From: an uncultured Bacteroidales bacterium
GTDB lineage: Bacteria; Bacteroidota; Bacteroidia; Bacteroidales; FEN-979
Assembly: GCA_903845055.1 (NCBI GenBank)
Contig: CAIMWF010000152.1
Span: 60,413 to 124,412, forward strand
Direction: 5' to 3'
DNA length: 64,000 nucleotides
Shown here in pieces: positions 1 to 64,000 of the stretch; position 1 is the stretch's first letter, and the number at the start of each line of letters is the position of its first letter. The position numbers and the translations under genes are program-made. The notes under the pieces are model-generated. The model was given only the letters and a program-made list of their open reading frames with translations. It was not told the origin of the DNA and ran no database searches.

Positions 1-932
1 CGGATGACCAGGGTCAGGAACGAGGAATAACCGATCAGCAGGAAGGCCACGCACAGGATCAGCGTGTTGAGTACCGGTTTCGCTTTTTTACGGGTGTACC
101 ACAATCCCCAGATGATCAGCCCGATGAAGAGGGTAAAATAGATGATCATACCGGTGTTGAAGGGCATCCCGAATCCATTGGTGAAGAGCAGTTCGAACTG
201 CCCGGCAAGCTGCGGGATCCCCGGGATCAGGAAATACATGATAAAGGCCAGTACCAGGAAAGAGATCAGCAGGTTAACGAGAATGCCCCTGAGGGTCACC
301 TTGTATTTTTTAAAGTAGAAGACGAAAGCAAGCGCAGGGATGGTCAGCAGGTTCAGCAGGTGGACCCCGATGGAGAGCCCGATCATGAAGGCAATGAAAA
401 TAAGCCATTTGTAATGGTGTTTCTCATTGGCCACCTCCTCCCATTTGAAGATCGCCCATACGACAATGGCAGTGCAGAACAGCGACATCGCAAAAACGTT
501 AGCTTCGACTGCAGAGAACCAGAAGGAATCTGAAAAGGTGAAGGTGAGCGCCCCGACCGCCCCGGCCGACAGGATTTTCCAGGTTTGAGCAACCGTTATT
601 TCTTCACCGGGTGCAACAATCCTGCGTGCCATCATCGTAATGGTCCAGAAAAGGAAAAGAATGGTGAAAGCGCTTGATAAACCCGAAACCATGTTGATCA
701 TGAAGGCAACCTTGGTGGTGTCGCCAAAGGCAAACAAGGAAAAAAGCCTGCCCATCAGGCCAAAGGTGGGGGCACCGGGAGGATGCCCGATCTGGAGTTT
801 GTAAGCGGTGGAAATATGTTCGCCCGGGTCCCACCAGCTTACGGTAGGCTCGAGGGTTAACATGTAAACCACGGCGGCAATGGCGAATACCACCCAGCCG
901 GTGATGTTGTTCAGTTTCCTGTACTGTTTCAT
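1..932 (-). CDS. DUF2723 (TMEM260-like) membrane glycosyltransferase family protein, partial
   Basis: The first 310 residues are present; the C-terminus lies beyond the left edge. The protein starts at an ATG at 932 and has a membrane segment at about residues 10-28. A first extracytoplasmic loop follows with WWDPGE (33-38) and HPPGAP (50-55), then many hydrophobic helices. This acidic loop after TM1 is typical of the DUF2723 family, which includes eukaryotic TMEM260, a GT-C type O-mannosyltransferase. In Bacteroidota the family is common and probably acts in protein or envelope glycosylation, but the sugar and acceptor are not predictable here. No clear -7 element was seen upstream. Family assignment is confident; enzymatic role is inference. 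Confidence 0.85.
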   Translation of the reverse strand, partial: MKQYRKLNNITGWVVFAIAAVVYMLTLEPTVSWWDPGEHISTAYKLQIGHPPGAPTFGLMGRLFSLFAFGDTTKVAFMINMVSGLSSAFTILFLFWTITMMARRIVAPGEEITVAQTWKILSAGAVGALTFTFSDSFWFSAVEANVFAMSLFCTAIVVWAIFKWEEVANEKHHYKWLIFIAFMIGLSIGVHLLNLLTIPALAFVFYFKKYKVTLRGILVNLLISFLVLAFIMYFLIPGIPQLAGQFELLFTNGFGMPFNTGMIIYFTLFIGLIIWGLWYTRKKAKPVLNTLILCVAFLLIGYSSFLTLVI

Positions 933-1037
933 TTGTAATTGTTTTGTTGCAATGGTCAGTAATAACGTCTGCAGGGTTAAAAAATTTTTGATGTTGATCG
1001 GTTAATCATGAATGCGACAGCTTTCGTGTTTCATTAT

Positions 1038-1289
1038 TCAGTCTTTCTCTTCAGGCAGGTTCAGTTTTCCAAACCTGTTGTGAAGGAAAAGGATCATCAC
1101 CCCGAAAAATACGGCAACCAAGATCATCATGGTATGCAGGATGCCGAGGGCTGAAAGGGACACCAGCAATAAATGGAGGATAAAACTGATGATGGTAACC
1201 GAAATAATGACGATTTCGCTTTTTTCCCTGATCTTGCCGGAGAGGAGCCTGGAATAAAAGAAACTGAATATCTTTTCGCCTCTGGGCAT
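1038..1289 (-). CDS. Small membrane protein, unknown function (83 aa)
   Basis: An 83-residue frame starts at an ATG at 1289. It has a basic N-terminus (residues 1-22), then two adjacent hydrophobic segments at about 25-47 and 50-69, and ends in a charged tail. This positive-in hairpin topology suits a small inner-membrane protein. I do not recognise a family. It lies upstream of the DUF2723 gene on the same strand with about 105 bp between, so co-transcription is possible. A heptad repeat array sits directly 5' of its start. Support is frame length, ATG start and coherent hydrophobicity only. Confidence 0.55.
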   Translation of the reverse strand: MPRGEKIFSFFYSRLLSGKIREKSEIVIISVTIISFILHLLLVSLSALGILHTMMILVAVFFGVMILFLHNRFGKLNLPEEKD

Positions 1290-1293
1290 TTAG

Positions 1294-1321
1294 AATTAAA
1301 AATTACAAATTATAAATTACA
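1294..1321. repeat. Heptad repeat array, four units of AATTAnA
   Basis: Four contiguous 7-bp units, variants AATTAAA, AATTACA and AATTATA, run from 1294 to 1321 just upstream of the 83-aa gene. The rest of the gap, to the efflux gene stop at 1558, holds no convincing gene. See the finding on heptad arrays. Confidence 0.8.
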
Positions 1322-1557
1322 AAAAGATGGTAACCAATATGATGAGTAATCAAAATTTACAAAGGATCTTCAAATTCCCCGGGGAACCCTTACCGGCTTT
1401 AGCCGTTGATAAATCCTCCTGTACGGCACGGGTTATGATTTGTGTGCAAAGATATGAAAATCAGGCGGAGTTAGCAAACAGGGCTGCAAACTTAAAGCAA
1501 CGGGATGGTGATCCTGCGACAGGGAAAGCTATTTGTTCTTTTTAACCAGGGATATGT

Positions 1558-2895
1558 CTATTCAACAGGTTTGCCGACCGAAATGTTCAGCCTTACCACG
1601 CTGATAGCATATTCGATCCTGGCCCTGAGGAGGTTCACCCTGCTCTCCTGGAGCGCTGTTTCGGCATCCAGGAGGTCGAGGTTGGTAATGGCCCCGGTCT
1701 TGAAGGAGATGGCCGCCAGGTCAAGCGCCTCGTTTGCCTGGCTTACCTGGAGGACCCCCTGGTCGATCTTTTTCAGGGAAGCCAGGAGGTTGGTCTCATT
1801 CTGGTATACTTCGCTGGAAATATCGCGCGAAACCTGTTCGATGTCGTTTCGGGCCATGCTGATGTTCGAACTGGCCATCCTGATCGAATATCGCCTCCGG
1901 GTCGCATCAAAAATGGTCATGTTAAGCCCGGCCCCGGCCGCAAAGTTTGCTGTGAATTTGTTGAGATCGGGGAAATACCCGTTTTTGAACCCACCCTGCG
2001 CGAAGAGGTTCAGTGTCGGGTTGTCCATCACCTTCACCGAGCGGAGCTGCAACTGGGCATGCTCTTCATGCAAATGGGCGACCGCCATTTCATAGCGGTG
2101 GTCCAGCGCATAAAGGATCAGCGAATCGGGATCGATCCCGGGCTGCGCCGATAATGTGTTCCCCTGCACCTTCAGCCTGGTCTTCACCGGGAGGCCGAGC
2201 AGGGAGTTCAGGATAGCCTGCTGCGATTCGATGGAGGCTTCCAGGTCGACCTTCTGGCTCTCGGCATTGGAGAGCCTTACCCGGGTCGAAAGAATCTCAT
2301 AGTGCGTTGCCGAGCCGGTCTGTTCTTTCCGGGTCACAAAATCGAGGTGCTGCTGCAGGGTTGCAATCTGCGCCTCCTTGATCCGGATGGCCTCCTGCAG
2401 GTATACCTGGCTGTAAAAACTGACGGCTGTAAGGAGCGTCAGCCGCTGGCGGACCAGTTCAACGTTTTTTTCGGCCAGGTCACGGTTTGATTTCTCCACA
2501 TCCACCTTGCGGGCCGTCTTCCCGAAATCGTAAATATTTTCCGAAACGCCTACCGTTGCATCGTAGTTGTTGTTCGGGGCCATCACGAAATGACCAAGGT
2601 TGGGGATGGTCAGTTCGGGAACCGGTCCGATGTAGGTGTAGCCTGCATTGGCGCCGATGTACGGGTAGTAACCCGATTTTGCCAGCCCGATCCCTGCCTC
2701 CGCCGCCCTGATCGCCTCCTGCGCCTTCGTAATGGTCGGGTAGGTTTCGAGCACCTGTTTCAGGATCCGGGTCAGCGTCAGCGAATCGTTGGTGTTGAAG
2801 GGGCTTCCCTGCTGCCTGGGCAGACCCGCCGCCCAGGCCTTTTGACCGGCGATGGAAATAAACAGGAAACAACAAATTAAAAATTTGATTTTCAT
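1558..2895 (-). CDS. TolC-family outer membrane efflux protein (pump 1)
   Basis: A 445-residue protein with a signal peptide (residues 1-23, ending near AWAAG) followed by the duplicated helical layout of OEP/TolC proteins. The long amphipathic helices contain typical segments such as RAAEAGIGLAKSGYYP and, in the second repeat, KTGAITNLDLLDAETAL. It should form the outer-membrane exit duct of a tripartite exporter. It is the last gene of the tetR-hlyD-emrB-tolC operon, 4 bp after the DHA2 transporter stop. It is a paralog of the TolC protein at 18.5-19.8 kb. Drug range is unknown. Confidence 0.93.
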   Translation of the reverse strand: MKIKFLICCFLFISIAGQKAWAAGLPRQQGSPFNTNDSLTLTRILKQVLETYPTITKAQEAIRAAEAGIGLAKSGYYPYIGANAGYTYIGPVPELTIPNLGHFVMAPNNNYDATVGVSENIYDFGKTARKVDVEKSNRDLAEKNVELVRQRLTLLTAVSFYSQVYLQEAIRIKEAQIATLQQHLDFVTRKEQTGSATHYEILSTRVRLSNAESQKVDLEASIESQQAILNSLLGLPVKTRLKVQGNTLSAQPGIDPDSLILYALDHRYEMAVAHLHEEHAQLQLRSVKVMDNPTLNLFAQGGFKNGYFPDLNKFTANFAAGAGLNMTIFDATRRRYSIRMASSNISMARNDIEQVSRDISSEVYQNETNLLASLKKIDQGVLQVSQANEALDLAAISFKTGAITNLDLLDAETALQESRVNLLRARIEYAISVVRLNISVGKPVE

Positions 2896-2899
2896 ATAC

Positions 2900-4501
2900 T
2901 TAATTATTCTTTTTTATTCTGAGAAAGAAAACAGGAATTGCGCTGACCAGGGTGATGACTGCCGCAATCAGGAAATCGTCGCTGATGGACTGAACAAAAG
3001 CCTGCCGGTTGATGTGCGACATGATCAGGATTTTACCCTGTTGTGCTGCATTTGCTGCCGTACTGCCCGCGTTGTGCATCAGGAAATTGCCCAGGTTGTT
3101 TAAAACGCTTTTAAAAGCGGGGGAATTCTGGTCGAGGGCCTCCCCGTAGAGTTGTGAATGGTAGATGACCCGCGTGGTCAGGAGGGTTGACAGCAACGCC
3201 ACCCCGAAACTGCCGCCGATTTGCCGCAAAACGTTGATAAGCCCTGAGGCCTGTCCCATCTTTTCCTTCGGGATGCCGATCGTGGCCAAGGCCGTGAGCG
3301 GGCTGAACATCATCCCCATGGCCAGTCCCCTGAGATAAAGGGTGAACATGATGAAAGAGTGCTCGGTCATGAACGAAAGCATGCTGTTGAGGTAAAAGCT
3401 GAGTGCCAGCAGCAAAGCCCCGATGATGATGGGCACCCGCGGGTTCATACGGGTTGAGAAGATCCCTGTAGCCGGGGCAACGATCCCCTGGATAATGCCT
3501 ACCGGCAGGAAGACAGCCCCAGCCTGGATGGCGGTATATCCCAGCGAATTCTGCAGGTACAGCGGAAGCAGGAAGGTGCTCCCGAACATCCCTATGCCAA
3601 AAATGAAGATGATTAGGTTTGAGACTGCGAAATTGAATCCCCTGAAAAGGCTCAGGTCGATCAGCGGCTCCCTGATGGTGAGTTCGGTGACCAGGAACAG
3701 GGTCAGGCAGATGGCGGCCACGCCGAAACAGGCCAGGATTACCGGCGAGTTCCAGCCTCCGGAATTGCTGGCGGCATTGCCTTCGGTCAGGGCATACAGC
3801 AACACAGGGAGGAAGATGCTTACTGAGATAAAACCGACAGGATCGAAAGATCGTTTCCGCGGACTCCGGTATTCCTTCTGGATGATGGCCGTTGCCAGCA
3901 TACCCGCGACACCGATGGGTACATTGACATCGAAGATCAGGGGCCAGCTGAAATTGTCGACCAGGTAACCCCCGATGAGCGGCCCGAAAGAGACGGAGGC
4001 GGCCGATGCGATAGACCAGAATCCCAGTGCAAGGGTTCTTTGCTCTGGCGGGAATTCGCGCGTGATGATGGCCATTCCCACCGGCATCAGGGCGCCAGCC
4101 CCAAGTCCCTGGATCACCCGCGAGAAGATCAGCATATCCTCCGATGAGGAATACCCGCACAAAAGGGAGCCGGCGGTGAAAAGGAAAAGCCCGAGGAAGT
4201 AAACCCGCTTGTAGCCGAACCGGTCGGCCATCCATCCGGAGGTTGGGAGCATGACCGCCAGCGCCAGCATGTAGGCTGTAAGGACCCATTCAATCTTGTC
4301 GATACCCACCCCGAACGAGGCCATGATCTTGGGCAACCCCACGTTCACGATGGTTGCGTCGAGCACGGCCATGAAGGTGCCGATCATCACATTGGCGAGC
4401 AGCCACCACCTGTAGGAAGGGGCCTGCTCGTCGAATGTGGCGTTCTGCTCGCGGATGAAATTCCTGAAACCGTGCAGTGGTTTTATGCGGAACATGTTCA
4501 T
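2900..4501 (-). CDS. DHA2-family MFS multidrug transporter (EmrB-like, pump 1)
   Basis: A 533-residue major facilitator protein of the 14-TM DHA2 group. After a cytoplasmic N-terminus of about 32 residues come LDATIVNVGLP in TM1 (47-57), the loop motif A GWMADRFGYKR (89-99), and a TM5 antiporter motif region in GFWSIASAASVSFGP. It should drive proton-coupled export of hydrophobic compounds through the HlyD adaptor and TolC duct encoded on either side. Its ATG overlaps the end of the adaptor gene by 4 bp, indicating translational coupling. Substrate cannot be read from sequence. Confidence 0.94.
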   Translation of the reverse strand: MNMFRIKPLHGFRNFIREQNATFDEQAPSYRWWLLANVMIGTFMAVLDATIVNVGLPKIMASFGVGIDKIEWVLTAYMLALAVMLPTSGWMADRFGYKRVYFLGLFLFTAGSLLCGYSSSEDMLIFSRVIQGLGAGALMPVGMAIITREFPPEQRTLALGFWSIASAASVSFGPLIGGYLVDNFSWPLIFDVNVPIGVAGMLATAIIQKEYRSPRKRSFDPVGFISVSIFLPVLLYALTEGNAASNSGGWNSPVILACFGVAAICLTLFLVTELTIREPLIDLSLFRGFNFAVSNLIIFIFGIGMFGSTFLLPLYLQNSLGYTAIQAGAVFLPVGIIQGIVAPATGIFSTRMNPRVPIIIGALLLALSFYLNSMLSFMTEHSFIMFTLYLRGLAMGMMFSPLTALATIGIPKEKMGQASGLINVLRQIGGSFGVALLSTLLTTRVIYHSQLYGEALDQNSPAFKSVLNNLGNFLMHNAGSTAANAAQQGKILIMSHINRQAFVQSISDDFLIAAVITLVSAIPVFFLRIKKNN

Positions 4502-5517
4502 TTATAAATTTTAACCACAACCGACATGCCCGAAACCAGGTGGTGCATTACGGTGCTGTCTTTTTTATCACAGCGGTCGATGGATATCTTGACCGGGATG
4601 CGCTGCGTCACCTTAGTGAAGTTACCAGAGGCGTTGTTTGGGGGAATCAGTGAGAACTGGGCTGCCGTGTTTGTACCGATGTTGTAAACCTTCCCGAAGA
4701 AGGTGATCCCCGGGAATGCATCCACCGCGAATTCGGCCTGCTGCCGGTCGTGGATGGTCCCGACTTTTGTTTCTTCATAAAATGCAGAGACCCAAAGTAG
4801 CGAATCCTTGGTGACGGTAAACACCGACTGCCCCGGCTGGACCACATCGCCTGGCAGAAGCCAGCGCTTGGCGACCCGCCCGGCGGCTGGCGAAAAGATA
4901 CGGGTATTCCGCAGCGAGGTCTCGATCGTACCGATCTGCGCGGCTGCCGTCTTGATGGTCAGGGAGGCGCTTTCAATCTGTGCTTTGCTTACGGAAAGCT
5001 GCGCCCGCGAGGCCTCGAGTTGGGCTGCCGCCGCCTGGGAGGTCTTGCTGATATGATCGTACTGTTCCTTCGTGATCACTTTGCCTTCGAACTGGATCGT
5101 TGCCCGGTCGAGATCATCTTTGGCTTTTTCAACATTGATCTCCTGGACCCTCATGTTTTTCTGATCAAGTTCGTATCGTGCCGTGGCCTGGGTGACGGAT
5201 GCGACAGCCTGTTCGCGCATGGCAACAGCCTGGACCCGCTGCGATACAAGGTCGCTGCTGTCGAGGTCGACCAATAGTTGACCCATCCTCACGCTATCGC
5301 CCTCTTCCGCATGGATACTGATGATCCTGCCCAGTATCTTGGAACTGACCGACACCCGGTCGGAATCGATATAGGCATCGTCGGTGGCGGAGTACCTGGT
5401 GTATTGTCGGTAATAGTACCAGCCGACAGCAATAACGGTGGCGACGACCAGTCCAAGTAAAACATAGGCCCTGATCTTTCGGCCTTTGGATGAACCATTC
5501 TTTTTTTCTTCTGACAT
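4498..5517 (-). CDS. HlyD/EmrA-family periplasmic adaptor (pump 1)
   Basis: A 339-residue membrane-fusion protein with a single N-terminal membrane anchor (17-36). A lipoyl-like half-motif with EEGDSVRMGQLLVDLD lies near 70-87, then a coiled-coil hairpin of about 100 residues rich in A, Q and E, then the second lipoyl half and beta-barrel. It bridges the DHA2 transporter in the inner membrane to TolC. It follows tetR by 13 bp and overlaps the transporter gene by 4 bp. The family is clear; substrate is not. Confidence 0.93.
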   Translation of the reverse strand: MSEEKKNGSSKGRKIRAYVLLGLVVATVIAVGWYYYRQYTRYSATDDAYIDSDRVSVSSKILGRIISIHAEEGDSVRMGQLLVDLDSSDLVSQRVQAVAMREQAVASVTQATARYELDQKNMRVQEINVEKAKDDLDRATIQFEGKVITKEQYDHISKTSQAAAAQLEASRAQLSVSKAQIESASLTIKTAAAQIGTIETSLRNTRIFSPAAGRVAKRWLLPGDVVQPGQSVFTVTKDSLLWVSAFYEETKVGTIHDRQQAEFAVDAFPGITFFGKVYNIGTNTAAQFSLIPPNNASGNFTKVTQRIPVKISIDRCDKKDSTVMHHLVSGMSVVVKIYK

Positions 5518-5530
5518 GGAAACGTAATTT

Positions 5531-6166
5531 TTAAGAAATAGCGGTATTGTTTTTCATGCTCCGGATAAACATTTTGCAAAAACTACAGTGGTTGCTGATC
5601 ATCAGGTCGTAATCCTCCCGGGCCAGGTCGGTTACCGGCCGGTTACGGATTACGAGCAGGCGGAGGCCGTTGAGGATGTCCATGAACAGGTGCGCCTGCT
5701 CCTCGGGGTTTTGTATCCCGAAAACGCCTGACGCCTGCCCCTTCTCAAGGATCTGCGTAACCTGGGCTCTTTCCTGCTGTCTCAACACACCGATCATCTC
5801 CCGGAAATGGGGACGGATCTGGTAGAAATCGGAAAACCGGAATTTCGTCAGGTTCAGGAAAGTGGTGAAATAATCATGCCGCATCATCACGAACTCCATG
5901 ATCATCTGTTCCGGGTCGGTGATTTCTTTCATCCGGCTGGCTACAAGTCCAAGATATTCATTGTGTTCCTTGGCCAGCACTGCCGTCCATAGACTTTCCT
6001 TGTCGGGAAAATAATAGTAGAGGGAGGCCTTTGACATATTGACATCCGCTGCAATCTCCGACATGGTCGTTTTTTCGAAGCCATAATGCCCGAGTCTCTT
6101 TTGCGCGGCAACCAGGATGGCATCCAGTTTTTCGGTATTTCCGAGAGAATGAACAATGGCAACCAT
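5531..6166 (-). CDS. TetR/AcrR-family transcriptional regulator of pump 1
   Basis: A 211-residue one-component repressor with the N-terminal TetR helix-turn-helix (about 34-54, with MSEIAADVNMSKASLYYYF) and an all-helical ligand-binding C-terminal domain. It is the first gene of the efflux operon, so it probably represses its own promoter and the pump until a ligand binds. A perfect 8-bp inverted repeat just upstream, overlapping a -7 element, is the likely operator. The start ATG at 6166 fits the promoter position. Inducer unknown. Confidence 0.93.
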   Translation of the reverse strand: MVAIVHSLGNTEKLDAILVAAQKRLGHYGFEKTTMSEIAADVNMSKASLYYYFPDKESLWTAVLAKEHNEYLGLVASRMKEITDPEQMIMEFVMMRHDYFTTFLNLTKFRFSDFYQIRPHFREMIGVLRQQERAQVTQILEKGQASGVFGIQNPEEQAHLFMDILNGLRLLVIRNRPVTDLAREDYDLMISNHCSFCKMFIRSMKNNTAIS

Positions 6167-6176
6167 GGTTTAACTA

Positions 6177-6207
6177 TTTGACCCGTTTGTTTGAGGGGTC
6201 AAAAGTA
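6177..6207 (-). promoter_or_regulatory. Promoter -7 element and inverted-repeat operator of the tetR-efflux operon
   Basis: TTTGACCC (6177-6184) and GGGTCAAA (6196-6203) form a perfect 8-bp inverted repeat with an 11-bp spacer. On the minus strand the -7 element TACTTTTG (6207-6200) overlaps the distal arm. A bound dimer would block the promoter, as expected for TetR autoregulation. No good -33 TTG was found at the right spacing. Confidence 0.65.
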
Positions 6208-6426
6208 CAAAAAAATCATCATATCGCACCGGGTCTTTCATGAAACCCCCGGGGGCTTTCCCGGAAATGTACAGGAGCCACAGCCCTGGTCAGTAAAACC
6301 ACCATCTGGATCGAAGGGGGAATGAATGTCCATAACCCGGTCCAGACCGGTAAACTTTTTGTTAAGACCCTTTCCCAGGTCCTGGACAAGAATGATGAAA
6401 GGATTATAAAACAGAGAGGCTCCCTG

Positions 6427-7251
6427 TCATTTTTTACTGTTGAATATCCTGGTGAGGAATACCTTCATGTCGTCCCAGGAGTTTTTATCCCCGGCCTCGT
6501 TGTATTCAATGGGCAGGTCGAACGCTTTCCCGGTTTTTGTTGCATCGGGATTGGTAAAGGCATGGGTTGCCCCCGGGTAAACCCTGAAGTCGTAATCGGC
6601 GTGAATTGAATCCATCTGGTGTTTAAAAGCATCAACATCCGCCTGGGATATAAACTTGTCGGCCCCGCCGTGACAAACCAGGATCGATGCCTTTAAAAGT
6701 TTCCGATCGGCAGGCGCGCCCCCGAGGCCGCCGTGAAAACTCACGACCCCTTTAAATTCGGCTCCCAGTTTTGCCGCATTCAGCACGACATTCCCGCCGA
6801 AACAGTAGCCGATGGCCGCCATGTTCGCGGGATCGGCCTGCGGGTATTCCCGGGCCTTCCGCACCGCGGCGCTTATTCGCTGTTTCACCAGGAGGGGATC
6901 CTTGTAAAAGGGCATGGTCAGCGCCATGGCCTCCTTGGGATTGGCAGCAATCTTTCCCTCCCCGAACATGTCGACCGCCATGGCGAAATATCCCAGGGCG
7001 GCCAGCCGGCGCGCCCGCATGCGCGGGTAATCGTTCAGCCCCCACCATTCGTGAACTACCAGGATCACCGGCCTTTTCCCGGCAATACGACTGTCGTAAG
7101 CCACAAAACCCTTCAGGGTGACCTCTCCGGATTTGTAGGTCACGGTCTCTTCTTTGATGGTTGACCCGGGGGATTGTGCCTGGCCGGATGGAGCAATGGA
7201 TGCCATAAGGATTCCTGTTAACAGTATTGTGCGAAGATATAGGGTTTTCAT
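6427..7251 (-). CDS. Secreted dienelactone hydrolase-family protein
   Basis: A 274-residue alpha/beta hydrolase with a signal peptide (about 1-25). The nucleophile elbow GYCFGG has Cys150, the hallmark of dienelactone hydrolases; Asp198 in CHGGADKF and His230 in PGATHAF complete a plausible triad. The oxyanion region VVHEWWGLN also matches the family. The leader suggests a periplasmic carboxylic-ester or lactone hydrolase of unknown substrate rather than cytoplasmic aromatic degradation. It starts 52 bp after the DUF4340 gene stop on the same strand, so it may be a distal operon member. Downstream (6208-6426) there is no gene; only a CCCCCGGGGG palindrome at 6246-6255. Confidence 0.9.
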   Translation of the reverse strand: MKTLYLRTILLTGILMASIAPSGQAQSPGSTIKEETVTYKSGEVTLKGFVAYDSRIAGKRPVILVVHEWWGLNDYPRMRARRLAALGYFAMAVDMFGEGKIAANPKEAMALTMPFYKDPLLVKQRISAAVRKAREYPQADPANMAAIGYCFGGNVVLNAAKLGAEFKGVVSFHGGLGGAPADRKLLKASILVCHGGADKFISQADVDAFKHQMDSIHADYDFRVYPGATHAFTNPDATKTGKAFDLPIEYNEAGDKNSWDDMKVFLTRIFNSKK

Positions 7252-7303
7252 GTTGATCAGGTTGGGTGTGAAAATAAATAAGTCGGTTCCCTTTTAAAAG
7301 AGA

Positions 7304-8269
7304 TCATCGGGCAAAGCTGTTTTTAGACGCGAAAACCTGGCTGAACAGGTTCGGTGCCGATGATCCGAATAGGGCCTGCCGGTTTACATTCGAGCGAAGG
7401 TAATACTTTTTGGCGCTTTCGTCAAATGCGCCATTCACCTCGACTGGGGTCATGTTATTCCCCTCGATCTTCAGGGTGTACCTGTAAACCGGGAAAATGG
7501 TCCCTTCATCGGCAAATTCACTGCCCATGGTATTGACGATGGAATTCAGGTATTTTACAGTGGCGGCCGAATCGGCAGCCTGTCCGTTGACCGACCACCC
7601 GGTTCCGCTCCTCGAAAGGACAAAGGAGCTGTCGCCGGGATAGGTAAAGGTGAATTTTGTTAACAGATTCTTGTCGATTTTGAACAGCAGCCTGTTCCGG
7701 TATTGGGAAGGATCCCCGGGAAACATCATGGAGAGGAACCCGTCGATCACATACACCCGGTCGTCGCCCGCCACCCTCACATGCGATTTCACCGACATGT
7801 TGCCCCTGCCACCGTATCCCTGCATGTCGCGGTCCTGTGAAAAGGAGAGTTTCCCGATCCTGAAATCGGCTGTAACTTTTCCACCCTGTTCCACGACCAC
7901 CCGTGTACTGGCCGAATCGGTGATCTCGAAGGTTTTCCAGCAGGAATTATCGGTGCCGGCAACCCGTTCGGGATTAAGGTGTGCCAGGGTATGCAGGATA
8001 TTTCGGATGATGGCCGAATCAGCGGGGACCCGCTTCCCTTTGGTAACGATTTCCCAGCCGTTGCCAGCTTTGCCGAGTTTCAGGGATTCGCCTTTCTTAT
8101 CTTTGGGATAGAGGGTGATGGCCGTGACCGCGGATGAATCAACAGTGAAAAGTTCTTTTTTAAAGGTGCGTTCGCCATGGCGGTTGTCATAAATCACTAC
8201 GATCACCGCCAGCAGGGCGAGGAGCAGAAAGATGACAAGAAGGGTCCTGGTGTTTATTTTTCTGAACAT
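7304..8269 (-). CDS. DUF4340 domain protein, downstream partner of GldFG
   Basis: A 321-residue protein with one N-terminal membrane anchor (about 9-26) and a large extracytoplasmic domain of the DUF4340 type, with the repeated beta pattern around GNGWEIVTKGKRVPAD. The family often follows GldG-like ABC components, as here (27 bp after the gldG stop). By position it may be an accessory or stabilising part of the Gld ABC complex; its activity is unknown. Family assignment rests on overall pattern and context. Confidence 0.82.
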   Translation of the reverse strand: MFRKINTRTLLVIFLLLALLAVIVVIYDNRHGERTFKKELFTVDSSAVTAITLYPKDKKGESLKLGKAGNGWEIVTKGKRVPADSAIIRNILHTLAHLNPERVAGTDNSCWKTFEITDSASTRVVVEQGGKVTADFRIGKLSFSQDRDMQGYGGRGNMSVKSHVRVAGDDRVYVIDGFLSMMFPGDPSQYRNRLLFKIDKNLLTKFTFTYPGDSSFVLSRSGTGWSVNGQAADSAATVKYLNSIVNTMGSEFADEGTIFPVYRYTLKIEGNNMTPVEVNGAFDESAKKYYLRSNVNRQALFGSSAPNLFSQVFASKNSFAR

Positions 8270-8296
8270 GGTTAGATCTCCGTTCGTTTCAAATCA

Positions 8297-9817
8297 TCAG
8301 AAATAATTTTCGTTCATCCGCTTCATCCGCAGGTTGCGGCGGTACTGCCAGCGGAAAAGGCCCGCACCGATGATCAGCAGGATCGGCAACAGGAAATTGA
8401 GGTATTTGAGCAGTGCCTTTTTCCCGTCATCCATCTGGTCGAGTGGCCTCGAGTTGACCTCCTTGGTCCGCAGGTCGATCAGCCCGGTGTCATCCGAAAG
8501 CCAGTCGATGGCATTCACGATGAAATTCAGGTTGTCGGGCTGTATCTGCCTGGCCTGCTGACCCTCGCCGTTCACCATGAAGTCGCCGTCGGAGACCACG
8601 ATGATCCTGGAGTTTGCGCTCCCCGTGATTTTGCCGCTCAGCTGGGCGGCAACCGTGAGGTTCGACATCGGAAAATCCTTTTGCTGCCAGGCACGGTTGA
8701 TGTTGAAGGTGAGGGGGGGATTCTCTGTGCCGGTCTTGTCGGAGGTGCTGGCCAGCGGTGTGAACGAAACCTCTTTGTTGAGGGCGAAATAGTCGATGGA
8801 ACTTGCAAACTGCAGCATCACCGAGGTAAGTCCTTTCGTTGCCGGGGTGGCTGCGAATTTTGTGATCAGGGGGAGATATGGGAATTTGAGGTTCGACTGG
8901 AAGGTCATATATCCCTGCTGTTGGTTTACCGTCACGCTCCCGCAGTTCTGGTCTACGATGAAATTGGGGTTGACACGCACTCCTTTTTTTTCCAGCCAGC
9001 TTTCAAGTCCGCTACTGACGGCGGTTCCCTGCGAGGTTTGAAGGTTGCCGTTGACGCGGTTCATGGCGATGTAGATGTTTTTCCCCAGGGCCAGGAATTC
9101 GTCGAGTTTGCGGAGCTGGTAATCAGGAATGGTATCTTTCGGATCGATGATCACCAGGGTTTTGTACTGTTCGGGTTTGGCGGCCGAGTCTTTGAGGTTC
9201 AGCGGCTCAACATCGTAGAGCACCGAAAGCGACTGCATCATCTGAATCATAGTATTCATTGAATTTTCGCGGTGTCCCTCCAGAAAGGCTATTTTTGGTT
9301 TATTTTCAACCGACAATTTTTTGATGCTGGTCGATAATGCGTATTCCATGGCTGCCCCGGGCTGGATGACCGGGATCACCTCTTTTTTGTCGCCGTAATG
9401 CACCACGGCGCCCAGGTAAGCCTTTTGCTGTTTCACCTGGTCCTTTTCCCGAACGTTGATCAGCACAGGGTTGATCCCCTCCTGCATGGCTTTCTGTTCG
9501 GTTGCCTCGTCCTTGTTGGGGTTGATGAATTCAAACATCACCCTGCCCTTGGAACGGGTTGAATATTCGATAAGTTCTTCCTTGAAGTCGCGGCGCAAAC
9601 GGCTGAAATCGGAGGGGAGTTCTTCGCTGAAATAGGCTGTCACGGTTACGGTTTCATTGATGGATCCAAGGATGTGCCGGGTCGCTTCGCTCAGGGTGTA
9701 GCGCCGGTCGGCGGTGAAATCAAGCCGCATGAAGAACCGGTCGGCCAGGATGTTTACCAGGATGATTACACCGATAACCAGTAAAAGATAGGTTAAAATC
9801 GATTTTCTGTTTTTCAT
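8297..9817 (-). CDS. gldG: GldG, gliding motility-associated ABC transporter component
   Basis: A 506-residue protein with an N-terminal anchor (about 8-25), a large extracytoplasmic GldG/IFT52-like domain, and a C-terminal membrane helix (LNFLLPILLIIGAGLF). The opening region with ADRRYTLSEATRHIL is characteristic of GldG. With GldF and GldA it forms an ABC system first described in Flavobacterium gliding. Homologs also occur in non-gliding Bacteroidota, so motility should not be assumed; no gldK-N or sprA genes are in view. It follows gldF by 58 bp. Confidence 0.92.
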   Translation of the reverse strand: MKNRKSILTYLLLVIGVIILVNILADRFFMRLDFTADRRYTLSEATRHILGSINETVTVTAYFSEELPSDFSRLRRDFKEELIEYSTRSKGRVMFEFINPNKDEATEQKAMQEGINPVLINVREKDQVKQQKAYLGAVVHYGDKKEVIPVIQPGAAMEYALSTSIKKLSVENKPKIAFLEGHRENSMNTMIQMMQSLSVLYDVEPLNLKDSAAKPEQYKTLVIIDPKDTIPDYQLRKLDEFLALGKNIYIAMNRVNGNLQTSQGTAVSSGLESWLEKKGVRVNPNFIVDQNCGSVTVNQQQGYMTFQSNLKFPYLPLITKFAATPATKGLTSVMLQFASSIDYFALNKEVSFTPLASTSDKTGTENPPLTFNINRAWQQKDFPMSNLTVAAQLSGKITGSANSRIIVVSDGDFMVNGEGQQARQIQPDNLNFIVNAIDWLSDDTGLIDLRTKEVNSRPLDQMDDGKKALLKYLNFLLPILLIIGAGLFRWQYRRNLRMKRMNENYF

Positions 9818-9875
9818 CTTTGCTTATTTTTAATTCTTTGCCAAACCCCTCACAGCAGGCAGGGGCGGATGGTTG

Positions 9876-10598
9876 CTAATTCGTTACGTTGCGTCTCGAA
9901 AGGGCCAGTTCGGTGCCGATGAGCCCGGTGAAAATGATGGAGAGGAAATAAAGAATGTCTTTCGAGTCGATTACGCCCCGCGCCATGGATTCATAATGGT
10001 TTGAAAGGCTCAGGTACCCGAGAATCCCCGCCAGCCATCCCCCCGAACTGCCTGCAAGACCAAAAATGAGATGGAAAAAGATGCCGATGAAAAGCGCCGA
10101 GAGGAAGGCTACGATCTGGTTGCTGGTGATGCTACTGGCAAACAGGCCGATACTGATATAAGAGGCACTCATGAAAAGCAATCCCAGGTATCCCATCCAC
10201 ACGGCGCCATGGTCGATCTTGCCGATGCTGGCCACCGTGAAGTAATAGGGAAGGGTCAGCGCCAGGGTGATGCATATCAGCAAAAAGGCCGAAAGGAATT
10301 TCCCGGCGATGATCTGCCAGTCGCTCACGGGTTTGGTTACCAGCAGCTCGAGGGTCCCCGATTTCCGTTCATCCGAGAGCAGCCCCATCGTGACTGCCGG
10401 GATAAAAAAGAAAAGGGTCCAGGAGGAGATGCCGAAAAATGACTGCAGGCTTGCCTGGTTGACCAGGAAGATGTCGTTCCCGAACAGCCAGGTGAAAAAG
10501 CCGCTGAAACCCAGAAACAAAACGATCATTACATAGGCCATCAGGGAGTCGAAAAACGACCGGAGTTCCCGTTTGGCGATAATCCAGATCTTGATCAT
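9876..10598 (-). CDS. gldF: GldF, ABC transporter permease
   Basis: A 240-residue ABC-2 type permease with six predicted helices and the motif SDERKSGTLELLVTKPVSDW, typical of the NosY/GldF group. It should form the membrane channel paired with the GldA ATPase and GldG. The start MIKIWIIAKRELRSFFDS is at an ATG at 10598. The gap to the upstream gldA stop is only 30 bp and is filled with a heptad repeat array. Confidence 0.92.
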   Translation of the reverse strand: MIKIWIIAKRELRSFFDSLMAYVMIVLFLGFSGFFTWLFGNDIFLVNQASLQSFFGISSWTLFFFIPAVTMGLLSDERKSGTLELLVTKPVSDWQIIAGKFLSAFLLICITLALTLPYYFTVASIGKIDHGAVWMGYLGLLFMSASYISIGLFASSITSNQIVAFLSALFIGIFFHLIFGLAGSSGGWLAGILGYLSLSNHYESMARGVIDSKDILYFLSIIFTGLIGTELALSRRNVTN

Positions 10599-10612
10599 AG
10601 AGAGGATGTTTT

Positions 10613-10640
10613 ATTTACGATTTATGAATTATGATTTACG
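10613..10640. repeat. Heptad repeat array between gldA and gldF, four units
   Basis: Four contiguous 7-bp units, variants ATTTACG, ATTTATG and AATTATG (plus strand), cover 10613-10640. The array runs into the gldA coding end, and the gldA stop codon (TAA, complement of 10629-10631) is built from the repeat. Confidence 0.8.
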
Positions 10641-11579
10641 ATTTGGTTCGGGGGTGATGGTGAGGTCCCTGAATACCTCTTCAAGTTTCCGCTCGATGGG
10701 AGTCATTTCGGTGAGGGTCCAGCCTTTTTCAACGCAGAGCCTGAAGATGGCCTTCCTGGCGTTGACGCCGGGCCCGCTCTGAACTTCGTACGCCATGGTG
10801 CTTGCAGGCATCAGGTCGACCATTTCAACAGCGTCGAGGTTTTGCAGGTGACGGTAAATCTCATTGGGGTCGCCATCCTCGATGGTCACCCTGACGATCT
10901 CCTTGTCCTGGGCCTGTCTCCTCAGCGTGTTGGCCGTACCGTCGGCTACCAGCTGCCCTTTGCTGATGATCAGGATCCGGTCGCAGGTGGCTTCAACTTC
11001 CGCGAGGATGTGGGAACACATGATCACCGTCTTTTCACGGCCGATCCTCCTGATCAATTCCCTGATCTCCACGATCTGGTTCGGGTCGAGTCCCGAAGTG
11101 GGTTCGTCGAGAATCAGCACTTCCGGATCGTGGATCAGTGCCTGCGCAAGACCGACCCTTTGCTGGTACCCCTTGGAAAGCTCGTTGATCTTTTTATACT
11201 TTTCATTTTTCAACCCGCAGATTTTCACCATCTCCATGATCCTCTCCGGGATTCGGGCAGAGGGTACGCCCTGGATCTCTGCAACGAATTTCAGGTAATC
11301 AATCACGGGCATATCCTTGTATAGCGGGTTCGATTCCGGAAGGTAACCGATATGCTTCTTAACCTCCTCCGGGTTTTCCAGTACCGAAGTCCCGCCGATC
11401 CTGACATCGCCGCCGTTGGGGGGCATGTAGCAGGTGATGATCTTCATGGTAGTGGTTTTCCCGGCACCATTGGGCCCCAGGAAGCCTACAATTTCACCCT
11501 GGCTGACCCTGAATGAAATGTTGTCCACCGCTTTTTGAAAGCCATAGCTTTTGGTAATGTTCTCAACAATTACTTCCAT
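10629..11579 (-). CDS. gldA: GldA, ABC transporter ATP-binding protein
   Basis: A 316-residue ATPase with Walker A GPNGAGKT (35-42), the signature LSKGYQQRVGLAQAL, Walker B VLILDEPTSGLDP and a switch His in MCSHILAEVEA. The C-terminal extension with the DxxDPNEIYRHL-type region matches GldA-like subunits. It energises the GldFG membrane complex. First gene of gldA-gldF-gldG-DUF4340, read leftward. Its last codons and stop lie in a tandem heptad repeat, so the C-terminal tail (after EPNRKS) may vary between strains. Confidence 0.93.
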   Translation of the reverse strand: MEVIVENITKSYGFQKAVDNISFRVSQGEIVGFLGPNGAGKTTTMKIITCYMPPNGGDVRIGGTSVLENPEEVKKHIGYLPESNPLYKDMPVIDYLKFVAEIQGVPSARIPERIMEMVKICGLKNEKYKKINELSKGYQQRVGLAQALIHDPEVLILDEPTSGLDPNQIVEIRELIRRIGREKTVIMCSHILAEVEATCDRILIISKGQLVADGTANTLRRQAQDKEIVRVTIEDGDPNEIYRHLQNLDAVEMVDLMPASTMAYEVQSGPGVNARKAIFRLCVEKGWTLTEMTPIERKLEEVFRDLTITPEPNRKS

Positions 11580-11604
11580 AAATACCTTAATTAAAATTGG
11601 AACG

Positions 11605-11612
11605 CAAAATTA
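11605..11612 (-). promoter_or_regulatory. -7 element of the gldA operon
   Basis: TAATTTTG on the minus strand (11612-11605) matches TAnnTTTG and lies 26 bp upstream of the gldA ATG. No TTG at the expected -33 spacing was seen. Confidence 0.55.
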
Positions 11613-11739
11613 TAGCGAACTTTTTTTTTATGAAATATGTTTAACAAAATTTTAACAGAAATAGGACCCAAAAGGTTCGCCCCCTGCATGTGGAGTAAAA
11701 AAAACCAGGAGGAAAGCTGAAAAATTCATGCGGATCATG

Positions 11740-11770
11740 TTGAAACCATGTTATGTTATTATTATATTTG
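11740..11770 (+). promoter_or_regulatory. Bacteroidota-type promoter of the STAS-like gene
   Basis: TTG at 11740-11742, a 20-bp spacer, and TATATTTG at 11763-11770 match the -33/-7 consensus exactly. Transcription would begin near 11776, which rules out the upstream in-frame ATG at 11748 as the start. Confidence 0.75.
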
Positions 11771-11807
11771 CATGAGGCATAATAATATTAATAAAGATCC
11801 TGAAATA

Positions 11808-12173
11808 ATGATAACGATACACTTTGACGAGGATGCCTGCATCCTGAAAGTGAAGGATGACCCCGGCACCACCATTGACCAGATGGTGTTGGCTGCCAAA
11901 AACTTTTTCAAAAGCCACCGTTTGCCCCGGATCCTTAAAATACTTGAAGTTGCCAGCGGTTCTCTTGCAACGGCCCCTGTTGCGGATGTTGCAAAGCTGA
12001 AGGATGTGGTTACAAGCATCATGCCCGATTTCGAATCGGTGCGGCACGCAGTTGTTTCGACCGACCCCTTTGTTGTGGCATTTGTCATCCTGCTTCAGCA
12101 GGAGGTTTGCCTGCTGAACTACCATCTCGGGGTCTTTTCCACTGAAACTGCCGCCATACGCTGGCTCTCCTGA
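11808..12173 (+). CDS. STAS/SpoIIAA-like small protein
   Basis: A 121-residue protein starting MITIHFDEDACILKV. The opening beta strands, the central pair KSHRLPRILKILEVASGS, the paired VRHAVVSTDPFVVAF and the C-terminal VFSTETAAIRWL match a Bacteroidota family of STAS- or SpoIIAA-like proteins. Such proteins are usually stand-alone and of unknown role, possibly protein-protein switches. The start is set at 11808 because a perfect promoter lies at 11740-11770; a longer frame opens at 11748. It is divergent from gldA and convergent with the LytTR gene, with no terminator hairpin visible. Confidence 0.75.
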   Translation: MITIHFDEDACILKVKDDPGTTIDQMVLAAKNFFKSHRLPRILKILEVASGSLATAPVADVAKLKDVVTSIMPDFESVRHAVVSTDPFVVAFVILLQQEVCLLNYHLGVFSTETAAIRWLS

Positions 12174-12218
12174 GGAGGCAATTGATTTTCACGCACTTTT
12201 TTTCCACCCTTTCCTTTT

Positions 12219-12974
12219 TTACCTGCCCAGCCATTCCTTGAAATCGTTCACCCGCTCGCGGCTCACGACCGAATTGTCGGCCTGCAGCAGCGGTGTTGTG
12301 ATCTTCAGGCGGCTGTTGAAATAGCTCCCCGTTTTCCGGATGGAGCTGATGCTGACAATCACCTTGCGGTTGATCCTGAAAAATTCAGCAGGGTCCAATA
12401 GCGGCTCAAGCTGGTCAAGGGTAAAATCCACAGGATAGAGGTGGTTGGAATGGGTTGCAAGCAGCACGATCCCGTCTTCAAAGATAAAATGGGCGATCTC
12501 TTCCGTTTTCACAGAGACGATGAGGTCGCCCGTGCGGATCATGAAACGGCTTTTATACTGCCGGTTGAGCATGTTGTAGACCTGGACGATCTGGTCGATC
12601 ATGACCTGTTGCTCGTTCCGGTTAAATTTCCTGAATTTTTCGAGCGCACTGCGCAGTTCCCCGATCCCGACGGGTTTCAGCAGGTAATCGACGCTGTTCA
12701 GCTTGAAGGCCCTGATGGCATATTCGTCGTAAGCGGTGGTAAAAATGATGGGGGTGTCTATCTCCATCTCTTTGAAAATCTCAAAACTCAGCCCGTCGGC
12801 CAGGTGGATGTCGACAAAAAGCAGATCGGCCGTCGTCCCGCTCCTGAAGGCCTGGATACTTGATTTAATGCTTTCGAAAATCCCGGAGACACGGATGCCG
12901 GGATCGATTTTCTTAAGCTGGTTGCAAAGATGCTCAGCCGATAATTTTTCGTCTTCAATGATGATTGCCTTCAT
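12219..12974 (-). CDS. LytTR-family response regulator
   Basis: A 251-residue regulator. The receiver domain (1-120) has the acidic pair ED at 7-8, phospho-acceptor Asp55 in LLFVDIHLADG and the conserved Lys in LLKPVGIGELR. The C-terminal LytTR DNA-binding domain (about 145-250) contains FFRINRKVIVSISSI. It overlaps the sensor kinase gene by 4 bp, forming a LytS/LytR-type pair. The neighbouring TonB receptor upstream may be a target, but this is only positional inference. Confidence 0.94.
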   Translation of the reverse strand: MKAIIIEDEKLSAEHLCNQLKKIDPGIRVSGIFESIKSSIQAFRSGTTADLLFVDIHLADGLSFEIFKEMEIDTPIIFTTAYDEYAIRAFKLNSVDYLLKPVGIGELRSALEKFRKFNRNEQQVMIDQIVQVYNMLNRQYKSRFMIRTGDLIVSVKTEEIAHFIFEDGIVLLATHSNHLYPVDFTLDQLEPLLDPAEFFRINRKVIVSISSIRKTGSYFNSRLKITTPLLQADNSVVSRERVNDFKEWLGR

Positions 12975-13993
12975 TTTGCGGGTAAAAGAGGTATCTTGAC
13001 AATGAATAAGCCGTTATTCTGGATGATTTCAACCTGCCGGCCAGTGAAAAACCGATAGCGTTCCCTGATGTTCTGCAGCCCGGTCCGTGAACCTGGTTCG
13101 TGCTGCGGCCTGGGTTGAAGGTTGTTTGTTACCAAGATGGTGTCCTCTTCCGAAACGATCGAGATGGTAAGCGGGTTCTCTGAAGATGCCTCGTTGTGCT
13201 TGATGGCGTTTTCGATGAGTATCTGCAGGGCCATCGGCGGAATCAGGCCTCCAAGGTCCTCTTTTTTCACGCCGGTTCGGATCAGGAGGTTACGATCGAA
13301 CCTGATGTGAAGGAGGAACGTGTAGGAACTGATGAAAAGCAACTCCTGTTCAACGGAAACCAGCTCGCTGGACTGGTTGTCGAGCAGGTAACGGTAAACC
13401 TTCGACAGCTGGCTGATAAACTCGACGGCCTTGTCCTGGTCCTTGTATACCAGCGAAGAGAGAACACTCAGGTTGTTGAACAGGAAGTGCGGGTTGATCT
13501 GGTTTTTCAGGTTCTGAAGCTGGGCCTGGAGACTTTCGGCCCTGTATTTTTCGATTTCAACCAGCGAATTTTTCCAGTGCCTGAAAAACTGGGTGCTGAT
13601 TTCGATGGTGAGCAGAAGTACCGACATCAGGACCAGCACCCCCAGGACAATGAGCGTTACCCGCGTAAAATCGGTGCCCGTAAAAGGCATGGCGTCCGAC
13701 AGGCAATTAAAGAGGAGAGAGGCTGCGAAGATAACGGCGCCGCTGTACCCAACGCTCAGGACCAGGTGAACGGTGATGCGCCGAGCCGGGCGGGTGATCC
13801 AGGGATATTTACGGTTTAACCAGCGGTCGATCCGCAGGTTTCCTTCCCATACCAGGATGGTGATCAGGATGGAGACGACGAAATTGTAGTAGTGGATACC
13901 TCCTCCCTTTGCCGGGATGAACAGGTGGAGCACGAGTGTGATGAGACACCCGAGCAGGACCATGTATATAAACCGTTTTCTGTTGTTTTGCAT
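12971..13993 (-). CDS. LytS-type sensor histidine kinase
   Basis: A 340-residue kinase with four N-terminal membrane helices (about 8-27, 35-50, 75-97 and 111-131) and no large sensor loop. The His_kinase domain contains QINPHFLFNNLSVLSSLV with His169, and the ATPase domain contains ENAIKHNEA and GTGLQNIRERY-like elements (here RTGLQNIRERYRFF). It should phosphorylate the LytTR regulator encoded by the overlapping downstream gene. The signal is unknown; the small membrane domain suggests sensing in or at the membrane. Confidence 0.93.
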   Translation of the reverse strand: MQNNRKRFIYMVLLGCLITLVLHLFIPAKGGGIHYYNFVVSILITILVWEGNLRIDRWLNRKYPWITRPARRITVHLVLSVGYSGAVIFAASLLFNCLSDAMPFTGTDFTRVTLIVLGVLVLMSVLLLTIEISTQFFRHWKNSLVEIEKYRAESLQAQLQNLKNQINPHFLFNNLSVLSSLVYKDQDKAVEFISQLSKVYRYLLDNQSSELVSVEQELLFISSYTFLLHIRFDRNLLIRTGVKKEDLGGLIPPMALQILIENAIKHNEASSENPLTISIVSEEDTILVTNNLQPRPQHEPGSRTGLQNIRERYRFFTGRQVEIIQNNGLFIVKIPLLPAK

Positions 13994-14125
13994 ATTGATA
14001 TGTTCAGCGTGACGAATTCAGCCCGGTTCGGGGATAACCCCGTGTGCCGGGGCACAAAGAACGGAAAATCATGGTGAATTTCAGCGTTCCCGTGCCCCGG
14101 TACCAACATTTTGCCGGTTTTAATT

Positions 14126-16501
14126 TCAGAACTGGATCTTGTAGACAAAGTTCGGATAAAATCCGATCTGGTACAAGGTGTTTACCTGGCGGGTCACCGG
14201 GTTGTACTGCTGGGCAAAAACATTCTGATGGCCCGTCACATTCTGGATATCGACATAAATGGATTGAGAAAAATTGCTTTTTTTGCTGTTGTAGGTAAAT
14301 CCTGCCTTGATGTCGAGCCGGTAGAAATCAGGATACCGCTGGGTAAAGGCCCAGGCATCGCCCATGGTCACCTGTTTTCCGGCGGCAATGGAGGCCTGCA
14401 AATCAACCGGGGTGTAATACCTCCCGCCTGCATGACAGAATTTAAGGTCGATGGTGACGGCATTGCGTTTGGCTTTGCCAACCTTAAATTCCTTGCCGCC
14501 CAGGATATTGTAGACAAAATTCCCGTTGAATGCGGTATTTCTTTCAATACCGTCGCTGCCCTTGTATTTTGCTTCGTAAACCGAACCTGTAAGCAGGGCG
14601 TAATAGCCGTGCGAAAAGAACTTTTCTACCGTAAGCTCTATACCATAGTTCCTGCCGGTGCCCTTGTTGGTGAGATTCCCCTCTTCGGTGGGAGCATAGG
14701 AGGCCCCTTCGTTGAGCATCGAAAAACTGTTCAGACTCTTTGAAACCGGGACATTAAAAAGATCCTGGTAATAAAGTTCCGTCTTGATGCGCCAGTCCCT
14801 GAACGGCAGGATCTCGTAGGAAGCTACGAACTGGCTGCTGCTGGTGAAACCCAACTGCCGGTTCGATTCATCGTAGGTGTTCTCAGGGGTCAGGTAACGG
14901 TAAAAATAAACCGACAACGGCTGCATCTGGCTGTGCAGGCCGAAACCCAGGCCGACCGACTGCCTGTCGGTGAACTGGTACTTTAATCCAGCGCGCGGTT
15001 CAAAGGAAACAGCATGGTTAAGGGTCAGGGTTTGTGACCTGGTCCCGGCATTCAGGGTGAGTTTTTCAGTAATACGGTATTTTGCTTCGAGGTAAGCCGC
15101 CAGCAGGGAGGTATTTCCCCTGAAATCCCAGTAATACTTCCAGTCGGGGGTAAAATGTCGGTCTTTCGACAGGAGGTCGATGTGAAGAAAATCGAACTGG
15201 ATTCCACCCTTGAGCGCCAGGTGCGCATTGACCTTGTAATCGATAAAGGAATTGACCGTATACCTGATTTCGACATCTTGCGAAGACCTTACCCTGAGTG
15301 GGGCTGCCGAACTGCTGATGGTATCAAGATCGTATCCGTTTTCAGAATAGGTGACCCCGGCGATGGTATTCCAGTAAATATTCCTGCTCAGCCGGATGAA
15401 ATGTTTGATACCGATGACCCCGATTTTGCTCCTGGAATAGGCATCCTGCCCCGGGTTGGCAAAAATATCCGATGCTTTTACCTTGTTATGCAGGAAATCA
15501 ATGTGACTTAAACCACCCAGCCCGAATACCGTGAACCGGCCCAGCCTGGTATCTCCCGAATTGATCTTGAAGGTGAGGTCCTGGTAAAAAGGGGTGGCTT
15601 CTGTCCCGATAGGGATCCCGAGTTGCTGCGACAGGCCGGTGAACGAATAACGGTAAGCGACAAGGTAAGAGGCTTTTTTCCCGGTCTTGAATGGTCCTTC
15701 CGACATGGCTTCCAGCCCGGTTAGCGCCCCGAACTGGATCATGTGCTCATGTTTGTCCGAGTTTCCGTCGCGCAGGTGGATGTCAAAAACTCCTGCCGTG
15801 GCATTGCCATATTCGGCCGGGAAGGCGGAGGTGAAAAAATCGGAGTTATTCAGCACATTCGGGTTCAGGGCGCTCACCGGTCCGCCGGTAGTTCCCAGGG
15901 TCACGAAGTGGTTCGGGTTGGGAACATCGAGGCCCTCGATCCGCCACAATACCCCGGCCGGCGAATTCCCGCGGATCACAATGTCGTTCCGGGCATCGTT
16001 TGGAGTGCTCACCCCGGCAAAATTCGAAACGAGCCTCGAAGGGTCCGACCTCCCGCCCGAATACCGGTTGACCTCTTCCATCGAAAACGACCTTGCGCTC
16101 ACGCTGGCCATCCGGTTGATCGATTCATTTTTTTTCACGCCGGAAACAACCACCTCCTTCAGTGAACTGATATTTTCCTCTAGCCCGATCTCAAGGACGA
16201 TCTCCTTGCCGGCGGTTACCACAACGCTCGCGATCACGACAGGCTTGTAGCCAAGGAAGGTGGCCTGCAGGTCATACCTGCCGGGAAGGACCCCCGTTAT
16301 TTTAAACTGTCCGTCACCGCCGGTGGAGGCTCCCTTCGGGGGTACGGACCCCAGGATGACCACATTGGCCCCCGGCAGGCTTATTTGTGATTGTTTGTCG
16401 GTCACCACGCCGCGGATGACCTGCGCAGGCCCCTGCGCATACTGGTTGGTTGAACTGATCAGGATGACCAGGAAAAGGAGGATGGCAACTATTCGTTTCA
16501 T
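14126..16501 (-). CDS. TonB-dependent receptor with carboxypeptidase-like N-terminal domain
   Basis: A 791-residue outer-membrane receptor starting MKRIVAILLF with a signal peptide to about residue 24. Then come a CarboxypepD_reg-like domain (about 27-110, with IRGVVTDKQSQISLPGANV), a plug region with NDIVIRGNSPAGVLWRIEG, and a long beta-barrel ending NFVYKIQF with terminal Phe. It imports an unknown ligand using TonB energy. A TTG at 16522 would extend the protein by 7 residues, but the ATG at 16501 gives the better leader and follows a -7-like element. No SusD partner is adjacent. Confidence 0.9.
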   Translation of the reverse strand: MKRIVAILLFLVILISSTNQYAQGPAQVIRGVVTDKQSQISLPGANVVILGSVPPKGASTGGDGQFKITGVLPGRYDLQATFLGYKPVVIASVVVTAGKEIVLEIGLEENISSLKEVVVSGVKKNESINRMASVSARSFSMEEVNRYSGGRSDPSRLVSNFAGVSTPNDARNDIVIRGNSPAGVLWRIEGLDVPNPNHFVTLGTTGGPVSALNPNVLNNSDFFTSAFPAEYGNATAGVFDIHLRDGNSDKHEHMIQFGALTGLEAMSEGPFKTGKKASYLVAYRYSFTGLSQQLGIPIGTEATPFYQDLTFKINSGDTRLGRFTVFGLGGLSHIDFLHNKVKASDIFANPGQDAYSRSKIGVIGIKHFIRLSRNIYWNTIAGVTYSENGYDLDTISSSAAPLRVRSSQDVEIRYTVNSFIDYKVNAHLALKGGIQFDFLHIDLLSKDRHFTPDWKYYWDFRGNTSLLAAYLEAKYRITEKLTLNAGTRSQTLTLNHAVSFEPRAGLKYQFTDRQSVGLGFGLHSQMQPLSVYFYRYLTPENTYDESNRQLGFTSSSQFVASYEILPFRDWRIKTELYYQDLFNVPVSKSLNSFSMLNEGASYAPTEEGNLTNKGTGRNYGIELTVEKFFSHGYYALLTGSVYEAKYKGSDGIERNTAFNGNFVYNILGGKEFKVGKAKRNAVTIDLKFCHAGGRYYTPVDLQASIAAGKQVTMGDAWAFTQRYPDFYRLDIKAGFTYNSKKSNFSQSIYVDIQNVTGHQNVFAQQYNPVTRQVNTLYQIGFYPNFVYKIQF

Positions 16502-16519
16502 GTTCGTATGTTTTTCAGG

Positions 16520-16526
16520 CAAAATA
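16520..16526 (-). promoter_or_regulatory. Putative -7 element of the TonB receptor gene
   Basis: TATTTTG on the minus strand (16526-16520), followed by C, is one base short of TAnnTTTG and lies 18 bp before the ATG at 16501. It overlaps the alternative TTG start, which argues against that start. The rest of the 16527-16764 gap holds nothing I recognise. Confidence 0.35.
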
Positions 16527-16764
16527 AATGCCTCCCCGTCCGGCGGGAAAGGAGAAAACCGATGAATTGTTAAAAATGGGGGTTGAATTGCACAGAGAAG
16601 GAGGGAATGTTGCTGCCTTCAAAAAGGGGGTGCTCGGTTTCAGGTACTCCATACCGGGTAAAGCGGGAACCGGCGTATGTATCCGGGAACCGCATCAGCC
16701 TTTGATGTCTCGGCAAGATATATATGGTGTTGCCGGTTTAGGAATTCAGCAGGAATGCTCAGGG

Positions 16765-17298
16765 TTATAAAAACACCAGTCCCATGAGCAGGATGCCAAG
16801 GATGCCCAGCATCATACTTCCGAACCAGAGCCACTTCCTCTTTGTCAGTGCCGAAATCGCACAGATGGCGATGGCAATCTGAAATACGGTTACCCCCCGG
16901 GCGAGCTTGTTGTGGAGTACAAGGTCTTCGGCCGACGCGTTCTCCTTTTCACGGGCGCCCTTGTCAATCTCCTTCTGTTCTTCCTTGTACTTTGCCGCTT
17001 TTTCAATATCTTCGGGTTTTGCCTCTTCGCCCATTTGCTTCATCAGGTCGATCTTGCTTTCCAGCACAACGTACTTGATGCCTTTGGCCTGGTAATAGGC
17101 CCACTGATCGGATGCCTTCAACTGCTCGATCATCGCCTCATTGGCATAATGCCCGGCAAGCAGGGCGGCAATGGCTGCAAATACGGCCAGGATAGCGGCG
17201 GTAAGTGCAACCTTCATGATCCATTTTTCTTCACTTTCGAGCGCTTTCTCGTGCAGTTGTTCCTGCAGGTGCTCGGTCGGTACTTCTATTTCGTCCAT
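16765..17298 (-). CDS. DUF4337 membrane protein
   Basis: A 177-residue protein with an acidic N-terminus, a membrane segment at about 29-49 (VALTAAILAVFAAIAALLAG), a charged helical stretch (about 60-130, with HYANEAMIEQLKASDQWAYYQAKGIK split across it), and two C-terminal membrane helices. This layout, with the SDQWAYYQAKGIK signature, matches DUF4337. Function unknown. It is single, on the minus strand, with no clear operon partner. Confidence 0.85.
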   Translation of the reverse strand: MDEIEVPTEHLQEQLHEKALESEEKWIMKVALTAAILAVFAAIAALLAGHYANEAMIEQLKASDQWAYYQAKGIKYVVLESKIDLMKQMGEEAKPEDIEKAAKYKEEQKEIDKGAREKENASAEDLVLHNKLARGVTVFQIAIAICAISALTKRKWLWFGSMMLGILGILLMGLVFL

Positions 17299-17527
17299 TT
17301 CCTGATTTGTTATTTCTGTAATTTTCCGTGAACATGAGAGGATCCCTTTCTCAATAGGGTAAAGGTCCTTTAATTTTCAGGATACGAAAATAGATAAAAT
17401 TCGGATTGGCAGGCCAACAGTTCGCTGATTCCCCGGGAAACAGGACCCAAAGCGGCCCGCAACCCCGACAGCCGGGATAATATGATCAAAGCATGAGAAT
17501 TATCCTGTTTTTTGATATATTTGGCAG

Positions 17528-18514
17528 GTGAAAAAGCTGATTTTACGTAAACCCGTCGCGGTCGAAAAACCAAAACCTGAACATCACCCGGGCCCCTGCC
17601 TGAATTGCGGATGTTACCTGGATGCCGATACCCTGTTCTGCCCGCAATGCGGACAGAAGCGGCTGGAACATGAGGACATGTCGTTCAGCCACCTCATCGG
17701 GGAATCCTTCCTCGATTATTTCCATTTCGATTCAAAATTTTTCCGGACCATCACCCCGCTGATCATCAAACCGGGGTGGCTTACAATAGAATACATGAAG
17801 GGCAGGCGTAAAACCTTTGTCGAGCCCTTCAAACTTTTCCTGGTAATCAGCGTGATTTACTTCCTCCTGTTGCCGCTGGGCGGAGAACCCTCTCACGAGC
17901 CGCAGGTTTCGGGGAAGCCGGCCATTTCGGGGAAAGCCGGCCACGAAGCTAACAGCTCTAAACAAACCTATTCGATTGAGGGCGTCACGGTGAATGAACC
18001 CAGCAGGGACTCAATGCGGAGGCAGATCGACAACATTGGGATGAAGGCCTATGTCGACAGGCGCTTTGCAAAATACAGCTGGCCGGTTAAAATATGGATA
18101 CGGCAGGTCATCAAAATCATGATTTATTCAGGCGAGTCGTTTAACTCCACACTCGAACACACAGCATCCAAAATGATCTTCCTACTGATACCATTCTTTG
18201 CCCTGCTGCTGAAATTGTTTTACCGGAAAAGCATGCAGCTCTATTTTGAACATCTCATTTTTTCGCTTCACCTGCATTCCTTCTTTTTCCTGGTTTTCAT
18301 CGCAACCTTGCTGGTCGAATTCATGGTGAATGTTTCTCTGGTGATCATCGTAACGATACTCTTGGTATACCTGTTCTTCGCACTGAAGAGAAACTATGGC
18401 GAAAGTACCGGACGAACGTTGCGGAAATTGTTCATGCTGACCCTGGTATACTGCATCATCGCATTGCCGGTTTTCATGCTGCTGCTTATCTTTGTGGCAG
18501 TATTCCTGGTCTGA
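17528..18514 (+). CDS. DUF3667 membrane protein with N-terminal zinc ribbon
   Basis: A 328-residue protein. The N-terminus carries CLNCG (about residues 25-29) and CPQCG (40-44), a zinc-ribbon pair, followed by a DUF3667 region with MKGRRKTFVEPFKLFLVIS and four to five membrane helices in the C-terminal half. Function unknown; many Bacteroidota encode it. The start is a GTG, because an in-frame TGA lies 15 bp upstream and the next ATG would delete the zinc ribbon. TATATTTG at 17516-17523 sits right before the GTG, so the mRNA may be nearly leaderless. It converges on tolC2 with one base between the stops. Confidence 0.85.
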   Translation: MKKLILRKPVAVEKPKPEHHPGPCLNCGCYLDADTLFCPQCGQKRLEHEDMSFSHLIGESFLDYFHFDSKFFRTITPLIIKPGWLTIEYMKGRRKTFVEPFKLFLVISVIYFLLLPLGGEPSHEPQVSGKPAISGKAGHEANSSKQTYSIEGVTVNEPSRDSMRRQIDNIGMKAYVDRRFAKYSWPVKIWIRQVIKIMIYSGESFNSTLEHTASKMIFLLIPFFALLLKLFYRKSMQLYFEHLIFSLHLHSFFFLVFIATLLVEFMVNVSLVIIVTILLVYLFFALKRNYGESTGRTLRKLFMLTLVYCIIALPVFMLLLIFVAVFLV

Positions 18515-18515
18515 C

Positions 18516-19817
18516 CTACCATTTGATACCGGCAAGCCGGCACAGTTCCATCCGTGACAACAAGAGGTTATAGTCATACTGCAGGCGGCTCAGCTGGGCA
18601 TCCTTGTAATTCGTGAGCGATGTGAGCAGGTCGAGGTTGGTGATCACGCCGTATTTGTAGCGGTCGGTCGCCAGGTTCAGTGCCAGTTGCGCCTGGCTGA
18701 TCAGGGTGTCGGCGCTGGCCAGTTTCTTCTGGTTTTTGCTGATGTCATCCAGCGCATTCATCAGGTCTTTGCTAAGGGTCAGCTTTTGTGTTTCGAGCGC
18801 GAGTTTGGTGGCATCGAAATTAAGGGTAGCCAGTTTTTTCTGCAGCCCCGGGCGGGCAGCTGAGATGATCGGGATGGTCACACCCACACCAACCCCGTAG
18901 TTGAAGGTCGCTGCATCGATTTCGGGCATGAAACCGTTCTTATAGCCGAGCCCTGCCTGGAGGTTGACTGTTGGCAGCCGGCTCCTGCCGGCCGAAAGAA
19001 TATCCCAGGAAGCTGATTTTATCTTGTCGCCGGCCACCCTTATATCGGGATTGTTACGCATTGCCATTGACAGGATAGAATCTGTGACCATCATGAAGGT
19101 GTGTTGGTCGACCACGGTGTCGCTCAGGTAAGAGGTGCCGTTCTTCCCGGTTAGCATGTTCAGCATGTTATATTGCTTGTTCAATTGCGTGAGAAGGTCG
19201 GTGTAGAAATTTTCCGAGTTGGTGAACTTCACCTGAGTCGATACCAGGTCGTACGACAGTGCGTCGCCGTTCTTTACCTTCACGCCGATTTGCTGCAGGT
19301 TCGACTGCAGCAGGCTGATCTGCTCCTGCTGCACGTAGAGGCTCTTGTTCAGGAAAATGATCGAATAGTAGATCTGTGCAACCTGGTATGACAGCTGCAG
19401 CTTGAAGTTGTCAAGGTTGTCCCTGGAAATTTCAAGTTCGCTTTTTGCCTTGCTGACAGTCACAGGTGTCCGCAGGTCGAGGATCGGTTGTGCAATGCTG
19501 ACGGAAGCGTTGTAATTGTTGGCAGGTGAAATAATTACATTTTCAACCTTGCCCTGCCCGACCGGGAAGGGAATGGATGGTGTCGGGTAAAGCCTCCGGT
19601 AGGAGAGATCGCCCCCCGCCACCGGCAGGTACCCTGCTTTTCCCAGGTTGACCTTCACCTCATTCATCAGCACCAGCTGGTTCATTTCACCGACCTTCGG
19701 ATATTTCTGCAAAGACAGTTCCGAAAGATGTTTCAGCGATGCCGGTACCGCGATTTCCTGGGCCGGCAACAGGCTGTGAAAAAGGAAGAATAAGGCTGAA
19801 AAAATTACCGTTTTCAT
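18516..19817 (-). CDS. TolC-family outer membrane efflux protein (pump 2)
   Basis: A 433-residue OEP-family protein starting MKTVIFSALFFLFHS with a signal peptide to about residue 19. It has the duplicated helical barrel layout, with QKYPKVGEMNQLVLMNEVKV early and YKYGVITNLDLLTSLTNYKD in the second repeat, closely parallel to the TolC of pump 1. Longer frames begin at a TTG (19865) or ATG (19847), but these lack a leader at the true N-terminus. It is the last gene of emrA2-emrB2-tolC2 and abuts the convergent DUF3667 gene. Confidence 0.92.
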   Translation of the reverse strand: MKTVIFSALFFLFHSLLPAQEIAVPASLKHLSELSLQKYPKVGEMNQLVLMNEVKVNLGKAGYLPVAGGDLSYRRLYPTPSIPFPVGQGKVENVIISPANNYNASVSIAQPILDLRTPVTVSKAKSELEISRDNLDNFKLQLSYQVAQIYYSIIFLNKSLYVQQEQISLLQSNLQQIGVKVKNGDALSYDLVSTQVKFTNSENFYTDLLTQLNKQYNMLNMLTGKNGTSYLSDTVVDQHTFMMVTDSILSMAMRNNPDIRVAGDKIKSASWDILSAGRSRLPTVNLQAGLGYKNGFMPEIDAATFNYGVGVGVTIPIISAARPGLQKKLATLNFDATKLALETQKLTLSKDLMNALDDISKNQKKLASADTLISQAQLALNLATDRYKYGVITNLDLLTSLTNYKDAQLSRLQYDYNLLLSRMELCRLAGIKW

Positions 19818-19861
19818 AAAATCCGGTTGTTGATGGTTGTTTCTCATTATAAATGCGGTTT

Positions 19862-21427
19862 TCAATGTGCTTCTCCGGCCATTTCCGCCTGTTCTCCGCC
19901 GATCCGCCTGTTACGCGTAAGGAAAATGAGCGGGAAGGCGATAAGGATAAAGAGGGTGGCATAGAGGAAGGCGTCGAGATAGCTCAGCATGAAGGTTTGT
20001 TTCATCACCGAGAATTCGATCATCTGGTAGGTTTGTTGCTGCAGGTTGGCCCCTACCGGGAGCTTCGACTGCAGACCCTGGAAAATCTGGTTGTACCGTT
20101 CGGTGAACTGGAGTCCCCCGCTGGTGATGTTGCTGATCAGGTCGGTACGGTGAACGGCCACCCGGTGTGCGATGTAATTGTTGATGAGGGCGATACCGAA
20201 GGATCCTCCCAGCTGGCGCATCATGTTGTTCAGGGCCACCCCCTGGGGGATGTCCCTGGGCTTCAGCCCCGCAACTGCCATGGCATTCAGCGGGACCATC
20301 AGGCACGCCAGGCCTGCTCCGCGGATCATGAGGGGAAGGGCAAAAAACCCGGCCGTGACATTCATGTCGGCCCGCGACATCAGGATTCCGAAACCCATCA
20401 GGGTGATAAATCCGATGACCACAAAAATTCTTGGCGGAGTGCCGGCCTGGAGGCTTCTCCCGATAAACGGCATGAATATCAGCGACAAGATGGAGGCGGG
20501 CAGGAGGGTCAGCCCGGTCTCATAGGCAGTGTAGCCCAACACCCGCTGCAACATCAGCGGGAATACAAATACGGAGGTAAAGAGGATGAACCCGACAATG
20601 AAGGTGAGCAGCGTGGTCAGCGACAGGTTCCGGTCTTTGAGTATCCGCAGGTTCACCACGGGCTGTTTCTGCCGAAGCTCCCACCAAATGAAGGTGACCA
20701 GCCCGACCACCGCAATGACGGTGAGCCATATGATCAGCCGTGAATCGAACCAGTCCTCGGCTTCTCCCCGTTCGAGCACATACTGGAGTGCCCCGATCCC
20801 GATGGTCAGCAGGAAGATCCCCGACCAGTCGATCTTTGGTTTTACGGAAATGTCATACTCCTTCGGAATGAAACGGTAGGTAAGCAGGCTCGCCACGATA
20901 CCAAAGGGAACGTTGATGTAGAAAATCAACGGCCACGAGTAGCTGTCGATGATCAGCCCCCCGAGGGTAGGCCCGATGGTCGGACCCATTACGATCCCCA
21001 TCCCGAACAGGGCAGCGGCAAGGCCCCGCTGTTTGCCGGGGAAGGTTTCGAAGAGGATCGATTGTGAGGTCGACAACAATCCGCCGCCCCCGAGCCCCTG
21101 GATGAAACGCCACAGGACGATCTGCCAGAGCGAGGTTGACATCCCGCAAAAAACCGAAGCAACGGTGAAAATGATGATGGAGGCCATGTAATAGCGCCGG
21201 CGGCCGAAATAGGCAGCCAGGAATCCTGTCATCGGGATGATGATCACATTGGCGATGGCGTAGGAGGTGATCACCCAGGCGATGTCTTCGATGGAAGCGC
21301 CAAGGTTCCCGGCCATCTGGTTGAGCGCCACGTTTACGATGGAGGTGTCGATCAACTCCATGATGGCGGCCGAAATGGTCGTAAGCGCGATGATGATCTT
21401 CGCTATTTTGGTGAGGGATGCCGTCAT
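19862..21427 (-). CDS. DHA2-family MFS multidrug transporter (EmrB-like, pump 2)
   Basis: A 521-residue 14-TM facilitator with LIDTSIVNVAL in TM1 (25-35), motif A GFLAAYFGRRR (68-78), and GMGIVMGPTIGPTLGGL for the TM5 antiporter motif. It is only a distant paralog of pump 1's transporter and lacks that protein's 30-residue N-terminal extension. It should export hydrophobic compounds with the HlyD2 adaptor (5 bp upstream) and TolC2. Substrate unknown. Confidence 0.94.
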   Translation of the reverse strand: MTASLTKIAKIIIALTTISAAIMELIDTSIVNVALNQMAGNLGASIEDIAWVITSYAIANVIIIPMTGFLAAYFGRRRYYMASIIIFTVASVFCGMSTSLWQIVLWRFIQGLGGGGLLSTSQSILFETFPGKQRGLAAALFGMGIVMGPTIGPTLGGLIIDSYSWPLIFYINVPFGIVASLLTYRFIPKEYDISVKPKIDWSGIFLLTIGIGALQYVLERGEAEDWFDSRLIIWLTVIAVVGLVTFIWWELRQKQPVVNLRILKDRNLSLTTLLTFIVGFILFTSVFVFPLMLQRVLGYTAYETGLTLLPASILSLIFMPFIGRSLQAGTPPRIFVVIGFITLMGFGILMSRADMNVTAGFFALPLMIRGAGLACLMVPLNAMAVAGLKPRDIPQGVALNNMMRQLGGSFGIALINNYIAHRVAVHRTDLISNITSGGLQFTERYNQIFQGLQSKLPVGANLQQQTYQMIEFSVMKQTFMLSYLDAFLYATLFILIAFPLIFLTRNRRIGGEQAEMAGEAH

Positions 21428-21432
21428 CGGTG

Positions 21433-22482
21433 TCAGATAGGTACGGAGACAACCACGCTCATCCCGGCCCGAAGGATTCCTTTGTATTTATCCGCTTCGA
21501 GAATCTCGATCCGTACGGGGACCCGTTGGGTGACCTTGACAAAATTCCCGGTGGCATTATCGGGAGGCAGCAGCGAAAATCTTGCCCCGGTTGCTTCCGA
21601 AAGGGAGATGACTTTTCCCTCCACATTCAGTTTGGGATACCCGTCAATGCTGATTTTAACCACCTGACCCACACGGATGTTCTTCAGCTGGTTCTCCTTG
21701 AAATTTGCAACGATCCACTGGCTCTGGTTGTTCACGATGGTGAAAAGAGGCGTCCCTGACTGGATGAACTGGCCTTCATCGACATTTCTTTTACCAAGTT
21801 TTCCGTCGGCGATGGCATAAATCCGGCAATAGCTGACCTTCAGTTTCTGCTGGCCGATGCGTGCTCTCTTAAGATCTGCCTGCGCCTGGGCTTTGCCCAC
21901 CAGCGAACGCAGCACCTCCAGCCGTGTTTCGGCAACCTTCACATCCATCTGGCTTGCATCAAGCTGTTTTGCCGTTACATCGGCAGCCGACTGGCTGTCG
22001 TCGAGTTGCCGCTGGGTGATTGCATTGCCGGCAAAGAGTTTGTTGTCGCGGTTGAGATCGTTCTGCGATTTGGACTGCCGCAGCCGGGTTACCTCCAGGT
22101 TGCCTTTTACAAAGGCAAGCGAGGCCTCTGCATTGATAATGGAGGCCTTCGCATTTTCAATATCCGAAAGCGACTGGTTGAAATCTGCCTGCATCTCCTG
22201 CAACTGGAGGTCAAGTTCGGTAGAATCGACCACCATCAGCAGTTGCCCCTTTGTGATGTTGGAGTAATCATCCACGTAGATTTTGTCAACGTAACCTGAA
22301 ACCCTCGAAAGGATGGGGACGAGCCTCATCTCCACCTGGGCGTTGTCGGTCTCTTCATGATGGAAGGCATACCAGACCTCTTTTGCAAGGAAGATCAGGG
22401 CGACGACGACAACCGTGCTGATTATGATACGGGGTAATATTTTTGTTCCTCTTTTAGGTTCTTCTCTGGATTCGGTGTCCAT
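21433..22482 (-). CDS. HlyD/EmrA-family periplasmic adaptor (pump 2)
   Basis: A 349-residue adaptor with a membrane anchor (about 18-38), EETDNAQVEMRLVPI just after it, a lipoyl half-motif (DDYSNITKGQLLMVVD), a long coiled-coil hairpin, and the second half with VDEGQFIQSGTPLFTIV. First gene of emrA2-emrB2-tolC2, transcribed from a promoter shared with the divergent marR gene and containing a palindrome. Confidence 0.93.
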   Translation of the reverse strand: MDTESREEPKRGTKILPRIIISTVVVVALIFLAKEVWYAFHHEETDNAQVEMRLVPILSRVSGYVDKIYVDDYSNITKGQLLMVVDSTELDLQLQEMQADFNQSLSDIENAKASIINAEASLAFVKGNLEVTRLRQSKSQNDLNRDNKLFAGNAITQRQLDDSQSAADVTAKQLDASQMDVKVAETRLEVLRSLVGKAQAQADLKRARIGQQKLKVSYCRIYAIADGKLGKRNVDEGQFIQSGTPLFTIVNNQSQWIVANFKENQLKNIRVGQVVKISIDGYPKLNVEGKVISLSEATGARFSLLPPDNATGNFVKVTQRVPVRIEILEADKYKGILRAGMSVVVSVPI

Positions 22483-22505
22483 GTCAATACTTTTTTATAT
22501 TTTTG

Positions 22506-22538
22506 CAAAAGTAAACCAAGTTGACGAAATATCGACAA
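22506..22538 (-). promoter_or_regulatory. Promoter of emrA2 operon with MarR-type operator
   Basis: On the minus strand, TTG (22538-22536), a 22-bp spacer and TACTTTTG (22513-22506) form a promoter for the efflux operon. An 18-bp imperfect palindrome at 22521-22538 (TTGACGA and TCGACAA arms, 7 of 9 pairs) covers the -33 element and spacer, a suitable place for a MarR repressor. A direct repeat of AGTTGAC occurs at 22519 and 22542. Confidence 0.65.
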
Positions 22539-22571
22539 TAAAGTTGACTAATATCTTTAGAAAGGATACCA

Positions 22572-23069
22572 ATGCTTTCAAAATCAATAAGAAAGAAAAT
22601 GCTGGCAAAGTGTGTTGCCAAAGAGGATAGCTTTGGACGCCAGATTTATCTTCTTTACCGGTTCCTGGTTTTGTGGAAGGAGAGCATCCTGCCCCGGTTT
22701 GATTCGCAACAGCTGGGGCCCAGCCACATTCACCTGTTGTTCACCATCGGCCTCGACGGAATGTCCAACAGTGAAATGGCGCGCCGGACAAAGGTATCCA
22801 AGCAGGCGATGAGCAAGCATGTGAAAGATATGCTGGCGCTCGGCCTTATCGTCATCGACCCCAACGAACACGACAGCCGCTGCAACATCATCTCCCTTAC
22901 CGAAAAGGGGGCAGAGGTACTTATGAAAATCTGGGAAGCGAATGAATGTCTCACCGCCGAATTCGAACAACGGTTGGGCAAGGCAAAGTCGAAGAAACTG
23001 CTGACCCTGATGGCCGGGCTGGTCGAATCACTGGAGACCCCCCTGGAGTCCATTCTCCCGAAAAAATAG
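22572..23069 (+). CDS. MarR-family transcriptional regulator of pump 2
   Basis: A 165-residue winged-helix protein. Recognition elements include MSNSEMARRTKVSKQAMSKH (about 64-83) and the wing DPNEHDSRCNIISLTEKG (97-114); flanking helices form the dimer and ligand pocket. It is divergent from emrA2 with 90 bp between, the classic arrangement for a MarR repressor of an efflux pump. A weak -7-like TATCTTTA (22552-22559) lies before it. Starts at 22572 or 22599 are both possible; the first is used. Confidence 0.93.
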   Translation: MLSKSIRKKMLAKCVAKEDSFGRQIYLLYRFLVLWKESILPRFDSQQLGPSHIHLLFTIGLDGMSNSEMARRTKVSKQAMSKHVKDMLALGLIVIDPNEHDSRCNIISLTEKGAEVLMKIWEANECLTAEFEQRLGKAKSKKLLTLMAGLVESLETPLESILPKK

Positions 23070-23093
23070 AAAAAACCCGGTTCCAGACTGCTG

Positions 23094-23813
23094 TTAGTGC
23101 TTGCCGAAAACCTTTTCAAGGAGCTGGCTGGTGCGGGCGGCAGGGTTTTGCCTGATTTTCTGTTCCTCCTTTGCAATCATGGTGAACATTCCCGTAATGG
23201 CCTTGTCTGTCGCGTATGCGGTCAGGTCGGGATTCTGTTTTGTAACAAAGGGGATCTGGTTGTAGGCCTTCACCAGGTCGGCCCAGTATTTTGTCGCGTT
23301 GACCCTGTCGAGCGAAGCCTTGATCACCGGGGTGAACCTGGTTTTGAGCTCCGGCGTGGTGGTACTGGCCAGGTACCGGGTTGCGGCATCATCCTTGCCC
23401 CTGACAACGTTGATGGCATCGGAAATGGTCATTTTCTTTACCGCGGAAACAAAAATGGGTTCGGCCTCCTTTGCAGCGTCTTCAGCGGCGCGGTTGATGG
23501 CCAGGATCGCTTCGTCAACCTGGCTTCCCATCCCGACGGCTCTCAGTTTTGACTCGATTTCGCGGGCTGATGCGGGGAAGGGAATCTTGATCTCCGGGTT
23601 GGAAAAATACCCGTTTAGCTTCGAAACAACTGCCACGCTTTCCCCGGTTCCCTTAATCAGGGCTTCACGGATCCCGTCGGCGGCATCCTTTTCGGTAAAG
23701 CCGGCATTCCCGCTCCCGACCAGCTTCATGGCACTTTCTATCACTTGTGCCCGGGCGGTAATGGAGAGGCAGGCAGTAAACAGGAAAATTGCGGTTGCAT
23801 ATTTTATCTTCAT
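23094..23813 (-). CDS. DUF4197 domain secreted protein
   Basis: A 239-residue protein with a signal peptide (1-22, ending ITARAQ). The mature part is helical and matches DUF4197, with GIREALIKGTGESVAV, a helical AINVVRGKDDAATRYL segment, and KTRFTPVIKASL. The family is periplasmic or outer-membrane linked and of unknown function. Single gene, convergent with marR (24 bp between stops). Confidence 0.88.
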   Translation of the reverse strand: MKIKYATAIFLFTACLSITARAQVIESAMKLVGSGNAGFTEKDAADGIREALIKGTGESVAVVSKLNGYFSNPEIKIPFPASAREIESKLRAVGMGSQVDEAILAINRAAEDAAKEAEPIFVSAVKKMTISDAINVVRGKDDAATRYLASTTTPELKTRFTPVIKASLDRVNATKYWADLVKAYNQIPFVTKQNPDLTAYATDKAITGMFTMIAKEEQKIRQNPAARTSQLLEKVFGKH

Positions 23814-23934
23814 GGCACATTGAATTTCAGGATCAGAAAAACTGACAGAATAACGAAAATTAGGGTTAATTGTTTTCAGGGCTGCCGTTATATTTTATCG
23901 TCGGGGATTACCCGCGACCCCAAACGGAAGGAAT

Positions 23935-26445
23935 TTACAGACCCTGTTGCTTTCCCGAAAGCGCATTTTTAAAAGTGATCCTGAAGGAGGTTCCTTTGTC
24001 ACGGAGGATGTCAACACTGCCCTCCAGCTGTTCCACGAGCAACCCGACGATATAGAGCCCGAGCGATTTTTCAGAATCCAGCATGAAGGAGGATGGAAGG
24101 CCAACCCCGTCATCTTCTACAGTGAGGTTGCACATGTCGTTGGCGGCCTTTTCAAGACTGATCTCGATCGTTCCCCCCGTTTCCCCGGGAAAGGCATATT
24201 TGAATGCATTTGTCAGTAATTCATTGACGATCAGACCAATCGGCAATGCCGATTCAATGTTCACATCGACCGGGTCAAGGTGGGTGACCAGTTTGATGCG
24301 GTTCCCGCTGAAGGTGGTCATGATCATGACGGAGAGCGATTCAATGTACGATTCAAGCCTGATGCGGTCGAGATTTTCAGAACGGTAGAGATGTTCATGG
24401 ATCAGTGCCATGGAACGGATCCGGGTCTGGATATCGATGATGATCCGGTTGATACCTTCGTTTTCGTTGTTTCTGAGCTGAAAATTAAGCAGGCTGATGA
24501 CGATGGCAAGATTGTTTTTCACCCGGTGGTGAATTTCCCGCAACAACATCTCCTTTTGTTCGGTATTCCGCCGCTTGAGCTCCTCAATCTCCTTTTCCTT
24601 CGACCGGTCGCGGATCACAAGGATCACCTTTACCGTCCGGGTGTCCTTTAGGATTGGAACAGCGGTAAACTCCGCATGGACCAGCCGGCCATCAAATTCG
24701 AACTGTTGTTCTGCCGAGGCCAGTGACCCGGTCTTGAAAACACGCTCGGTAATCTTCAGGGTCTGTTTGCTGATGAACGGAAAACAGTCATTGATGGGTT
24801 CACCCAGGTATTGATCCAGTAACCCGAGTCGTTTGAGTTCGTTTTTGACCGCCTTGTTGACCATTGCGATCTTGAATTGCTCATCCACGACATAGATCCA
24901 GTTGGGCAGGGAGTTCAGTGTGTCGCGGTATTCAATTTCCGAGCGCCTCAGCGCCTCCTCGGTCTGTTTTCTTTTCGTGATGTCGAAGAAATCGACGGCA
25001 ATGGAATCAACCCCGGTCCTGAAAACATGGACCGTGTAGAACCCCGAAAAGCGCTCGTCCTTGTATTCGATCTCGAAAAGCTGTGCCCCGATTTCATTCC
25101 TTGCTACTTTGCGGTACATCTCGGGGATCCCGGTTTCGGCAAGGTTCGGAAATGCTTCGGTGATGGTCTTGCCGATGAGCGATTCGTGTGATATCCCGAT
25201 GATCTCGTCAGCAGCCGGGTTGGCTCCGGTGAGGATCAGCTTTTCCCCTTCGCCGAGATGATAAAAGTACATGGCTGTTGGCGAGGATTCTACGATACTC
25301 CTGAATTTTTCCTCCGATTTTCTGAGCTCCGCCTCCGCCTTTTCCCGTTCGGTGACATCGCGAACGATCGCCCACATCCCTTCATTTATTCCGGACTCGT
25401 TCTTTACCAGGAAGGTGCGCAGTTCGACAGGGAAGACATACCCCGATTTATGCCGGTATTCTTTCAGGTAAACCTGCGAAGCCCCGTGGACCAGGATGTG
25501 TTCTTCAACAATACTCTGCTCAAAACTGTGCCAACGTTCAGGGGTAAAATCGGGGTAGGAAAGATGAACGAGTTCATCTGCAGTATAACCGACCATCTGC
25601 CGGAATACCTCGTTGCTGTCGATGATCCGCCCTGTCATATCGGTAAATACATAACCGTCAATCAGGCTCATGTGCAGGTTCCGGTATTTGCGCTCCGATT
25701 CAATGAGGGCTTTTTCGGCCCTTTTGCGCTCGGTAATGTCCCTGAAAAACGACTGGTACGTGCCGTCGGGCATCATTTTTGAATTCATTTCGATAAGGAT
25801 CTTCCTGCCCGATTTTGGCATGAGTTCCCGCTCGGTTTTAACGGTTTCGCCCCGGATAAGCTTGTCGTACCGAAGTGGTTTCTCCCTTTGTTCCTCGTCC
25901 GAGAATAGTTCCCGGATATTCATCCGGAGAAGTTCCTCCCGCGAATAACCCGTAAGTTCGATGGCTTTGTCGTTGACGGTTATGAAACTCCCGTTGTGAT
26001 CGCCCTGGAAAAATGCATCGGCGGCAAGTTCAATGAACATCCTGTATTTTTCCTCGCTTTTTCGCAGGGCCTCCTGGGTCACTTTCTGTTCGGAAATATC
26101 AAAAATACCCATTTTGAAAATATCTTCGCCGGGCATTACAACCAGTTCGGCCCGGACCAGGTGTTCATATCCCTGGCCGGTAAGGGGAAATTCAACCGTA
26201 ATTTTTTTGCCGGTGCTGAAGACCTCGCTGATGGCAGTCTCAAATTTTCCCTGGTCAGGACTGTAAAGGAAAGATTGAAACAGCCTGTCTTTTAGTTCGG
26301 CGCCCGTTTTACCGAGCAGCTTGCAAACAGCCTGGTTCGCAAGCTGGATCCTTCCAACGCGGTCGGCAATGCAATAGCCGAATGGTGCAAGATCAAACAG
26401 ATCAGGATTTTGATGAAGGAGATCTTGTTGCATATTTTCAGGCAT
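23935..26445 (-). CDS. Multi-PAS HisKA_2-type sensor histidine kinase
   Basis: An 836-residue kinase without membrane segments, so probably cytoplasmic. Five PAS domains follow one another (roughly 10-125, 130-250, 255-380, 385-505 and 510-625), joined by S-box linkers such as ALRKSEEKYR. A HisKA_2 dimerisation domain carries the phospho-acceptor in LLREIHHRVKNNL (near 638). The ATPase domain has LIVNELLTNAFKYAF and DDGVGLP. No regulator gene is adjacent, so it is an orphan, like many of this family that act with stand-alone receivers. A -7 match TACTTTTG is at 26539-26546 on the minus strand. Confidence 0.93.
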   Translation of the reverse strand: MPENMQQDLLHQNPDLFDLAPFGYCIADRVGRIQLANQAVCKLLGKTGAELKDRLFQSFLYSPDQGKFETAISEVFSTGKKITVEFPLTGQGYEHLVRAELVVMPGEDIFKMGIFDISEQKVTQEALRKSEEKYRMFIELAADAFFQGDHNGSFITVNDKAIELTGYSREELLRMNIRELFSDEEQREKPLRYDKLIRGETVKTERELMPKSGRKILIEMNSKMMPDGTYQSFFRDITERKRAEKALIESERKYRNLHMSLIDGYVFTDMTGRIIDSNEVFRQMVGYTADELVHLSYPDFTPERWHSFEQSIVEEHILVHGASQVYLKEYRHKSGYVFPVELRTFLVKNESGINEGMWAIVRDVTEREKAEAELRKSEEKFRSIVESSPTAMYFYHLGEGEKLILTGANPAADEIIGISHESLIGKTITEAFPNLAETGIPEMYRKVARNEIGAQLFEIEYKDERFSGFYTVHVFRTGVDSIAVDFFDITKRKQTEEALRRSEIEYRDTLNSLPNWIYVVDEQFKIAMVNKAVKNELKRLGLLDQYLGEPINDCFPFISKQTLKITERVFKTGSLASAEQQFEFDGRLVHAEFTAVPILKDTRTVKVILVIRDRSKEKEIEELKRRNTEQKEMLLREIHHRVKNNLAIVISLLNFQLRNNENEGINRIIIDIQTRIRSMALIHEHLYRSENLDRIRLESYIESLSVMIMTTFSGNRIKLVTHLDPVDVNIESALPIGLIVNELLTNAFKYAFPGETGGTIEISLEKAANDMCNLTVEDDGVGLPSSFMLDSEKSLGLYIVGLLVEQLEGSVDILRDKGTSFRITFKNALSGKQQGL

Positions 26446-26663
26446 TATCCGTTGTTTTTGAATGATCCCGAGGGATTCACGCTTTCCACTTGTCCGATTT
26501 ACCAGAAGATCATCCTGAATCCCGGCAGCTGATTACGTCAAAAGTATAGATAATTTTAATTCAAAATAAAAATTTTGAGGTTCTTAAATGAAGCTGCAGC
26601 ATTAAAAACCGAGCAACCTCCTGATAACGCTATTTTTCCATAGCCAACGTGCTGGATATTGTT

Positions 26664-26671
26664 TAATTTTG
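26664..26671 (+). promoter_or_regulatory. -7 element upstream of the barrel-only receptor gene
   Basis: TAATTTTG at 26664-26671 matches TAnnTTTG; no TTG at -33 spacing. Transcription from it would begin near 26677, so the in-frame ATG at 26669 is probably not the start, and the ATG at 26699 is preferred. Confidence 0.5.
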
Positions 26672-26698
26672 ATGCCCCGGAAGGGAGGTCAGAAAACC

Positions 26699-28456
26699 AT
26701 GGAAGAAAGTTTAAATCAGCACCATTTCATTTTGCCGGCACTCATCCTGGGTTTTTTGTTTTTACGCTCCTTCAACCCTGTGTGTGCCCAGGAAGGAGCC
26801 ACCTCAGTTGCTGCCAAGGATCGTCCCGATGTCCGTCACAACGCCGACACCCTGAGGCAGTTCAATGAATTTGGTTCATACGGTTTGTTCATCAACGGGA
26901 TCCATGCCGGGCTGCACGGAGGTTCCGCCGGGCTGCAGACAACCTACAGTTACCGGAACTTTAACGGTTACAGGGAGCACAGCAACGACTATTCCCACAA
27001 CTTTGACCTCGGTTATCAAACCTCCCCTTCCGAAAATACAAGTCTTCAGATCCTTGGGCATTATACCGGCGGCGTCCTGAAAAGGCCGGGTTCGCTCACC
27101 AAAACCGAATTTGAGCAGGATCCCTTCCTGGCGGATCCGCGGGCGGTAAACCGCGACGAAAAAAGGATCACACAAAAGGGCGATGTTGAAATACGGTTTG
27201 AAGACCATTTTGGAGAGTCACAGGAACAGCGGATTGAAATTTCCGGCACCGGCCAGATCGAGTATTTTGTGCGGTCGGCCAAAGAGTACAAGATCACCAC
27301 CCGGTATATCGTGGGACTGACAGCCCGGTATGTCAACGAGGAGAAATTGTGGAACCATGGCAGCGAATTCACGTTGGGCGGGACATTGTTGCATCAACCC
27401 GAGCGCAAGGAGGAATATGAAAATTTCGGGGGGCAGCAAAGCGACCAGCTCGAGCAGATCGAAGTTGAAAAAACCAGCATGGCCTCGTGCTATTTCTCCG
27501 AAAATTACAACCTGATCGGAAAAAAACTAAACATCCTGCTGGGCGGGAAGTACGACCATGTGATCTACAGTGTTGCCGAGGAGACCCAGCCCGCCCGTTC
27601 GGATACAAAACGGTTCCGGGCTTTCACCCCGGATATTTCGTTGAAATATAAAATCATCCCTGCCGTCACCATCCAGGCTACCTGGGAGATGAAGTTCAGG
27701 AACCCGACCGACCGGGAGCTTGAAAGCCCCGATCCTGCCTACCTTTATAACCAGGATCTTAAATCCCAGACCACCAATACCCTGAAAGCCTCCCTGAAAG
27801 GCGACTTGGTGAAGAACCGGCGCTCGCTGTTCCTGAAATCGTGGGTCGCCGATGCAACCATCTCCGTTTCACAGATTGAAAATGAAATTGTCCGGTATGA
27901 AATCCTGGGCGATGAATACTTCCGGAATGCCGGCATCACCAACCGTTTCCGGCTGAACTTCCATACCCGGCTGGAAATTATCAGCAACCTGAACCTTTCG
28001 GCAGGTTATTCCTTTTCCCATTATGTTTATCAATCATACATCACACAGTCCTGGGAAGAGGACGTAACCGGCAACATTGTGAAGTTGAACCGCGATTTTT
28101 CGGGAAGTACCGAACCGAACATCCCGGTGAACAGTTTGAACCTCGCCCTGGCTTACCAGCACCAGGTTTGGGAGACTTGCAGCATTTCGGCAAAAATAAG
28201 CTATGCCCGCCTGGGCGGATTGTGGGTGGATGATGCGAACAGCGAAAAAACTGCTGCCAGCAACCTGATGAATGTATTTGCAGGGTTTAACATGAAGTTC
28301 GGCCGGTTCATTTGCAACATCAGCGGCGGGGTCAGCAACCTGTTCAACCAGGTTTACGTGGTGACGGCGAACATGAATTCGGCCGACCGGAGATTTTATA
28401 ACGCCGGTAGCCCGAGGGATTTCAACGGGTCGGTCAATTTCGGATATACATTCTGA
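26699..28456 (+). CDS. TonB-dependent receptor-like beta-barrel protein lacking a plug domain
   Basis: A 585-residue outer-membrane protein with a signal peptide (about 1-31, ending VCAQ). After about 35 residues the sequence goes directly into a TonB-receptor barrel (EFGSYGLFINGIHAG onward). It aligns by eye with the barrel of the receptor at 31.6-33.7 kb: shared PGSLTKxEF, WNHxxxFTxG, GGVxNxFNQVY and RxYNAGxPR. The paralog's roughly 130-residue plug is absent, and no remnant appears upstream. It could be a plugless porin-like channel, a partner of the full receptor, or a decayed receptor; the intact frame argues against decay. Start chosen at 26699. Confidence 0.82.
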   Translation: MEESLNQHHFILPALILGFLFLRSFNPVCAQEGATSVAAKDRPDVRHNADTLRQFNEFGSYGLFINGIHAGLHGGSAGLQTTYSYRNFNGYREHSNDYSHNFDLGYQTSPSENTSLQILGHYTGGVLKRPGSLTKTEFEQDPFLADPRAVNRDEKRITQKGDVEIRFEDHFGESQEQRIEISGTGQIEYFVRSAKEYKITTRYIVGLTARYVNEEKLWNHGSEFTLGGTLLHQPERKEEYENFGGQQSDQLEQIEVEKTSMASCYFSENYNLIGKKLNILLGGKYDHVIYSVAEETQPARSDTKRFRAFTPDISLKYKIIPAVTIQATWEMKFRNPTDRELESPDPAYLYNQDLKSQTTNTLKASLKGDLVKNRRSLFLKSWVADATISVSQIENEIVRYEILGDEYFRNAGITNRFRLNFHTRLEIISNLNLSAGYSFSHYVYQSYITQSWEEDVTGNIVKLNRDFSGSTEPNIPVNSLNLALAYQHQVWETCSISAKISYARLGGLWVDDANSEKTAASNLMNVFAGFNMKFGRFICNISGGVSNLFNQVYVVTANMNSADRRFYNAGSPRDFNGSVNFGYTF

Positions 28457-30102
28457 TGCAACACATACAAAGCATGAAAAGAGGATATTTTTTATTAATC
28501 ATGATTTTGGCGGGAGCCGGGCTGCTGGCGCGAAACCCGGGGGACGATGCCCCGCTGAAGATCGGCAAAAACTTCAGGATATACCCGGGAAAGGTTAATC
28601 AGACGGAGGTTTTCCTGGTTCACAGCCCGTTGAACAAGAACCTGCTCTTTGCAGCCTGCAACACCATCAGCTTTGTTCCATTCTTCATCAGCGAAGGCAT
28701 TTATACCAGCAACGACGGGGGAAGAAACTGGCGGGGCGACGATACCTGCACCGGCGATCCCATGGCCTATCACGGCGGTGACCCCGGAATTACCATCGAC
28801 AAGAACGGTACCTTTATCCTGACCCGCAAGGGTACGCTCTTTGTCGGTCTCTATTCGCACTATTCCCTTGATCAGGGGCATACCTGGTCGGCGCAGAAGG
28901 TGATTTCCACCGACGACCTGGAGCGGGCCTCTCTTGCCACCGATGCCAACCCTGCCAGTGCGTATTATGGCAGGTCGTACGCAGCCTGGGTGAAATTTGC
29001 GACGCCCTTTCCGGTGATGTTCGCCATGACGAACGACGGTGCGCAGACCTGGAGTGCGCAGAAACAGTTGAACAACCCCGCAAGCAGAAGTGCCGGGGGC
29101 GACCTGGCCATCGGCCCGAACGGGGAGGTTTATGCCTGCTGGGCCGGGGTGACCGATAATTCACCTTTCAAGGAGATCATGGTTGGATTCGGCTCCTCGG
29201 TGAATGGCGGGACCGCTTGGCGGATCACCGAGAATGCCTTTGCCGTAAACGGGATCACCGGTGTTCTGGCCAATAAGAACAACATCCGGGTAAACGGTCT
29301 TCCCAGTATCGCGGTCGATACCACGCAGGGTCCAAGGAGGGGCTGGATATACATCGTTTCCGGGCAGAAGGACCTTGCCCCGGCGGGAAGCGATCCGGAC
29401 ATCATCCTTCACCGTTCGACCGACGGCGGGCTCACCTGGTCGCAGGGCATACGGGTAAACCAGGATCCGCTCAACAATGGCAAAACACAGTATTTCCCCA
29501 ATATCCACATCGACAGGTTCGGGGCGGTCGATATCATTTTCTATGACGACCGCACCACCACCAACGATTCCACGGGCGTTTTCCTGGCCCGGAGCCAGGA
29601 TGGCGGCAACACGTGGCACGAATACGAGATCAGCGACCACCATTTTGAACCGGTCCCCATCGGGGGACTGGGCCAGGGATACCAGGGCGATGTCATCGAT
29701 CTCACCTCGAACGATTCAACGATAACTACAGTCTGGATGGACAACTCTTCAGGAATTTACCAGATTTGGACGGCTCCCGTCAGCTTTACCTCCGTCAACG
29801 GCATCGCAGGGCATGGCGACCCTTCGCCGACCCTGTCGCAAAATTACCCCAATCCCTTCACCACTGAGACGACCATCGGCTTTACCACCACGGAGACAGG
29901 GATTGTCTCCCTGAAAATAATCGATGTCCTGGGCAATGTCATTGCAGAACCTGTACACGAAAAAAAGACCCCGGGATATTATGAGATCGCTGTTGACCCT
30001 GCCTCCATGCCGGGCCAATTCATGCTCTGCAGCGGCATCTATTTCTACAGGCTCACGCTGAACGACCGGGTGGAGACAAAAAGAATGATCTACCGGAAAT
30101 AA
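28456..30102 (+). CDS. BNR/Asp-box sialidase-like protein with T9SS sorting domain
   Basis: A 548-residue secreted protein with a leader, best seen from the Met at 28474. The body is a predicted beta-propeller with Asp-box motifs (SNDGGRNW, SLDQGHTW, TNDGAQTW, STDGGLTW, SQDGGNTW). The C-terminal 80 residues are a type A sorting domain, starting LSQNYPNPF and ending RMIYRK, which directs export and surface anchoring by T9SS. Sialidase activity is not implied, because the Arg triad and nucleophile were not identified. The start ATG overlaps the receptor stop (TGATG), so the two are translationally coupled. Confidence 0.88.
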   Translation: MQHIQSMKRGYFLLIMILAGAGLLARNPGDDAPLKIGKNFRIYPGKVNQTEVFLVHSPLNKNLLFAACNTISFVPFFISEGIYTSNDGGRNWRGDDTCTGDPMAYHGGDPGITIDKNGTFILTRKGTLFVGLYSHYSLDQGHTWSAQKVISTDDLERASLATDANPASAYYGRSYAAWVKFATPFPVMFAMTNDGAQTWSAQKQLNNPASRSAGGDLAIGPNGEVYACWAGVTDNSPFKEIMVGFGSSVNGGTAWRITENAFAVNGITGVLANKNNIRVNGLPSIAVDTTQGPRRGWIYIVSGQKDLAPAGSDPDIILHRSTDGGLTWSQGIRVNQDPLNNGKTQYFPNIHIDRFGAVDIIFYDDRTTTNDSTGVFLARSQDGGNTWHEYEISDHHFEPVPIGGLGQGYQGDVIDLTSNDSTITTVWMDNSSGIYQIWTAPVSFTSVNGIAGHGDPSPTLSQNYPNPFTTETTIGFTTTETGIVSLKIIDVLGNVIAEPVHEKKTPGYYEIAVDPASMPGQFMLCSGIYFYRLTLNDRVETKRMIYRK

Positions 30103-30204
30103 CCCGGCACAGGATTGAAATGCCGCGGGATCCTGCATGGAACCGAATCATCGGAAAAATATGAATCAATGTAAAACCAATTATGTATCATTAACCAGAA
30201 ATGT

Positions 30205-31518
30205 ATGAGAAAACTAATGAAGATCAGCGTGTTATTTATGTTTGGATTGTTTTTGCTGAGTAATGTTTTTGCCGGTGGTAATGACGATTTTAAAAAATCA
30301 CCCACCGGGTTGCGGTACCGGATATTCAAGGTCAGCAAAGATACCCTCAGGCCTGGCATCGGCGACTGGATTGCGATCGACATGCGCTATACTACAAAAC
30401 TGAAGGGAAAAGACACCCTCCTGTTCGACAGCAAGGAAAAAATGCACGGCGATCCTGTCAGGATCGAACTCCCTCCCTCCGATTTCAAAGGCGACCTTTA
30501 CGAAGGGATCATGATGCTTTCGCCCGGCGACAGCGGCATTTTTCTTGTCAACGCCGATTCACTGTTCCTGAAAACCTTCAGGATGGCAAAGCGCCCGGAG
30601 ACCATCGAGGACAATGCAACGGTTGCATTTTATGTTTGCCTCCACTCTTTCGACAACCCTTCAAAACTGAAAAAAGGTGAAGAGGAAGCGCTTCAAAACT
30701 ATATTTTTAGTCATCAGGTCAGGACCTCCCCGACGCCTTCCGGTATCTACAACATTGAAACGGTTAAGGGAGAAGGTATCAGGATCGACACCGGATGCCA
30801 GGTAACGCTGCAGTTCAAGGTTTCCCTTGCTAACGGAAAGGAGCTTTTCTCTTCTTACAGTCGTCCCGAACCCGTAAAATTCATTTATGGTTCCCGGTTC
30901 GACACGCCGGGAATTGAAGAGGCCATCGGCACCATGAAGAAGGGATCGAAAAACACCGTGATCGTACCCTCGAAAATGGCGTTTGGAGAAAAAGGCCGCG
31001 CCAGTATCGTACCTCCATACAGTACACTCATTTACGAGGTTGAGATCCTTGATGTGCTCTCGAAAGCTGCATGCCAGAAAGCCATGGAGGAGGAAAAACA
31101 AAATGAAACACCAAAATCAGACACCATGAAAATCGATGAAACCATGCAAATTGAACAGTATTTGAAAGAGAATAAAATTGTTGCGAAGCCAACGGCCTCG
31201 GGGCTTTACTACATTGAAAAGGAAAAGGGTTCGGGCACCCAGGCAACTGCCGGGAGCAAGGTAAAAGTACACTATACCGGTACCCTCCTGAACGGGAAGA
31301 AATTTGACTCCTCGCGCGACCGTGGCGAACCCCTTGAATTTACCATTGGAATCGGCCAGGTGATCAAAGGCTGGGACGAAGGCATCGCCATGATGAAGGT
31401 GGGCGGGAAGGCATTGCTTGTTATCCCGTCAAACCTGGCATACGGCAGTAGGGATATGGGCGTGATTGCACCCAATTCAACCCTCGTTTTTGAAGTTGAA
31501 CTGGTTGGCGTCAACTAA
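30205..31518 (+). CDS. Periplasmic FKBP-type peptidyl-prolyl isomerase with three FKBP-like domains
   Basis: A 437-residue protein with a signal peptide (about 1-23). Three FKBP-like repeats follow at about 33-150, 174-290 and 328-437. Only the third has a canonical site (VHYTGTLLNGKKFDSS, VIKGWDEGI, AYGSR). The second keeps the fold signature (IEEAIGTMKKGSK, FGEKGRASIVPPYST) but lacks the FD pair and Trp; the first is more divergent. A role as a folding helper or chaperone for the adjacent outer-membrane and T9SS proteins is plausible from position. Lipid anchoring is not evident. Confidence 0.88.
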   Translation: MRKLMKISVLFMFGLFLLSNVFAGGNDDFKKSPTGLRYRIFKVSKDTLRPGIGDWIAIDMRYTTKLKGKDTLLFDSKEKMHGDPVRIELPPSDFKGDLYEGIMMLSPGDSGIFLVNADSLFLKTFRMAKRPETIEDNATVAFYVCLHSFDNPSKLKKGEEEALQNYIFSHQVRTSPTPSGIYNIETVKGEGIRIDTGCQVTLQFKVSLANGKELFSSYSRPEPVKFIYGSRFDTPGIEEAIGTMKKGSKNTVIVPSKMAFGEKGRASIVPPYSTLIYEVEILDVLSKAACQKAMEEEKQNETPKSDTMKIDETMQIEQYLKENKIVAKPTASGLYYIEKEKGSGTQATAGSKVKVHYTGTLLNGKKFDSSRDRGEPLEFTIGIGQVIKGWDEGIAMMKVGGKALLVIPSNLAYGSRDMGVIAPNSTLVFEVELVGVN

Positions 31519-31571
31519 CCGGGTCACAACTTAAATGGAGTTCCGGTTACCGGGCAAACCATGAATTGCTT

Positions 31572-33743
31572 ATGCAAATGGATCTTTCAAAGTGGACAGG
31601 CTTTTTAAAACGGGTTCCGTTAAACCTCGTCATGATCCTGTTTTGGACCATTGCCGGGGTGCTGAATGGTTATGCCCACCGGCCCCTGCCGGCCGATACC
31701 ACCTCGGGATCAGCAGGCAGGGGCCGGCATTCCTTTACCGACACGCTGAAGACAAATAAAACGATTCCGGCAAAACGGGGCGTTCCCGGCACGGTCGTCA
31801 GTCTGAGTTCGGCGGCAGCCAGGTTTGGCCGGAATATCGGTTCCGACGATCCGCTCCTTTCGGTACCCGGGCTGTTCGTCCCATCCCTTTACGGGGGCTA
31901 CGATGTAAGGATTTCCGCCAGGGGCTATGGGAATGGCCTGGAACAGGGGGTGAACGGCCTCCGCGTTATGGTTGATGGCGTTCCCGAAACCGGTCCCGGC
32001 GGGCAGGCACAGCTGGAACCACTCGATTTCAAGGCCATTGGCAAAATTGAAGTTGAACGGGGGAATTCCTCCTCCCTTTATCCCTCCTCCCCGGGAGGGG
32101 TCGTCAATTATATCAGCGACATGGCCTTTAAAAAATCGTCGGTGGTTCAGTACAACCTGTTCGGATCGTTCGGGCTTTACGACAATGGGATCAGGGCTGC
32201 GATTAAAACCGGCAATTACAGGCTGCTGGCAATTTACAGCTACCAGAATTATGATGGTTTCCGGCAGCACGGCAACGGGTACCGGCACATCCTGAACCTG
32301 GTTTCAGAAACAATCCTGCCTTTTCATGCGAAACTTTCAATCCTCGGATATTTTACGAAGGGAGCAGATAAGCTGCCGGGGTCGCTCACCAAAGCGGAAT
32401 TTAACCTCGATCCCCTGCAAGCCGACCCGGTCTCACGCTCCGGCGACGAAAAAGAGACCACCACGAAGGGCAGACTTGCGGTCCGGTATGGCTCCACCTT
32501 CGGTAGCAGGCTGAACAATGACTTTACGATAACCGCCTTTGCCTTCATCAGGTTCTCGGAACAGGTGGCCGCCGATTACCGGATCATCAACCGCTATGGC
32601 CTGGGGCTGGACGGAAGGTATGTCCATCGGTCACTGACGTGGAATCATGAAAATATTTTCACAGCCGGCTTCGATCTTTTCACCCAGCCGGCGCGAACCG
32701 AATTTTACCACAATGACCATGGGGAAAAGGTCGACCTCATTCAGCAGGTGGTCAGCGAAAACCAATCCGTTTCAGGAATCTCCCTTTCAGATAATTTTGA
32801 GATTATTCGGGGAAAAATGTTCGTTGTCCTTTCGGGACGCCTGAACCATACCGTGTATGCAGAGGCGCAGCAGACCGTACCCTCGCTCTCCGGGGGAAAA
32901 AAAATTACCACCATTTCCCCGAAACTTGCACTCAGTTACAAAATAACATCCGCCATTAAACTATACACTTCCTACGGGTATAGCTCCGACGCCCCCGATT
33001 ACTGCCTGACAGAAAGTCCCAACCCCGGTGTTATTTTTAACCAGGATCTTAAACCGCGGGAATCACGCAGTTTTGAACTGGGGATCAGGGGAAACGTTCC
33101 GGAGAAAAAACGTGTGTTTTTTAAAAAAATCGGATTTGACGCCGCACTCTTTTTAAACAGTATCAATAATGAAATCGTTCCTTATTTTGTGAATGGGGAC
33201 ATGTTTTTCCGCAACGCAGCCCGGGCGAGACTGCGGGGAGTGGAACTGGGCACGCTGGTCGACATTTACAGGGGACTCAGCCTGGGGATGAACTATACAC
33301 GGTCGGACTTCAGGTACACGTCCAACGAGTCCACCACCACTTCACGCGATTCGCTGGGACGGCAGGTAACCTCCACAAAGGATTTCTCGGGAAACCGGCT
33401 GCCGGGGATCCCGGTGAACAATTTCAGTGTCATCCTCTCCTGGACACAGCCGATCGGGAGACATTTCGATGTCCTCCTCCGGTCAACCTGGCAGGGAATC
33501 AGCGGGCTTTGGGCCGATGACGGAAACACGGAAAAGACAAACAACCGGAACCTGCTGAACGGAGTTGCAGGAATGGATTTGAAATACGGGAAGTTCAGCC
33601 TCTCGGCTTCGGGAGGGGTTAACAATATCTTTAATCAGGTGTATACCGGGTTTGTATGCATCAATGCGGTGGACAAACGGTATTACAATGCCGGTGCCCC
33701 GCGGAATTTCTTTGTTTCCCTGAACCTGGGATTCGTGTTTTAA
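31572..33743 (+). CDS. FecA-like TonB-dependent receptor
   Basis: A receptor of about 723 residues with a leader (to about 40), a plug of about 130 residues (LSVPGLFVPSLYGG, ISARGYGNG, MVDGVPETGPGG, IEVERGNSSSLYPSSPGG) and a 22-strand type barrel. The barrel motif PGSLTKAEF with DP.QADP is typical of FecA-like iron-chelate receptors, but the ligand is not proven. The protein ends LGFVF with terminal Phe. It shares its barrel with the plugless paralog at 26.7-28.5 kb. A TTG start at 31566 is possible; the ATG at 31572 is used. Confidence 0.9.
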   Translation: MQMDLSKWTGFLKRVPLNLVMILFWTIAGVLNGYAHRPLPADTTSGSAGRGRHSFTDTLKTNKTIPAKRGVPGTVVSLSSAAARFGRNIGSDDPLLSVPGLFVPSLYGGYDVRISARGYGNGLEQGVNGLRVMVDGVPETGPGGQAQLEPLDFKAIGKIEVERGNSSSLYPSSPGGVVNYISDMAFKKSSVVQYNLFGSFGLYDNGIRAAIKTGNYRLLAIYSYQNYDGFRQHGNGYRHILNLVSETILPFHAKLSILGYFTKGADKLPGSLTKAEFNLDPLQADPVSRSGDEKETTTKGRLAVRYGSTFGSRLNNDFTITAFAFIRFSEQVAADYRIINRYGLGLDGRYVHRSLTWNHENIFTAGFDLFTQPARTEFYHNDHGEKVDLIQQVVSENQSVSGISLSDNFEIIRGKMFVVLSGRLNHTVYAEAQQTVPSLSGGKKITTISPKLALSYKITSAIKLYTSYGYSSDAPDYCLTESPNPGVIFNQDLKPRESRSFELGIRGNVPEKKRVFFKKIGFDAALFLNSINNEIVPYFVNGDMFFRNAARARLRGVELGTLVDIYRGLSLGMNYTRSDFRYTSNESTTTSRDSLGRQVTSTKDFSGNRLPGIPVNNFSVILSWTQPIGRHFDVLLRSTWQGISGLWADDGNTEKTNNRNLLNGVAGMDLKYGKFSLSASGGVNNIFNQVYTGFVCINAVDKRYYNAGAPRNFFVSLNLGFVF

Positions 33744-33756
33744 GCAAGTTGCTTTG

Positions 33757-35118
33757 TTATCTTCCCTTATGAATAATTAATCGTTTCGGTCCTGCCAGGG
33801 TTAGGTAATGGCCCTTTATGCCTGCCTGAAGGCAATAGAAATATAGCCCGTCGGCCAGGTCTGAAACATCGGGTGCAACTTCATGAGATCCTTCGGAGAG
33901 GTCGAATAAGGCAACAGTCATCACTTCATTTCCCATGATATCCGAAATCAGGATCCTGCCGGGCGCAGGGTTGCTGCCGGCAGTGCCATGCCATCCTTCG
34001 CCGGGAGGAACCTCAAATATAATAGCAGTGGTTGATAGGCAAGGGTTTGGCCGGTTCTGCGACAGGCTATACCGTGTCCTGTTTCGATGGATATCGGCCA
34101 CACCCGGAACTGCGGGAGGACGGTAACTAATGAAAGCGCCATTCCTGCCGACGGCGAAACCATGCCGTGTATCGGGAAAGGTCATGTCGTAAATAGAAGT
34201 GGAATCGGGGGTCATCACAGGGGTCCAGGTGAAACCTCCGTCAAGGCTCCAGATCAGTTTGCGCTTCGCCCCGAGCGGGGCCCAGACTTCGGTATCGTTC
34301 CTGAAGTCGACATCGTAGGCATTCCCCTGAACGGGGAGTTCGTGGTAAGCCCATGAAAGCCCACCGTCGGAGGTACGGATCATGCCGACGCCATACCCGA
34401 AATCGGGGTCCCCACCAGCACCCATCACGTGAAGGGAGTCGAAAATGTGCAGTTTGTGAACTTCGTCGGCCGGGGCATAGGCAGGGTCGATGGCATGCCA
34501 GTTTTCACCCCCGTTGGTGGTCCGCCATATAACGCCGGCAACATCCAGGATTCCTCCGCAGGCATAGCCATATTTTTTATTGTAAAACCGGATGTCGAGC
34601 ACCGGGAAAAAGGCGAGGGTGGAGGTATCGATGATCGCAGGGGTCCAGGTGACGCCCCCGTCGGAGGTTCTTACAATGACATTGGGCCTCCCGCCCATCC
34701 AACCGTGCAGTGAATCGGTGAAAAGGATGCAGGTCATGAAGAGTTCCGGCACAGGGTATGGCCGGCTGTGCCATGTGGCCCCACCGTCGGTAGTTGTCAG
34801 CAGGATGGTCCCGTAAGGTGTGGTGGTGTAATTGATCGCAACAGCCCAGCCCAGGTTCCTGTTCAGGAAAAAAACGTAGGGGATCTCGTTGCTGGTCTGG
34901 GTTACCTGCATGACCCACGAAGCCCCCCCGTCGGTCGTGTGCAGGATGGTCCCCGAATCGCCTGCCACCCAGCCGTGCAGGCTGTCGGCAAAACAAACCG
35001 ATTGCAGGTTCCGGGTGGTCGGGATGGCCGCCCTTTCCCAGCTTCCCTGTGCCCGCGCAGCAGAAGCGGTCAGCAGGAAAAAAAATAAAAGCGGTATCCC
35101 GGGAATTGCACGGACCAT
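33757..35118 (-). CDS. YCF48/BNR-repeat secreted protein with T9SS sorting domain
   Basis: A 453-residue protein starting MVRAIPGIPLL with a signal peptide ending ARAQ. The body is a beta-propeller of repeated units with TTDGGASW, TTDGGATW, TSDGGVTW, TTNGGENW, TSDGGLSW and SLDGGFTW, paired with LHGWVAGDSGTI-type strands as in YCF48/photosystem assembly-like propellers. The C-terminal region (LSQNRPNPC, LADGLYFYCLQ, KRLIIHKGR) is a T9SS type A domain. A longer frame opens at 35160 but lacks a leader at its N-terminus. Convergent with the receptor gene, 13 bp between stops. Confidence 0.88.
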   Translation of the reverse strand: MVRAIPGIPLLFFFLLTASAARAQGSWERAAIPTTRNLQSVCFADSLHGWVAGDSGTILHTTDGGASWVMQVTQTSNEIPYVFFLNRNLGWAVAINYTTTPYGTILLTTTDGGATWHSRPYPVPELFMTCILFTDSLHGWMGGRPNVIVRTSDGGVTWTPAIIDTSTLAFFPVLDIRFYNKKYGYACGGILDVAGVIWRTTNGGENWHAIDPAYAPADEVHKLHIFDSLHVMGAGGDPDFGYGVGMIRTSDGGLSWAYHELPVQGNAYDVDFRNDTEVWAPLGAKRKLIWSLDGGFTWTPVMTPDSTSIYDMTFPDTRHGFAVGRNGAFISYRPPAVPGVADIHRNRTRYSLSQNRPNPCLSTTAIIFEVPPGEGWHGTAGSNPAPGRILISDIMGNEVMTVALFDLSEGSHEVAPDVSDLADGLYFYCLQAGIKGHYLTLAGPKRLIIHKGR

Positions 35119-35180
35119 TTCGGATGTAAGCCTTGGTGGAGGATCACAAAGGTAAGACAAAAACGCATTTCCCCTTTCTT

Positions 35181-37082
<1,902 letters not shown>

Positions 37083-37098
37083 GTTTTTTTTTTGTAAT

Positions 37099-37129
37099 CA
37101 AAGATATAAAATTATCATGCTGATCAAAA
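37099..37129 (-). promoter_or_regulatory. Promoter of acs
   Basis: On the minus strand TTTTG (37129-37125), an 18-bp spacer and TATCTTTG (37106-37099) match the phylum consensus. The -7 element is 16 bp before the ATG, so the leader is very short. Confidence 0.6.
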
Positions 37130-37139
37130 TTTTGAACGG

Positions 37140-37174
37140 GTCACATGTCAATCGTCAATCGTCAATTGTCATTT
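37140..37174. repeat. Heptad repeat array, five units of GTCAnnn
   Basis: Five contiguous 7-bp units (variants GTCACAT, GTCAATC twice, GTCAATT, GTCATTT) lie between the acs promoter and the protease gene. Confidence 0.8.
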
Positions 37175-37237
37175 TTCCCCGCTCCTTTTGAAACTTTTTT
37201 CATTATCTTGCATCAAAATAGCCTGAATCCGCTGTCG

Positions 37238-38251
37238 ATGATAACCCGTCCGCATTTTTTTCCCGCGATCATTCTCTGGATGATGGTCATTTTGACCGGG
37301 ATCCGGGAGATCGGCAGGGCCGCACCGACCACCCCGGACAAATCGCTTCACAGTATTGAAAGTGTCATCGTTGCCGGGAGCCCCATCAGCGATCATCTCG
37401 GAAATGTTGTGGGGATCACCATCCCGCTGAAACGGGCCGGCCGGCTTTTTTTACTGGAGGCGACCATCGATCAGCAAAGCGGAAACTTTATTCTGGATAC
37501 CGGGGCGTCGGGTCTGGTGCTGAACAAAACCTATTTCCGCGAAAGTATTGTCTTTGACGACATGGAGGGGGGAGGAGTGACGGGGACAACCGGGCAGGTG
37601 TCCCGGGTCAAGGTTAAACACATGCAGGTGTCCGATTTCAGCTTCGACAATGTATTGGCTGATGTTACCCAGCTGGGTCACCTGGAGAACCGCCGCGGGG
37701 TGAAGATACTTGGTCTTTTCGGCATGGCCATGCTGAAAAATTTCCAGATGGTGATCGACCTTCATAACAGTGAGCTGCAGCTTTTCAGGCTCGATAAGAA
37801 CGGAAATTCCCTCGATCCCAATGCGGCCGTGGTGAAGTTTGACATGATCCAGAAGATCGATGAATTCCACAATGTCATGTTTGTGAAGGCCACCATTGGC
37901 GGAAAAATCCTTGATTTTTGCCTCGACACCGGTGCCGAATCGAACGTAGTGAGCATAGATTCCCCTAAAAAGGTCATGAATACCATCACCATCACCCGCA
38001 GATCGGGACTCATCGGGGTCGGATCGGCCAGGGGAGATGTGTTGTACGGCATTCTGAACGATTTCACTATGGGGAACCGGCAGATCCATGCGATGGAGAC
38101 TATTTTGTGCAGCCTGGCCGACATGTCGCAGCAGTATGCTTACCCGATCGACGGGATGCTGGGCTACGATTTTTTTTCAAGGGGAAAAATATATTTAAAT
38201 ATTGTGAAAAAAGAGATGGGTATTTGCCTTAAGACGGAGGAGACACCATGA
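37238..38251 (+). CDS. Secreted double retropepsin-like aspartyl protease
   Basis: A 337-residue protein with a leader from MITRPHFFPA to about residue 28. Two retropepsin-like lobes follow, each with a DTGA motif (Asp87 in FILDTGAS; Asp230 in FCLDTGAE) and each with the later hydrophobic-Gly element (ILGLFG at 158-163; IDGMLG at 304-309). Both catalytic aspartates are thus on one chain, as in pepsins, but with bacterial retropepsin-like halves. It probably acts in the periplasm or at the surface; substrate unknown. An upstream in-frame ATG at 37145 lies in the heptad array and gives no leader. Its stop overlaps the next gene by 4 bp. Confidence 0.87.
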   Translation: MITRPHFFPAIILWMMVILTGIREIGRAAPTTPDKSLHSIESVIVAGSPISDHLGNVVGITIPLKRAGRLFLLEATIDQQSGNFILDTGASGLVLNKTYFRESIVFDDMEGGGVTGTTGQVSRVKVKHMQVSDFSFDNVLADVTQLGHLENRRGVKILGLFGMAMLKNFQMVIDLHNSELQLFRLDKNGNSLDPNAAVVKFDMIQKIDEFHNVMFVKATIGGKILDFCLDTGAESNVVSIDSPKKVMNTITITRRSGLIGVGSARGDVLYGILNDFTMGNRQIHAMETILCSLADMSQQYAYPIDGMLGYDFFSRGKIYLNIVKKEMGICLKTEETP

Positions 38252-39693
38252 AAATCAACAGTACCTGGATTTTGTCATTCCTGCTCCTTTTTTCAGGGCT
38301 TGCCGCACACGGACAGTACGACCCCAAAAAGGTATGCCGGATCGAGGAGGGCCGCCTGGTCTTTACCCTCGATCAGCGGTGGACCCAAAGCCAGCGCAGG
38401 GAGGTCGCCCGAATGTACGACCTCGACAGTCTTGTCATGGCAGGAGCTTTTGCCCTGTGGCCCGTAATCAGGGAGAACCATGACACCTGGACCACCCGCA
38501 AGCTCGACGCCAACCGTTTCGAATTATCGAAGGAGCCGGTTAAAAAGGGTCCCGGCATAGAACGGCCGGGTAAGATTTTCCTGCTCGACGACGACCTGGT
38601 TGATATGAAAACCAACCTAGAAAGGGAGTCGGTGCCATTCGGCGTGAACCGATTTACGCGCAATACCGTTCAGCAGATCTCTCCGGGAAAGGTCAGGTTT
38701 TACCTACCGGGTCACCTGAAAGCCCGTGCGGTTTTCCTTTCAGGTTCATTCAACGGATGGGCCACGCTTAAAACCCCGATGAAGCCATGTGATTCGGGAT
38801 GGATGGTCACCCTGAACATGCTGCCCGGCAAATACACCTATAAATATATTATCGACGGGAAATGGGTCGGTGATTCCTACAATAAACTGGGGGAGGATGA
38901 TACTTATCATGGCGTTAACAATGTATTTTTCTGCTATAATTACAAATTTGTCCTCAACGGATTCAACAAGGCACGCAAGGTAATTATAACAGGTAGTTTC
39001 AATAACTGGAACAAAACGGAGCTCCGAATGGTCCCCTTCAGGGGCAGCTGGCTGCTTTCGATGTACCTGCGTGAAGGAACACACGCCTATAAGTTCATCG
39101 TTGACAACCAGTGGATCCTCGATCCTGCCAACAAGGTAACCCGTCCCGACGGCAAAGGGAACCGGAATTCTTTTCTCAGCATAGGCGATACCATGTATTT
39201 CAGGTTAAACGGGTTCCAGGATGCCGGAAAAATTGCTGTGGCAGGTAATTTCAACGGCTGGAATCCGGCAGAGCTGTTCATGGAGAAATCGGCCGGGGGG
39301 TGGCAACTGCCATATGTGCTGGCCGCCGGCAATTACGAATACAAATTCGTGGCCGACGGCAAATGGATGACCGACCCGGCAAATCCCTTTAAAACAGGCG
39401 AGGGCGAACAGGCCAATTCGGTGCTCGTGGTAAAACCGAATCATCTTTTCAAACTCGAACGCCATTCCGATGCAAAAAAGGTGTCGCTTTCGGGAAGTTT
39501 CAACGGGTGGAGCAAGCCTGGCTACCATATGGTCTTGCAGGATGGCGTTTGGTCGCTGCCCGTCAGCCTCAAGCCGGGGAAATATACCTACAAGTTCCTG
39601 GTTGATTCAAAGTGGATCATCGACCCGGGCAACGAACTCTGGGAGGACAACGAATATGGGACCGGCAACTCCGTATTGTGGATTGAACCCTGA
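38248..39693 (+). CDS. Secreted protein with four tandem CBM48/AMPK-type glycogen-binding modules
   Basis: A 481-residue protein with a signal peptide (1-22), an N-terminal region of about 120 residues I do not recognise, then four modules at 148-230, 231-313, 316-395 and 399-481. Each has the FNGW or FNNW core (168, 251, 335 and 418, so 83-84 residues apart), a GxYxYKFxVDxxW segment and a closing DP.N..  This pattern matches the early-set glycan-binding fold of CBM48/AMPK-beta. No catalytic domain is present. Translationally coupled to the aspartyl protease (ATGA overlap), so the two probably work together on a glycan-linked or glycoprotein target. Confidence 0.87.
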   Translation: MKINSTWILSFLLLFSGLAAHGQYDPKKVCRIEEGRLVFTLDQRWTQSQRREVARMYDLDSLVMAGAFALWPVIRENHDTWTTRKLDANRFELSKEPVKKGPGIERPGKIFLLDDDLVDMKTNLERESVPFGVNRFTRNTVQQISPGKVRFYLPGHLKARAVFLSGSFNGWATLKTPMKPCDSGWMVTLNMLPGKYTYKYIIDGKWVGDSYNKLGEDDTYHGVNNVFFCYNYKFVLNGFNKARKVIITGSFNNWNKTELRMVPFRGSWLLSMYLREGTHAYKFIVDNQWILDPANKVTRPDGKGNRNSFLSIGDTMYFRLNGFQDAGKIAVAGNFNGWNPAELFMEKSAGGWQLPYVLAAGNYEYKFVADGKWMTDPANPFKTGEGEQANSVLVVKPNHLFKLERHSDAKKVSLSGSFNGWSKPGYHMVLQDGVWSLPVSLKPGKYTYKFLVDSKWIIDPGNELWEDNEYGTGNSVLWIEP

Positions 39694-39702
39694 TGCAAAT
39701 AC

Positions 39703-39730
39703 GATTGACAATTGACGAATTACAATTGAT
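39703..39730. repeat. Heptad repeat array, four units
   Basis: Four 7-bp units (variants GATTGAC, AATTGAC, GAATTAC, AATTGAT) just after the CBM48 gene stop. In reverse complement two units read GTCAATT and GTCAATC, the same as the array at 37140-37174, so this operon is flanked by the same family in opposite orientations. Confidence 0.75.
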
Positions 39731-39790
39731 GAAATAGCATGACTGCTACCTTTACAGCCGACGCAGTTTTGAATTTTGAACTTTGCGTTA

Positions 39791-39832
39791 AAAAGCGAGC
39801 CCGTCTCAAAAACTTGAGACGGGCTCGCTTTT
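39791..39832. terminator. Bidirectional intrinsic terminator, 19-bp perfect stem
   Basis: A perfect 19-bp inverted repeat (39791-39809 and 39814-39832) with a 4-base loop. The GC-rich core GCGAGCCCGTCTC is flanked by A4 on the left and T4 on the right, so it can serve both convergent genes: the CBM48 protein (+) and the 139-aa protein (-). Confidence 0.93.
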
Positions 39833-39855
39833 AGGAATCGTTGTTGTCCTTCAGC

Positions 39856-40275
39856 TTACAATACACCGGAAGTTTCCCTTGCGGATTGTACCGGGGTAAG
39901 ATCAAAGCGGTAGGTTCCGCCACCGATGAAGTTGCCTTTCTGAACACTGGGAGGGATCACCCAGTCTGTCGGGTTGGCCGGATAGGGAACCATCACTGCT
40001 ACTCTTGTGCCGCGGAAGCTGCCTGCTTCCCTGAAGGTGTAAGTCCATACGCCGGGGTGGAAGGGCTGGGCGGGAGCCACTTTATTCCCTTTTTCATCGG
40101 TAATCGCCACCAGGTAGTGACCGCTGGCGCCGGGGAAGTTCGGGGCTGCATGCACGGTAACCTGGTAGGTGATCAGTTTCTGCTGACCGATTTCGGGTTT
40201 GTTGCCTGCAAAAAGTGAACCTGCTGCGAAAATCAGAACAAGGCTGATGGCTGAGATGATCTTTGTTGTTTTCAT
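39856..40275 (-). CDS. Small secreted protein, unknown function (139 aa)
   Basis: A 139-residue protein with a clear signal peptide (MKTTKIISAISLVLIFAAG to SLFAG, about 1-23). The mature part is predicted beta-rich, with YQVTVHAAPNFPGASGHYLV and GVWTYTFREAGSFRGTRVAV, suggesting a single immunoglobulin-like or jelly-roll domain. I do not recognise a family. It is monocistronic, ends at the strong bidirectional terminator, and has 244 bp of free sequence upstream. An abundant periplasmic or surface protein is possible but unproven. Confidence 0.8.
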   Translation of the reverse strand: MKTTKIISAISLVLIFAAGSLFAGNKPEIGQQKLITYQVTVHAAPNFPGASGHYLVAITDEKGNKVAPAQPFHPGVWTYTFREAGSFRGTRVAVMVPYPANPTDWVIPPSVQKGNFIGGGTYRFDLTPVQSARETSGVL

Positions 40276-40455
40276 GGCTTTTGTTTTTAAGGTTTGTGTT
40301 TATTGTTTGTTGATGTAAAATTACACCCGGACGCCAGGCAGTTTCAAGCGCTGAAATGCCCGACTTTCATGCGTAATTTTGCTTTTCAACAGGACAAAGA
40401 CACCTCCACGGGTAGTGTAAACTTACACGAAGGGATGGAAAAAACAGGGGAATAA

Positions 40456-40486
40456 TTGTGATAACCCGTTAATATTAATTATCTTG
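40456..40486 (+). promoter_or_regulatory. Putative promoter of the PAS kinase gene
   Basis: TTG at 40456-40458, a 21-bp spacer and TATCTTG at 40480-40486 (one T short of consensus, followed by C) lie 33 bp before the ATG. The rest of the 40276-40455 gap shows nothing clear. Confidence 0.4.
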
Positions 40487-40519
40487 CACTGGATTTGATG
40501 GCCCGATACCTCTTTCAAT

Positions 40520-41524
40520 ATGAAAACGACCAGCGATCCGGGATTTCTCCCTGAAGTTTTTAACCTGCTCCCAAACCCGGTAGTTATCCATATCCATGGA
40601 AAGGTGGTTTTTGCAAACGACCTGGTTGTTGAAATTACGGGCCTTGGCAGGGAGGAGATCATTGGCAGAGATGTAGCCGTGCTGCTCACCGATCCGGCGG
40701 ATCCCATGAACGGGGAAATCTTCAGGAGCCTTGCCAGTGGGTCATTTGAGGAAGAGTCGGAATTCCAGGTCAGGTCGGCCAACCGCAGGGTGGTTATCAA
40801 GAACTTCCTGCTTCGCAACCGTAACATCTCGTATCATGGGGAGGATGCTGTGCTGACCATCCTCATCGACATTACCGAACGGAAGCACCTGGAAAAGTAT
40901 GTCCTGAACCGGGTGATGGAAACCGAAGAAAAGGACCGCAAGCAGTTCGCTGCCGACTTACACGACGACCTTGGCCCGACCCTGTCGAGTATAAAACTGC
41001 ACCTGGGTCTGCTGGAACATGCAAAAAATCCTGAGAAGTTCAGGGAGACCCTAGCCATTTGCAACCAGCAGCTGGCTGAAGCCATCGCCAAGATGCGAAT
41101 CGTGGCCAACAACCTCATGCCGAGACTGCTCGAAAATTTCGGCCTGGAGGCGGCTGCCGGTTCTTTCATTAATTCAATGCAGCATGAGGGCGTTTTCACG
41201 GTTGACTTCACCTCCAATCTCGGCGGGCAACGCTTCCCCATACAAACCGAACTACATTTCTACCGGATCCTCTGCGAACTGATCAACAACACCCTCAAAC
41301 ATTCGGGCGCTTCGGCCGCAAGGGCAAAACTTGAATTCATCAACGGCACCCTCCTGATGGAATATTCCGACAACGGCAGGGGATACGAGATAGGGGAAAT
41401 AACCCGGAAAACCGGGGGCATGGGAGTGGGAAATATCATCCAGCGGGTGAACCTGATCGATGCACAGATCATGTTCACCAGCCGGGAGGGGAGAACGGAG
41501 GTAACCATCATCAAAGAGATTTAG
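40520..41524 (+). CDS. PAS-domain sensor histidine kinase, HisKA_3 (NarX-like)
   Basis: A 334-residue soluble kinase: a PAS domain (about 8-125), a HisKA_3 dimerisation domain with His148 in FAADLHDDLGPTLSS, and a short ATPase domain with LINNTLKHSGAS and YSDNGRGYE. No membrane segments, so it senses a cytoplasmic cue. It should phosphorylate the LuxR-type regulator encoded 84 bp downstream on the same strand. The signal and targets are unknown. Confidence 0.93.
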   Translation: MKTTSDPGFLPEVFNLLPNPVVIHIHGKVVFANDLVVEITGLGREEIIGRDVAVLLTDPADPMNGEIFRSLASGSFEEESEFQVRSANRRVVIKNFLLRNRNISYHGEDAVLTILIDITERKHLEKYVLNRVMETEEKDRKQFAADLHDDLGPTLSSIKLHLGLLEHAKNPEKFRETLAICNQQLAEAIAKMRIVANNLMPRLLENFGLEAAAGSFINSMQHEGVFTVDFTSNLGGQRFPIQTELHFYRILCELINNTLKHSGASAARAKLEFINGTLLMEYSDNGRGYEIGEITRKTGGMGVGNIIQRVNLIDAQIMFTSREGRTEVTIIKEI

Positions 41525-41608
41525 AAGGATGCCCGCACCTAATCCGGGAGACCCCGGATCCCGACAATTTTTTTATGGGTTCATTTTAACGATTCAAAGG
41601 CTAACCAG

Positions 41609-42250
41609 ATGAGCACTAAAAAAAAGGTTTTTATTGTGGAGGATCATGCCATTTTCAGGGAGGGACTCAAACGTGTCATCTGTGAGATGGATAATGTGGA
41701 ACTGATAGGGGAGGCGGAAAACGGGGCGGATTTTCTCATGAAACTGAAAAAGGTCGATCCCGATATCGTTCTGATGGACATCCAGATGCCGGTCATGGAC
41801 GGGCTTGAGGCCACCGAAAAGGCGCTGAAGTACGACCCTTCGCTGAAAATTCTCGTGATCAGCATGTTCGGCGAAGAGGAATATGTTTATTCCATGGTCG
41901 AAAAAGGAGTTTGCGGCTTTATCCTGAAAACCTCCGGCATCCATGACCTTGAAAAAGCCATCCACCGGGTTTCGGAAGGGCAGCAATACTATTCGGAGGA
42001 GATCATGGGTTTGCTGGTCAAAAAGGTTCGCCAGATCGACGCAGCAGAGAAGATCACATTTTCGGAAAAGGAGATGGATGTCCTCCGCCTGTTGTGCAAA
42101 GGGCTGCCAAACAACGAAATCGCCGACAGGTTATTCCTGAGCGTCAGAACGGTTGAAGGCTACCGCAACAGGATGCTGCAGAAAACCGGCAGTGCAAATG
42201 TGATCAACCTGGTCATCTTCGCACTGCGCAGCAAACTGGTGATCATGTGA
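41609..42250 (+). CDS. NarL/LuxR-family response regulator
   Basis: A 213-residue regulator. The receiver has acidic residues at 11-12, phospho-acceptor Asp57 in IVLMDIQMPVMDG, and the conserved Lys in FILKTSG. The C-terminal LuxR helix-turn-helix (about 150-205) contains LCKGLPNNEIADRLFLSV and RTVEGYRNRML. Partner of the PAS kinase just upstream. The convergent M56 gene follows 55 bp later. Confidence 0.95.
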   Translation: MSTKKKVFIVEDHAIFREGLKRVICEMDNVELIGEAENGADFLMKLKKVDPDIVLMDIQMPVMDGLEATEKALKYDPSLKILVISMFGEEEYVYSMVEKGVCGFILKTSGIHDLEKAIHRVSEGQQYYSEEIMGLLVKKVRQIDAAEKITFSEKEMDVLRLLCKGLPNNEIADRLFLSVRTVEGYRNRMLQKTGSANVINLVIFALRSKLVIM

Positions 42251-42304
42251 CCATCCGCGACGGATACACCGTATGGCAGCCTTCCCGGGTATAAAAATCC
42301 GCTG

Positions 42305-43723
42305 TTATTTTTTAACCTTTGCTTTTACATCGCGCGTGTCGGCCGGGCAGGTTTGCAGGTAATCGTCGGTATTGGCAATGCCCGCCAGCACCTCTTTCAG
42401 CGATGACGTAGGCTTAAACCATACCACGATCGTGTCGGCACGCTTGCCCAGGTTCAGTTTGCCCATGTTGATCTGGACCGGTAACAGCTTCAAGTCGGTT
42501 TTTTTTTCAGCAGCCATCATGTCCTGTGTGCGGGAACGGTCGTAACCGGCCACCACCACCGGGTAGAAGTCAAGATTGGTCAGCGGTTGTTTCTTCAGGA
42601 TTTTGTTGGCAGATGAATTCCCCTCGATTTTTTCACCCGGGCGCAGGATCATGCAGCCACTGTAAGTTTTTTCGGTAAAATACAGGCAAAGAACCCCCTT
42701 GTCGGGATTGCCGAAACGGGTATTCTTGTAATATAGCCCGGCAGGGTCCTTTGTGAACCCCAGCAGGCGCAATTGTTCGGGAGCAATCTCCAGGTATTTT
42801 CCATGGGGATGTCCGCCTGCAGGCAACGTCGCCGGTTTTACAACTTTCTGTGCGAAAACCGCCACCATCATTGCGATCAGCGGAATGAAAAACAGGAGCT
42901 TCAGCATGGCCCCTGAGCCTGATTTGGTTTTGTTCATCATAACGATACGGGTTTTAAGATTACTCTGGTTGAATTGATTGGCCAGCAGGTAGCGGGGTTC
43001 TCCGGCTGCCGTCCTGACCAGCAGCAGTTGGTAGTCCGATCCGTCGATTCCACGCCTCAATACATTCCGGTCGGCTTCGAATTCGTGGTTTTGTTTCAGT
43101 TCATGCCTGATCAGCCATGAAAATGGGTTGTACCAGGTTAGCACCAGACAGCATTCGGCAACCAGCAGATCAATTCCATGGAATGCCTGCAGGTGGGTCT
43201 GCTCGTGCAGCATGATGGCCTGGCCGTTTTCATTGAAGTCCTTATGGGAAATGACAATCCGCCTGCCGAAACAGAAGGGTACGACCGGCTGTCTTACCAG
43301 GGCCAGCCTGAGCCCCTTGTGGGTGATCTTTTCCGACCTCCTCATGAGAAGGAAGATCCTCGCGAGGGCACAAAAGAACAGGGCCAGCTGGATGCCTGCA
43401 CCTGCGAGGTATGCCAGTGTGAGCAGATTCGGCCATTGTTTTTCCTGTTGCGGAACAACAGCAGGTGCTGCAACTTGTTCTGCCCTTATCACCGGGGTTA
43501 CCCGGGAATAGGCCCGGTTGGTTTTGCTCGTCGCAGCAGTAGCCGCCGGACCGTCAACATGGAGTTTGACGAACGGTACGGCAAGGGCAGTGAGGATGAT
43601 CCCCAGGAGGGCAAACCGTTTGACCAGGTGAAAGGTCTCGTTGCGGAGAAGGAGGTAATACAAAAGGTATCCTGCAGCAAGACAGACGGAAGATTTTAAC
43701 GTGATTAACGCAATTGGTTCCAT
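42305..43723 (-). CDS. BlaR1-like M56 membrane metallopeptidase with unusual C-terminal domain
   Basis: A 472-residue protein with about three N-terminal membrane helices, the zinc motif HEQTH (173-177) followed by a downstream EFEAD, and a further helix near 270-290. The last 185 residues are extracytoplasmic and do not resemble the penicillin-binding sensor of true BlaR1; they look like an unassigned domain with CLYFTEKTYSGCMILRPGEK. The peptidase domain should cleave or inactivate BlaI on signalling. The ATG at 43723 overlaps the blaI stop (TGATG); a GTG at 43726 is an alternative. No beta-lactamase is nearby. Confidence 0.9.
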   Translation of the reverse strand: MEPIALITLKSSVCLAAGYLLYYLLLRNETFHLVKRFALLGIILTALAVPFVKLHVDGPAATAATSKTNRAYSRVTPVIRAEQVAAPAVVPQQEKQWPNLLTLAYLAGAGIQLALFFCALARIFLLMRRSEKITHKGLRLALVRQPVVPFCFGRRIVISHKDFNENGQAIMLHEQTHLQAFHGIDLLVAECCLVLTWYNPFSWLIRHELKQNHEFEADRNVLRRGIDGSDYQLLLVRTAAGEPRYLLANQFNQSNLKTRIVMMNKTKSGSGAMLKLLFFIPLIAMMVAVFAQKVVKPATLPAGGHPHGKYLEIAPEQLRLLGFTKDPAGLYYKNTRFGNPDKGVLCLYFTEKTYSGCMILRPGEKIEGNSSANKILKKQPLTNLDFYPVVVAGYDRSRTQDMMAAEKKTDLKLLPVQINMGKLNLGKRADTIVVWFKPTSSLKEVLAGIANTDDYLQTCPADTRDVKAKVKK

Positions 43724-44094
43724 CACTTCTGAATTTGACGTTTAAGTTCGATTTCCCGGATAAGCTCTCGGAGATCGTCGAGCGACAGGTCTTCTTCTTC
43801 TATCAGGGTTGATACGACACGCCTGAAGGAATTCCCGAAATACTGTCTGACGATCCCCTGCAGGTTCTTCGCATTGTATGCCTCTTTTGAAATGACCGGG
43901 TAATACTGGTATGTATTCCCGAATGGCATGTATGTCACGAAACCCTTTTCCTCCAGGGCCCTGACCATGGTTGAAATGGTATTGTAATGAGGCCTGGGTT
44001 CAGGGTAGAATTCAACAATCTGTTTCACAAACAGCGCACCCTTATCCCAGAAAAAATTCATGATCTCCTCTTCTTTCGCCGTTATCTTCTTCAT
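43723..44094 (-). CDS. BlaI/MecI-family repressor
   Basis: A 123-residue winged-helix repressor. The opening MKKITAKEEEIMNFFWDKG and HYNTISTMVRALEEKGFV are characteristic of the family's DNA-binding domain; the C-terminal helices (about 80-120) form the dimer and include the region cleaved in BlaI. It is the first gene of a two-gene operon with the M56 protein. Two operator copies overlap its promoter, so it is autoregulated. The other target genes of the regulon are not in view. Confidence 0.94.
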   Translation of the reverse strand: MKKITAKEEEIMNFFWDKGALFVKQIVEFYPEPRPHYNTISTMVRALEEKGFVTYMPFGNTYQYYPVISKEAYNAKNLQGIVRQYFGNSFRRVVSTLIEEEDLSLDDLRELIREIELKRQIQK

Positions 44095-44108
44095 CCGGAT
44101 TTTTTTTG

Positions 44109-44139
44109 CAAATATAAACTATAAATTATAGTTTGTCAA
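44109..44139 (-). promoter_or_regulatory. Promoter of the blaI-blaR operon
   Basis: On the minus strand TTG (44139-44137), a spacer of exactly 20 bp and TATATTTG (44116-44109) match the phylum consensus perfectly. The blaI ATG is 15 bp past the -7 element. Operator 1 fills the spacer and operator 2 covers the -33 element. Confidence 0.88.
44117..44133. promoter_or_regulatory. BlaI operator 1
   Basis: AACTA-N7-TAGTT, within a perfect 19-bp dyad (44116-44134, arms AAACTATAA and TTATAGTTT around one base). It lies between the -33 and -7 elements. Confidence 0.82.
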
Positions 44140-44154
44140 CTAATTTATATAGTT
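44138..44154. promoter_or_regulatory. BlaI operator 2
   Basis: A second AACTA-N7-TAGTT, 21 bp from operator 1 centre to centre, or two helical turns, so both dimers would bind the same face. It overlaps the -33 TTG. Confidence 0.8.
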
Positions 44155-44254
44155 ATTTATTACTAATTTGAATATATCATAAAACCAATGAGATATGATT
44201 TGTGACCACGGCCATCAGGGTAAAAAAACTTTTATGAAATATTATATGGTACGG

Positions 44255-44285
44255 TTGATGATACCTATATTATTTTGTAAATTTG
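44255..44285 (+). promoter_or_regulatory. Promoter of the universal stress protein gene
   Basis: TTG at 44255-44257, a 20-bp spacer and TAAATTTG at 44278-44285 match the consensus. The predicted start near 44291 leaves a leader of about 110 nt before the ATG at 44401, longer than at other promoters here; it contains a GGTCATGACC palindrome at 44353-44362. The 306-bp gap 44095-44400 is otherwise explained by this promoter and the divergent blaI control region. Confidence 0.75.
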
Positions 44286-44400
44286 AAGGACTGAAATACA
44301 ATTCAGCCCCATAACATGAAGGATCTCTGTGGTCATTACCGCAACCCGTGATGGTCATGACCGGGAAAAAGGTCCCTGCAGAAAATAATATTCCAGGCAT

Positions 44401-45213
44401 ATGATAAAGAAGATAATAGTGCCCACCGACCTGACGAAAGCTGCTGAAATGGCGCTCCGGCAGGCCATTGCCATTGCCCTGAACTCGGGTTCCCGGATTA
44501 CCCTGTTTCACGTGTTCACCAGGCATGATGACGATGCAGGGGATACCCTGGCGAAGCTTGCCACCATCGCGGAAGGTGTCCGGCAGGAGAGGGGAATCCC
44601 ATGCGAAGTGCTGGTTAAGGAGGGAGAGGTCCTGCCGGCGATCGCATCCATGGTTGCGGAGAAGGAATACGACCTGATGGTGATCGGCACGCATGGTTTC
44701 ATGGGGATCAGGCAGAAGCTGTTTGGCGCTGACATCCTCAAACTGGTTTCGGTCATCCCGATCCCGGTCATGGTTGTCCAGCAGGAATCCCCGCTGGTTG
44801 AATCGTTCCATAAACTGATCCTCCCGGTGAGCAGCCACGCCAACTTCATCGAGGCCGTTGAGTCGGTAATCGAGTTCGCGGCCATTTTTCCCGCGGAGGT
44901 GCATCTTTATTCCATTCATAAAGCCGGTTTCGAATGGCCCGAACAGTTACTGGCCAACATTACCGAAGCCACCCGGATGTTTGAGCAGAAAGGTGTGCGC
45001 ATGCTGCGTATCAGGGAGGAGCAGGAGGGATATTCTCCCGGTTATGCCCGGCAAACCATCAGGTATGCCCGGACCATCGGCGCCGATGCCTTGTGGATGA
45101 TGTCATCAGCCTCGGCTGAATATTATTCCTTTGCCCGCGACTACAAGGAAACACTCCTGCTGAACGAATTCCTTGTCCCTGTGGTTTGTGTCGGGGGTAT
45201 TGCCGGTTCCTGA
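44401..45213 (+). CDS. Tandem universal stress protein (UspA family)
   Basis: A 270-residue protein with two Usp domains, about 1-142 and 146-270. The first opens MIKKIIVPTDLTKAAEMAL and carries the nucleotide-loop motif GTHGFMG followed by the helix cap region, so it may bind ATP; the second (KLILPVSSHANFIEAVES) lacks the glycine loop and is probably structural. Usp proteins are small cytoplasmic stress-response factors. Monocistronic, with its own promoter and a leader of about 110 nt. Confidence 0.9.
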   Translation: MIKKIIVPTDLTKAAEMALRQAIAIALNSGSRITLFHVFTRHDDDAGDTLAKLATIAEGVRQERGIPCEVLVKEGEVLPAIASMVAEKEYDLMVIGTHGFMGIRQKLFGADILKLVSVIPIPVMVVQQESPLVESFHKLILPVSSHANFIEAVESVIEFAAIFPAEVHLYSIHKAGFEWPEQLLANITEATRMFEQKGVRMLRIREEQEGYSPGYARQTIRYARTIGADALWMMSSASAEYYSFARDYKETLLLNEFLVPVVCVGGIAGS

Positions 45214-45244
45214 TCACCGGCGTCCTGGTCAGCGGCTGTTTACA

Positions 45245-45703
45245 TTACTTTTCCATGATGGGACTTGACTCGTCGCAGATATGCGGGCAGGGGCCCGAGC
45301 ATGCATCGGTGGTTTGATAGATCTGGTCGGTTTTGTCCGGACTGCCGGTGCCAACAACCATTCTTACCGGCGTGAGACTGTCAAGGCCCATGTAAATCCT
45401 GAAGCCATGAACAGAAGAATCGCGGTATGCGATGAGCTTCATCGCGTCGAATTGTTGCATGTTGATGGTAAACGCCCTCAGGGTATCGGTCACGAATGGA
45501 GTATTGGCCAGGTATGCCTTGAACAGCGTGTTTGCCTTCTTTACACCGATGTGATGGATTGCCGTTGTGTCGGGTATCATCGAACATTTTTCCCTGCAGC
45601 AGCTTTTCTTGCAACATGTTCCGCAAATAAGCCATAAAATGAAAGCGCCTATGATCGCACCCGCGATAAATGCAAGCACCAGAGTCGTAAATTTGTTTTT
45701 CAT
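45245..45703 (-). CDS. Cysteine-rich membrane-anchored protein, unknown function
   Basis: A 152-residue protein with a single N-terminal membrane segment (about 7-26). It is followed at once by a cysteine cluster CGTCCKKSCCREKC (about 27-40) and ends with three more cysteines (CSGPCPHIC). The middle is a globular domain of about 90 residues with FKAYLANTPFVTDTLRAF. Cysteine spacing suggests metal binding or disulfides at the membrane surface. I do not recognise a family. It is convergent with the Usp gene and divergent from the adenylate cyclase gene. Confidence 0.78.
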   Translation of the reverse strand: MKNKFTTLVLAFIAGAIIGAFILWLICGTCCKKSCCREKCSMIPDTTAIHHIGVKKANTLFKAYLANTPFVTDTLRAFTINMQQFDAMKLIAYRDSSVHGFRIYMGLDSLTPVRMVVGTGSPDKTDQIYQTTDACSGPCPHICDESSPIMEK

Positions 45704-45734
45704 AAAATTTTCTTTAAAATGTTAGACAAATAAT

Positions 45735-47993
45735 ATGTTTATGATTGTAAATATAAATATATTTATATGTCGATTGCAACTATCTGTGGTGAAAAATTTC
45801 TTGACGGTTCCTCTTCTCTTGCTGGTCCCTGTTTTTTGTTGTACCGGCTGCCGCGCATCGCAACCTGACGGGTTGCCCGACAGGATCACCTCCCTCTGGG
45901 GAAGTTATCACCATGCGCGGGATGACAGTACAAGGGTGATTGCCCTCACAGGGCTTGCCTTTTACTACAACAATTACCTGGACGACCTGCAGAAATCGGA
46001 CAGCCTGGGCGATGCCGCCATCCGCCTGGCCGAAATGAGTTTCCGCCCTGGCCTTCTCCTGCAGGCATATAATGGCTACCTTGAATCGACCGACAACAAA
46101 ACCTTTTATGAAAAGTCGCTGGGGTATGCAAGCAAAGCCATCCAGGTGTGCCGGATATCCGACAACCTGCCCATGCAGTGGCGCACCTGCAAAAACCTTG
46201 TGGAGGTTTACCTTTCAAAATACGAGAACAATATTGCCCTGCAGAACGGCAACGAAGCGCTGTCGCTTGCCAATGCCTTGCGAAACGACACGCTGATTGC
46301 CGAGAGTTATCTCTACATCGGGAAATGCTACGAATATAAAAACCAGAAGATTGAAGCGATCCGGAATTTCCTGCGGGGCAAAGAACTGGCCGAAAAGTGT
46401 GGGAACCCGCGGCTCCTCATCAAATGTTACTCCCCCCTGTCGGGTTTTTACAACGACAACAATATGTTTGACGATGCACTCGAGTGGAAACTGAAACAGG
46501 GCATACTCATTCTTACAAACCGGCCTGTCGATTCAACGGCCCTGATGTGGGTGCAGCTGGATGTCCAGCTGATCCACGTGCGCCAGGGGCTGGGATTGAA
46601 CGAGCAGGGAGTGAGGCAGATCATTGATTTTGCGATACGCTCGCGGAACGACCGTCTGAAAGCATGGGAGTTCGCCCTTTACCGCAAGCAACTGCTCGAA
46701 TCGGACGATGTCGCCAAACTGTACAACTTTTACATGAAGTACTACCGCGAGGAATTTGAAAAATTGTTTTTTTCCGATCAGGCAATGTTCTACCGGCTCA
46801 AAGCCTTTTTTATGGAACTCGAGCAGAAACCCGATTCGGCAACCCTCTGTTTCAAAAAGGCGGAAGAACTCCTCAACAGTGAACCAGGGACGGGGAATAT
46901 CTTTAAATCGACATTTTATAACAGGTACGGGCAGTTCCTCATCCGTCAGGGCCGTGACCGTGAGGCCATAGGGAAATTCACCCGTTCCTATGAACTTTGC
47001 TCGGGAGATGCCTATTACGGAAAGTACGAGTATATCCAGACTCCGACAAGTTATCTCGAAAGGCTTTACCGTGAACTTGGGGATTTTAAAAATGCATGGT
47101 TTTACGCTTCCAAAAACCTGCAGATTGCCGACAGTATAAACAAATTTTCGAAGCGGGACCAGTTAACCACGCAAGCTGTAAAGCAGGAGCGTGAGCAGCG
47201 GGAGAAAGCGGCGGAGGCCGACCGGCAGAAGATCAGGCAGGGAAAAACCGTGATGAACATGATGGCAGGGGGGGTGTTTTTTTTCATCATCGTCTCCCTG
47301 CTGATTTTCAGGAACTATCAAAACCAGAAAAAACTGAACCGGCTTCTTGACAAAGCCAAACGGAAATCGGACGACCTGTTGCTGAACATCCTTCCCCAGG
47401 AGACGGCGGAGGAGCTGAAGGCAACAGGTGCGGCCCGGGCAAGGCGGTTTGACGAGGTTACGGTGATGTTCACCGACTTCAAGGATTTTACCCAGGCCAG
47501 CGAACGGATGGGGGCCGAACAGCTTGTGGACGAGATCAATTTTTATTTCAGCGAATTCGACAGGATCATTTCGCGGCATAACATCGAAAAGATCAAGATC
47601 ATCGGCGACAGTTACATGTGCGCCGGAGGCCTTCCCGTTCCGAACAACACCAACGCCACGGATGTGGTGGAGGCCGCCCTCGAGCTCCAGGAGTTCATGA
47701 TCACCCAGAAGATCGGGCGAAGCAGCAGGGGCGAACCCTTTTTTGAACTGAGGATCGGGATTCACACCGGCCCGGTGGTGGCAGGCATCGTCGGGATCAG
47801 AAAATTCGCCTACGACATATGGGGTGATACCGTCAATACCGCATCGCGGATGGAAAACAGCGGGGAGCCAAACCGGGTGAACATCAGCGGCGTGACCTAC
47901 GAAAAGGTGAAGGATCGTTTCAGCTGCACCTACCGGGGCAAGGTGAAGGCTAAGCACAAGGGGGAGATAGACATGTATTTTGTCGGGGCATGA
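45735..47993 (+). CDS. TPR-containing membrane adenylate cyclase (class III)
   Basis: A 752-residue protein: a hydrophobic N-terminus ending in a possible lipobox (VFCCTGC), TPR-like helical repeats to about 480, a coiled-coil, a membrane helix at about 508-527, and a class III cyclase domain from about 570. The metal aspartates are in FTDFKDF and IIGDSYM. The Lys of KIIGDSYM and Asp of YDIWGDTVNTASRM are the adenine-specifying pair, so cAMP is the likely product. The TPR part is probably periplasmic and sensory. Start uncertain: ATG at 45735 or GTG at 45786/45789. Confidence 0.9.
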   Translation: MFMIVNINIFICRLQLSVVKNFLTVPLLLLVPVFCCTGCRASQPDGLPDRITSLWGSYHHARDDSTRVIALTGLAFYYNNYLDDLQKSDSLGDAAIRLAEMSFRPGLLLQAYNGYLESTDNKTFYEKSLGYASKAIQVCRISDNLPMQWRTCKNLVEVYLSKYENNIALQNGNEALSLANALRNDTLIAESYLYIGKCYEYKNQKIEAIRNFLRGKELAEKCGNPRLLIKCYSPLSGFYNDNNMFDDALEWKLKQGILILTNRPVDSTALMWVQLDVQLIHVRQGLGLNEQGVRQIIDFAIRSRNDRLKAWEFALYRKQLLESDDVAKLYNFYMKYYREEFEKLFFSDQAMFYRLKAFFMELEQKPDSATLCFKKAEELLNSEPGTGNIFKSTFYNRYGQFLIRQGRDREAIGKFTRSYELCSGDAYYGKYEYIQTPTSYLERLYRELGDFKNAWFYASKNLQIADSINKFSKRDQLTTQAVKQEREQREKAAEADRQKIRQGKTVMNMMAGGVFFFIIVSLLIFRNYQNQKKLNRLLDKAKRKSDDLLLNILPQETAEELKATGAARARRFDEVTVMFTDFKDFTQASERMGAEQLVDEINFYFSEFDRIISRHNIEKIKIIGDSYMCAGGLPVPNNTNATDVVEAALELQEFMITQKIGRSSRGEPFFELRIGIHTGPVVAGIVGIRKFAYDIWGDTVNTASRMENSGEPNRVNISGVTYEKVKDRFSCTYRGKVKAKHKGEIDMYFVGA

Positions 47994-48037
47994 CCGGCCC
48001 GGCTTCCCGGGCGGCCAGGCCCGGGAGCGTTGCCGGT
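47993..48037. terminator. Strong GC-rich hairpin between convergent genes
   Basis: Two stacked inverted repeats: ACCGGC/GCCGGT outer (47993-47998, 48032-48037) and TCCCGGGC/GCCCGGGA inner (48005-48012, 48019-48026), loop of six. It separates the convergent cyclase and M16 genes. There is no T-tract, so it may be a weak or Rho-assisted terminator, or a transcript-stabilising stem. Confidence 0.55.
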
Positions 48038-48060
48038 TAAGGTCACGGTAAAGGTTTCGC

Positions 48061-50871
48061 TTAAGGCTTCATCACCACGCGCACCTGGTTGCCCTGCGTC
48101 AGCGTTTTCCTGGCATAATCGTGAACCGACTGTGCCGTCATCGCCTTCACATTTTCCTGGAAACCGGTCAGGTAATCGAGGCCATTGAAGTAATAATCGA
48201 AAAGGATATTGCCCCACCACTGGTTCTCCTTCATGTCCTCCTGGCGTTGTTTCAGGAAGTATTCCTTTGCTTTCATCAGGTCTGTTTCGGAAGGTCCTTG
48301 TCCGATCATCGTATTGATCTCGCGGTATACGAGCCCGAGCAGTTTGTCTCCCTTCGCGGGATCGGTATCGAAACTCACCGTGAAGCGGAATTGCGGTTTC
48401 GGATTTTTTTCCAAAGTCCATGCCACCCGCACGCTATAGGCGCCGCCCTCATCTTCGCGGATCGACTGAACGTACCTCAGTTCAAGGACATGCCTGATGG
48501 CGGCCCCCAGCAACCGGTCGGCGGCCGAAAAATTGCAATCCCCGTTCAGGTTGACAAAAATCGAGGTGCGGGGCGTCTTGCTTTCATGCCTGAAATCGTT
48601 TGCCACCTTGCCTTTCGGCGGCCTGATGCCGTCGTCCTTGATGCTCTCCTTGCGTTTGACGGTCGGGATCGAAGCCATGTACTTTTCGAAAAGGGGTTGA
48701 ACCTGGGCGGGATCGGTCTTGCCGACAAAGATGAAGGTGAAATTCCCCGGGTCGGCAAACCGCTGTTTGTATATCGTGCGAATTTTTTCAAGGGTTACAC
48801 CGCCGAGCCCCTCGTAGGTAAGCGGCAGCGCACGCGGATTATGGTCGCTCATCATTACGGCGATTGTATCTGCCAGCGCGGTGCGCGGATCCGATGCGGC
48901 ATTGATGTAGTTCGACTTTTCCTTATCCATCCAGGTTTTAAAGTCGGTAGCATCCCATCTCGGGTTTGTAAAATAGAGGTTGATCATCTGCAGCGTCGTC
49001 TCGAGGTCCTTCGGCGAGGTACGCGCCATCACCACCTCCTGGTCGCTGGTGAGACCGATGGAAACATTCACCCGTTTTCCGGCCATCATCTTATTCAGGT
49101 CGGTGCGCGAGAAACCGGCGATGCCCATCTGGGTCACCGCGTCGGTAAAGAGTTCCGACGAATGCATCAGGTCGTCGGCCAACAGGGAGGTGCCTCCCTC
49201 TGAAAACCCCCGGACCATCAGCTCATCTTCCTTGATATCGGTAGGCTTGAAAATGATCCGCATTCCGTTCGACAGCACCCACTCCGTGGTACCGAAGGTT
49301 GCATTTGCCGAGGTCGTAACCACTTTGCCCGGGACCGGCTCCTTCTCCATGAGTTTTTTGCCAGCCATCAGGTCGACATAGGGTTTGATCTCTGATTTCC
49401 GGTAAGCCTCCAGCACATTCCTGATCTCGGTTTCCGTCGGCAGGGTGATGCCAGGCTTGTCGGGGCCGGTAATGGTGATCACCTGGTTTTTGTCGCTGAC
49501 ATATTTTTTGTTCTCCAGGTTCACCTCGTCGACAGTGATGCCGGGGAACATCGCCTGGGCGAATTTGTACTCGAATTCAATGCCGGGGTTCGGGTTGTTG
49601 CTCAGGAAATAACCGATGTTCTGCGAAACGAGTTCGCGGTTTTTACGCTTGTCGCGGTCGATATAGCGCGATTCGTAGCCCCGCATGATATCAGCCTTCG
49701 CCCGGTCGAACTCACCCTGTGTAAATCCGAACCTGTTCATCCGCTCCATTTCCGTAAGGAGTGCGGAGAGGGCTGCCAGCGATTTGTTGTTGGCGGCCTG
49801 TGCCATGCCGGTAAAGGCATCCTTGCTGCGTGTATACTGGCCATAATAGGACCTTGCGAAAAGGAATGGGGGATTCTCGCGGTTGGCCAGTTCGCTCATT
49901 CGTTGCCCGAACATGGTGCTGATGAAATTACGGATGAGCTGCAGCCGCATGTAACCGATATTCTTGTCGCTGTCACGGATGGCATCGTGCTTGTAGGCAA
50001 CATTCACAACGGTCCCGGTCGCCTCCTTGTCGGTTGCGGTGCCGATGAGGGGTTCTACGTTGTCGGGCAACCCGTATTCTTCCTTTGGTGTGGGATTCTC
50101 GACCTTCGGGATGGTACTGAAGAGTTTTTTAATCTTCGCCTCCATGGCATCGGCGTCAAAGTCGCCCACCACTACGATCGCCTGGAGATCAGTGCGATAC
50201 CATTTCCTGTAGAAATTTTTAATGGTTTCATAGGCGAAATGATTGATCACCGCCGTATCGCCGATTACGTTACGGATGGCATACTTGGAACCCTTGTAGA
50301 TGATCGGGGCAAGCTGGTTGCTCATGCGTTCGCCCGCCGAACCATACATGCGCCACTCCTCCCGGATGACGCCGCGTTCCAGGTCGACCTCTTCGGGTTC
50401 GAAGGAGATATAGTTCGACCAGTCGTGGAGAATCAGCAGTGCGGTATCAATCACCCCATCGCGCAGCAGGGGCACGTTCGACATGTTGTACACCGTGCGT
50501 TCGAGGCCGGTGGAGGCATTCACATTGGTTCCGAATTTAACGCCGATCGTGGCCAGGTAATCGAGAATCCCCTTTTTAGGGAAGTTCTGTGTTCCGTTAA
50601 AGGCCATGTGCTCGGTGAAATGGGCCAGCCCGTTCTGGTTGTCATCCTCGAGGATGGCTCCCACGTTGTGCACGATATAAAATTCAGCCCGCTTTTCCTG
50701 GGTGCGGTTGGCCCGGATAAAATAGTGCATTCCGTTCGCGAGCAAGCCCGATCTTACCTGTGGGTCGAGCGGGGGCAGTTGTTTCAGGTTATATTGTTGG
50801 GCAACGATCCGGGTGGATGCTAAAATGACCAGGGCAAATAAAAGGGTAAAGCGGGAGAAGATCTGTTTCAT
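48061..50871 (-). CDS. M16-family zinc metallopeptidase (pitrilysin-like)
   Basis: A 936-residue secreted peptidase with a signal peptide (1-24). The N-terminal half has the inverted zinc motif HFTEH (84-88) and a downstream Glu in RGVIREEWRM; the C-terminal half is the usual inactive M16 repeat (from about 500, with EWVLSNGMRIIFKPTD). Both halves in one chain is the usual form in Bacteroidota. It probably degrades peptides in the periplasm. It follows the acyl-CoA ligase gene by 56 bp on the same strand, but a functional link is not evident. Confidence 0.94.
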   Translation of the reverse strand: MKQIFSRFTLLFALVILASTRIVAQQYNLKQLPPLDPQVRSGLLANGMHYFIRANRTQEKRAEFYIVHNVGAILEDDNQNGLAHFTEHMAFNGTQNFPKKGILDYLATIGVKFGTNVNASTGLERTVYNMSNVPLLRDGVIDTALLILHDWSNYISFEPEEVDLERGVIREEWRMYGSAGERMSNQLAPIIYKGSKYAIRNVIGDTAVINHFAYETIKNFYRKWYRTDLQAIVVVGDFDADAMEAKIKKLFSTIPKVENPTPKEEYGLPDNVEPLIGTATDKEATGTVVNVAYKHDAIRDSDKNIGYMRLQLIRNFISTMFGQRMSELANRENPPFLFARSYYGQYTRSKDAFTGMAQAANNKSLAALSALLTEMERMNRFGFTQGEFDRAKADIMRGYESRYIDRDKRKNRELVSQNIGYFLSNNPNPGIEFEYKFAQAMFPGITVDEVNLENKKYVSDKNQVITITGPDKPGITLPTETEIRNVLEAYRKSEIKPYVDLMAGKKLMEKEPVPGKVVTTSANATFGTTEWVLSNGMRIIFKPTDIKEDELMVRGFSEGGTSLLADDLMHSSELFTDAVTQMGIAGFSRTDLNKMMAGKRVNVSIGLTSDQEVVMARTSPKDLETTLQMINLYFTNPRWDATDFKTWMDKEKSNYINAASDPRTALADTIAVMMSDHNPRALPLTYEGLGGVTLEKIRTIYKQRFADPGNFTFIFVGKTDPAQVQPLFEKYMASIPTVKRKESIKDDGIRPPKGKVANDFRHESKTPRTSIFVNLNGDCNFSAADRLLGAAIRHVLELRYVQSIREDEGGAYSVRVAWTLEKNPKPQFRFTVSFDTDPAKGDKLLGLVYREINTMIGQGPSETDLMKAKEYFLKQRQEDMKENQWWGNILFDYYFNGLDYLTGFQENVKAMTAQSVHDYARKTLTQGNQVRVVMKP

Positions 50872-50927
50872 GGTTCTTGTTTAAGGGTTTCGGGGTTCTG
50901 GAGTTGGTTCGGTGGATTTGGTCAGAT

Positions 50928-52547
50928 TTACTGGTAAAGGAAACGTTTGATGCTTTTTTTGGGGGTCTTTTCGAATTCGGCCTGCGTAATCCTGAAGTCG
51001 GAGATGCGGATGTGTTTCGGCAGGTGGTGGTTTAGGTCATGGACATATTCCCTGAAGACCTGCGGGAGGTGATCGGGCGTGCAGCCGGCACTTTCCATGG
51101 CATCGGGGTCAGGATAGATCAGGGCGATAAGTTTACGGTCCTGTTCAATCACCAGCGATTCCATTACCAAAAAACGGTTGTTCAGCCTGGCCTCGATCTC
51201 TTCGGGGTAGATGTTCTTACCCGACGGGCCCAGGATCATACTTTTGCTTCGCCCCCTGATGTAGATGTTGCCTTGCCGGTCGATCACCCCCAGGTCGCCG
51301 GTGTGGAGCCAACCTTCGGCATCGATCACCTCGCGCGTGGCCTCCGGGTTTTTGTAGTAGCCCAGCATCACATGGTTGCCGCGGAGCAGGATCTCCCCCG
51401 AAACGTGCGACGGGTTGTCGGAGTCGATCTTTACCTCCAGTTCATCCACCACGCGCCCGGAGGCGCCGGGCCGGGTCGTCTTCCAGGAGGCATAGCTGAT
51501 CAGCGGGCCGCATTCGGTCATGCCGTAACCCACGGTGAAGGGAAAATCAAGCTGTTTGAAAAATCGTTCCGCCTGGGCATTGAATGGAGCCCCCCCGATG
51601 ACAAGTTCGCGGAAGTTGCCGCCGAAAACATCCGTCATCTTTGCCTTTATCTTCTTATAGACCAGCCTGTTCAGCAATGGTATGCGGATCATAAGCTTCA
51701 CCGTGGGCTTGCGCAGCGCAGGCAGGATCTGTGCCTTGTAGATCTTCTCGATGATGAGGGGCACCGAAAGGATCAGGGCAGGGCGGATCTCCTGGAATGC
51801 CTGCATGATGATCTTGGGCGATGGGGTGCGCGTAAGGAAGGTGATGTCGCAACCCAGGCTGAAAGGGAAGAGGAATTCGAAAGCGCAGCCATAGGTGTGG
51901 GCCAGAGGCAGGAACGACAGGATCTTGTCGCGCGGGTTCAGCGGCATGTTCCGGTGGGCGTAGAGGATGTTCCCCAGGATGCTTTTGTGCTGCAGCACCA
52001 CCCCTTTCGAAAACCCTGTGGTGCCGGAGGTGTAGCTGATCACCGCGATATCGTCGGGATGGGAAACCGCGAACGGATGACCGACCGGCTCCGCGGTCAT
52101 CGGTACCTCTCCTGCACCCGGTTCGCGGGTGAACAATATCGAATCGTCCATAATCTTCCGGATGTGCCTGAGCATGGGCATGGTTTCCGGGTCAAGGTCC
52201 CTGAACATGGATTCCTCCACGTAAAGAACGGTGGAGTCGGAGTGTGCGACGATGGACTGGATGTCGGCAGCCTTGAATTCGGGGAGGATGGGAACAATGA
52301 CGGCGCCGTAAGTGACGGTGGCCAGGTAAATCATTCCCCAGTGTGCCGAATTCTTTCCCAGCAAGGCGATGTGGTCGCCCTTTCGGATGCCGGTTGCGCG
52401 GAAAATATCGTGAATTTTATCAATCCGCTCCCCGACGTTCCCATAGGTGAAAGATTCCCCTCCGTAATCGGAAAGGGCGGGGAGGTCCCGGTTATTGCGG
52501 ATCGCAGATTCAAAAAGAGTGATCAGACCGGCAGAGGATGCTTGCAT
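50928..52547 (-). CDS. Long-chain acyl-CoA ligase-like AMP-binding protein
   Basis: A 539-residue adenylate-forming enzyme. The P-loop YTSGTTGFSKG, the core VGYGMTECGPLISYASW, the hinge region LHTGDLGVIDRQGNIYIRGR and the C-terminal KTPKKSIKRFLY with the catalytic Lys are all present. It probably activates fatty acids to acyl-CoA, in the FadD15-like group. The start at 52547 (MQASSAGLITLFESA) is preferred, because the longer frame to 52697 overlaps the upstream dehydrogenase gene by 70 bp and adds no family sequence. Confidence 0.91.
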   Translation of the reverse strand: MQASSAGLITLFESAIRNNRDLPALSDYGGESFTYGNVGERIDKIHDIFRATGIRKGDHIALLGKNSAHWGMIYLATVTYGAVIVPILPEFKAADIQSIVAHSDSTVLYVEESMFRDLDPETMPMLRHIRKIMDDSILFTREPGAGEVPMTAEPVGHPFAVSHPDDIAVISYTSGTTGFSKGVVLQHKSILGNILYAHRNMPLNPRDKILSFLPLAHTYGCAFEFLFPFSLGCDITFLTRTPSPKIIMQAFQEIRPALILSVPLIIEKIYKAQILPALRKPTVKLMIRIPLLNRLVYKKIKAKMTDVFGGNFRELVIGGAPFNAQAERFFKQLDFPFTVGYGMTECGPLISYASWKTTRPGASGRVVDELEVKIDSDNPSHVSGEILLRGNHVMLGYYKNPEATREVIDAEGWLHTGDLGVIDRQGNIYIRGRSKSMILGPSGKNIYPEEIEARLNNRFLVMESLVIEQDRKLIALIYPDPDAMESAGCTPDHLPQVFREYVHDLNHHLPKHIRISDFRITQAEFEKTPKKSIKRFLYQ

Positions 52548-52626
52548 GACACAGGGTATTTTGACACCTGCTAAGTTCCGAAAAATTCCTGTGAATGAAT
52601 AATTTTCATTGAAAAATATGCGCGAT

Positions 52627-53727
52627 TCAGTTTCCTTTTCCGTGGTAGTGTTCCACGGTGAGCCGGTAGGCCTCCTCACGGCCGTACTTGGGTTCAAAAC
52701 CGAAATCCTTCAGCGCCTTTGCCGAGGTGAATGTAAAATCGTTACAGGTATAGATGACCGCGAAACGGCTGAATTTCGGTGCATAGGTCTTGAACGGCCG
52801 TGCCGCGAGGGCGATCCCCTCGGCGATCATTCCCATGACATAGGCGATGTTCCCCGGTATCCTGAAGTTCTTCGGACGGATGGTGTATCCCGCACCCTCG
52901 ATGATGCGGTCGAAAAATGTAAAAAAGTTCTCCGGAGGTCCGTCTGTGATGAAATAGGCGTTCCGGTCGACGGCAGGGTTGCCGTCCAGCAGCGCCTTTG
53001 CCGCCATTACATGCGCCCAGGCCATGTTTCCAACATAGACATGCTGCGACTTCGAGCTCCCGTCACCCAGCTTCACATAAAATCCTCCCTTTGCCATCTC
53101 CATGAGCGAGCCCACATGGAAGGGGTCGCCACCGCCGTAAATATCGGCGGGCCGCAGTACACAAGTGGTCATTCCGCCGGGCGAAAATTCCGGGTCGTTT
53201 CCGTTGAGTCCAAGCACCAGCAATTCCGAGAGAAACTTGCTGCGGCAATACATGTTGGGATGTTTTTCGGGGTAGGGAACCGATTCGTCGATGTTCACCA
53301 GGGAACTGCCGCCGAACACCGCATCGAGCGAACTGGTGTAGACGAGGCATTTCACGCCGTGTTCCCGGCAGCCGCGCATCACATGCTGGGTGCCGCCGTA
53401 GTTAATCGCAAGCACCTCTTTTTCGGGCAATGTTCCCCAGTCGACCATGGCAGCCGAATGGATGACCAGGTCAATATCACGACAGGCTTCCGATACAGCC
53501 TGCGCATCGCGGATATCACCCCGCACCATGCTGATCCGGTCGTCGGGAGGACCTGCGTAGGCCGCCAGGTCGAAAATGCGCAGCACCGACGGGCGCAGCG
53601 GCGAACCCGGGTCCAGCAATTCCTTAACGATCGCCCTCCCGAGAAACCCCGAACCACCCGTAAGCAAAACCCGGGGCCCGGTTCTCCCGCTAAAATTTTC
53701 CTCCATGTTCATTTCCTTGTTGTTCAT
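52627..53727 (-). CDS. NAD-dependent epimerase / 3beta-hydroxysteroid dehydrogenase-like protein
   Basis: A 366-residue extended short-chain dehydrogenase. The nucleotide motif GGSGFLG (24-30), YTSS (130-133) and the catalytic YCRSK (Tyr160, Lys164) are intact; the C-terminal part (with LKDFGFEPKYGREEAYRLT) is typical of the 3beta-HSD/sterol C4 group. Substrate is unknown: sugar nucleotide, steroid-like or long-chain beta-hydroxy acid. It precedes the acyl-CoA ligase gene by about 80 bp. A GTG start at 53745 would lie in the heptad array; ATG at 53727 or 53706 is more likely. Confidence 0.88.
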   Translation of the reverse strand: MNNKEMNMEENFSGRTGPRVLLTGGSGFLGRAIVKELLDPGSPLRPSVLRIFDLAAYAGPPDDRISMVRGDIRDAQAVSEACRDIDLVIHSAAMVDWGTLPEKEVLAINYGGTQHVMRGCREHGVKCLVYTSSLDAVFGGSSLVNIDESVPYPEKHPNMYCRSKFLSELLVLGLNGNDPEFSPGGMTTCVLRPADIYGGGDPFHVGSLMEMAKGGFYVKLGDGSSKSQHVYVGNMAWAHVMAAKALLDGNPAVDRNAYFITDGPPENFFTFFDRIIEGAGYTIRPKNFRIPGNIAYVMGMIAEGIALAARPFKTYAPKFSRFAVIYTCNDFTFTSAKALKDFGFEPKYGREEAYRLTVEHYHGKGN

Positions 53728-53735
53728 TAACCCCT

Positions 53736-53777
53736 CATTCGTCACTCGTCATTGGTCACTCGTCACTCGTCACTCGT
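53736..53777. repeat. Heptad repeat array, six units of CAyTsGT
   Basis: Six contiguous 7-bp units (CATTCGT, CACTCGT four times, CATTGGT) just upstream of the dehydrogenase gene, in the divergent gap before the 122-aa gene. The most regular heptad array of the window. Confidence 0.9.
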
Positions 53778-53797
53778 CACAAAGCTGCAAAAGTAAT

Positions 53798-53827
53798 TTG
53801 ATTTTTGCGAAAGTTCAATTATGTTTG
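53798..53827 (+). promoter_or_regulatory. Promoter of the 122-aa membrane protein gene
   Basis: TTG at 53798-53800, a 19-bp spacer and TATGTTTG at 53820-53827. The ATG at 53852 follows 24 bp later, supporting that start over longer frames. Confidence 0.7.
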
Positions 53828-53851
53828 CAGAACAAATCAAATCTGACGAAA

Positions 53852-54220
53852 ATGAAAAAAGTCTTATACTGGACCCTGGCCATCGCGGTTGTGGTGATCG
53901 CCATCCTTTGCTACTGGAAATACAGTTTCACATACAGCGAAGGGAACCGGGCGGGTATCCTGCAGAAATTCTCTTACAAGGGCAACATGTTCAAGACCTA
54001 TGAGGGCGAACTTGTCATGAGCAGCATCCAGAGCAGCCAGGATGTCTCCCTCGCCTCGGAGAAATTTTATTTTTCCGTTCCCGACAAGGAACTGGCCGAC
54101 CGCCTGCTGAAACTTGAAGGGCAGCGGGTCGTGGTGCATTACAAGCAAAAAAACGGCACCCTTCCCTGGCGCGGCGAAACAAAATACCTGGTCGACGACC
54201 TGGTTGAGCCGGCAAAATAA
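53852..54220 (+). CDS. Conserved membrane-anchored small protein, unknown function
   Basis: A 122-residue protein with one N-terminal anchor (about 4-21) and a beta-rich extracytoplasmic domain with YSEGNRAGILQKFSYKGN, FKTYEGELVMSS and FYFSVPDKELADRL. I have seen this layout as a conserved hypothetical of Bacteroidota, sometimes mislabelled as 6-phosphogluconate dehydrogenase; no enzyme motif is present. Start at 53852 is set by the promoter and anchor; a longer in-frame reading from 53576 is antisense to the upstream gene. Followed after 79 bp by lhgO. Confidence 0.8.
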   Translation: MKKVLYWTLAIAVVVIAILCYWKYSFTYSEGNRAGILQKFSYKGNMFKTYEGELVMSSIQSSQDVSLASEKFYFSVPDKELADRLLKLEGQRVVVHYKQKNGTLPWRGETKYLVDDLVEPAK

Positions 54221-54299
54221 TCGCGTCGCGCAGGAAATACTTTTTCTTTTTCACAGTTTTGCCATTTTACAACCTGTTCTTTGGTTTTAATCCATTCAT

Positions 54300-55505
54300 A
54301 TGACTGAACAATCCGATTACCTCATCATAGGTGCCGGCATCATCGGGCTGGCCATCGCCCGTGAACTCCGGTCGCGTTATTCCCAGGCCTCCATCACCAT
54401 CCTCGAAAAGGAGCCTGATGTTGCCTACCATTCCAGCGGCCGCAACAGCGGGGTGCTGCATGCCGGCTTTTACTATTCGGCCGATTCGCTGAAGGCAAAA
54501 TTCACCCGCGACGGCAACTTCGCCATGAAGGACTTTTGCCGCGAAAAGGGGCTCAAACTGAACGAATGCCAGAAGGTCGTTGTGGCAAAAGACGAGTCGG
54601 AACTGGAGCCACTCTACGAGCTCGACCGCCGGGGCAAGCGCAACGGTGTGGATGTGAAGATCATCACCGAAGGTGAACTGAAGGAGATTGATCCCAACGC
54701 GCGCACCTTCAAGTTCGCCCTCTATTCGCCCAATACAGCCACGGTCGACCCCACCGAACTGAACAAGGCCGTACGCGACGAGCTGCTCGCCTCGGGGGTG
54801 AAGATCGTCTTCAACCAGGGATACAAGCGGAAGATCGATGGAAAGACCGTGGAAACAACCGGCGGGCTAACCTTTACAGCAAAGAAGCTGATCAATACGG
54901 CCGGGCTCTACGCCGACAAGATCGCCCGCGATTTTGGCTATTCGCGGCATTACACCATCATCCCCTTCAAAGGGATCTATCTCAAATACACCAAAAAGGA
55001 CAAGCCCATCAAAACCAACATCTACCCGGTTCCAAACCTTAAAAACCCCTTCCTCGGCGTTCATTACACGATCACCGTCGACGGGACCATCAAGATCGGC
55101 CCCACCTCCATTCCCGCCTTCTGGCGCGAGAACTACAAAGGGATGGATAATTTCAAAGCCGGCGAGCTGGGGAACATCCTGGGCTGGGAGAGCAGGCTCT
55201 TCCTTTCAAACGCGTTTGGCTTCCGGGGGCTGGCTTTCGATGAGATGAAAAAATACAATAAATCCTATTTTGTCGACCTGGCCACCAGCATGGTCCATTC
55301 CATCGATAAATCGGGATTTACAGAATGGAGCAAACCGGGCATCCGCGCCCAGCTGCTCAATACAGACACCCTGGAGCTGGTGATGGATTTCGTGGTTGAA
55401 GGCGATGACACCACCGTGCATGTGCTCAACGCCGTTTCTCCTGCTTTTACCTGCAGCTTCCCCTTCGCGAAATGGGTGGTTGACAATTATGTGGAGAAAG
55501 CTTAA
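54300..55505 (+). CDS. lhgO: L-2-hydroxyglutarate oxidase
   Basis: A 401-residue FAD enzyme of the DAO family. The dinucleotide motif LIIGAGIIGLA (8-18), the early SSGRNSGVLHAGFYY that covers FAD, and the barrel region IPFKGIYLKYTKK with the C-terminal AVSPAFTCSFPFAKWV are characteristic of LhgO. It oxidises L-2-hydroxyglutarate, a side product of malate dehydrogenase, to 2-oxoglutarate and passes electrons to quinone or oxygen. The neighbouring Ldh-family gene fits a shared theme of L-2-hydroxy acid metabolism. Confidence 0.95.
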   Translation: MTEQSDYLIIGAGIIGLAIARELRSRYSQASITILEKEPDVAYHSSGRNSGVLHAGFYYSADSLKAKFTRDGNFAMKDFCREKGLKLNECQKVVVAKDESELEPLYELDRRGKRNGVDVKIITEGELKEIDPNARTFKFALYSPNTATVDPTELNKAVRDELLASGVKIVFNQGYKRKIDGKTVETTGGLTFTAKKLINTAGLYADKIARDFGYSRHYTIIPFKGIYLKYTKKDKPIKTNIYPVPNLKNPFLGVHYTITVDGTIKIGPTSIPAFWRENYKGMDNFKAGELGNILGWESRLFLSNAFGFRGLAFDEMKKYNKSYFVDLATSMVHSIDKSGFTEWSKPGIRAQLLNTDTLELVMDFVVEGDDTTVHVLNAVSPAFTCSFPFAKWVVDNYVEKA

Positions 55506-55509
55506 CATT

Positions 55510-55550
55510 CAAAACTCAAAAATCAAAACTGTAATTCAAATTTCAAAACT
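55510..55550. repeat. Heptad repeat array, five units of CAAAnnT
   Basis: Three contiguous units (CAAAACT, CAAAAAT, CAAAACT), a 6-base break, then CAAATTT and CAAAACT, immediately after the lhgO stop. Confidence 0.75.
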
Positions 55551-55604
55551 TGTGCTGATTAAAATGTTGGAGTAACCGGGATTTTATGAACTAGGGGATT
55601 TCAT

Positions 55605-55668
55605 CCCCAAATCTTCACATCCCCAAATTCCCAAATCTTCACATCCCCAAATTCTCAAATTCAAACAT
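55605..55668. repeat. Octad repeat array, eight units, ending at a start codon
   Basis: Eight contiguous 8-bp units from 55605 to 55668, variants CCCCAAAT, CTTCACAT, TCCCAAAT, TCTCAAAT and TCAAACAT, with the CTTCACAT/CCCCAAAT pair recurring. The array ends one base before the ATG of the Ldh gene at 55670, so it occupies the ribosome-binding region. Confidence 0.9.
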
Positions 55669-55669
55669 C

Positions 55670-56761
55670 ATGGAAACAACATACCGGTTCAAACACGAAG
55701 ACCTGATGGACTTTGTGGTACGCTATATGACCAAACTCGGCGTTCCGGCCGAAGATGCAAAAATCGTGGGCGAGGTGCTCATCTGTGCCGACATCCGCGG
55801 GGTTGAATCCCACGGGCTGCACCGCCTGGGATCCTATTACGGCAGCCGCATCAGCAAAGGCTGGATTGATCCGCTCACCCCCTTTAAGATCCTCAGCGAA
55901 ACACCCTCCACGGCACTGATCGACGGGGGCAACGGGTGCGGGCAGGTGGTGTCGCACAAGGCCATGCAGATGACCATCGACAAGGCCAAAGCCTCGGGCA
56001 TCGCAGCGGTCACCATACGCAACAGCAACCATTACGGCATTGCGGGCTACTATGCCATGATGGCCCTGAAACACGACATGATCGGGATTTCGCTCACCAA
56101 CTCCCAGCCGCTGGTGGCCCCCACCTTTGGCCGGACCGCCGTACTTGGCACCAACCCGATCGCCATGGCTGCCCCATCCGAAAAGGCATATCCCTACCTG
56201 CTCGACATGGCCACCAGCGCCGTGGCCTACGGGAAGATCCAGGTGTATGAAAAGAAACACGAACACATCCCTATCGGCTGGGGGATCGACGAACAGGGAC
56301 TGGCCACCAACGACCCCTCCCTCATCAAGCCGGGAGGACACGGGGCCCTGCTTCCCCTGGGGGGCATGGACATCACCGCAGGCTACAAGGGCTACGGGCT
56401 GGCCCTGCTGGTCGAGATCCTCTGTTCGGCCCTCTCGGGCGGCAATTTTCTGACCAATGTCGGCGGCCCGGGCAAACCCGAACCCACCGGCGTCTCCCAT
56501 TTCTTCATGGCCATCAACATCGAAGCCTTCAGACCCATCTTCGATTTTAAAAAACAGATGGACGACATGATCACCCTGCTCAAACAATCGCCCCTAGCGG
56601 TGGGTCGCGACGAGATCCTCGTTGCCGGTGAAAAGGAGTTTGAATATGCCGAATTCAACGAGATCCACGGCGTTCCCCTCATCAAACCGATTGTCGACGA
56701 TCTTATCAAAGAGGGCGAACGGATTGGCGTGGCGTTTGATTGCCCGCACGTCATGGAGTAA
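55670..56761 (+). CDS. Ldh-family (malate/L-lactate) NAD(P)-dependent oxidoreductase
   Basis: A 363-residue type 2 malate/lactate dehydrogenase. Visible elements are the His-containing RGVESHGLHRLGSYY (about 43-57), GCGQVVSHKAMQM, the active-site region NSNHYGIAGYY, and the C-terminal GAxLPLGG...GYKGYGLALLVE-like segment. It reduces or oxidises 2-keto and 2-hydroxy acids with NAD(P); malate, lactate, ureidoglycolate or others cannot be told apart. Downstream of lhgO on the same strand with two repeat arrays between; co-transcription is possible. Confidence 0.92.
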   Translation: METTYRFKHEDLMDFVVRYMTKLGVPAEDAKIVGEVLICADIRGVESHGLHRLGSYYGSRISKGWIDPLTPFKILSETPSTALIDGGNGCGQVVSHKAMQMTIDKAKASGIAAVTIRNSNHYGIAGYYAMMALKHDMIGISLTNSQPLVAPTFGRTAVLGTNPIAMAAPSEKAYPYLLDMATSAVAYGKIQVYEKKHEHIPIGWGIDEQGLATNDPSLIKPGGHGALLPLGGMDITAGYKGYGLALLVEILCSALSGGNFLTNVGGPGKPEPTGVSHFFMAINIEAFRPIFDFKKQMDDMITLLKQSPLAVGRDEILVAGEKEFEYAEFNEIHGVPLIKPIVDDLIKEGERIGVAFDCPHVME

Positions 56762-56763
56762 AT

Positions 56764-56784
56764 CAATTAAAAATTAATAATTAC
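56764..56784. repeat. Short heptad array, three AT-rich units
   Basis: Three 7-bp units (CAATTAA, AAATTAA, TAATTAC) right after the Ldh gene stop; weaker than the others because of AT richness. Confidence 0.45.
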
Positions 56785-56861
56785 GGGGGTGCAGCGGATA
56801 TCAGCCAGTTTTGCTGCTTCGGGTTTTGTGCCGTTTGCAGTAAGCCGGGATCTCCATTTAT

Positions 56862-57212
56862 TCAGTAGGTTTTCTTTAAAAGGCTGATGGCTTTTTCGAG
56901 TTCGCCGGTAAAGATTGCCTGTCCGGTACGATTGCATTCAACAATCAGGTCATGAAGACTCCTGCTTGTTACCTGTTCAAAATCGCCCAGGATGATCAGC
57001 CTCTTCTTGTAAAGGGAGAGTTTCTGCAGGATATCGCCGGCCAGCCCTGTTTTAAGGTCATAAAAGGAGGGGTCGAAGTTTTCCCGGCTGAGGGCAATGG
57101 TATCGCTTTCGGTCGAAAAGAGCAGGTCGAGGAAACTGCCTGCATTCCGGATAACGATTTTGTCGTCGTTAAAAAGGGTGATTGCGCCTTTTTCTGTTTC
57201 TAGGATTTCCAT
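56862..57212 (-). CDS. DUF4180 domain protein
   Basis: A 116-residue protein. The pattern SFLDLLFSTESDTIALSREN, then FYDLKTGLAGDILQKLSLYKKRL and a C-terminal GDFEQVTSRSLHDLIVECNR matches DUF4180, small single-domain proteins of unknown function. No membrane segment or signal. The gene is single, convergent with the Ldh gene. The following 283 bp (57213-57495) hold a GC-rich stretch with a CCGGGAA/TTCCCGG hairpin near 57299-57323 and no gene. Confidence 0.85.
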   Translation of the reverse strand: MEILETEKGAITLFNDDKIVIRNAGSFLDLLFSTESDTIALSRENFDPSFYDLKTGLAGDILQKLSLYKKRLIILGDFEQVTSRSLHDLIVECNRTGQAIFTGELEKAISLLKKTY

Positions 57213-57495
57213 AAGGTTGTTTTATAACGAATGTTTCTTTGATGGTCATCTCCGCAGGTTCTTTCCGTTATTCCCGGATTCAGGTTTCACCGGGAAGGGC
57301 CGGGAATCGCCCGGAAGTTCCCGGAAGTCCCCCTGGATCGTTTCATACTGTCTGAAATTCCCGCTTTCATTGTATGCGAATGTTTCACTGGTCATCTTGT
57401 ACCATATATTACCCTTGAAACGTAACCCGTGGTGGGAGCCAGCCTGTTACCGGCATATTCAAACGAACCGGGTATGGGTCGTTTTCATGGAGATT

Positions 57496-57882
57496 TTATT
57501 TGTGTTTGTTCCCGGCAAATTCGATCAGTTCAACCGGCGCCCCGTTGTGTTCGATCATGGCAACCCGCACCCCGCTGCTGGGTGCGTTGGGAGGTGTCAG
57601 GATGTGAAAGGAATGACGTTCCAGTTCAAGGTCGAGGTCGTCGACTTCAAAAGCGATGTGCGGGACGGTTTGAATGAGTTCATCTACCGGGGAATCCTCC
57701 TCATAACGCATCCATTCGATCCCGAAGGGGCTGGTGTCGAAACCGCCCACCCCCAGTCTGAATGCCGGCAGGTAGGTTTCGCCGAGGATCGGTTGCCGGG
57801 TCGGGATGCCGATGTGATGAAAACGCCAGCCCCATTCACCGGTCGCCGCCGGGGGTTCATGGTCTTTCCTGGGTTTGTTCAT
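57496..57882 (-). CDS. Glyoxalase/VOC-family protein
   Basis: A 128-residue single VOC domain with FHHIGIPTRQPILGE near the N-terminus, VPHIAFEVDDLDLELE in the centre and VAMIEHNGAPVELIEF at the end, giving the usual His/His/Glu metal ligands. It could be an epimerase, lyase or resistance-type VOC; none can be chosen. The start at 57882 (MNKPRKDHEP) is preferred; a longer frame from 58017 overlaps the upstream lipoprotein gene and lacks conserved sequence. Confidence 0.82.
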   Translation of the reverse strand: MNKPRKDHEPPAATGEWGWRFHHIGIPTRQPILGETYLPAFRLGVGGFDTSPFGIEWMRYEEDSPVDELIQTVPHIAFEVDDLDLELERHSFHILTPPNAPSSGVRVAMIEHNGAPVELIEFAGNKHK

Positions 57883-57992
57883 GGCTGTGGTTCTATGAAT
57901 TGATCGATGATGTTTCAGTCCGAGGTGGGCCTGACGGGTTTTGTGAAACGTGGGAGGATGGTGTTTGCGGGCCTGCCAGGCAATGAACAACA

Positions 57993-58691
57993 TTATTTCC
58001 TTCGGTATAAATACCATGTTTTGCCAAGGTTGCTTCGGAAACCGACGATCCCGTCAATCAACGAATAATAGGCGAATTCGCCCCAGTCATCCAGCGGCGG
58101 GGCCTCATTGTGGATGAAAAGTTCATACACCTGGTAGAATTTCCGGGTGCCCAGGCTGACCGAATCATGAAAAGCGATGATGGAATCGAATTTGTCCGGA
58201 AAGTTCATCAGCGTATCGCCGCTGAATTTCATGCTGGCATAGAATCCAAGCCCGGTGGAATCGCCCGGGAAAAAAGACAGCTGTATGTTCTTGACAGATT
58301 CCCTGTGATAAAAAGTGGCATTGTTTTTCAGGATGACATCCAGTTTTCCCTTGATGTTCCCGCAAATGTAATTCCTGGCGCGGTATTCGGATGACAGGTA
58401 ATCGCCCTGGCAACCGTTGAAATCCAATGCCTCCGAAGCAGAGTACTGGTATGCCCTGTTAAAACCTGATTGCATCAGGCTTTTTTTAAAGATGACCGAG
58501 TCCCCGGTAAGGTTCTTAAAGGTCAGGGTATCCTTCCCGGTATAGGGACAAATGGCCTGATCCCCCGCTGTAAAGGTCAGGCGGCCGACCTCGTGCTGTA
58601 TGCAGGTATTCTTGCTGCAGCCGGCCAGCAGGGAAATGCAGCCCGCCAGGAGCAGAAAAAAAACCGGGTTGTGCCGGGAACGGTTGATCAT
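57993..58691 (-). CDS. Lipoprotein, unknown function (232 aa)
   Basis: A 232-residue protein starting MINRSRHNPVFFLLLAG with a lipobox LLAGC (Cys about 25), so a lipoprotein. The mature part has several cysteines (CIQHEVG, CPYTGKD, GCQGDYL, YICGNIKG) and beta-rich sequence, but I do not recognise a family. A TTG start at 58715 is possible but adds 8 residues before the leader. The 232 bp after it (58692-58923) show no promoter match or gene. Confidence 0.78.
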   Translation of the reverse strand: MINRSRHNPVFFLLLAGCISLLAGCSKNTCIQHEVGRLTFTAGDQAICPYTGKDTLTFKNLTGDSVIFKKSLMQSGFNRAYQYSASEALDFNGCQGDYLSSEYRARNYICGNIKGKLDVILKNNATFYHRESVKNIQLSFFPGDSTGLGFYASMKFSGDTLMNFPDKFDSIIAFHDSVSLGTRKFYQVYELFIHNEAPPLDDWGEFAYYSLIDGIVGFRSNLGKTWYLYRRK

Positions 58692-58923
58692 GCGTCGTTG
58701 GGTATTACCTGTCAAAGTTAACGATTTGCCGGTTTATCCCTGCAGAAATATTTGTTTGCCCCAGGACGGTGAGAGAGGTTCATGTATGGCATGCCCGGGT
58801 TGACAACGCTGTAATGGGTGTTTTCTGAAAGCATTTCGATTTGTTTCATATGCTGGGGGGCCTGGTTTATGGTATACAACAGTTGATCGCCGGTGAAATT
58901 GAAAAACAGAAAAACCCGAATCC

Positions 58924-60264
58924 ATGAACCCCCTGATGATTTACCTCGTGCAGTCGTCGGTGTGCCTGGGCACATTGTACGCCGTTTACTGGCTTTTTTT
59001 GCAGCGCGACACTTTCTTCCGTATCAACCGGGCATTCCTTCTCTTTTCGGGGGTCTTCTCGGCGCTCATGCCGTTCATCCCTTTTCACCTGCTTTTCAGC
59101 GAGCCGGCAGCATCGCTGGCCATCCTTCTCAGCCCGGTGCTGATCACCCCAGCCGGCAACCTCCAACCGGTAGCGGGAATCCTGCCGTGGCCGGGAATCC
59201 TGATGGTGTCCTACCTCACCGGAGTGGCGATCTTCCTGGCCCGGTTCCTCTTCCAGTTGTGCCAGATGACGCGCCTGCTGGCGCGGTCGGAGGTGCGCAG
59301 AGCCGGGAGCCTGCGCGTGGTTGCCGTCGACAGCAGGTATGCACCGTTTTCCTTTTTCAACATCGTCTTCATCAATGAAGAGAGGACGACCCCATCCGGT
59401 ATGGAGGCGATCCTGGAGCACGAGCGGGTCCACATCCGGCAGGCCCACACCCTCGATCTGCTCCTATCCGGTTTGCTGGTCATCGTGCAGTGGTTCAACC
59501 CCTTTGCCTGGTTCACTGCCCGCGAACTGAAGAACATCCACGAATACCTCGCCGACGATTTCGTGATCAGGAAATTTATGAAACCGGCCGAATACCAGCA
59601 GATGATCCTGGATGAAACCATGGGGGTCCGCATGAACGGCCTGGTCCATAATTTCAATATTTCACAACTTAAAAAACGAATTGTTATGATGACACAAAAG
59701 CGTTCGGGCAACTGGGCCGCCGGCAAGATCGCGCTGGCACTGCCCGTGATCATGATCCTCGGCTTGCTGTTTTCGGGGAGTTCCCCTGTTTCAGCGCTTG
59801 CGGGGAAACAGAACAGTGTTCAACCTAAAAACATGGATGTCTTCATTGCCGCCCCCGACAGCGGTGAGAAGCGGATGGTGCCCGACAAACAGCCCGAATA
59901 CCCGGGCGGCCACGAAGCCATGATGAATTTCCTTGCCGGGAATATCAAATATCCTGAAACTGCCATTAAAAACAATGTACATGGGAAGGTGTTCGTCTCA
60001 TTCGGTGTGGAAAAGGATGGGTCTATCAACAACGTTAAGATCATCCGGGGGATCGGTTCAGGTTGCGATGAGGAGGCAGCACGGGTCGTGAAACTCATGC
60101 CGCACTGGAAACCCGGCGAACTGAAGAGAAAACACGTGGCGACGAATTTCGTGCTTCCCATCAGGTTTGCCCTGCAGGGGGATAAAAAGGAAAATCCCAA
60201 AGAGCAGATCAGGATGTCGCCGGTACCCGGAACCAACCTGGAAAAGGAGAAGAAAAGCAGTTAA
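58924..60264 (+). CDS. M56 membrane metallopeptidase fused to a TonB C-terminal domain
   Basis: A 446-residue protein with N-terminal membrane helices (about 5-25, 36-52, 90-112), the zinc motif HERVH (166-170) and a central helix (about 265-283). Its extracytoplasmic C-terminus (about 325-420) is a TonB_C-like domain: FPGGHEAMMNFLAGNIKYP-type opening (here YPGGHEAMMNFLAG), VHGKVFVSFGVEKDGSI and LMPHWKPGELKRK. The fusion is seen in Bacteroidota, often with a BlaI partner; none is present here. It may sense envelope state or engage outer-membrane receptors. Its stop overlaps the convergent hydrolase stop. Confidence 0.9.
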   Translation: MNPLMIYLVQSSVCLGTLYAVYWLFLQRDTFFRINRAFLLFSGVFSALMPFIPFHLLFSEPAASLAILLSPVLITPAGNLQPVAGILPWPGILMVSYLTGVAIFLARFLFQLCQMTRLLARSEVRRAGSLRVVAVDSRYAPFSFFNIVFINEERTTPSGMEAILEHERVHIRQAHTLDLLLSGLLVIVQWFNPFAWFTARELKNIHEYLADDFVIRKFMKPAEYQQMILDETMGVRMNGLVHNFNISQLKKRIVMMTQKRSGNWAAGKIALALPVIMILGLLFSGSSPVSALAGKQNSVQPKNMDVFIAAPDSGEKRMVPDKQPEYPGGHEAMMNFLAGNIKYPETAIKNNVHGKVFVSFGVEKDGSINNVKIIRGIGSGCDEEAARVVKLMPHWKPGELKRKHVATNFVLPIRFALQGDKKENPKEQIRMSPVPGTNLEKEKKSS

Positions 60265-61208
60265 TTGTGCCGGTTTAAAAACTCCAAAAGGATGGCGTTG
60301 AACTGGAATGGGTGTGTCTCCATCGCCATGTGACGCGCCCCGGGGATGACCCGGAGTTCGGCCGATGGAACCTCCCCTTTCAGTTTTTTGCCGGTGCTAA
60401 GCCCGATCGTCTTATCGTTTTTACCCCAGATGATCAGCACGGGGGTCTCTTTCAAATCATGTGCGTCGAGTTTGATGATCTCCCGCGAATTGGCCAGCAG
60501 GTTCACCACTGTTTCGGCTGTTCCCTCGATCTGCAGCGTCTTCCAGTATCCATTGGTGGTAGCGGTGTCGGGCAGGAAACCGTAGGTGCTCTTCAGCTCA
60601 TGCCTGAAGTTGTTGTAGGTGAGATAATAGTGCTTGTAATAGGCCACCAGCATTTTTTTATACACGGGGTGGTTGACAACCCCCACGAAAGGACGGTTCA
60701 GGTCGTCGTTGGTGATGAAGATCATGCCGTCGAGGATGGTGAGGCTTTTCGTGCGGTGCAGGTTCATCAGCGCCGCAGCCTCCGCGGCCCCGCCGCCCAT
60801 GGAGTGCCCGACGATATTCCAGGGGGTCGTATCGGCCCCGTCGATGTTGCCTAACAGTTTCCATAGCTGCCTTCCGCGGTTGCTCTGCGACTGGTTGAGG
60901 GAATCCGACCGCTCGCTGTAACCGAAACCCGGCAGGTCGACCGCCACCACGGTGTAACCGCTGGCGGCAAGGGTATCCCAATTGTAACGCCAGCAGAACG
61001 TTGATCCGCAGAAGCCGTGGATCAGCAGGACCTTTCCCCGGTGATGCAATCCCCTGGCCGGCCAGAGACGGTAATGGATGGTCACCGAGTCTATCGTGGC
61101 AAAATGGCTTTCGCGAAAGGGTTTGCCCGGGTTCCCGGCGTGCGGGGTGCCCGGCAGCACCAGGAGGAAGGGGAGGAGGAGGGCCGTTAAAGACCGGTGG
61201 AGGAGCAT
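60261..61208 (-). CDS. Secreted alpha/beta hydrolase
   Basis: A 315-residue hydrolase with a leader (MLLHRSLTALLLPFLLV, to about residue 24). The oxyanion region LIHGFCGSTFCW, the nucleophile GHSMGG (Ser136), the acid in LIIWGKNDKTIG and the His in PGARHMAMETHP form a complete triad. Periplasmic esterase or lipase-like enzyme; substrate unknown. The longer frame to 61280 has no leader at its start. It converges on the M56-TonB gene with overlapping stop codons. Confidence 0.88.
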   Translation of the reverse strand: MLLHRSLTALLLPFLLVLPGTPHAGNPGKPFRESHFATIDSVTIHYRLWPARGLHHRGKVLLIHGFCGSTFCWRYNWDTLAASGYTVVAVDLPGFGYSERSDSLNQSQSNRGRQLWKLLGNIDGADTTPWNIVGHSMGGGAAEAAALMNLHRTKSLTILDGMIFITNDDLNRPFVGVVNHPVYKKMLVAYYKHYYLTYNNFRHELKSTYGFLPDTATTNGYWKTLQIEGTAETVVNLLANSREIIKLDAHDLKETPVLIIWGKNDKTIGLSTGKKLKGEVPSAELRVIPGARHMAMETHPFQFNAILLEFLNRHN

Positions 61209-61320
61209 ATTTGAAATGATTGGTTGCAAAAGTATGTAAATTTGCCGGAATTTCCGGAACTCCCTGCCGGCAAATACCAATTCCGTAAATTTTACGTTTT
61301 CTTCCGGTTAACGATACAAG

Positions 61321-62910
61321 ATGCAGAAAAACAATCCATACTTACCCCTCTGGTTTGCCCTGTTGCTGGCCGGGGGTGTCGCTCTGGGCATTTTCCTGGG
61401 GAACCGCGCAGGCAGCCTCAACCCCTTCAGCCCGAACCACGACAAATTGAAGGAGGTGGTCGATTATGTTCACGACAATTACGTGGATACGATGAGCCGG
61501 AAGGTGATCGAGGAAAAGGCGATCAACGGGCTGCTCGAAAAGCTCGACCCGCATTCGGTTTATATTTCCAGCGAAGATTTTCACGCAGCCAACGACCCGC
61601 TGCTTGGCAGCTTTGAAGGCATCGGCGTGCAGTTCCGCATTGAGAGCGATACGGTTGCCGTGATCAACCCGGTTTCGGGCGGTCCCTCCGAAAAACTAGG
61701 GATCAGGGCAGGAGACCGCATCGTGAAGGTTGACGGGAAAAATATTGCGGGCATCAAGATCAACAACAACGATGTCATGCGCAAACTGAAAGGTCCGAAG
61801 GGGACAAAGGTGACCGTCTCCATCTTCCGCCGGGGAACCGCCAGCCTCACCGATTTCACCATCACGCGCGATGAGATCCCCACCTACAGCGTCGATATCT
61901 CCTACATGCCCAGGCCGGGGATCGGTTACATCCGCCTGAGCAATTTTTCGAAAAGCACGCACGAAGAGGTTCACAAGGCGCTGGGCACCCTCCTGAAATC
62001 GGGAATGAAAAAACTGATCCTCGACCTGCGCGGGAATGGCGGGGGATACCTGCAGGCGGCCATAGACGTGGCTGATGAATTCCTGCGCAAGGGCGACCTG
62101 GTGGTTTATACCCGGGGAATGCACCACGAAAAGGAGGTGGCCTATGCTACCTCCAGCGGACTTTTCGAAACGGGCGACCTTGTGGTGATGGTTGACGAAG
62201 GCACCGCGTCGGCCGCCGAGATCGTTTCGGGGGCCATCCAGGACCACGACCGCGGGACGATCGTCGGGCGGCGTTCCTTTGGAAAGGGGCTCGTACAGGA
62301 GCAACTCGATTTCAAGGATGGAAGCGCCCTGCGGCTCACCGTGTCGCGTTATTATACACCGACGGGGAGATGCATCCAGAAGTCGTACAAGGACGGTCTG
62401 GAGGTCTATAATGGTGATTACTACCACCGGTTTATGAGCGGCGAGCTCGAACATCCCGATTCGATCAAGTTCCCCGACTCGCTGAAGTTTAAAACCCCGA
62501 AAGGAAAGGTGGTCTATGGCGGCGGCGGGATCATGCCCGACATCTATGTCCCCATCGAAAAGGATTCAACCTTAGGCTGGTACAACCTATGCATCAACAA
62601 GGGGCTGGTATACCAGTTCGCCTTCGATTACACCGACAGGACCCGCCTGCAGTTGATGCGCTTCAAAACCGCCGGCCAGTTCGAAAAGGAATATGATGTC
62701 AGCGATGAACTTTTCGGAGAATTCGTGAAATATACAGCCTTGAAAGGGGTGAAGCGCAACGCAAAGGATAACCGGAAATCCGACCTCTATGTTCGCACCA
62801 TGCTGAAGGCTTACATCGGGAGGAACCTGCTCGACAACAATGGCTTCTATCCCGTGCTGAACACCATCGACCCCGCTTTTGCGAGGGCGCTTATAGAACT
62901 TTCTAAATAA
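61321..62910 (+). CDS. S41-family C-terminal processing protease (CtpA-like)
   Basis: A 529-residue protease with an N-terminal anchor or leader (about 10-27), a PDZ domain (about 95-185), and the S41 catalytic core with nucleophile Ser297 in DEGTASAAEIVSGA and base Lys322 in SFGKGLVQEQ. After it comes a C-terminal region of about 130 residues. It acts in the periplasm, cutting C-terminal tails in envelope quality control or maturation. Divergent from the hydrolase with 112 bp between. Confidence 0.95.
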   Translation: MQKNNPYLPLWFALLLAGGVALGIFLGNRAGSLNPFSPNHDKLKEVVDYVHDNYVDTMSRKVIEEKAINGLLEKLDPHSVYISSEDFHAANDPLLGSFEGIGVQFRIESDTVAVINPVSGGPSEKLGIRAGDRIVKVDGKNIAGIKINNNDVMRKLKGPKGTKVTVSIFRRGTASLTDFTITRDEIPTYSVDISYMPRPGIGYIRLSNFSKSTHEEVHKALGTLLKSGMKKLILDLRGNGGGYLQAAIDVADEFLRKGDLVVYTRGMHHEKEVAYATSSGLFETGDLVVMVDEGTASAAEIVSGAIQDHDRGTIVGRRSFGKGLVQEQLDFKDGSALRLTVSRYYTPTGRCIQKSYKDGLEVYNGDYYHRFMSGELEHPDSIKFPDSLKFKTPKGKVVYGGGGIMPDIYVPIEKDSTLGWYNLCINKGLVYQFAFDYTDRTRLQLMRFKTAGQFEKEYDVSDELFGEFVKYTALKGVKRNAKDNRKSDLYVRTMLKAYIGRNLLDNNGFYPVLNTIDPAFARALIELSK

Positions 62911-62922
62911 TGTTGTATATTT

Positions 62923-62964
62923 GAATATCGAAAATCGAATATTGAATATCAAATATTGAATGTT
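62923..62964. repeat. Heptad repeat array, six units of GAATATY-type
   Basis: Six contiguous 7-bp units (variants GAATATC, GAAAATC, GAATATT, AAATATT, GAATGTT) between ctp and sod. A TATATTTG at 62916-62923 overlaps the first base and could be the -7 element of the sod gene, placing the array in its 5' leader. Confidence 0.88.
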
Positions 62965-62967
62965 ACT

Positions 62968-62995
62968 ATTGCCTGTTGCCTATTGCCTAATGTCT
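62968..62995. repeat. Heptad repeat array, four units of ATTGCCT-type
   Basis: Four contiguous 7-bp units (ATTGCCT, GTTGCCT, ATTGCCT, AATGTCT), three bases after the previous array, with an unrelated unit. Confidence 0.85.
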
Positions 62996-63023
62996 TTTTT
63001 ATTAACCATTAATCTTTACAACC

Positions 63024-63599
63024 ATGATCCACGAATTGCCTAAATTACCCTATGCCCAGGATGCACTGGAACCCTATATTTCAAAACGCACGATCGAGTT
63101 TCACTACGGTAAGCATCACCAGGCCTATGTGAACAACCTGAACAAGCTGATCGCCGGTACCGGTTTTGAGAATGCCTCGCTCGAGGAGATCGTTCGCACC
63201 GCCGGTGGCGGGATCTTCAACAACGGTGCCCAGGTATGGAACCATACCTTTTACTGGAATTGCCTGAAACCCCAGGGGGGTGGCGAACCAACAGGCCCCC
63301 TTGCCGATGCGCTGCTGAAGAATTTCGGTTCGTTCGGTGAATTCAGGGAAAAATTCTCGACGGCCGCCGCCACGCTGTTCGGTTCAGGCTGGGCCTGGCT
63401 GATAAAAAAGGAGGATGGAACGCTGGAGATCGTCCAGGAGAGCAACGCCGGGAATCCTTTGAAGAATGGTGCCACGCCGCTGCTTACCTGCGATGTGTGG
63501 GAACATGCCTACTACCTCGACAAGCAGAATGTACGCCCCGACTATATCTCCGATTTCTGGAAACTGGTCGACTGGAGCGCCATTGCTTCACGGCTGTAA
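63024..63599 (+). CDS. sodB: Fe-type superoxide dismutase
   Basis: A 191-residue Fe/Mn-family superoxide dismutase. Metal ligands His27 (EFHYGKHH), His74 (VWNHTFYW), Asp157 and His161 (CDVWEHAYY) are intact. Gln70 in GAQVWNH sits where Fe enzymes carry the metal-tuning Gln; Mn enzymes usually have Gln elsewhere, so Fe or cambialistic use is likely. It removes cytoplasmic superoxide. Monocistronic, preceded by two heptad arrays and followed by a terminator. Confidence 0.96.
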   Translation: MIHELPKLPYAQDALEPYISKRTIEFHYGKHHQAYVNNLNKLIAGTGFENASLEEIVRTAGGGIFNNGAQVWNHTFYWNCLKPQGGGEPTGPLADALLKNFGSFGEFREKFSTAAATLFGSGWAWLIKKEDGTLEIVQESNAGNPLKNGATPLLTCDVWEHAYYLDKQNVRPDYISDFWKLVDWSAIASRL

Positions 63600-63626
63600 C
63601 CTTTAAACGCAGGATGGAAAATCCTT

Positions 63627-63671
63627 ATGGCCGTGACGGAGAGGGATTTCCATCACGGCCATTTTTCTTTT
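63627..63671 (+). terminator. Intrinsic terminator of the superoxide dismutase gene
   Basis: ATGGCCGTGA (63627-63636) pairs with TCACGGCCAT (63653-63662), a perfect 10-bp stem with a 16-base loop, followed by a T-rich run to 63671. Confidence 0.82.
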
Positions 63672-64000
63672 ATGACGCAGGGGGATGCACATGGCCCTGT
63701 GCGAAAGGGAAATCGGGACGGGCACGACGCATATCGTCCTGGACCGGACCGCGGTTACAACAGGCTTCTGTATCCTGACGGTTACGACAGGGCTGGAATG
63801 CCATGCGGTAAAAATAATCCTAAAATAGGCGTGTGAAAAAGGGGAGAACCTACTCCACCGTAACGGATAAGGTTTCCATTGGGGGTGCAAGTAGACAAAG
63901 TCCAAAGGTACAAAATTATGACCCAATCAAAGGTCATTCGTTACGACTGTCGGTGGTTCTCAGGTTATCTAACCTATGGACTTCCCACTATTCCCCCTAT
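63672..64000. other. Right-edge region without an assigned gene
   Basis: No protein I recognise. On the plus strand one frame is open from after a TGA at 63834-63836 to the window end (55 codons) without an ATG; the same frame is also open before that TGA. A -7-like TAATTTTG lies on the minus strand at 63911-63918 without a -33. An AGGTTA/TAACCT hairpin is at 63961-63974. It may hold the edge of a gene or decayed sequence. Confidence 0.4.

Follow-up and report, generated by a model that had tools for sequence, protein, structure and literature searches.

Short tandem arrays with periods of 7 and 8 bp, built from a word set that is shared across the genome, lie in many of the gaps between genes of the MAG analysed here, which is close to uncultured Bacteroidales, and the dominant version of one of these words differs among sister species. 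A gap that is conserved in relatives may hold an array, another word or none, and the similarity between sites is confined to the arrays in somewhat more than half of the cases. The small word set most likely spreads by copying from array to array, with growth by slippage and with selection likely confining the arrays to gaps; we give this reading a probability of about 0.45. Intergenic heptamers are already known in prokaryotes, and the arrays described here are a multi-word, fast-changing form of them.

Tandem arrays of the window

The window is the whole stretch of 64,000 nucleotides that was analysed. A sequence-only reading had listed ten array sites in it, and all ten were present, 0-7 bp from where they had been placed. 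Across the whole window, nine period-7 runs reach a score of at least 9, at 1294-1323, 10613-10644, 37147-37171, 39767-39785, 53735-53780, 55509-55528, 56765-56783, 62923-62956 and 62969-62989; the array at 39704 contains indels, was called a heptad by TRF only and was also scored as a period-14 run. The site at 55605/55606 has the 8-bp design claimed for it, but this is arranged as a 24-bp repeat with no heptad. Shuffling, which had been proposed as a check on period 7, came out in favour of the arrays: the 8,184 gap bases of the window held 8 period-7 runs against 0.13 expected (60 dinucleotide shuffles, largest 2), periods 3-6 and 8-12 gave 0 or 1 run each, and no other period up to 24 gave more than 2. 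The impression that ten arrays in 64 kb is high holds against chance but not against the genome's own average: a single detector gave the genome sample 15.5 gap arrays per 100 kb and the window 5 in all. No gene accounts for the arrays, as had been said; ORFs were called greedily without a gene finder, and their start positions are unreliable.

The arrays of the window are given here without strand, and the recurrence of a unit means at least two exact tandem copies elsewhere in a 1.02-Mb sample of the genome. The AT-rich word AATTAMA (4.3 copies, 1294..1323) was found both by TRF and as a period run; its version AATTAAA is tandem at 11 other places and AATTACA at none. ATTTACG (4.6 copies, 10613..10644), of the AAATCGT family and with 27 other places, overlaps the stop of an ABC-transporter ATPase ORF (10629-11579, minus strand) and lies upstream of the ORF at 9876-10598 (minus strand). 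In a divergent gap, GTCAATC (3.6 copies, 37147..37171) was assigned to the AAATCGT family with one mismatch, the exact unit showing no tandem recurrence. Behind the ORF at 38248-39693, TRF reported ATTGACA/ATTGACG with indels (39704..39729; no tandem recurrence of ATTGACA), and TTTTGAA (2.7 copies, 39767..39785) recurs at 2 other places. With 6.6 copies, TCACTCG (53735..53780) is the window's longest heptad array; it belongs to the TGACGAG family, read on the minus strand, has 23 other tandem places and falls within the called ORF 53576-54220, for which a start near 53852 is likelier by reading.

TCAAAAC (55509..55530, 3 other places) begins 4 nt past the stop of the ORF at 54300-55505, and in this gap sister species carry other words or none. 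The 8-bp words CCCAAATC, TTCACATC and CCCAAATT, arranged as a repeated 24-mer (55606..55669), precede the Ldh_2 ORF (55670-56761); CCCAAATC is in tandem at 2 other places, and the genome has an octad family GGATTTGA/GGATTTGG. Four nucleotides past the Ldh_2 stop, AATTAAA appears again (2.7 copies, 56765..56783). Two arrays stand near the end of the window: GAATATC/GAAAATC/GAATATT (62923..62961), behind the ORF at 61321-62910, with the exact unit GAATATC at 1 other place and in no excess over shuffled units, and CTATTGC (62966..62989), of the AGGCAAT family on the minus strand, before the ORF at 63024-63599 and with 12 other places.

A shared word set that differs between sister species

In 1.09 Mb of the genome we found 168 gap arrays, 105 of period 7 and 51 of period 8, which bears out the proposed genome-wide class. 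Because 146 of the 168 belong to 12 families of at least five arrays, and because 8 of the 12 unit entries of the window (7 distinct units, AATTAAA being counted twice) recur elsewhere more than any of 60 shuffled units each, the units are not mainly site-specific, and their earlier description as such was largely wrong. When the search against shuffles was extended to the gaps of 464 kb, as had been suggested, 45 period-7 runs were found against 0.2 expected, and octads were enriched as well (21 period-8 runs against 0.0). The next periods were 21 (6 runs), 16 (5), 14 and 24 (4 each), the lesser ones being mostly multiples of 7 or 8; the ORFs of the same 464 kb held 12 period-7 and 4 period-8 runs.

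Seven of the eight families tested vary unevenly across their unit, for example at 0-4% in the TGAC positions and at 14% and 30% in positions 5 and 7, and AAATCGT, the largest family (29 arrays), varied without position specificity (p 0.16). The phases at which arrays start and end mostly mirror the variable unit positions. A stop-codon cassette, in which a period of 7 or 8 would bring a stop into all frames, was rejected as a general rule by the unit counts: TAA/TTA fell below shuffles in the genome's own unit set (11 versus 18.0), TAG/CTA did so across all 109 distinct units (17 versus 25.9), and TGA/TCA was modestly enriched (43 versus 28.9, z 3.2).

Other MAGs, from sister species, also contain arrays, and sister species bear one-base versions of one word at many scattered sites. 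TGACGAR, TGACAAR and TGACCAR numbered 145/8/1 in the genome studied here, 3/109/1 in G001, 3/66/1 in G003, 92/15/0 in G004, 81/305/1 in G014 and 180/2/211 in G008; counts were 0/0/0 in G002 and G010, 0/0/1 in G011 and 0/1/0 in G015, and the same words read backwards gave 0-3 per strand. In form the arrays resemble known heptanucleotide repeats, as the sequence-only reading rightly held, including the STRR heptanucleotides of heterocystous cyanobacteria, which use other words. We doubt its further claim of a sequence difference from the cyanobacterial repeats: TGACCAA, in use in some sister species, is TTGGTCA when reverse-complemented and rotated, and we take TTGGTCA to be a cyanobacterial STRR word. 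A single universal word was also considered and rejected: TGACNARTGACNARTGA occurred in 33 of 296 genomes of the phylum and its backwards control in 53, with up to 413 and up to 41 matches per genome, respectively. Many words are therefore in use, and TGACNARTGACNARTGA is not unique.

Among 62 syntenic gap comparisons, an array was present only here in 21, in both genomes in 13, only in the relative in 2 and in neither in 26; the 36 comparisons with an array cover 13 gaps, two of which supply 25 comparisons, and the set includes certain genomes twice (L052-L055 match G017, G016, G001 and G018). For the 21 with an array only here, the median gap was 164 versus 66 bp. The words at the Ldh_2 gap vary among species, and in L050, L057 and L058 the gap is short and array-free.

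Placement, orientation and spacing of the arrays

The nearest gene boundary was a stop for 86 arrays and a start for 69, and gaps bore arrays at similar rates whether tandem (77/548), convergent (21/142) or divergent (14/119). Octads lay nearer stops than starts (37 versus 12), whereas heptads did not (45 versus 50; p 0.0014). At 1-8 nt behind stops, where each array was taken against both neighbours, the G-rich sense orientation prevailed by 24 to 3; at 4-15 nt before starts, the C-rich sense orientation did so by 10 to 0 (nearest boundary); and at 16-60 nt behind stops the rule was lost (7 versus 8, nearest boundary). AAATCGT arrays near a start had mostly one orientation (13 versus 3). The overall rule was strong in this genome (37/10 versus 14/44) and not significant in the pooled relatives (24/10 versus 13/13, p 0.12). 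Part of it is ascertainment, in that the ORF takes in any array that overlaps its stop and is itself oriented stop-free (24 versus 0 for overlapping arrays); the class at 1-8 nt is free of this effect.

Of 141 arrays, 22% had a run of at least four A on the outer side (a run of T following the C-rich strand) and 16% had one on the inner side. A telomere-like polarity within arrays was not upheld: the inner third was richer in mismatches (57 versus 27 arrays), and this is likely a detector artefact because the unoriented counts of right and left share the bias (61 versus 35).

Alignments between sites contained fewer than 15 non-array bases in 65 of 114 cases and at least 25 in 43, of which 15 held an array. 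Copying of a larger element was rejected, the long inter-site alignments shown belonging for the most part to a repetitive protein (L132) and to a MITE-like element (L200). Arrays of one family were in excess at distances of 400-1500 bp (13 of 48 pairs against 3.9 expected, with 0 of 300 shuffles giving as many), at 4-20 kb (28/226 against 18.6) and between stretches of one contig (90/763 against 63.5); no excess was found below 400 bp (7/57 against 4.8) or at 1.5-4 kb (2/65 against 5.3). Six of the seven same-family pairs below 400 bp were inverted, as in the gap at L176:18822-18935, which has inverted arms of the same word. Where two arrays adjoined in one gap, a G-rich array was followed by a C-rich one in 14 cases and the reverse order in 0 (strict skew, 49 pairs); 12 of the 14 pairs joined different families, as did 20 of 23 facing arrays in a count with the AAATCGT orientation set after looking.

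Explanations for the arrays and comparison with known repeats

Independent birth of every array by slippage of local sequence, with 7 bp as a favoured slip length of the polymerase (earlier work as reported in PMC4692102 and PMC4679880), would agree with the strong 7-bp preference in gaps. However, it predicts unrelated words at each site, in conflict with the 12 families, the recurring window units and the differing dominant versions among sister species; it is already disfavoured, and we consider it distinctly unlikely. Per-site slippage alone gives no shared words, and therefore a copying step or a selecting factor must be found, while slippage may drive variation in array length. The arrays could be binding sites of putative species-specific DNA- or RNA-binding regulators whose preferences the words would track, as proposed for TAACTGA in Beggiatoaceae (PMC4679880) and for paired hepta- and octanucleotide sites in Geobacter metallireducens (PMC2700814). 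The fixed and variable unit positions in 7 of 8 families, the leaning of octads towards stops, the prevailing orientation of AAATCGT near starts and the orientations just behind stops and before starts would all suit such sites, but orthologous gaps without arrays or with another family are unlike a needed site, roughly a dozen families would demand roughly a dozen regulators, and array rates are similar at tandem, convergent and divergent gaps; we think this reading rather unlikely. The arrays may also be sites of nucleoid proteins.

A templated polymerase, telomerase-like or DRT10-like, might use a short RNA template to add words to broken or nicked ends; joining two ends extended in this way would leave word A followed by the reverse complement of word B. 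The G-rich-then-C-rich neighbours of mostly different families are consistent with this, and DRT10 is a bacterial case of templated tandem-repeat DNA synthesis (PMC12632851). However, the RVT_1 model (reverse transcriptase) had no match in this genome, which is 95% complete, or in G013, and the TGACNAR word is present in each of the two; Ku, as expected of NHEJ repair scars, had no match in 41 of 41 genomes, with 1 of 14 control genomes positive (Bacillus subtilis); and arrays do not mark synteny breakpoints. We lowered the break-healing model because the orientation rule proved local to gene ends, which healing would not produce, and its chance now seems slim. Arrays as hairpin arms, whether of intrinsic terminators, of REP/BIME-like elements with a Y1 (RAYT) transposase or of mRNA-stabilising stems, would explain the inverted same-word arms of some gaps, yet facing arrays are mostly of different families and the presence of arrays in a gap does not improve its folding, with mean z of -0.75 versus -0.66 in tandem gaps (n=40 each) and -1.87 (n=9) versus -2.43 (n=30) in convergent ones. 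Neither the palindromic, foldable units of REP/BIME nor the stable hairpin and U tract of a terminator is indicated by these values, and stabilisation of transcripts by structure, as suggested in the sequence-only reading, found no support in the folding, which covered 9 convergent array gaps. Y1_Tnp had no match in this genome (95% complete), G008, G011 or G015; G008 nevertheless has 373 TGACNAR matches, whereas array-poor G026 has 6 Y1_Tnp matches. The folding control disfavours the hairpin-arm reading, which we hold to be highly unlikely. A role in rearrangement has been suggested for intergenic repeats in Gramella and Aequorivita-type strains (PMC4679880). Scars of gene gain, loss or rearrangement are already disfavoured here and very improbable, as 16 of 19 array junctions kept the same neighbour in half or more of their comparisons, equal to or better than junctions without arrays in long (20/34, p 0.07) or short gaps (21/27). 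There is little likelihood, too, that a cellular system writes a species-specific 7/8-bp vocabulary at gene edges and rewrites it genome-wide upon a one-base change of template or protein; if true, the words would be a heritable species 'alphabet', and hundreds of internal sites would undergo a bacterial equivalent of telomere-repeat change.

Under copying between arrays, a nascent strand, or a single-stranded fragment, that contains an array would prime on or recombine with a second array, or a partial match that a gap holds by chance, through ectopic template switching or strand annealing. Such ectopic copying would seed and homogenise arrays, and slippage by 7-8 bp would lengthen them. Selection would purge arrays from reading frames and would favour the G-richer orientation where they lie just a few bases past a stop codon. 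The lack of a same-family excess below 400 bp and at 1.5-4 kb runs counter to simple local copying. Array lengths of 20-50 bp are on the short side for recombination of the RecA type. We infer copying from the sequence patterns, and the model leaves the choice of 7 and 8 unexplained.

Intergenic tandem heptamers occur in prokaryotes at large, according to the SPADE survey (PMC6344855) and earlier SSR surveys (as reported in PMC4692102 and PMC4679880). These share with our arrays the dominance of period 7, the intergenic position and an unexplained function, and gaps here show the same over-representation (8 versus 0.13 in the window, 45 versus 0.2 in 464 kb) with 7 as the leading period (45) and 8 as the second (21). 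Unlike them, our arrays form a multi-word set with octads, alike within a genome and switching version among sister species. The TAACTGA repeats of Beggiatoaceae, Cyanobacteria and some Bacteroidetes (PMC4679880) are likewise dispersed intergenic heptads, patchy among relatives, and close relatives are reported with shorter, repeat-free gaps; in contrast, they use one word, which in the Guaymas genome lies mostly upstream of starts, where we see no single dominant word but 12 families at both gene ends (stop nearest for 86 arrays, start for 69). In the heptanucleotides of Xanthomonas and Nostoc (GGGAATC, GGGGA(T/C)T; PMC4692102), units also have conserved and variable positions and the same gaps vary in length and sequence among relatives, but those are G-quadruplex words, whereas most words here, by eye, lack a run of three G. 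The paired sites of Geobacter metallireducens (PMC2700814) are tandem 7- and 8-mers, often as opposite-strand pairs at variable distance; unlike the facing arrays here, mostly of different words, they are annotated regulator sites with a set number of units. The GATAGRA satellites of Chloroflexus aurantiacus (PMC6749651) are scattered, species-specific heptamers of a single word; their authors hold that this group of short-repeat satellites, generally species-specific, has probably moved around the genome by transposition. Literature searches covering listings and selected passages turned up no paper on a word set that changes from one sister species to the next.

The genus offers a natural experiment on the birth, spread and effect of arrays, with species that have at least 100 copies of a word, a one-base variant or none, and empty and filled versions of one gap can be compared within it. 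If the words spread by copying, it becomes directly testable why bacteria have such repeats, a question of long standing. Three of the words also occur in viral contigs, in 19, 4 and 18 stretches.

Heptad and octad arrays in the window and its genome

The genome that is the source of the window is a 3.95-Mb metagenome-assembled genome of 175 contigs, and its closest named relatives are labelled uncultured Bacteroidales bacterium (some Lac Pavin). The window contains nine runs of period 7 with a score of at least 9 and, beyond these, an array with indels at 39704 and an 8-bp/24-bp array at 55606. Its intergenic gaps held 8 period-7 runs, whereas dinucleotide shuffling of this gap sequence led us to expect 0.13; among the remaining periods, up to a length of 24, none gave more than two runs in the same test. 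In the gaps of 464 kb of the genome, 45 runs of period 7 (0.2 expected) and 21 of period 8 (0.0 expected) were found, and periods 14, 16, 21 and 24 had 4–6 runs. The excess over shuffled intergenic sequence on which the sequence-only reading depended was thus confirmed at both scales. Across 1.09 Mb, we recorded 168 gap arrays, with periods of 7 (105), 8 (51), 9 (10) and 6 (2); a further 34 runs were located within ORF calls, and for several of these the likely cause is a start codon assigned too far upstream.

The same reading held that most units are specific to their site, and this did not survive: 8 of the 12 unit entries compiled for the window (AATTAAA was entered twice) occurred in tandem pairs elsewhere, above any of 60 same-letter shuffles, with no such recurrence for the other 4, and 146 of the 168 arrays fell into twelve families of at least five members. 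These include AAATCGT, TGACGAG, TAGCGAGG, AGGCAAT, AATTAAA, TAGCGAAA/TGGCGAAA and GGATTTGA, among others. Variation within the unit was uneven in 7 of the 8 families tested (for example, TGAC is near-invariant and positions 5 and 7 are G or A), the AAATCGT family showing no uneven variation over its unit (p 0.16). AAT, AAA, GAC and TGA were the enriched trinucleotides in 109 distinct units, and this test revealed no stop-codon grammar.

Word versions among species

The vocabulary is not the same from species to species. Whole-genome counts of a single word in its three versions, TGACGAR/TGACAAR/TGACCAR, on both strands (25 genomes per search, the 16 genus members searched being given here) were 145/8/1 in the window's own genome, 3/109/1 in G001, 0/0/0 in G002 and G010, 3/66/1 in G003, 92/15/0 in G004, 0/1/0 in G005 and G015, 1/0/1 in G006, 0/3/9 in G007, 180/2/211 in G008, 63/122/65 in G009, 0/0/1 in G011, 10/9/6 in G012, 53/39/1 in G013 and 81/305/1 in G014; the versions are mixed in G009, G012 and G013. 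Among genomes with at least 40 kb sampled, the density of all arrays ranged from 0 (G039) to 43 per 100 kb (G019), with 15.5 in the own genome. The TGACNAR word is patchy in the phylum (33 of 296 genomes, with a maximum of 413 matches in one). By our own tally, a backwards control word matched in 53 of the 296, indicating that words vary widely; some genomes had 22–41 matches (G280, G144, G275 and G243 being named), which is a sign of further vocabularies. G020, from a neighbouring genus (stretches L155 and L238–L240), carried 35 arrays per 100 kb with a markedly different vocabulary (AACTGGTG, ATGCTGG, AACGGTG) and some clear inverted pairs.

Placement beside genes and along the genome

In the 105 of 168 arrays usable for a G-C skew test, those in the left half of a gap were mainly G-rich and those in the right half C-rich (37/10 versus 14/44, Fisher 2e-8); gaps without arrays had only a slight skew. 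Among neighbouring pairs in one gap (n=49, strict skew), G-rich then C-rich occurred 14 times, 12 of them with different families, and the reverse order never. This orientation rule largely comes down to an edge effect at gene ends. Arrays 1–8 nt behind a stop were G-rich in sense by 24 to 3, those at 9–15 nt by 2 to 2, and those at 16–60 nt by 8 to 21 when each array was counted against both neighbours, or 7 to 8 by nearest boundary; by nearest boundary, the count 4–15 nt before a start was 0 to 10. The pooled relatives pointed in the same direction, not significantly (24/10 versus 13/13, p 0.12).

Array counts per 20-kb stretch (n=44) were over-dispersed, with a mean of 3.25 and a variance of 9.3, and contigs C56 and C62 (stretches L129–L134, L186 and L187) held 1 array versus 28.9 expected in 160 kb sampled. 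Gap content in this desert was ordinary. C62 belongs to the genome, since a search of 14 other genus genomes showed its nadB to be 86–90% identical to the full-length copies in 12 of them, and C56 is probably part of it, its gltX being 67–77% identical to 11 genus genomes versus 54–63% to other genera. Own copies included, the neighbourhoods of nadB and gltX in relatives contained 3 arrays and 1 array, respectively, each in 53 kb, compared with 14 in 42 kb around Ldh_2.

Turnover and possible origin

In 62 syntenic gap comparisons, an array was present in the own genome only in 21, in both in 13, in the relative only in 2 and in neither in 26. The 36 comparisons with an array trace to 13 gaps; two of these gaps supply 25 of the comparisons, and some genomes were counted twice. 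Where only the own genome had an array, the median gap was 164 versus 66 bp. In sister genomes, the gap before the Ldh_2 gene (ORF 55670–56761 in the window, behind the ORF at 54300–55505) carries TGACAAG, CGTGACA/GTCACGC, GCAAAG-type octads or AATATTC, and in L050, L057 and L058 it is short and array-free. In L051, the GCAAAG-type octads form an inverted element, CGCAAAGAAGCAAAGACG ... GCGCCTTCGCGCCTTAGCGGT, whose appearance is familiar from many environmental genomes. We rejected array junctions as breakpoints, because 16 of 19 array junctions kept their neighbour in half or more of the comparisons, versus 20 of 34 long array-free gaps and 21 of 27 short gaps.

We propose that a copying step between arrays would spread the words. 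Such a step is called for by shared words without shared flanks, by the genome-wide word swap in sister species and by the excess of same-word arrays at a distance of roughly one gene and within a contig; the lack of that excess at <400 bp and at 1.5–4 kb apart speaks against simple local copying. Among 114 similarities between gap sequences, 65 had fewer than 15 non-array bases. Slippage would provide array length, and selection likely excludes arrays from genes and likely moulds their orientation next to stops. The main rival to copying is that species-specific binding factors, as a set, account for the words.

No hairpin excess accompanied the arrays, either in tandem gaps (mean fold z −0.75 with and −0.66 without arrays, 40 each) or in convergent gaps (−1.87, n 9, versus −2.43, n 30). 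In Pfam searches of 41 genomes, Ku matched in none; RVT_1 matched in 27, the own genome, G011 and G013 being among those without a match, and Y1_Tnp in 32, with none in the own genome, G008, G011 and G015 among others and 6 in the array-poor G026. Within 95% completeness and these models, none of the three enzymes therefore looks required. A repeated element of ~370 bp (L200:4815-5188 and L200:12084-12456, 94% identical, part of it in L207) has an inverted GGCTACTCTTTATACACATCTCT end, is MITE-like and is sited between heptad arrays. L132:1-7000 contains long diverged repeats resembling tandem protein repeats, and its tetranucleotide profile is an outlier.
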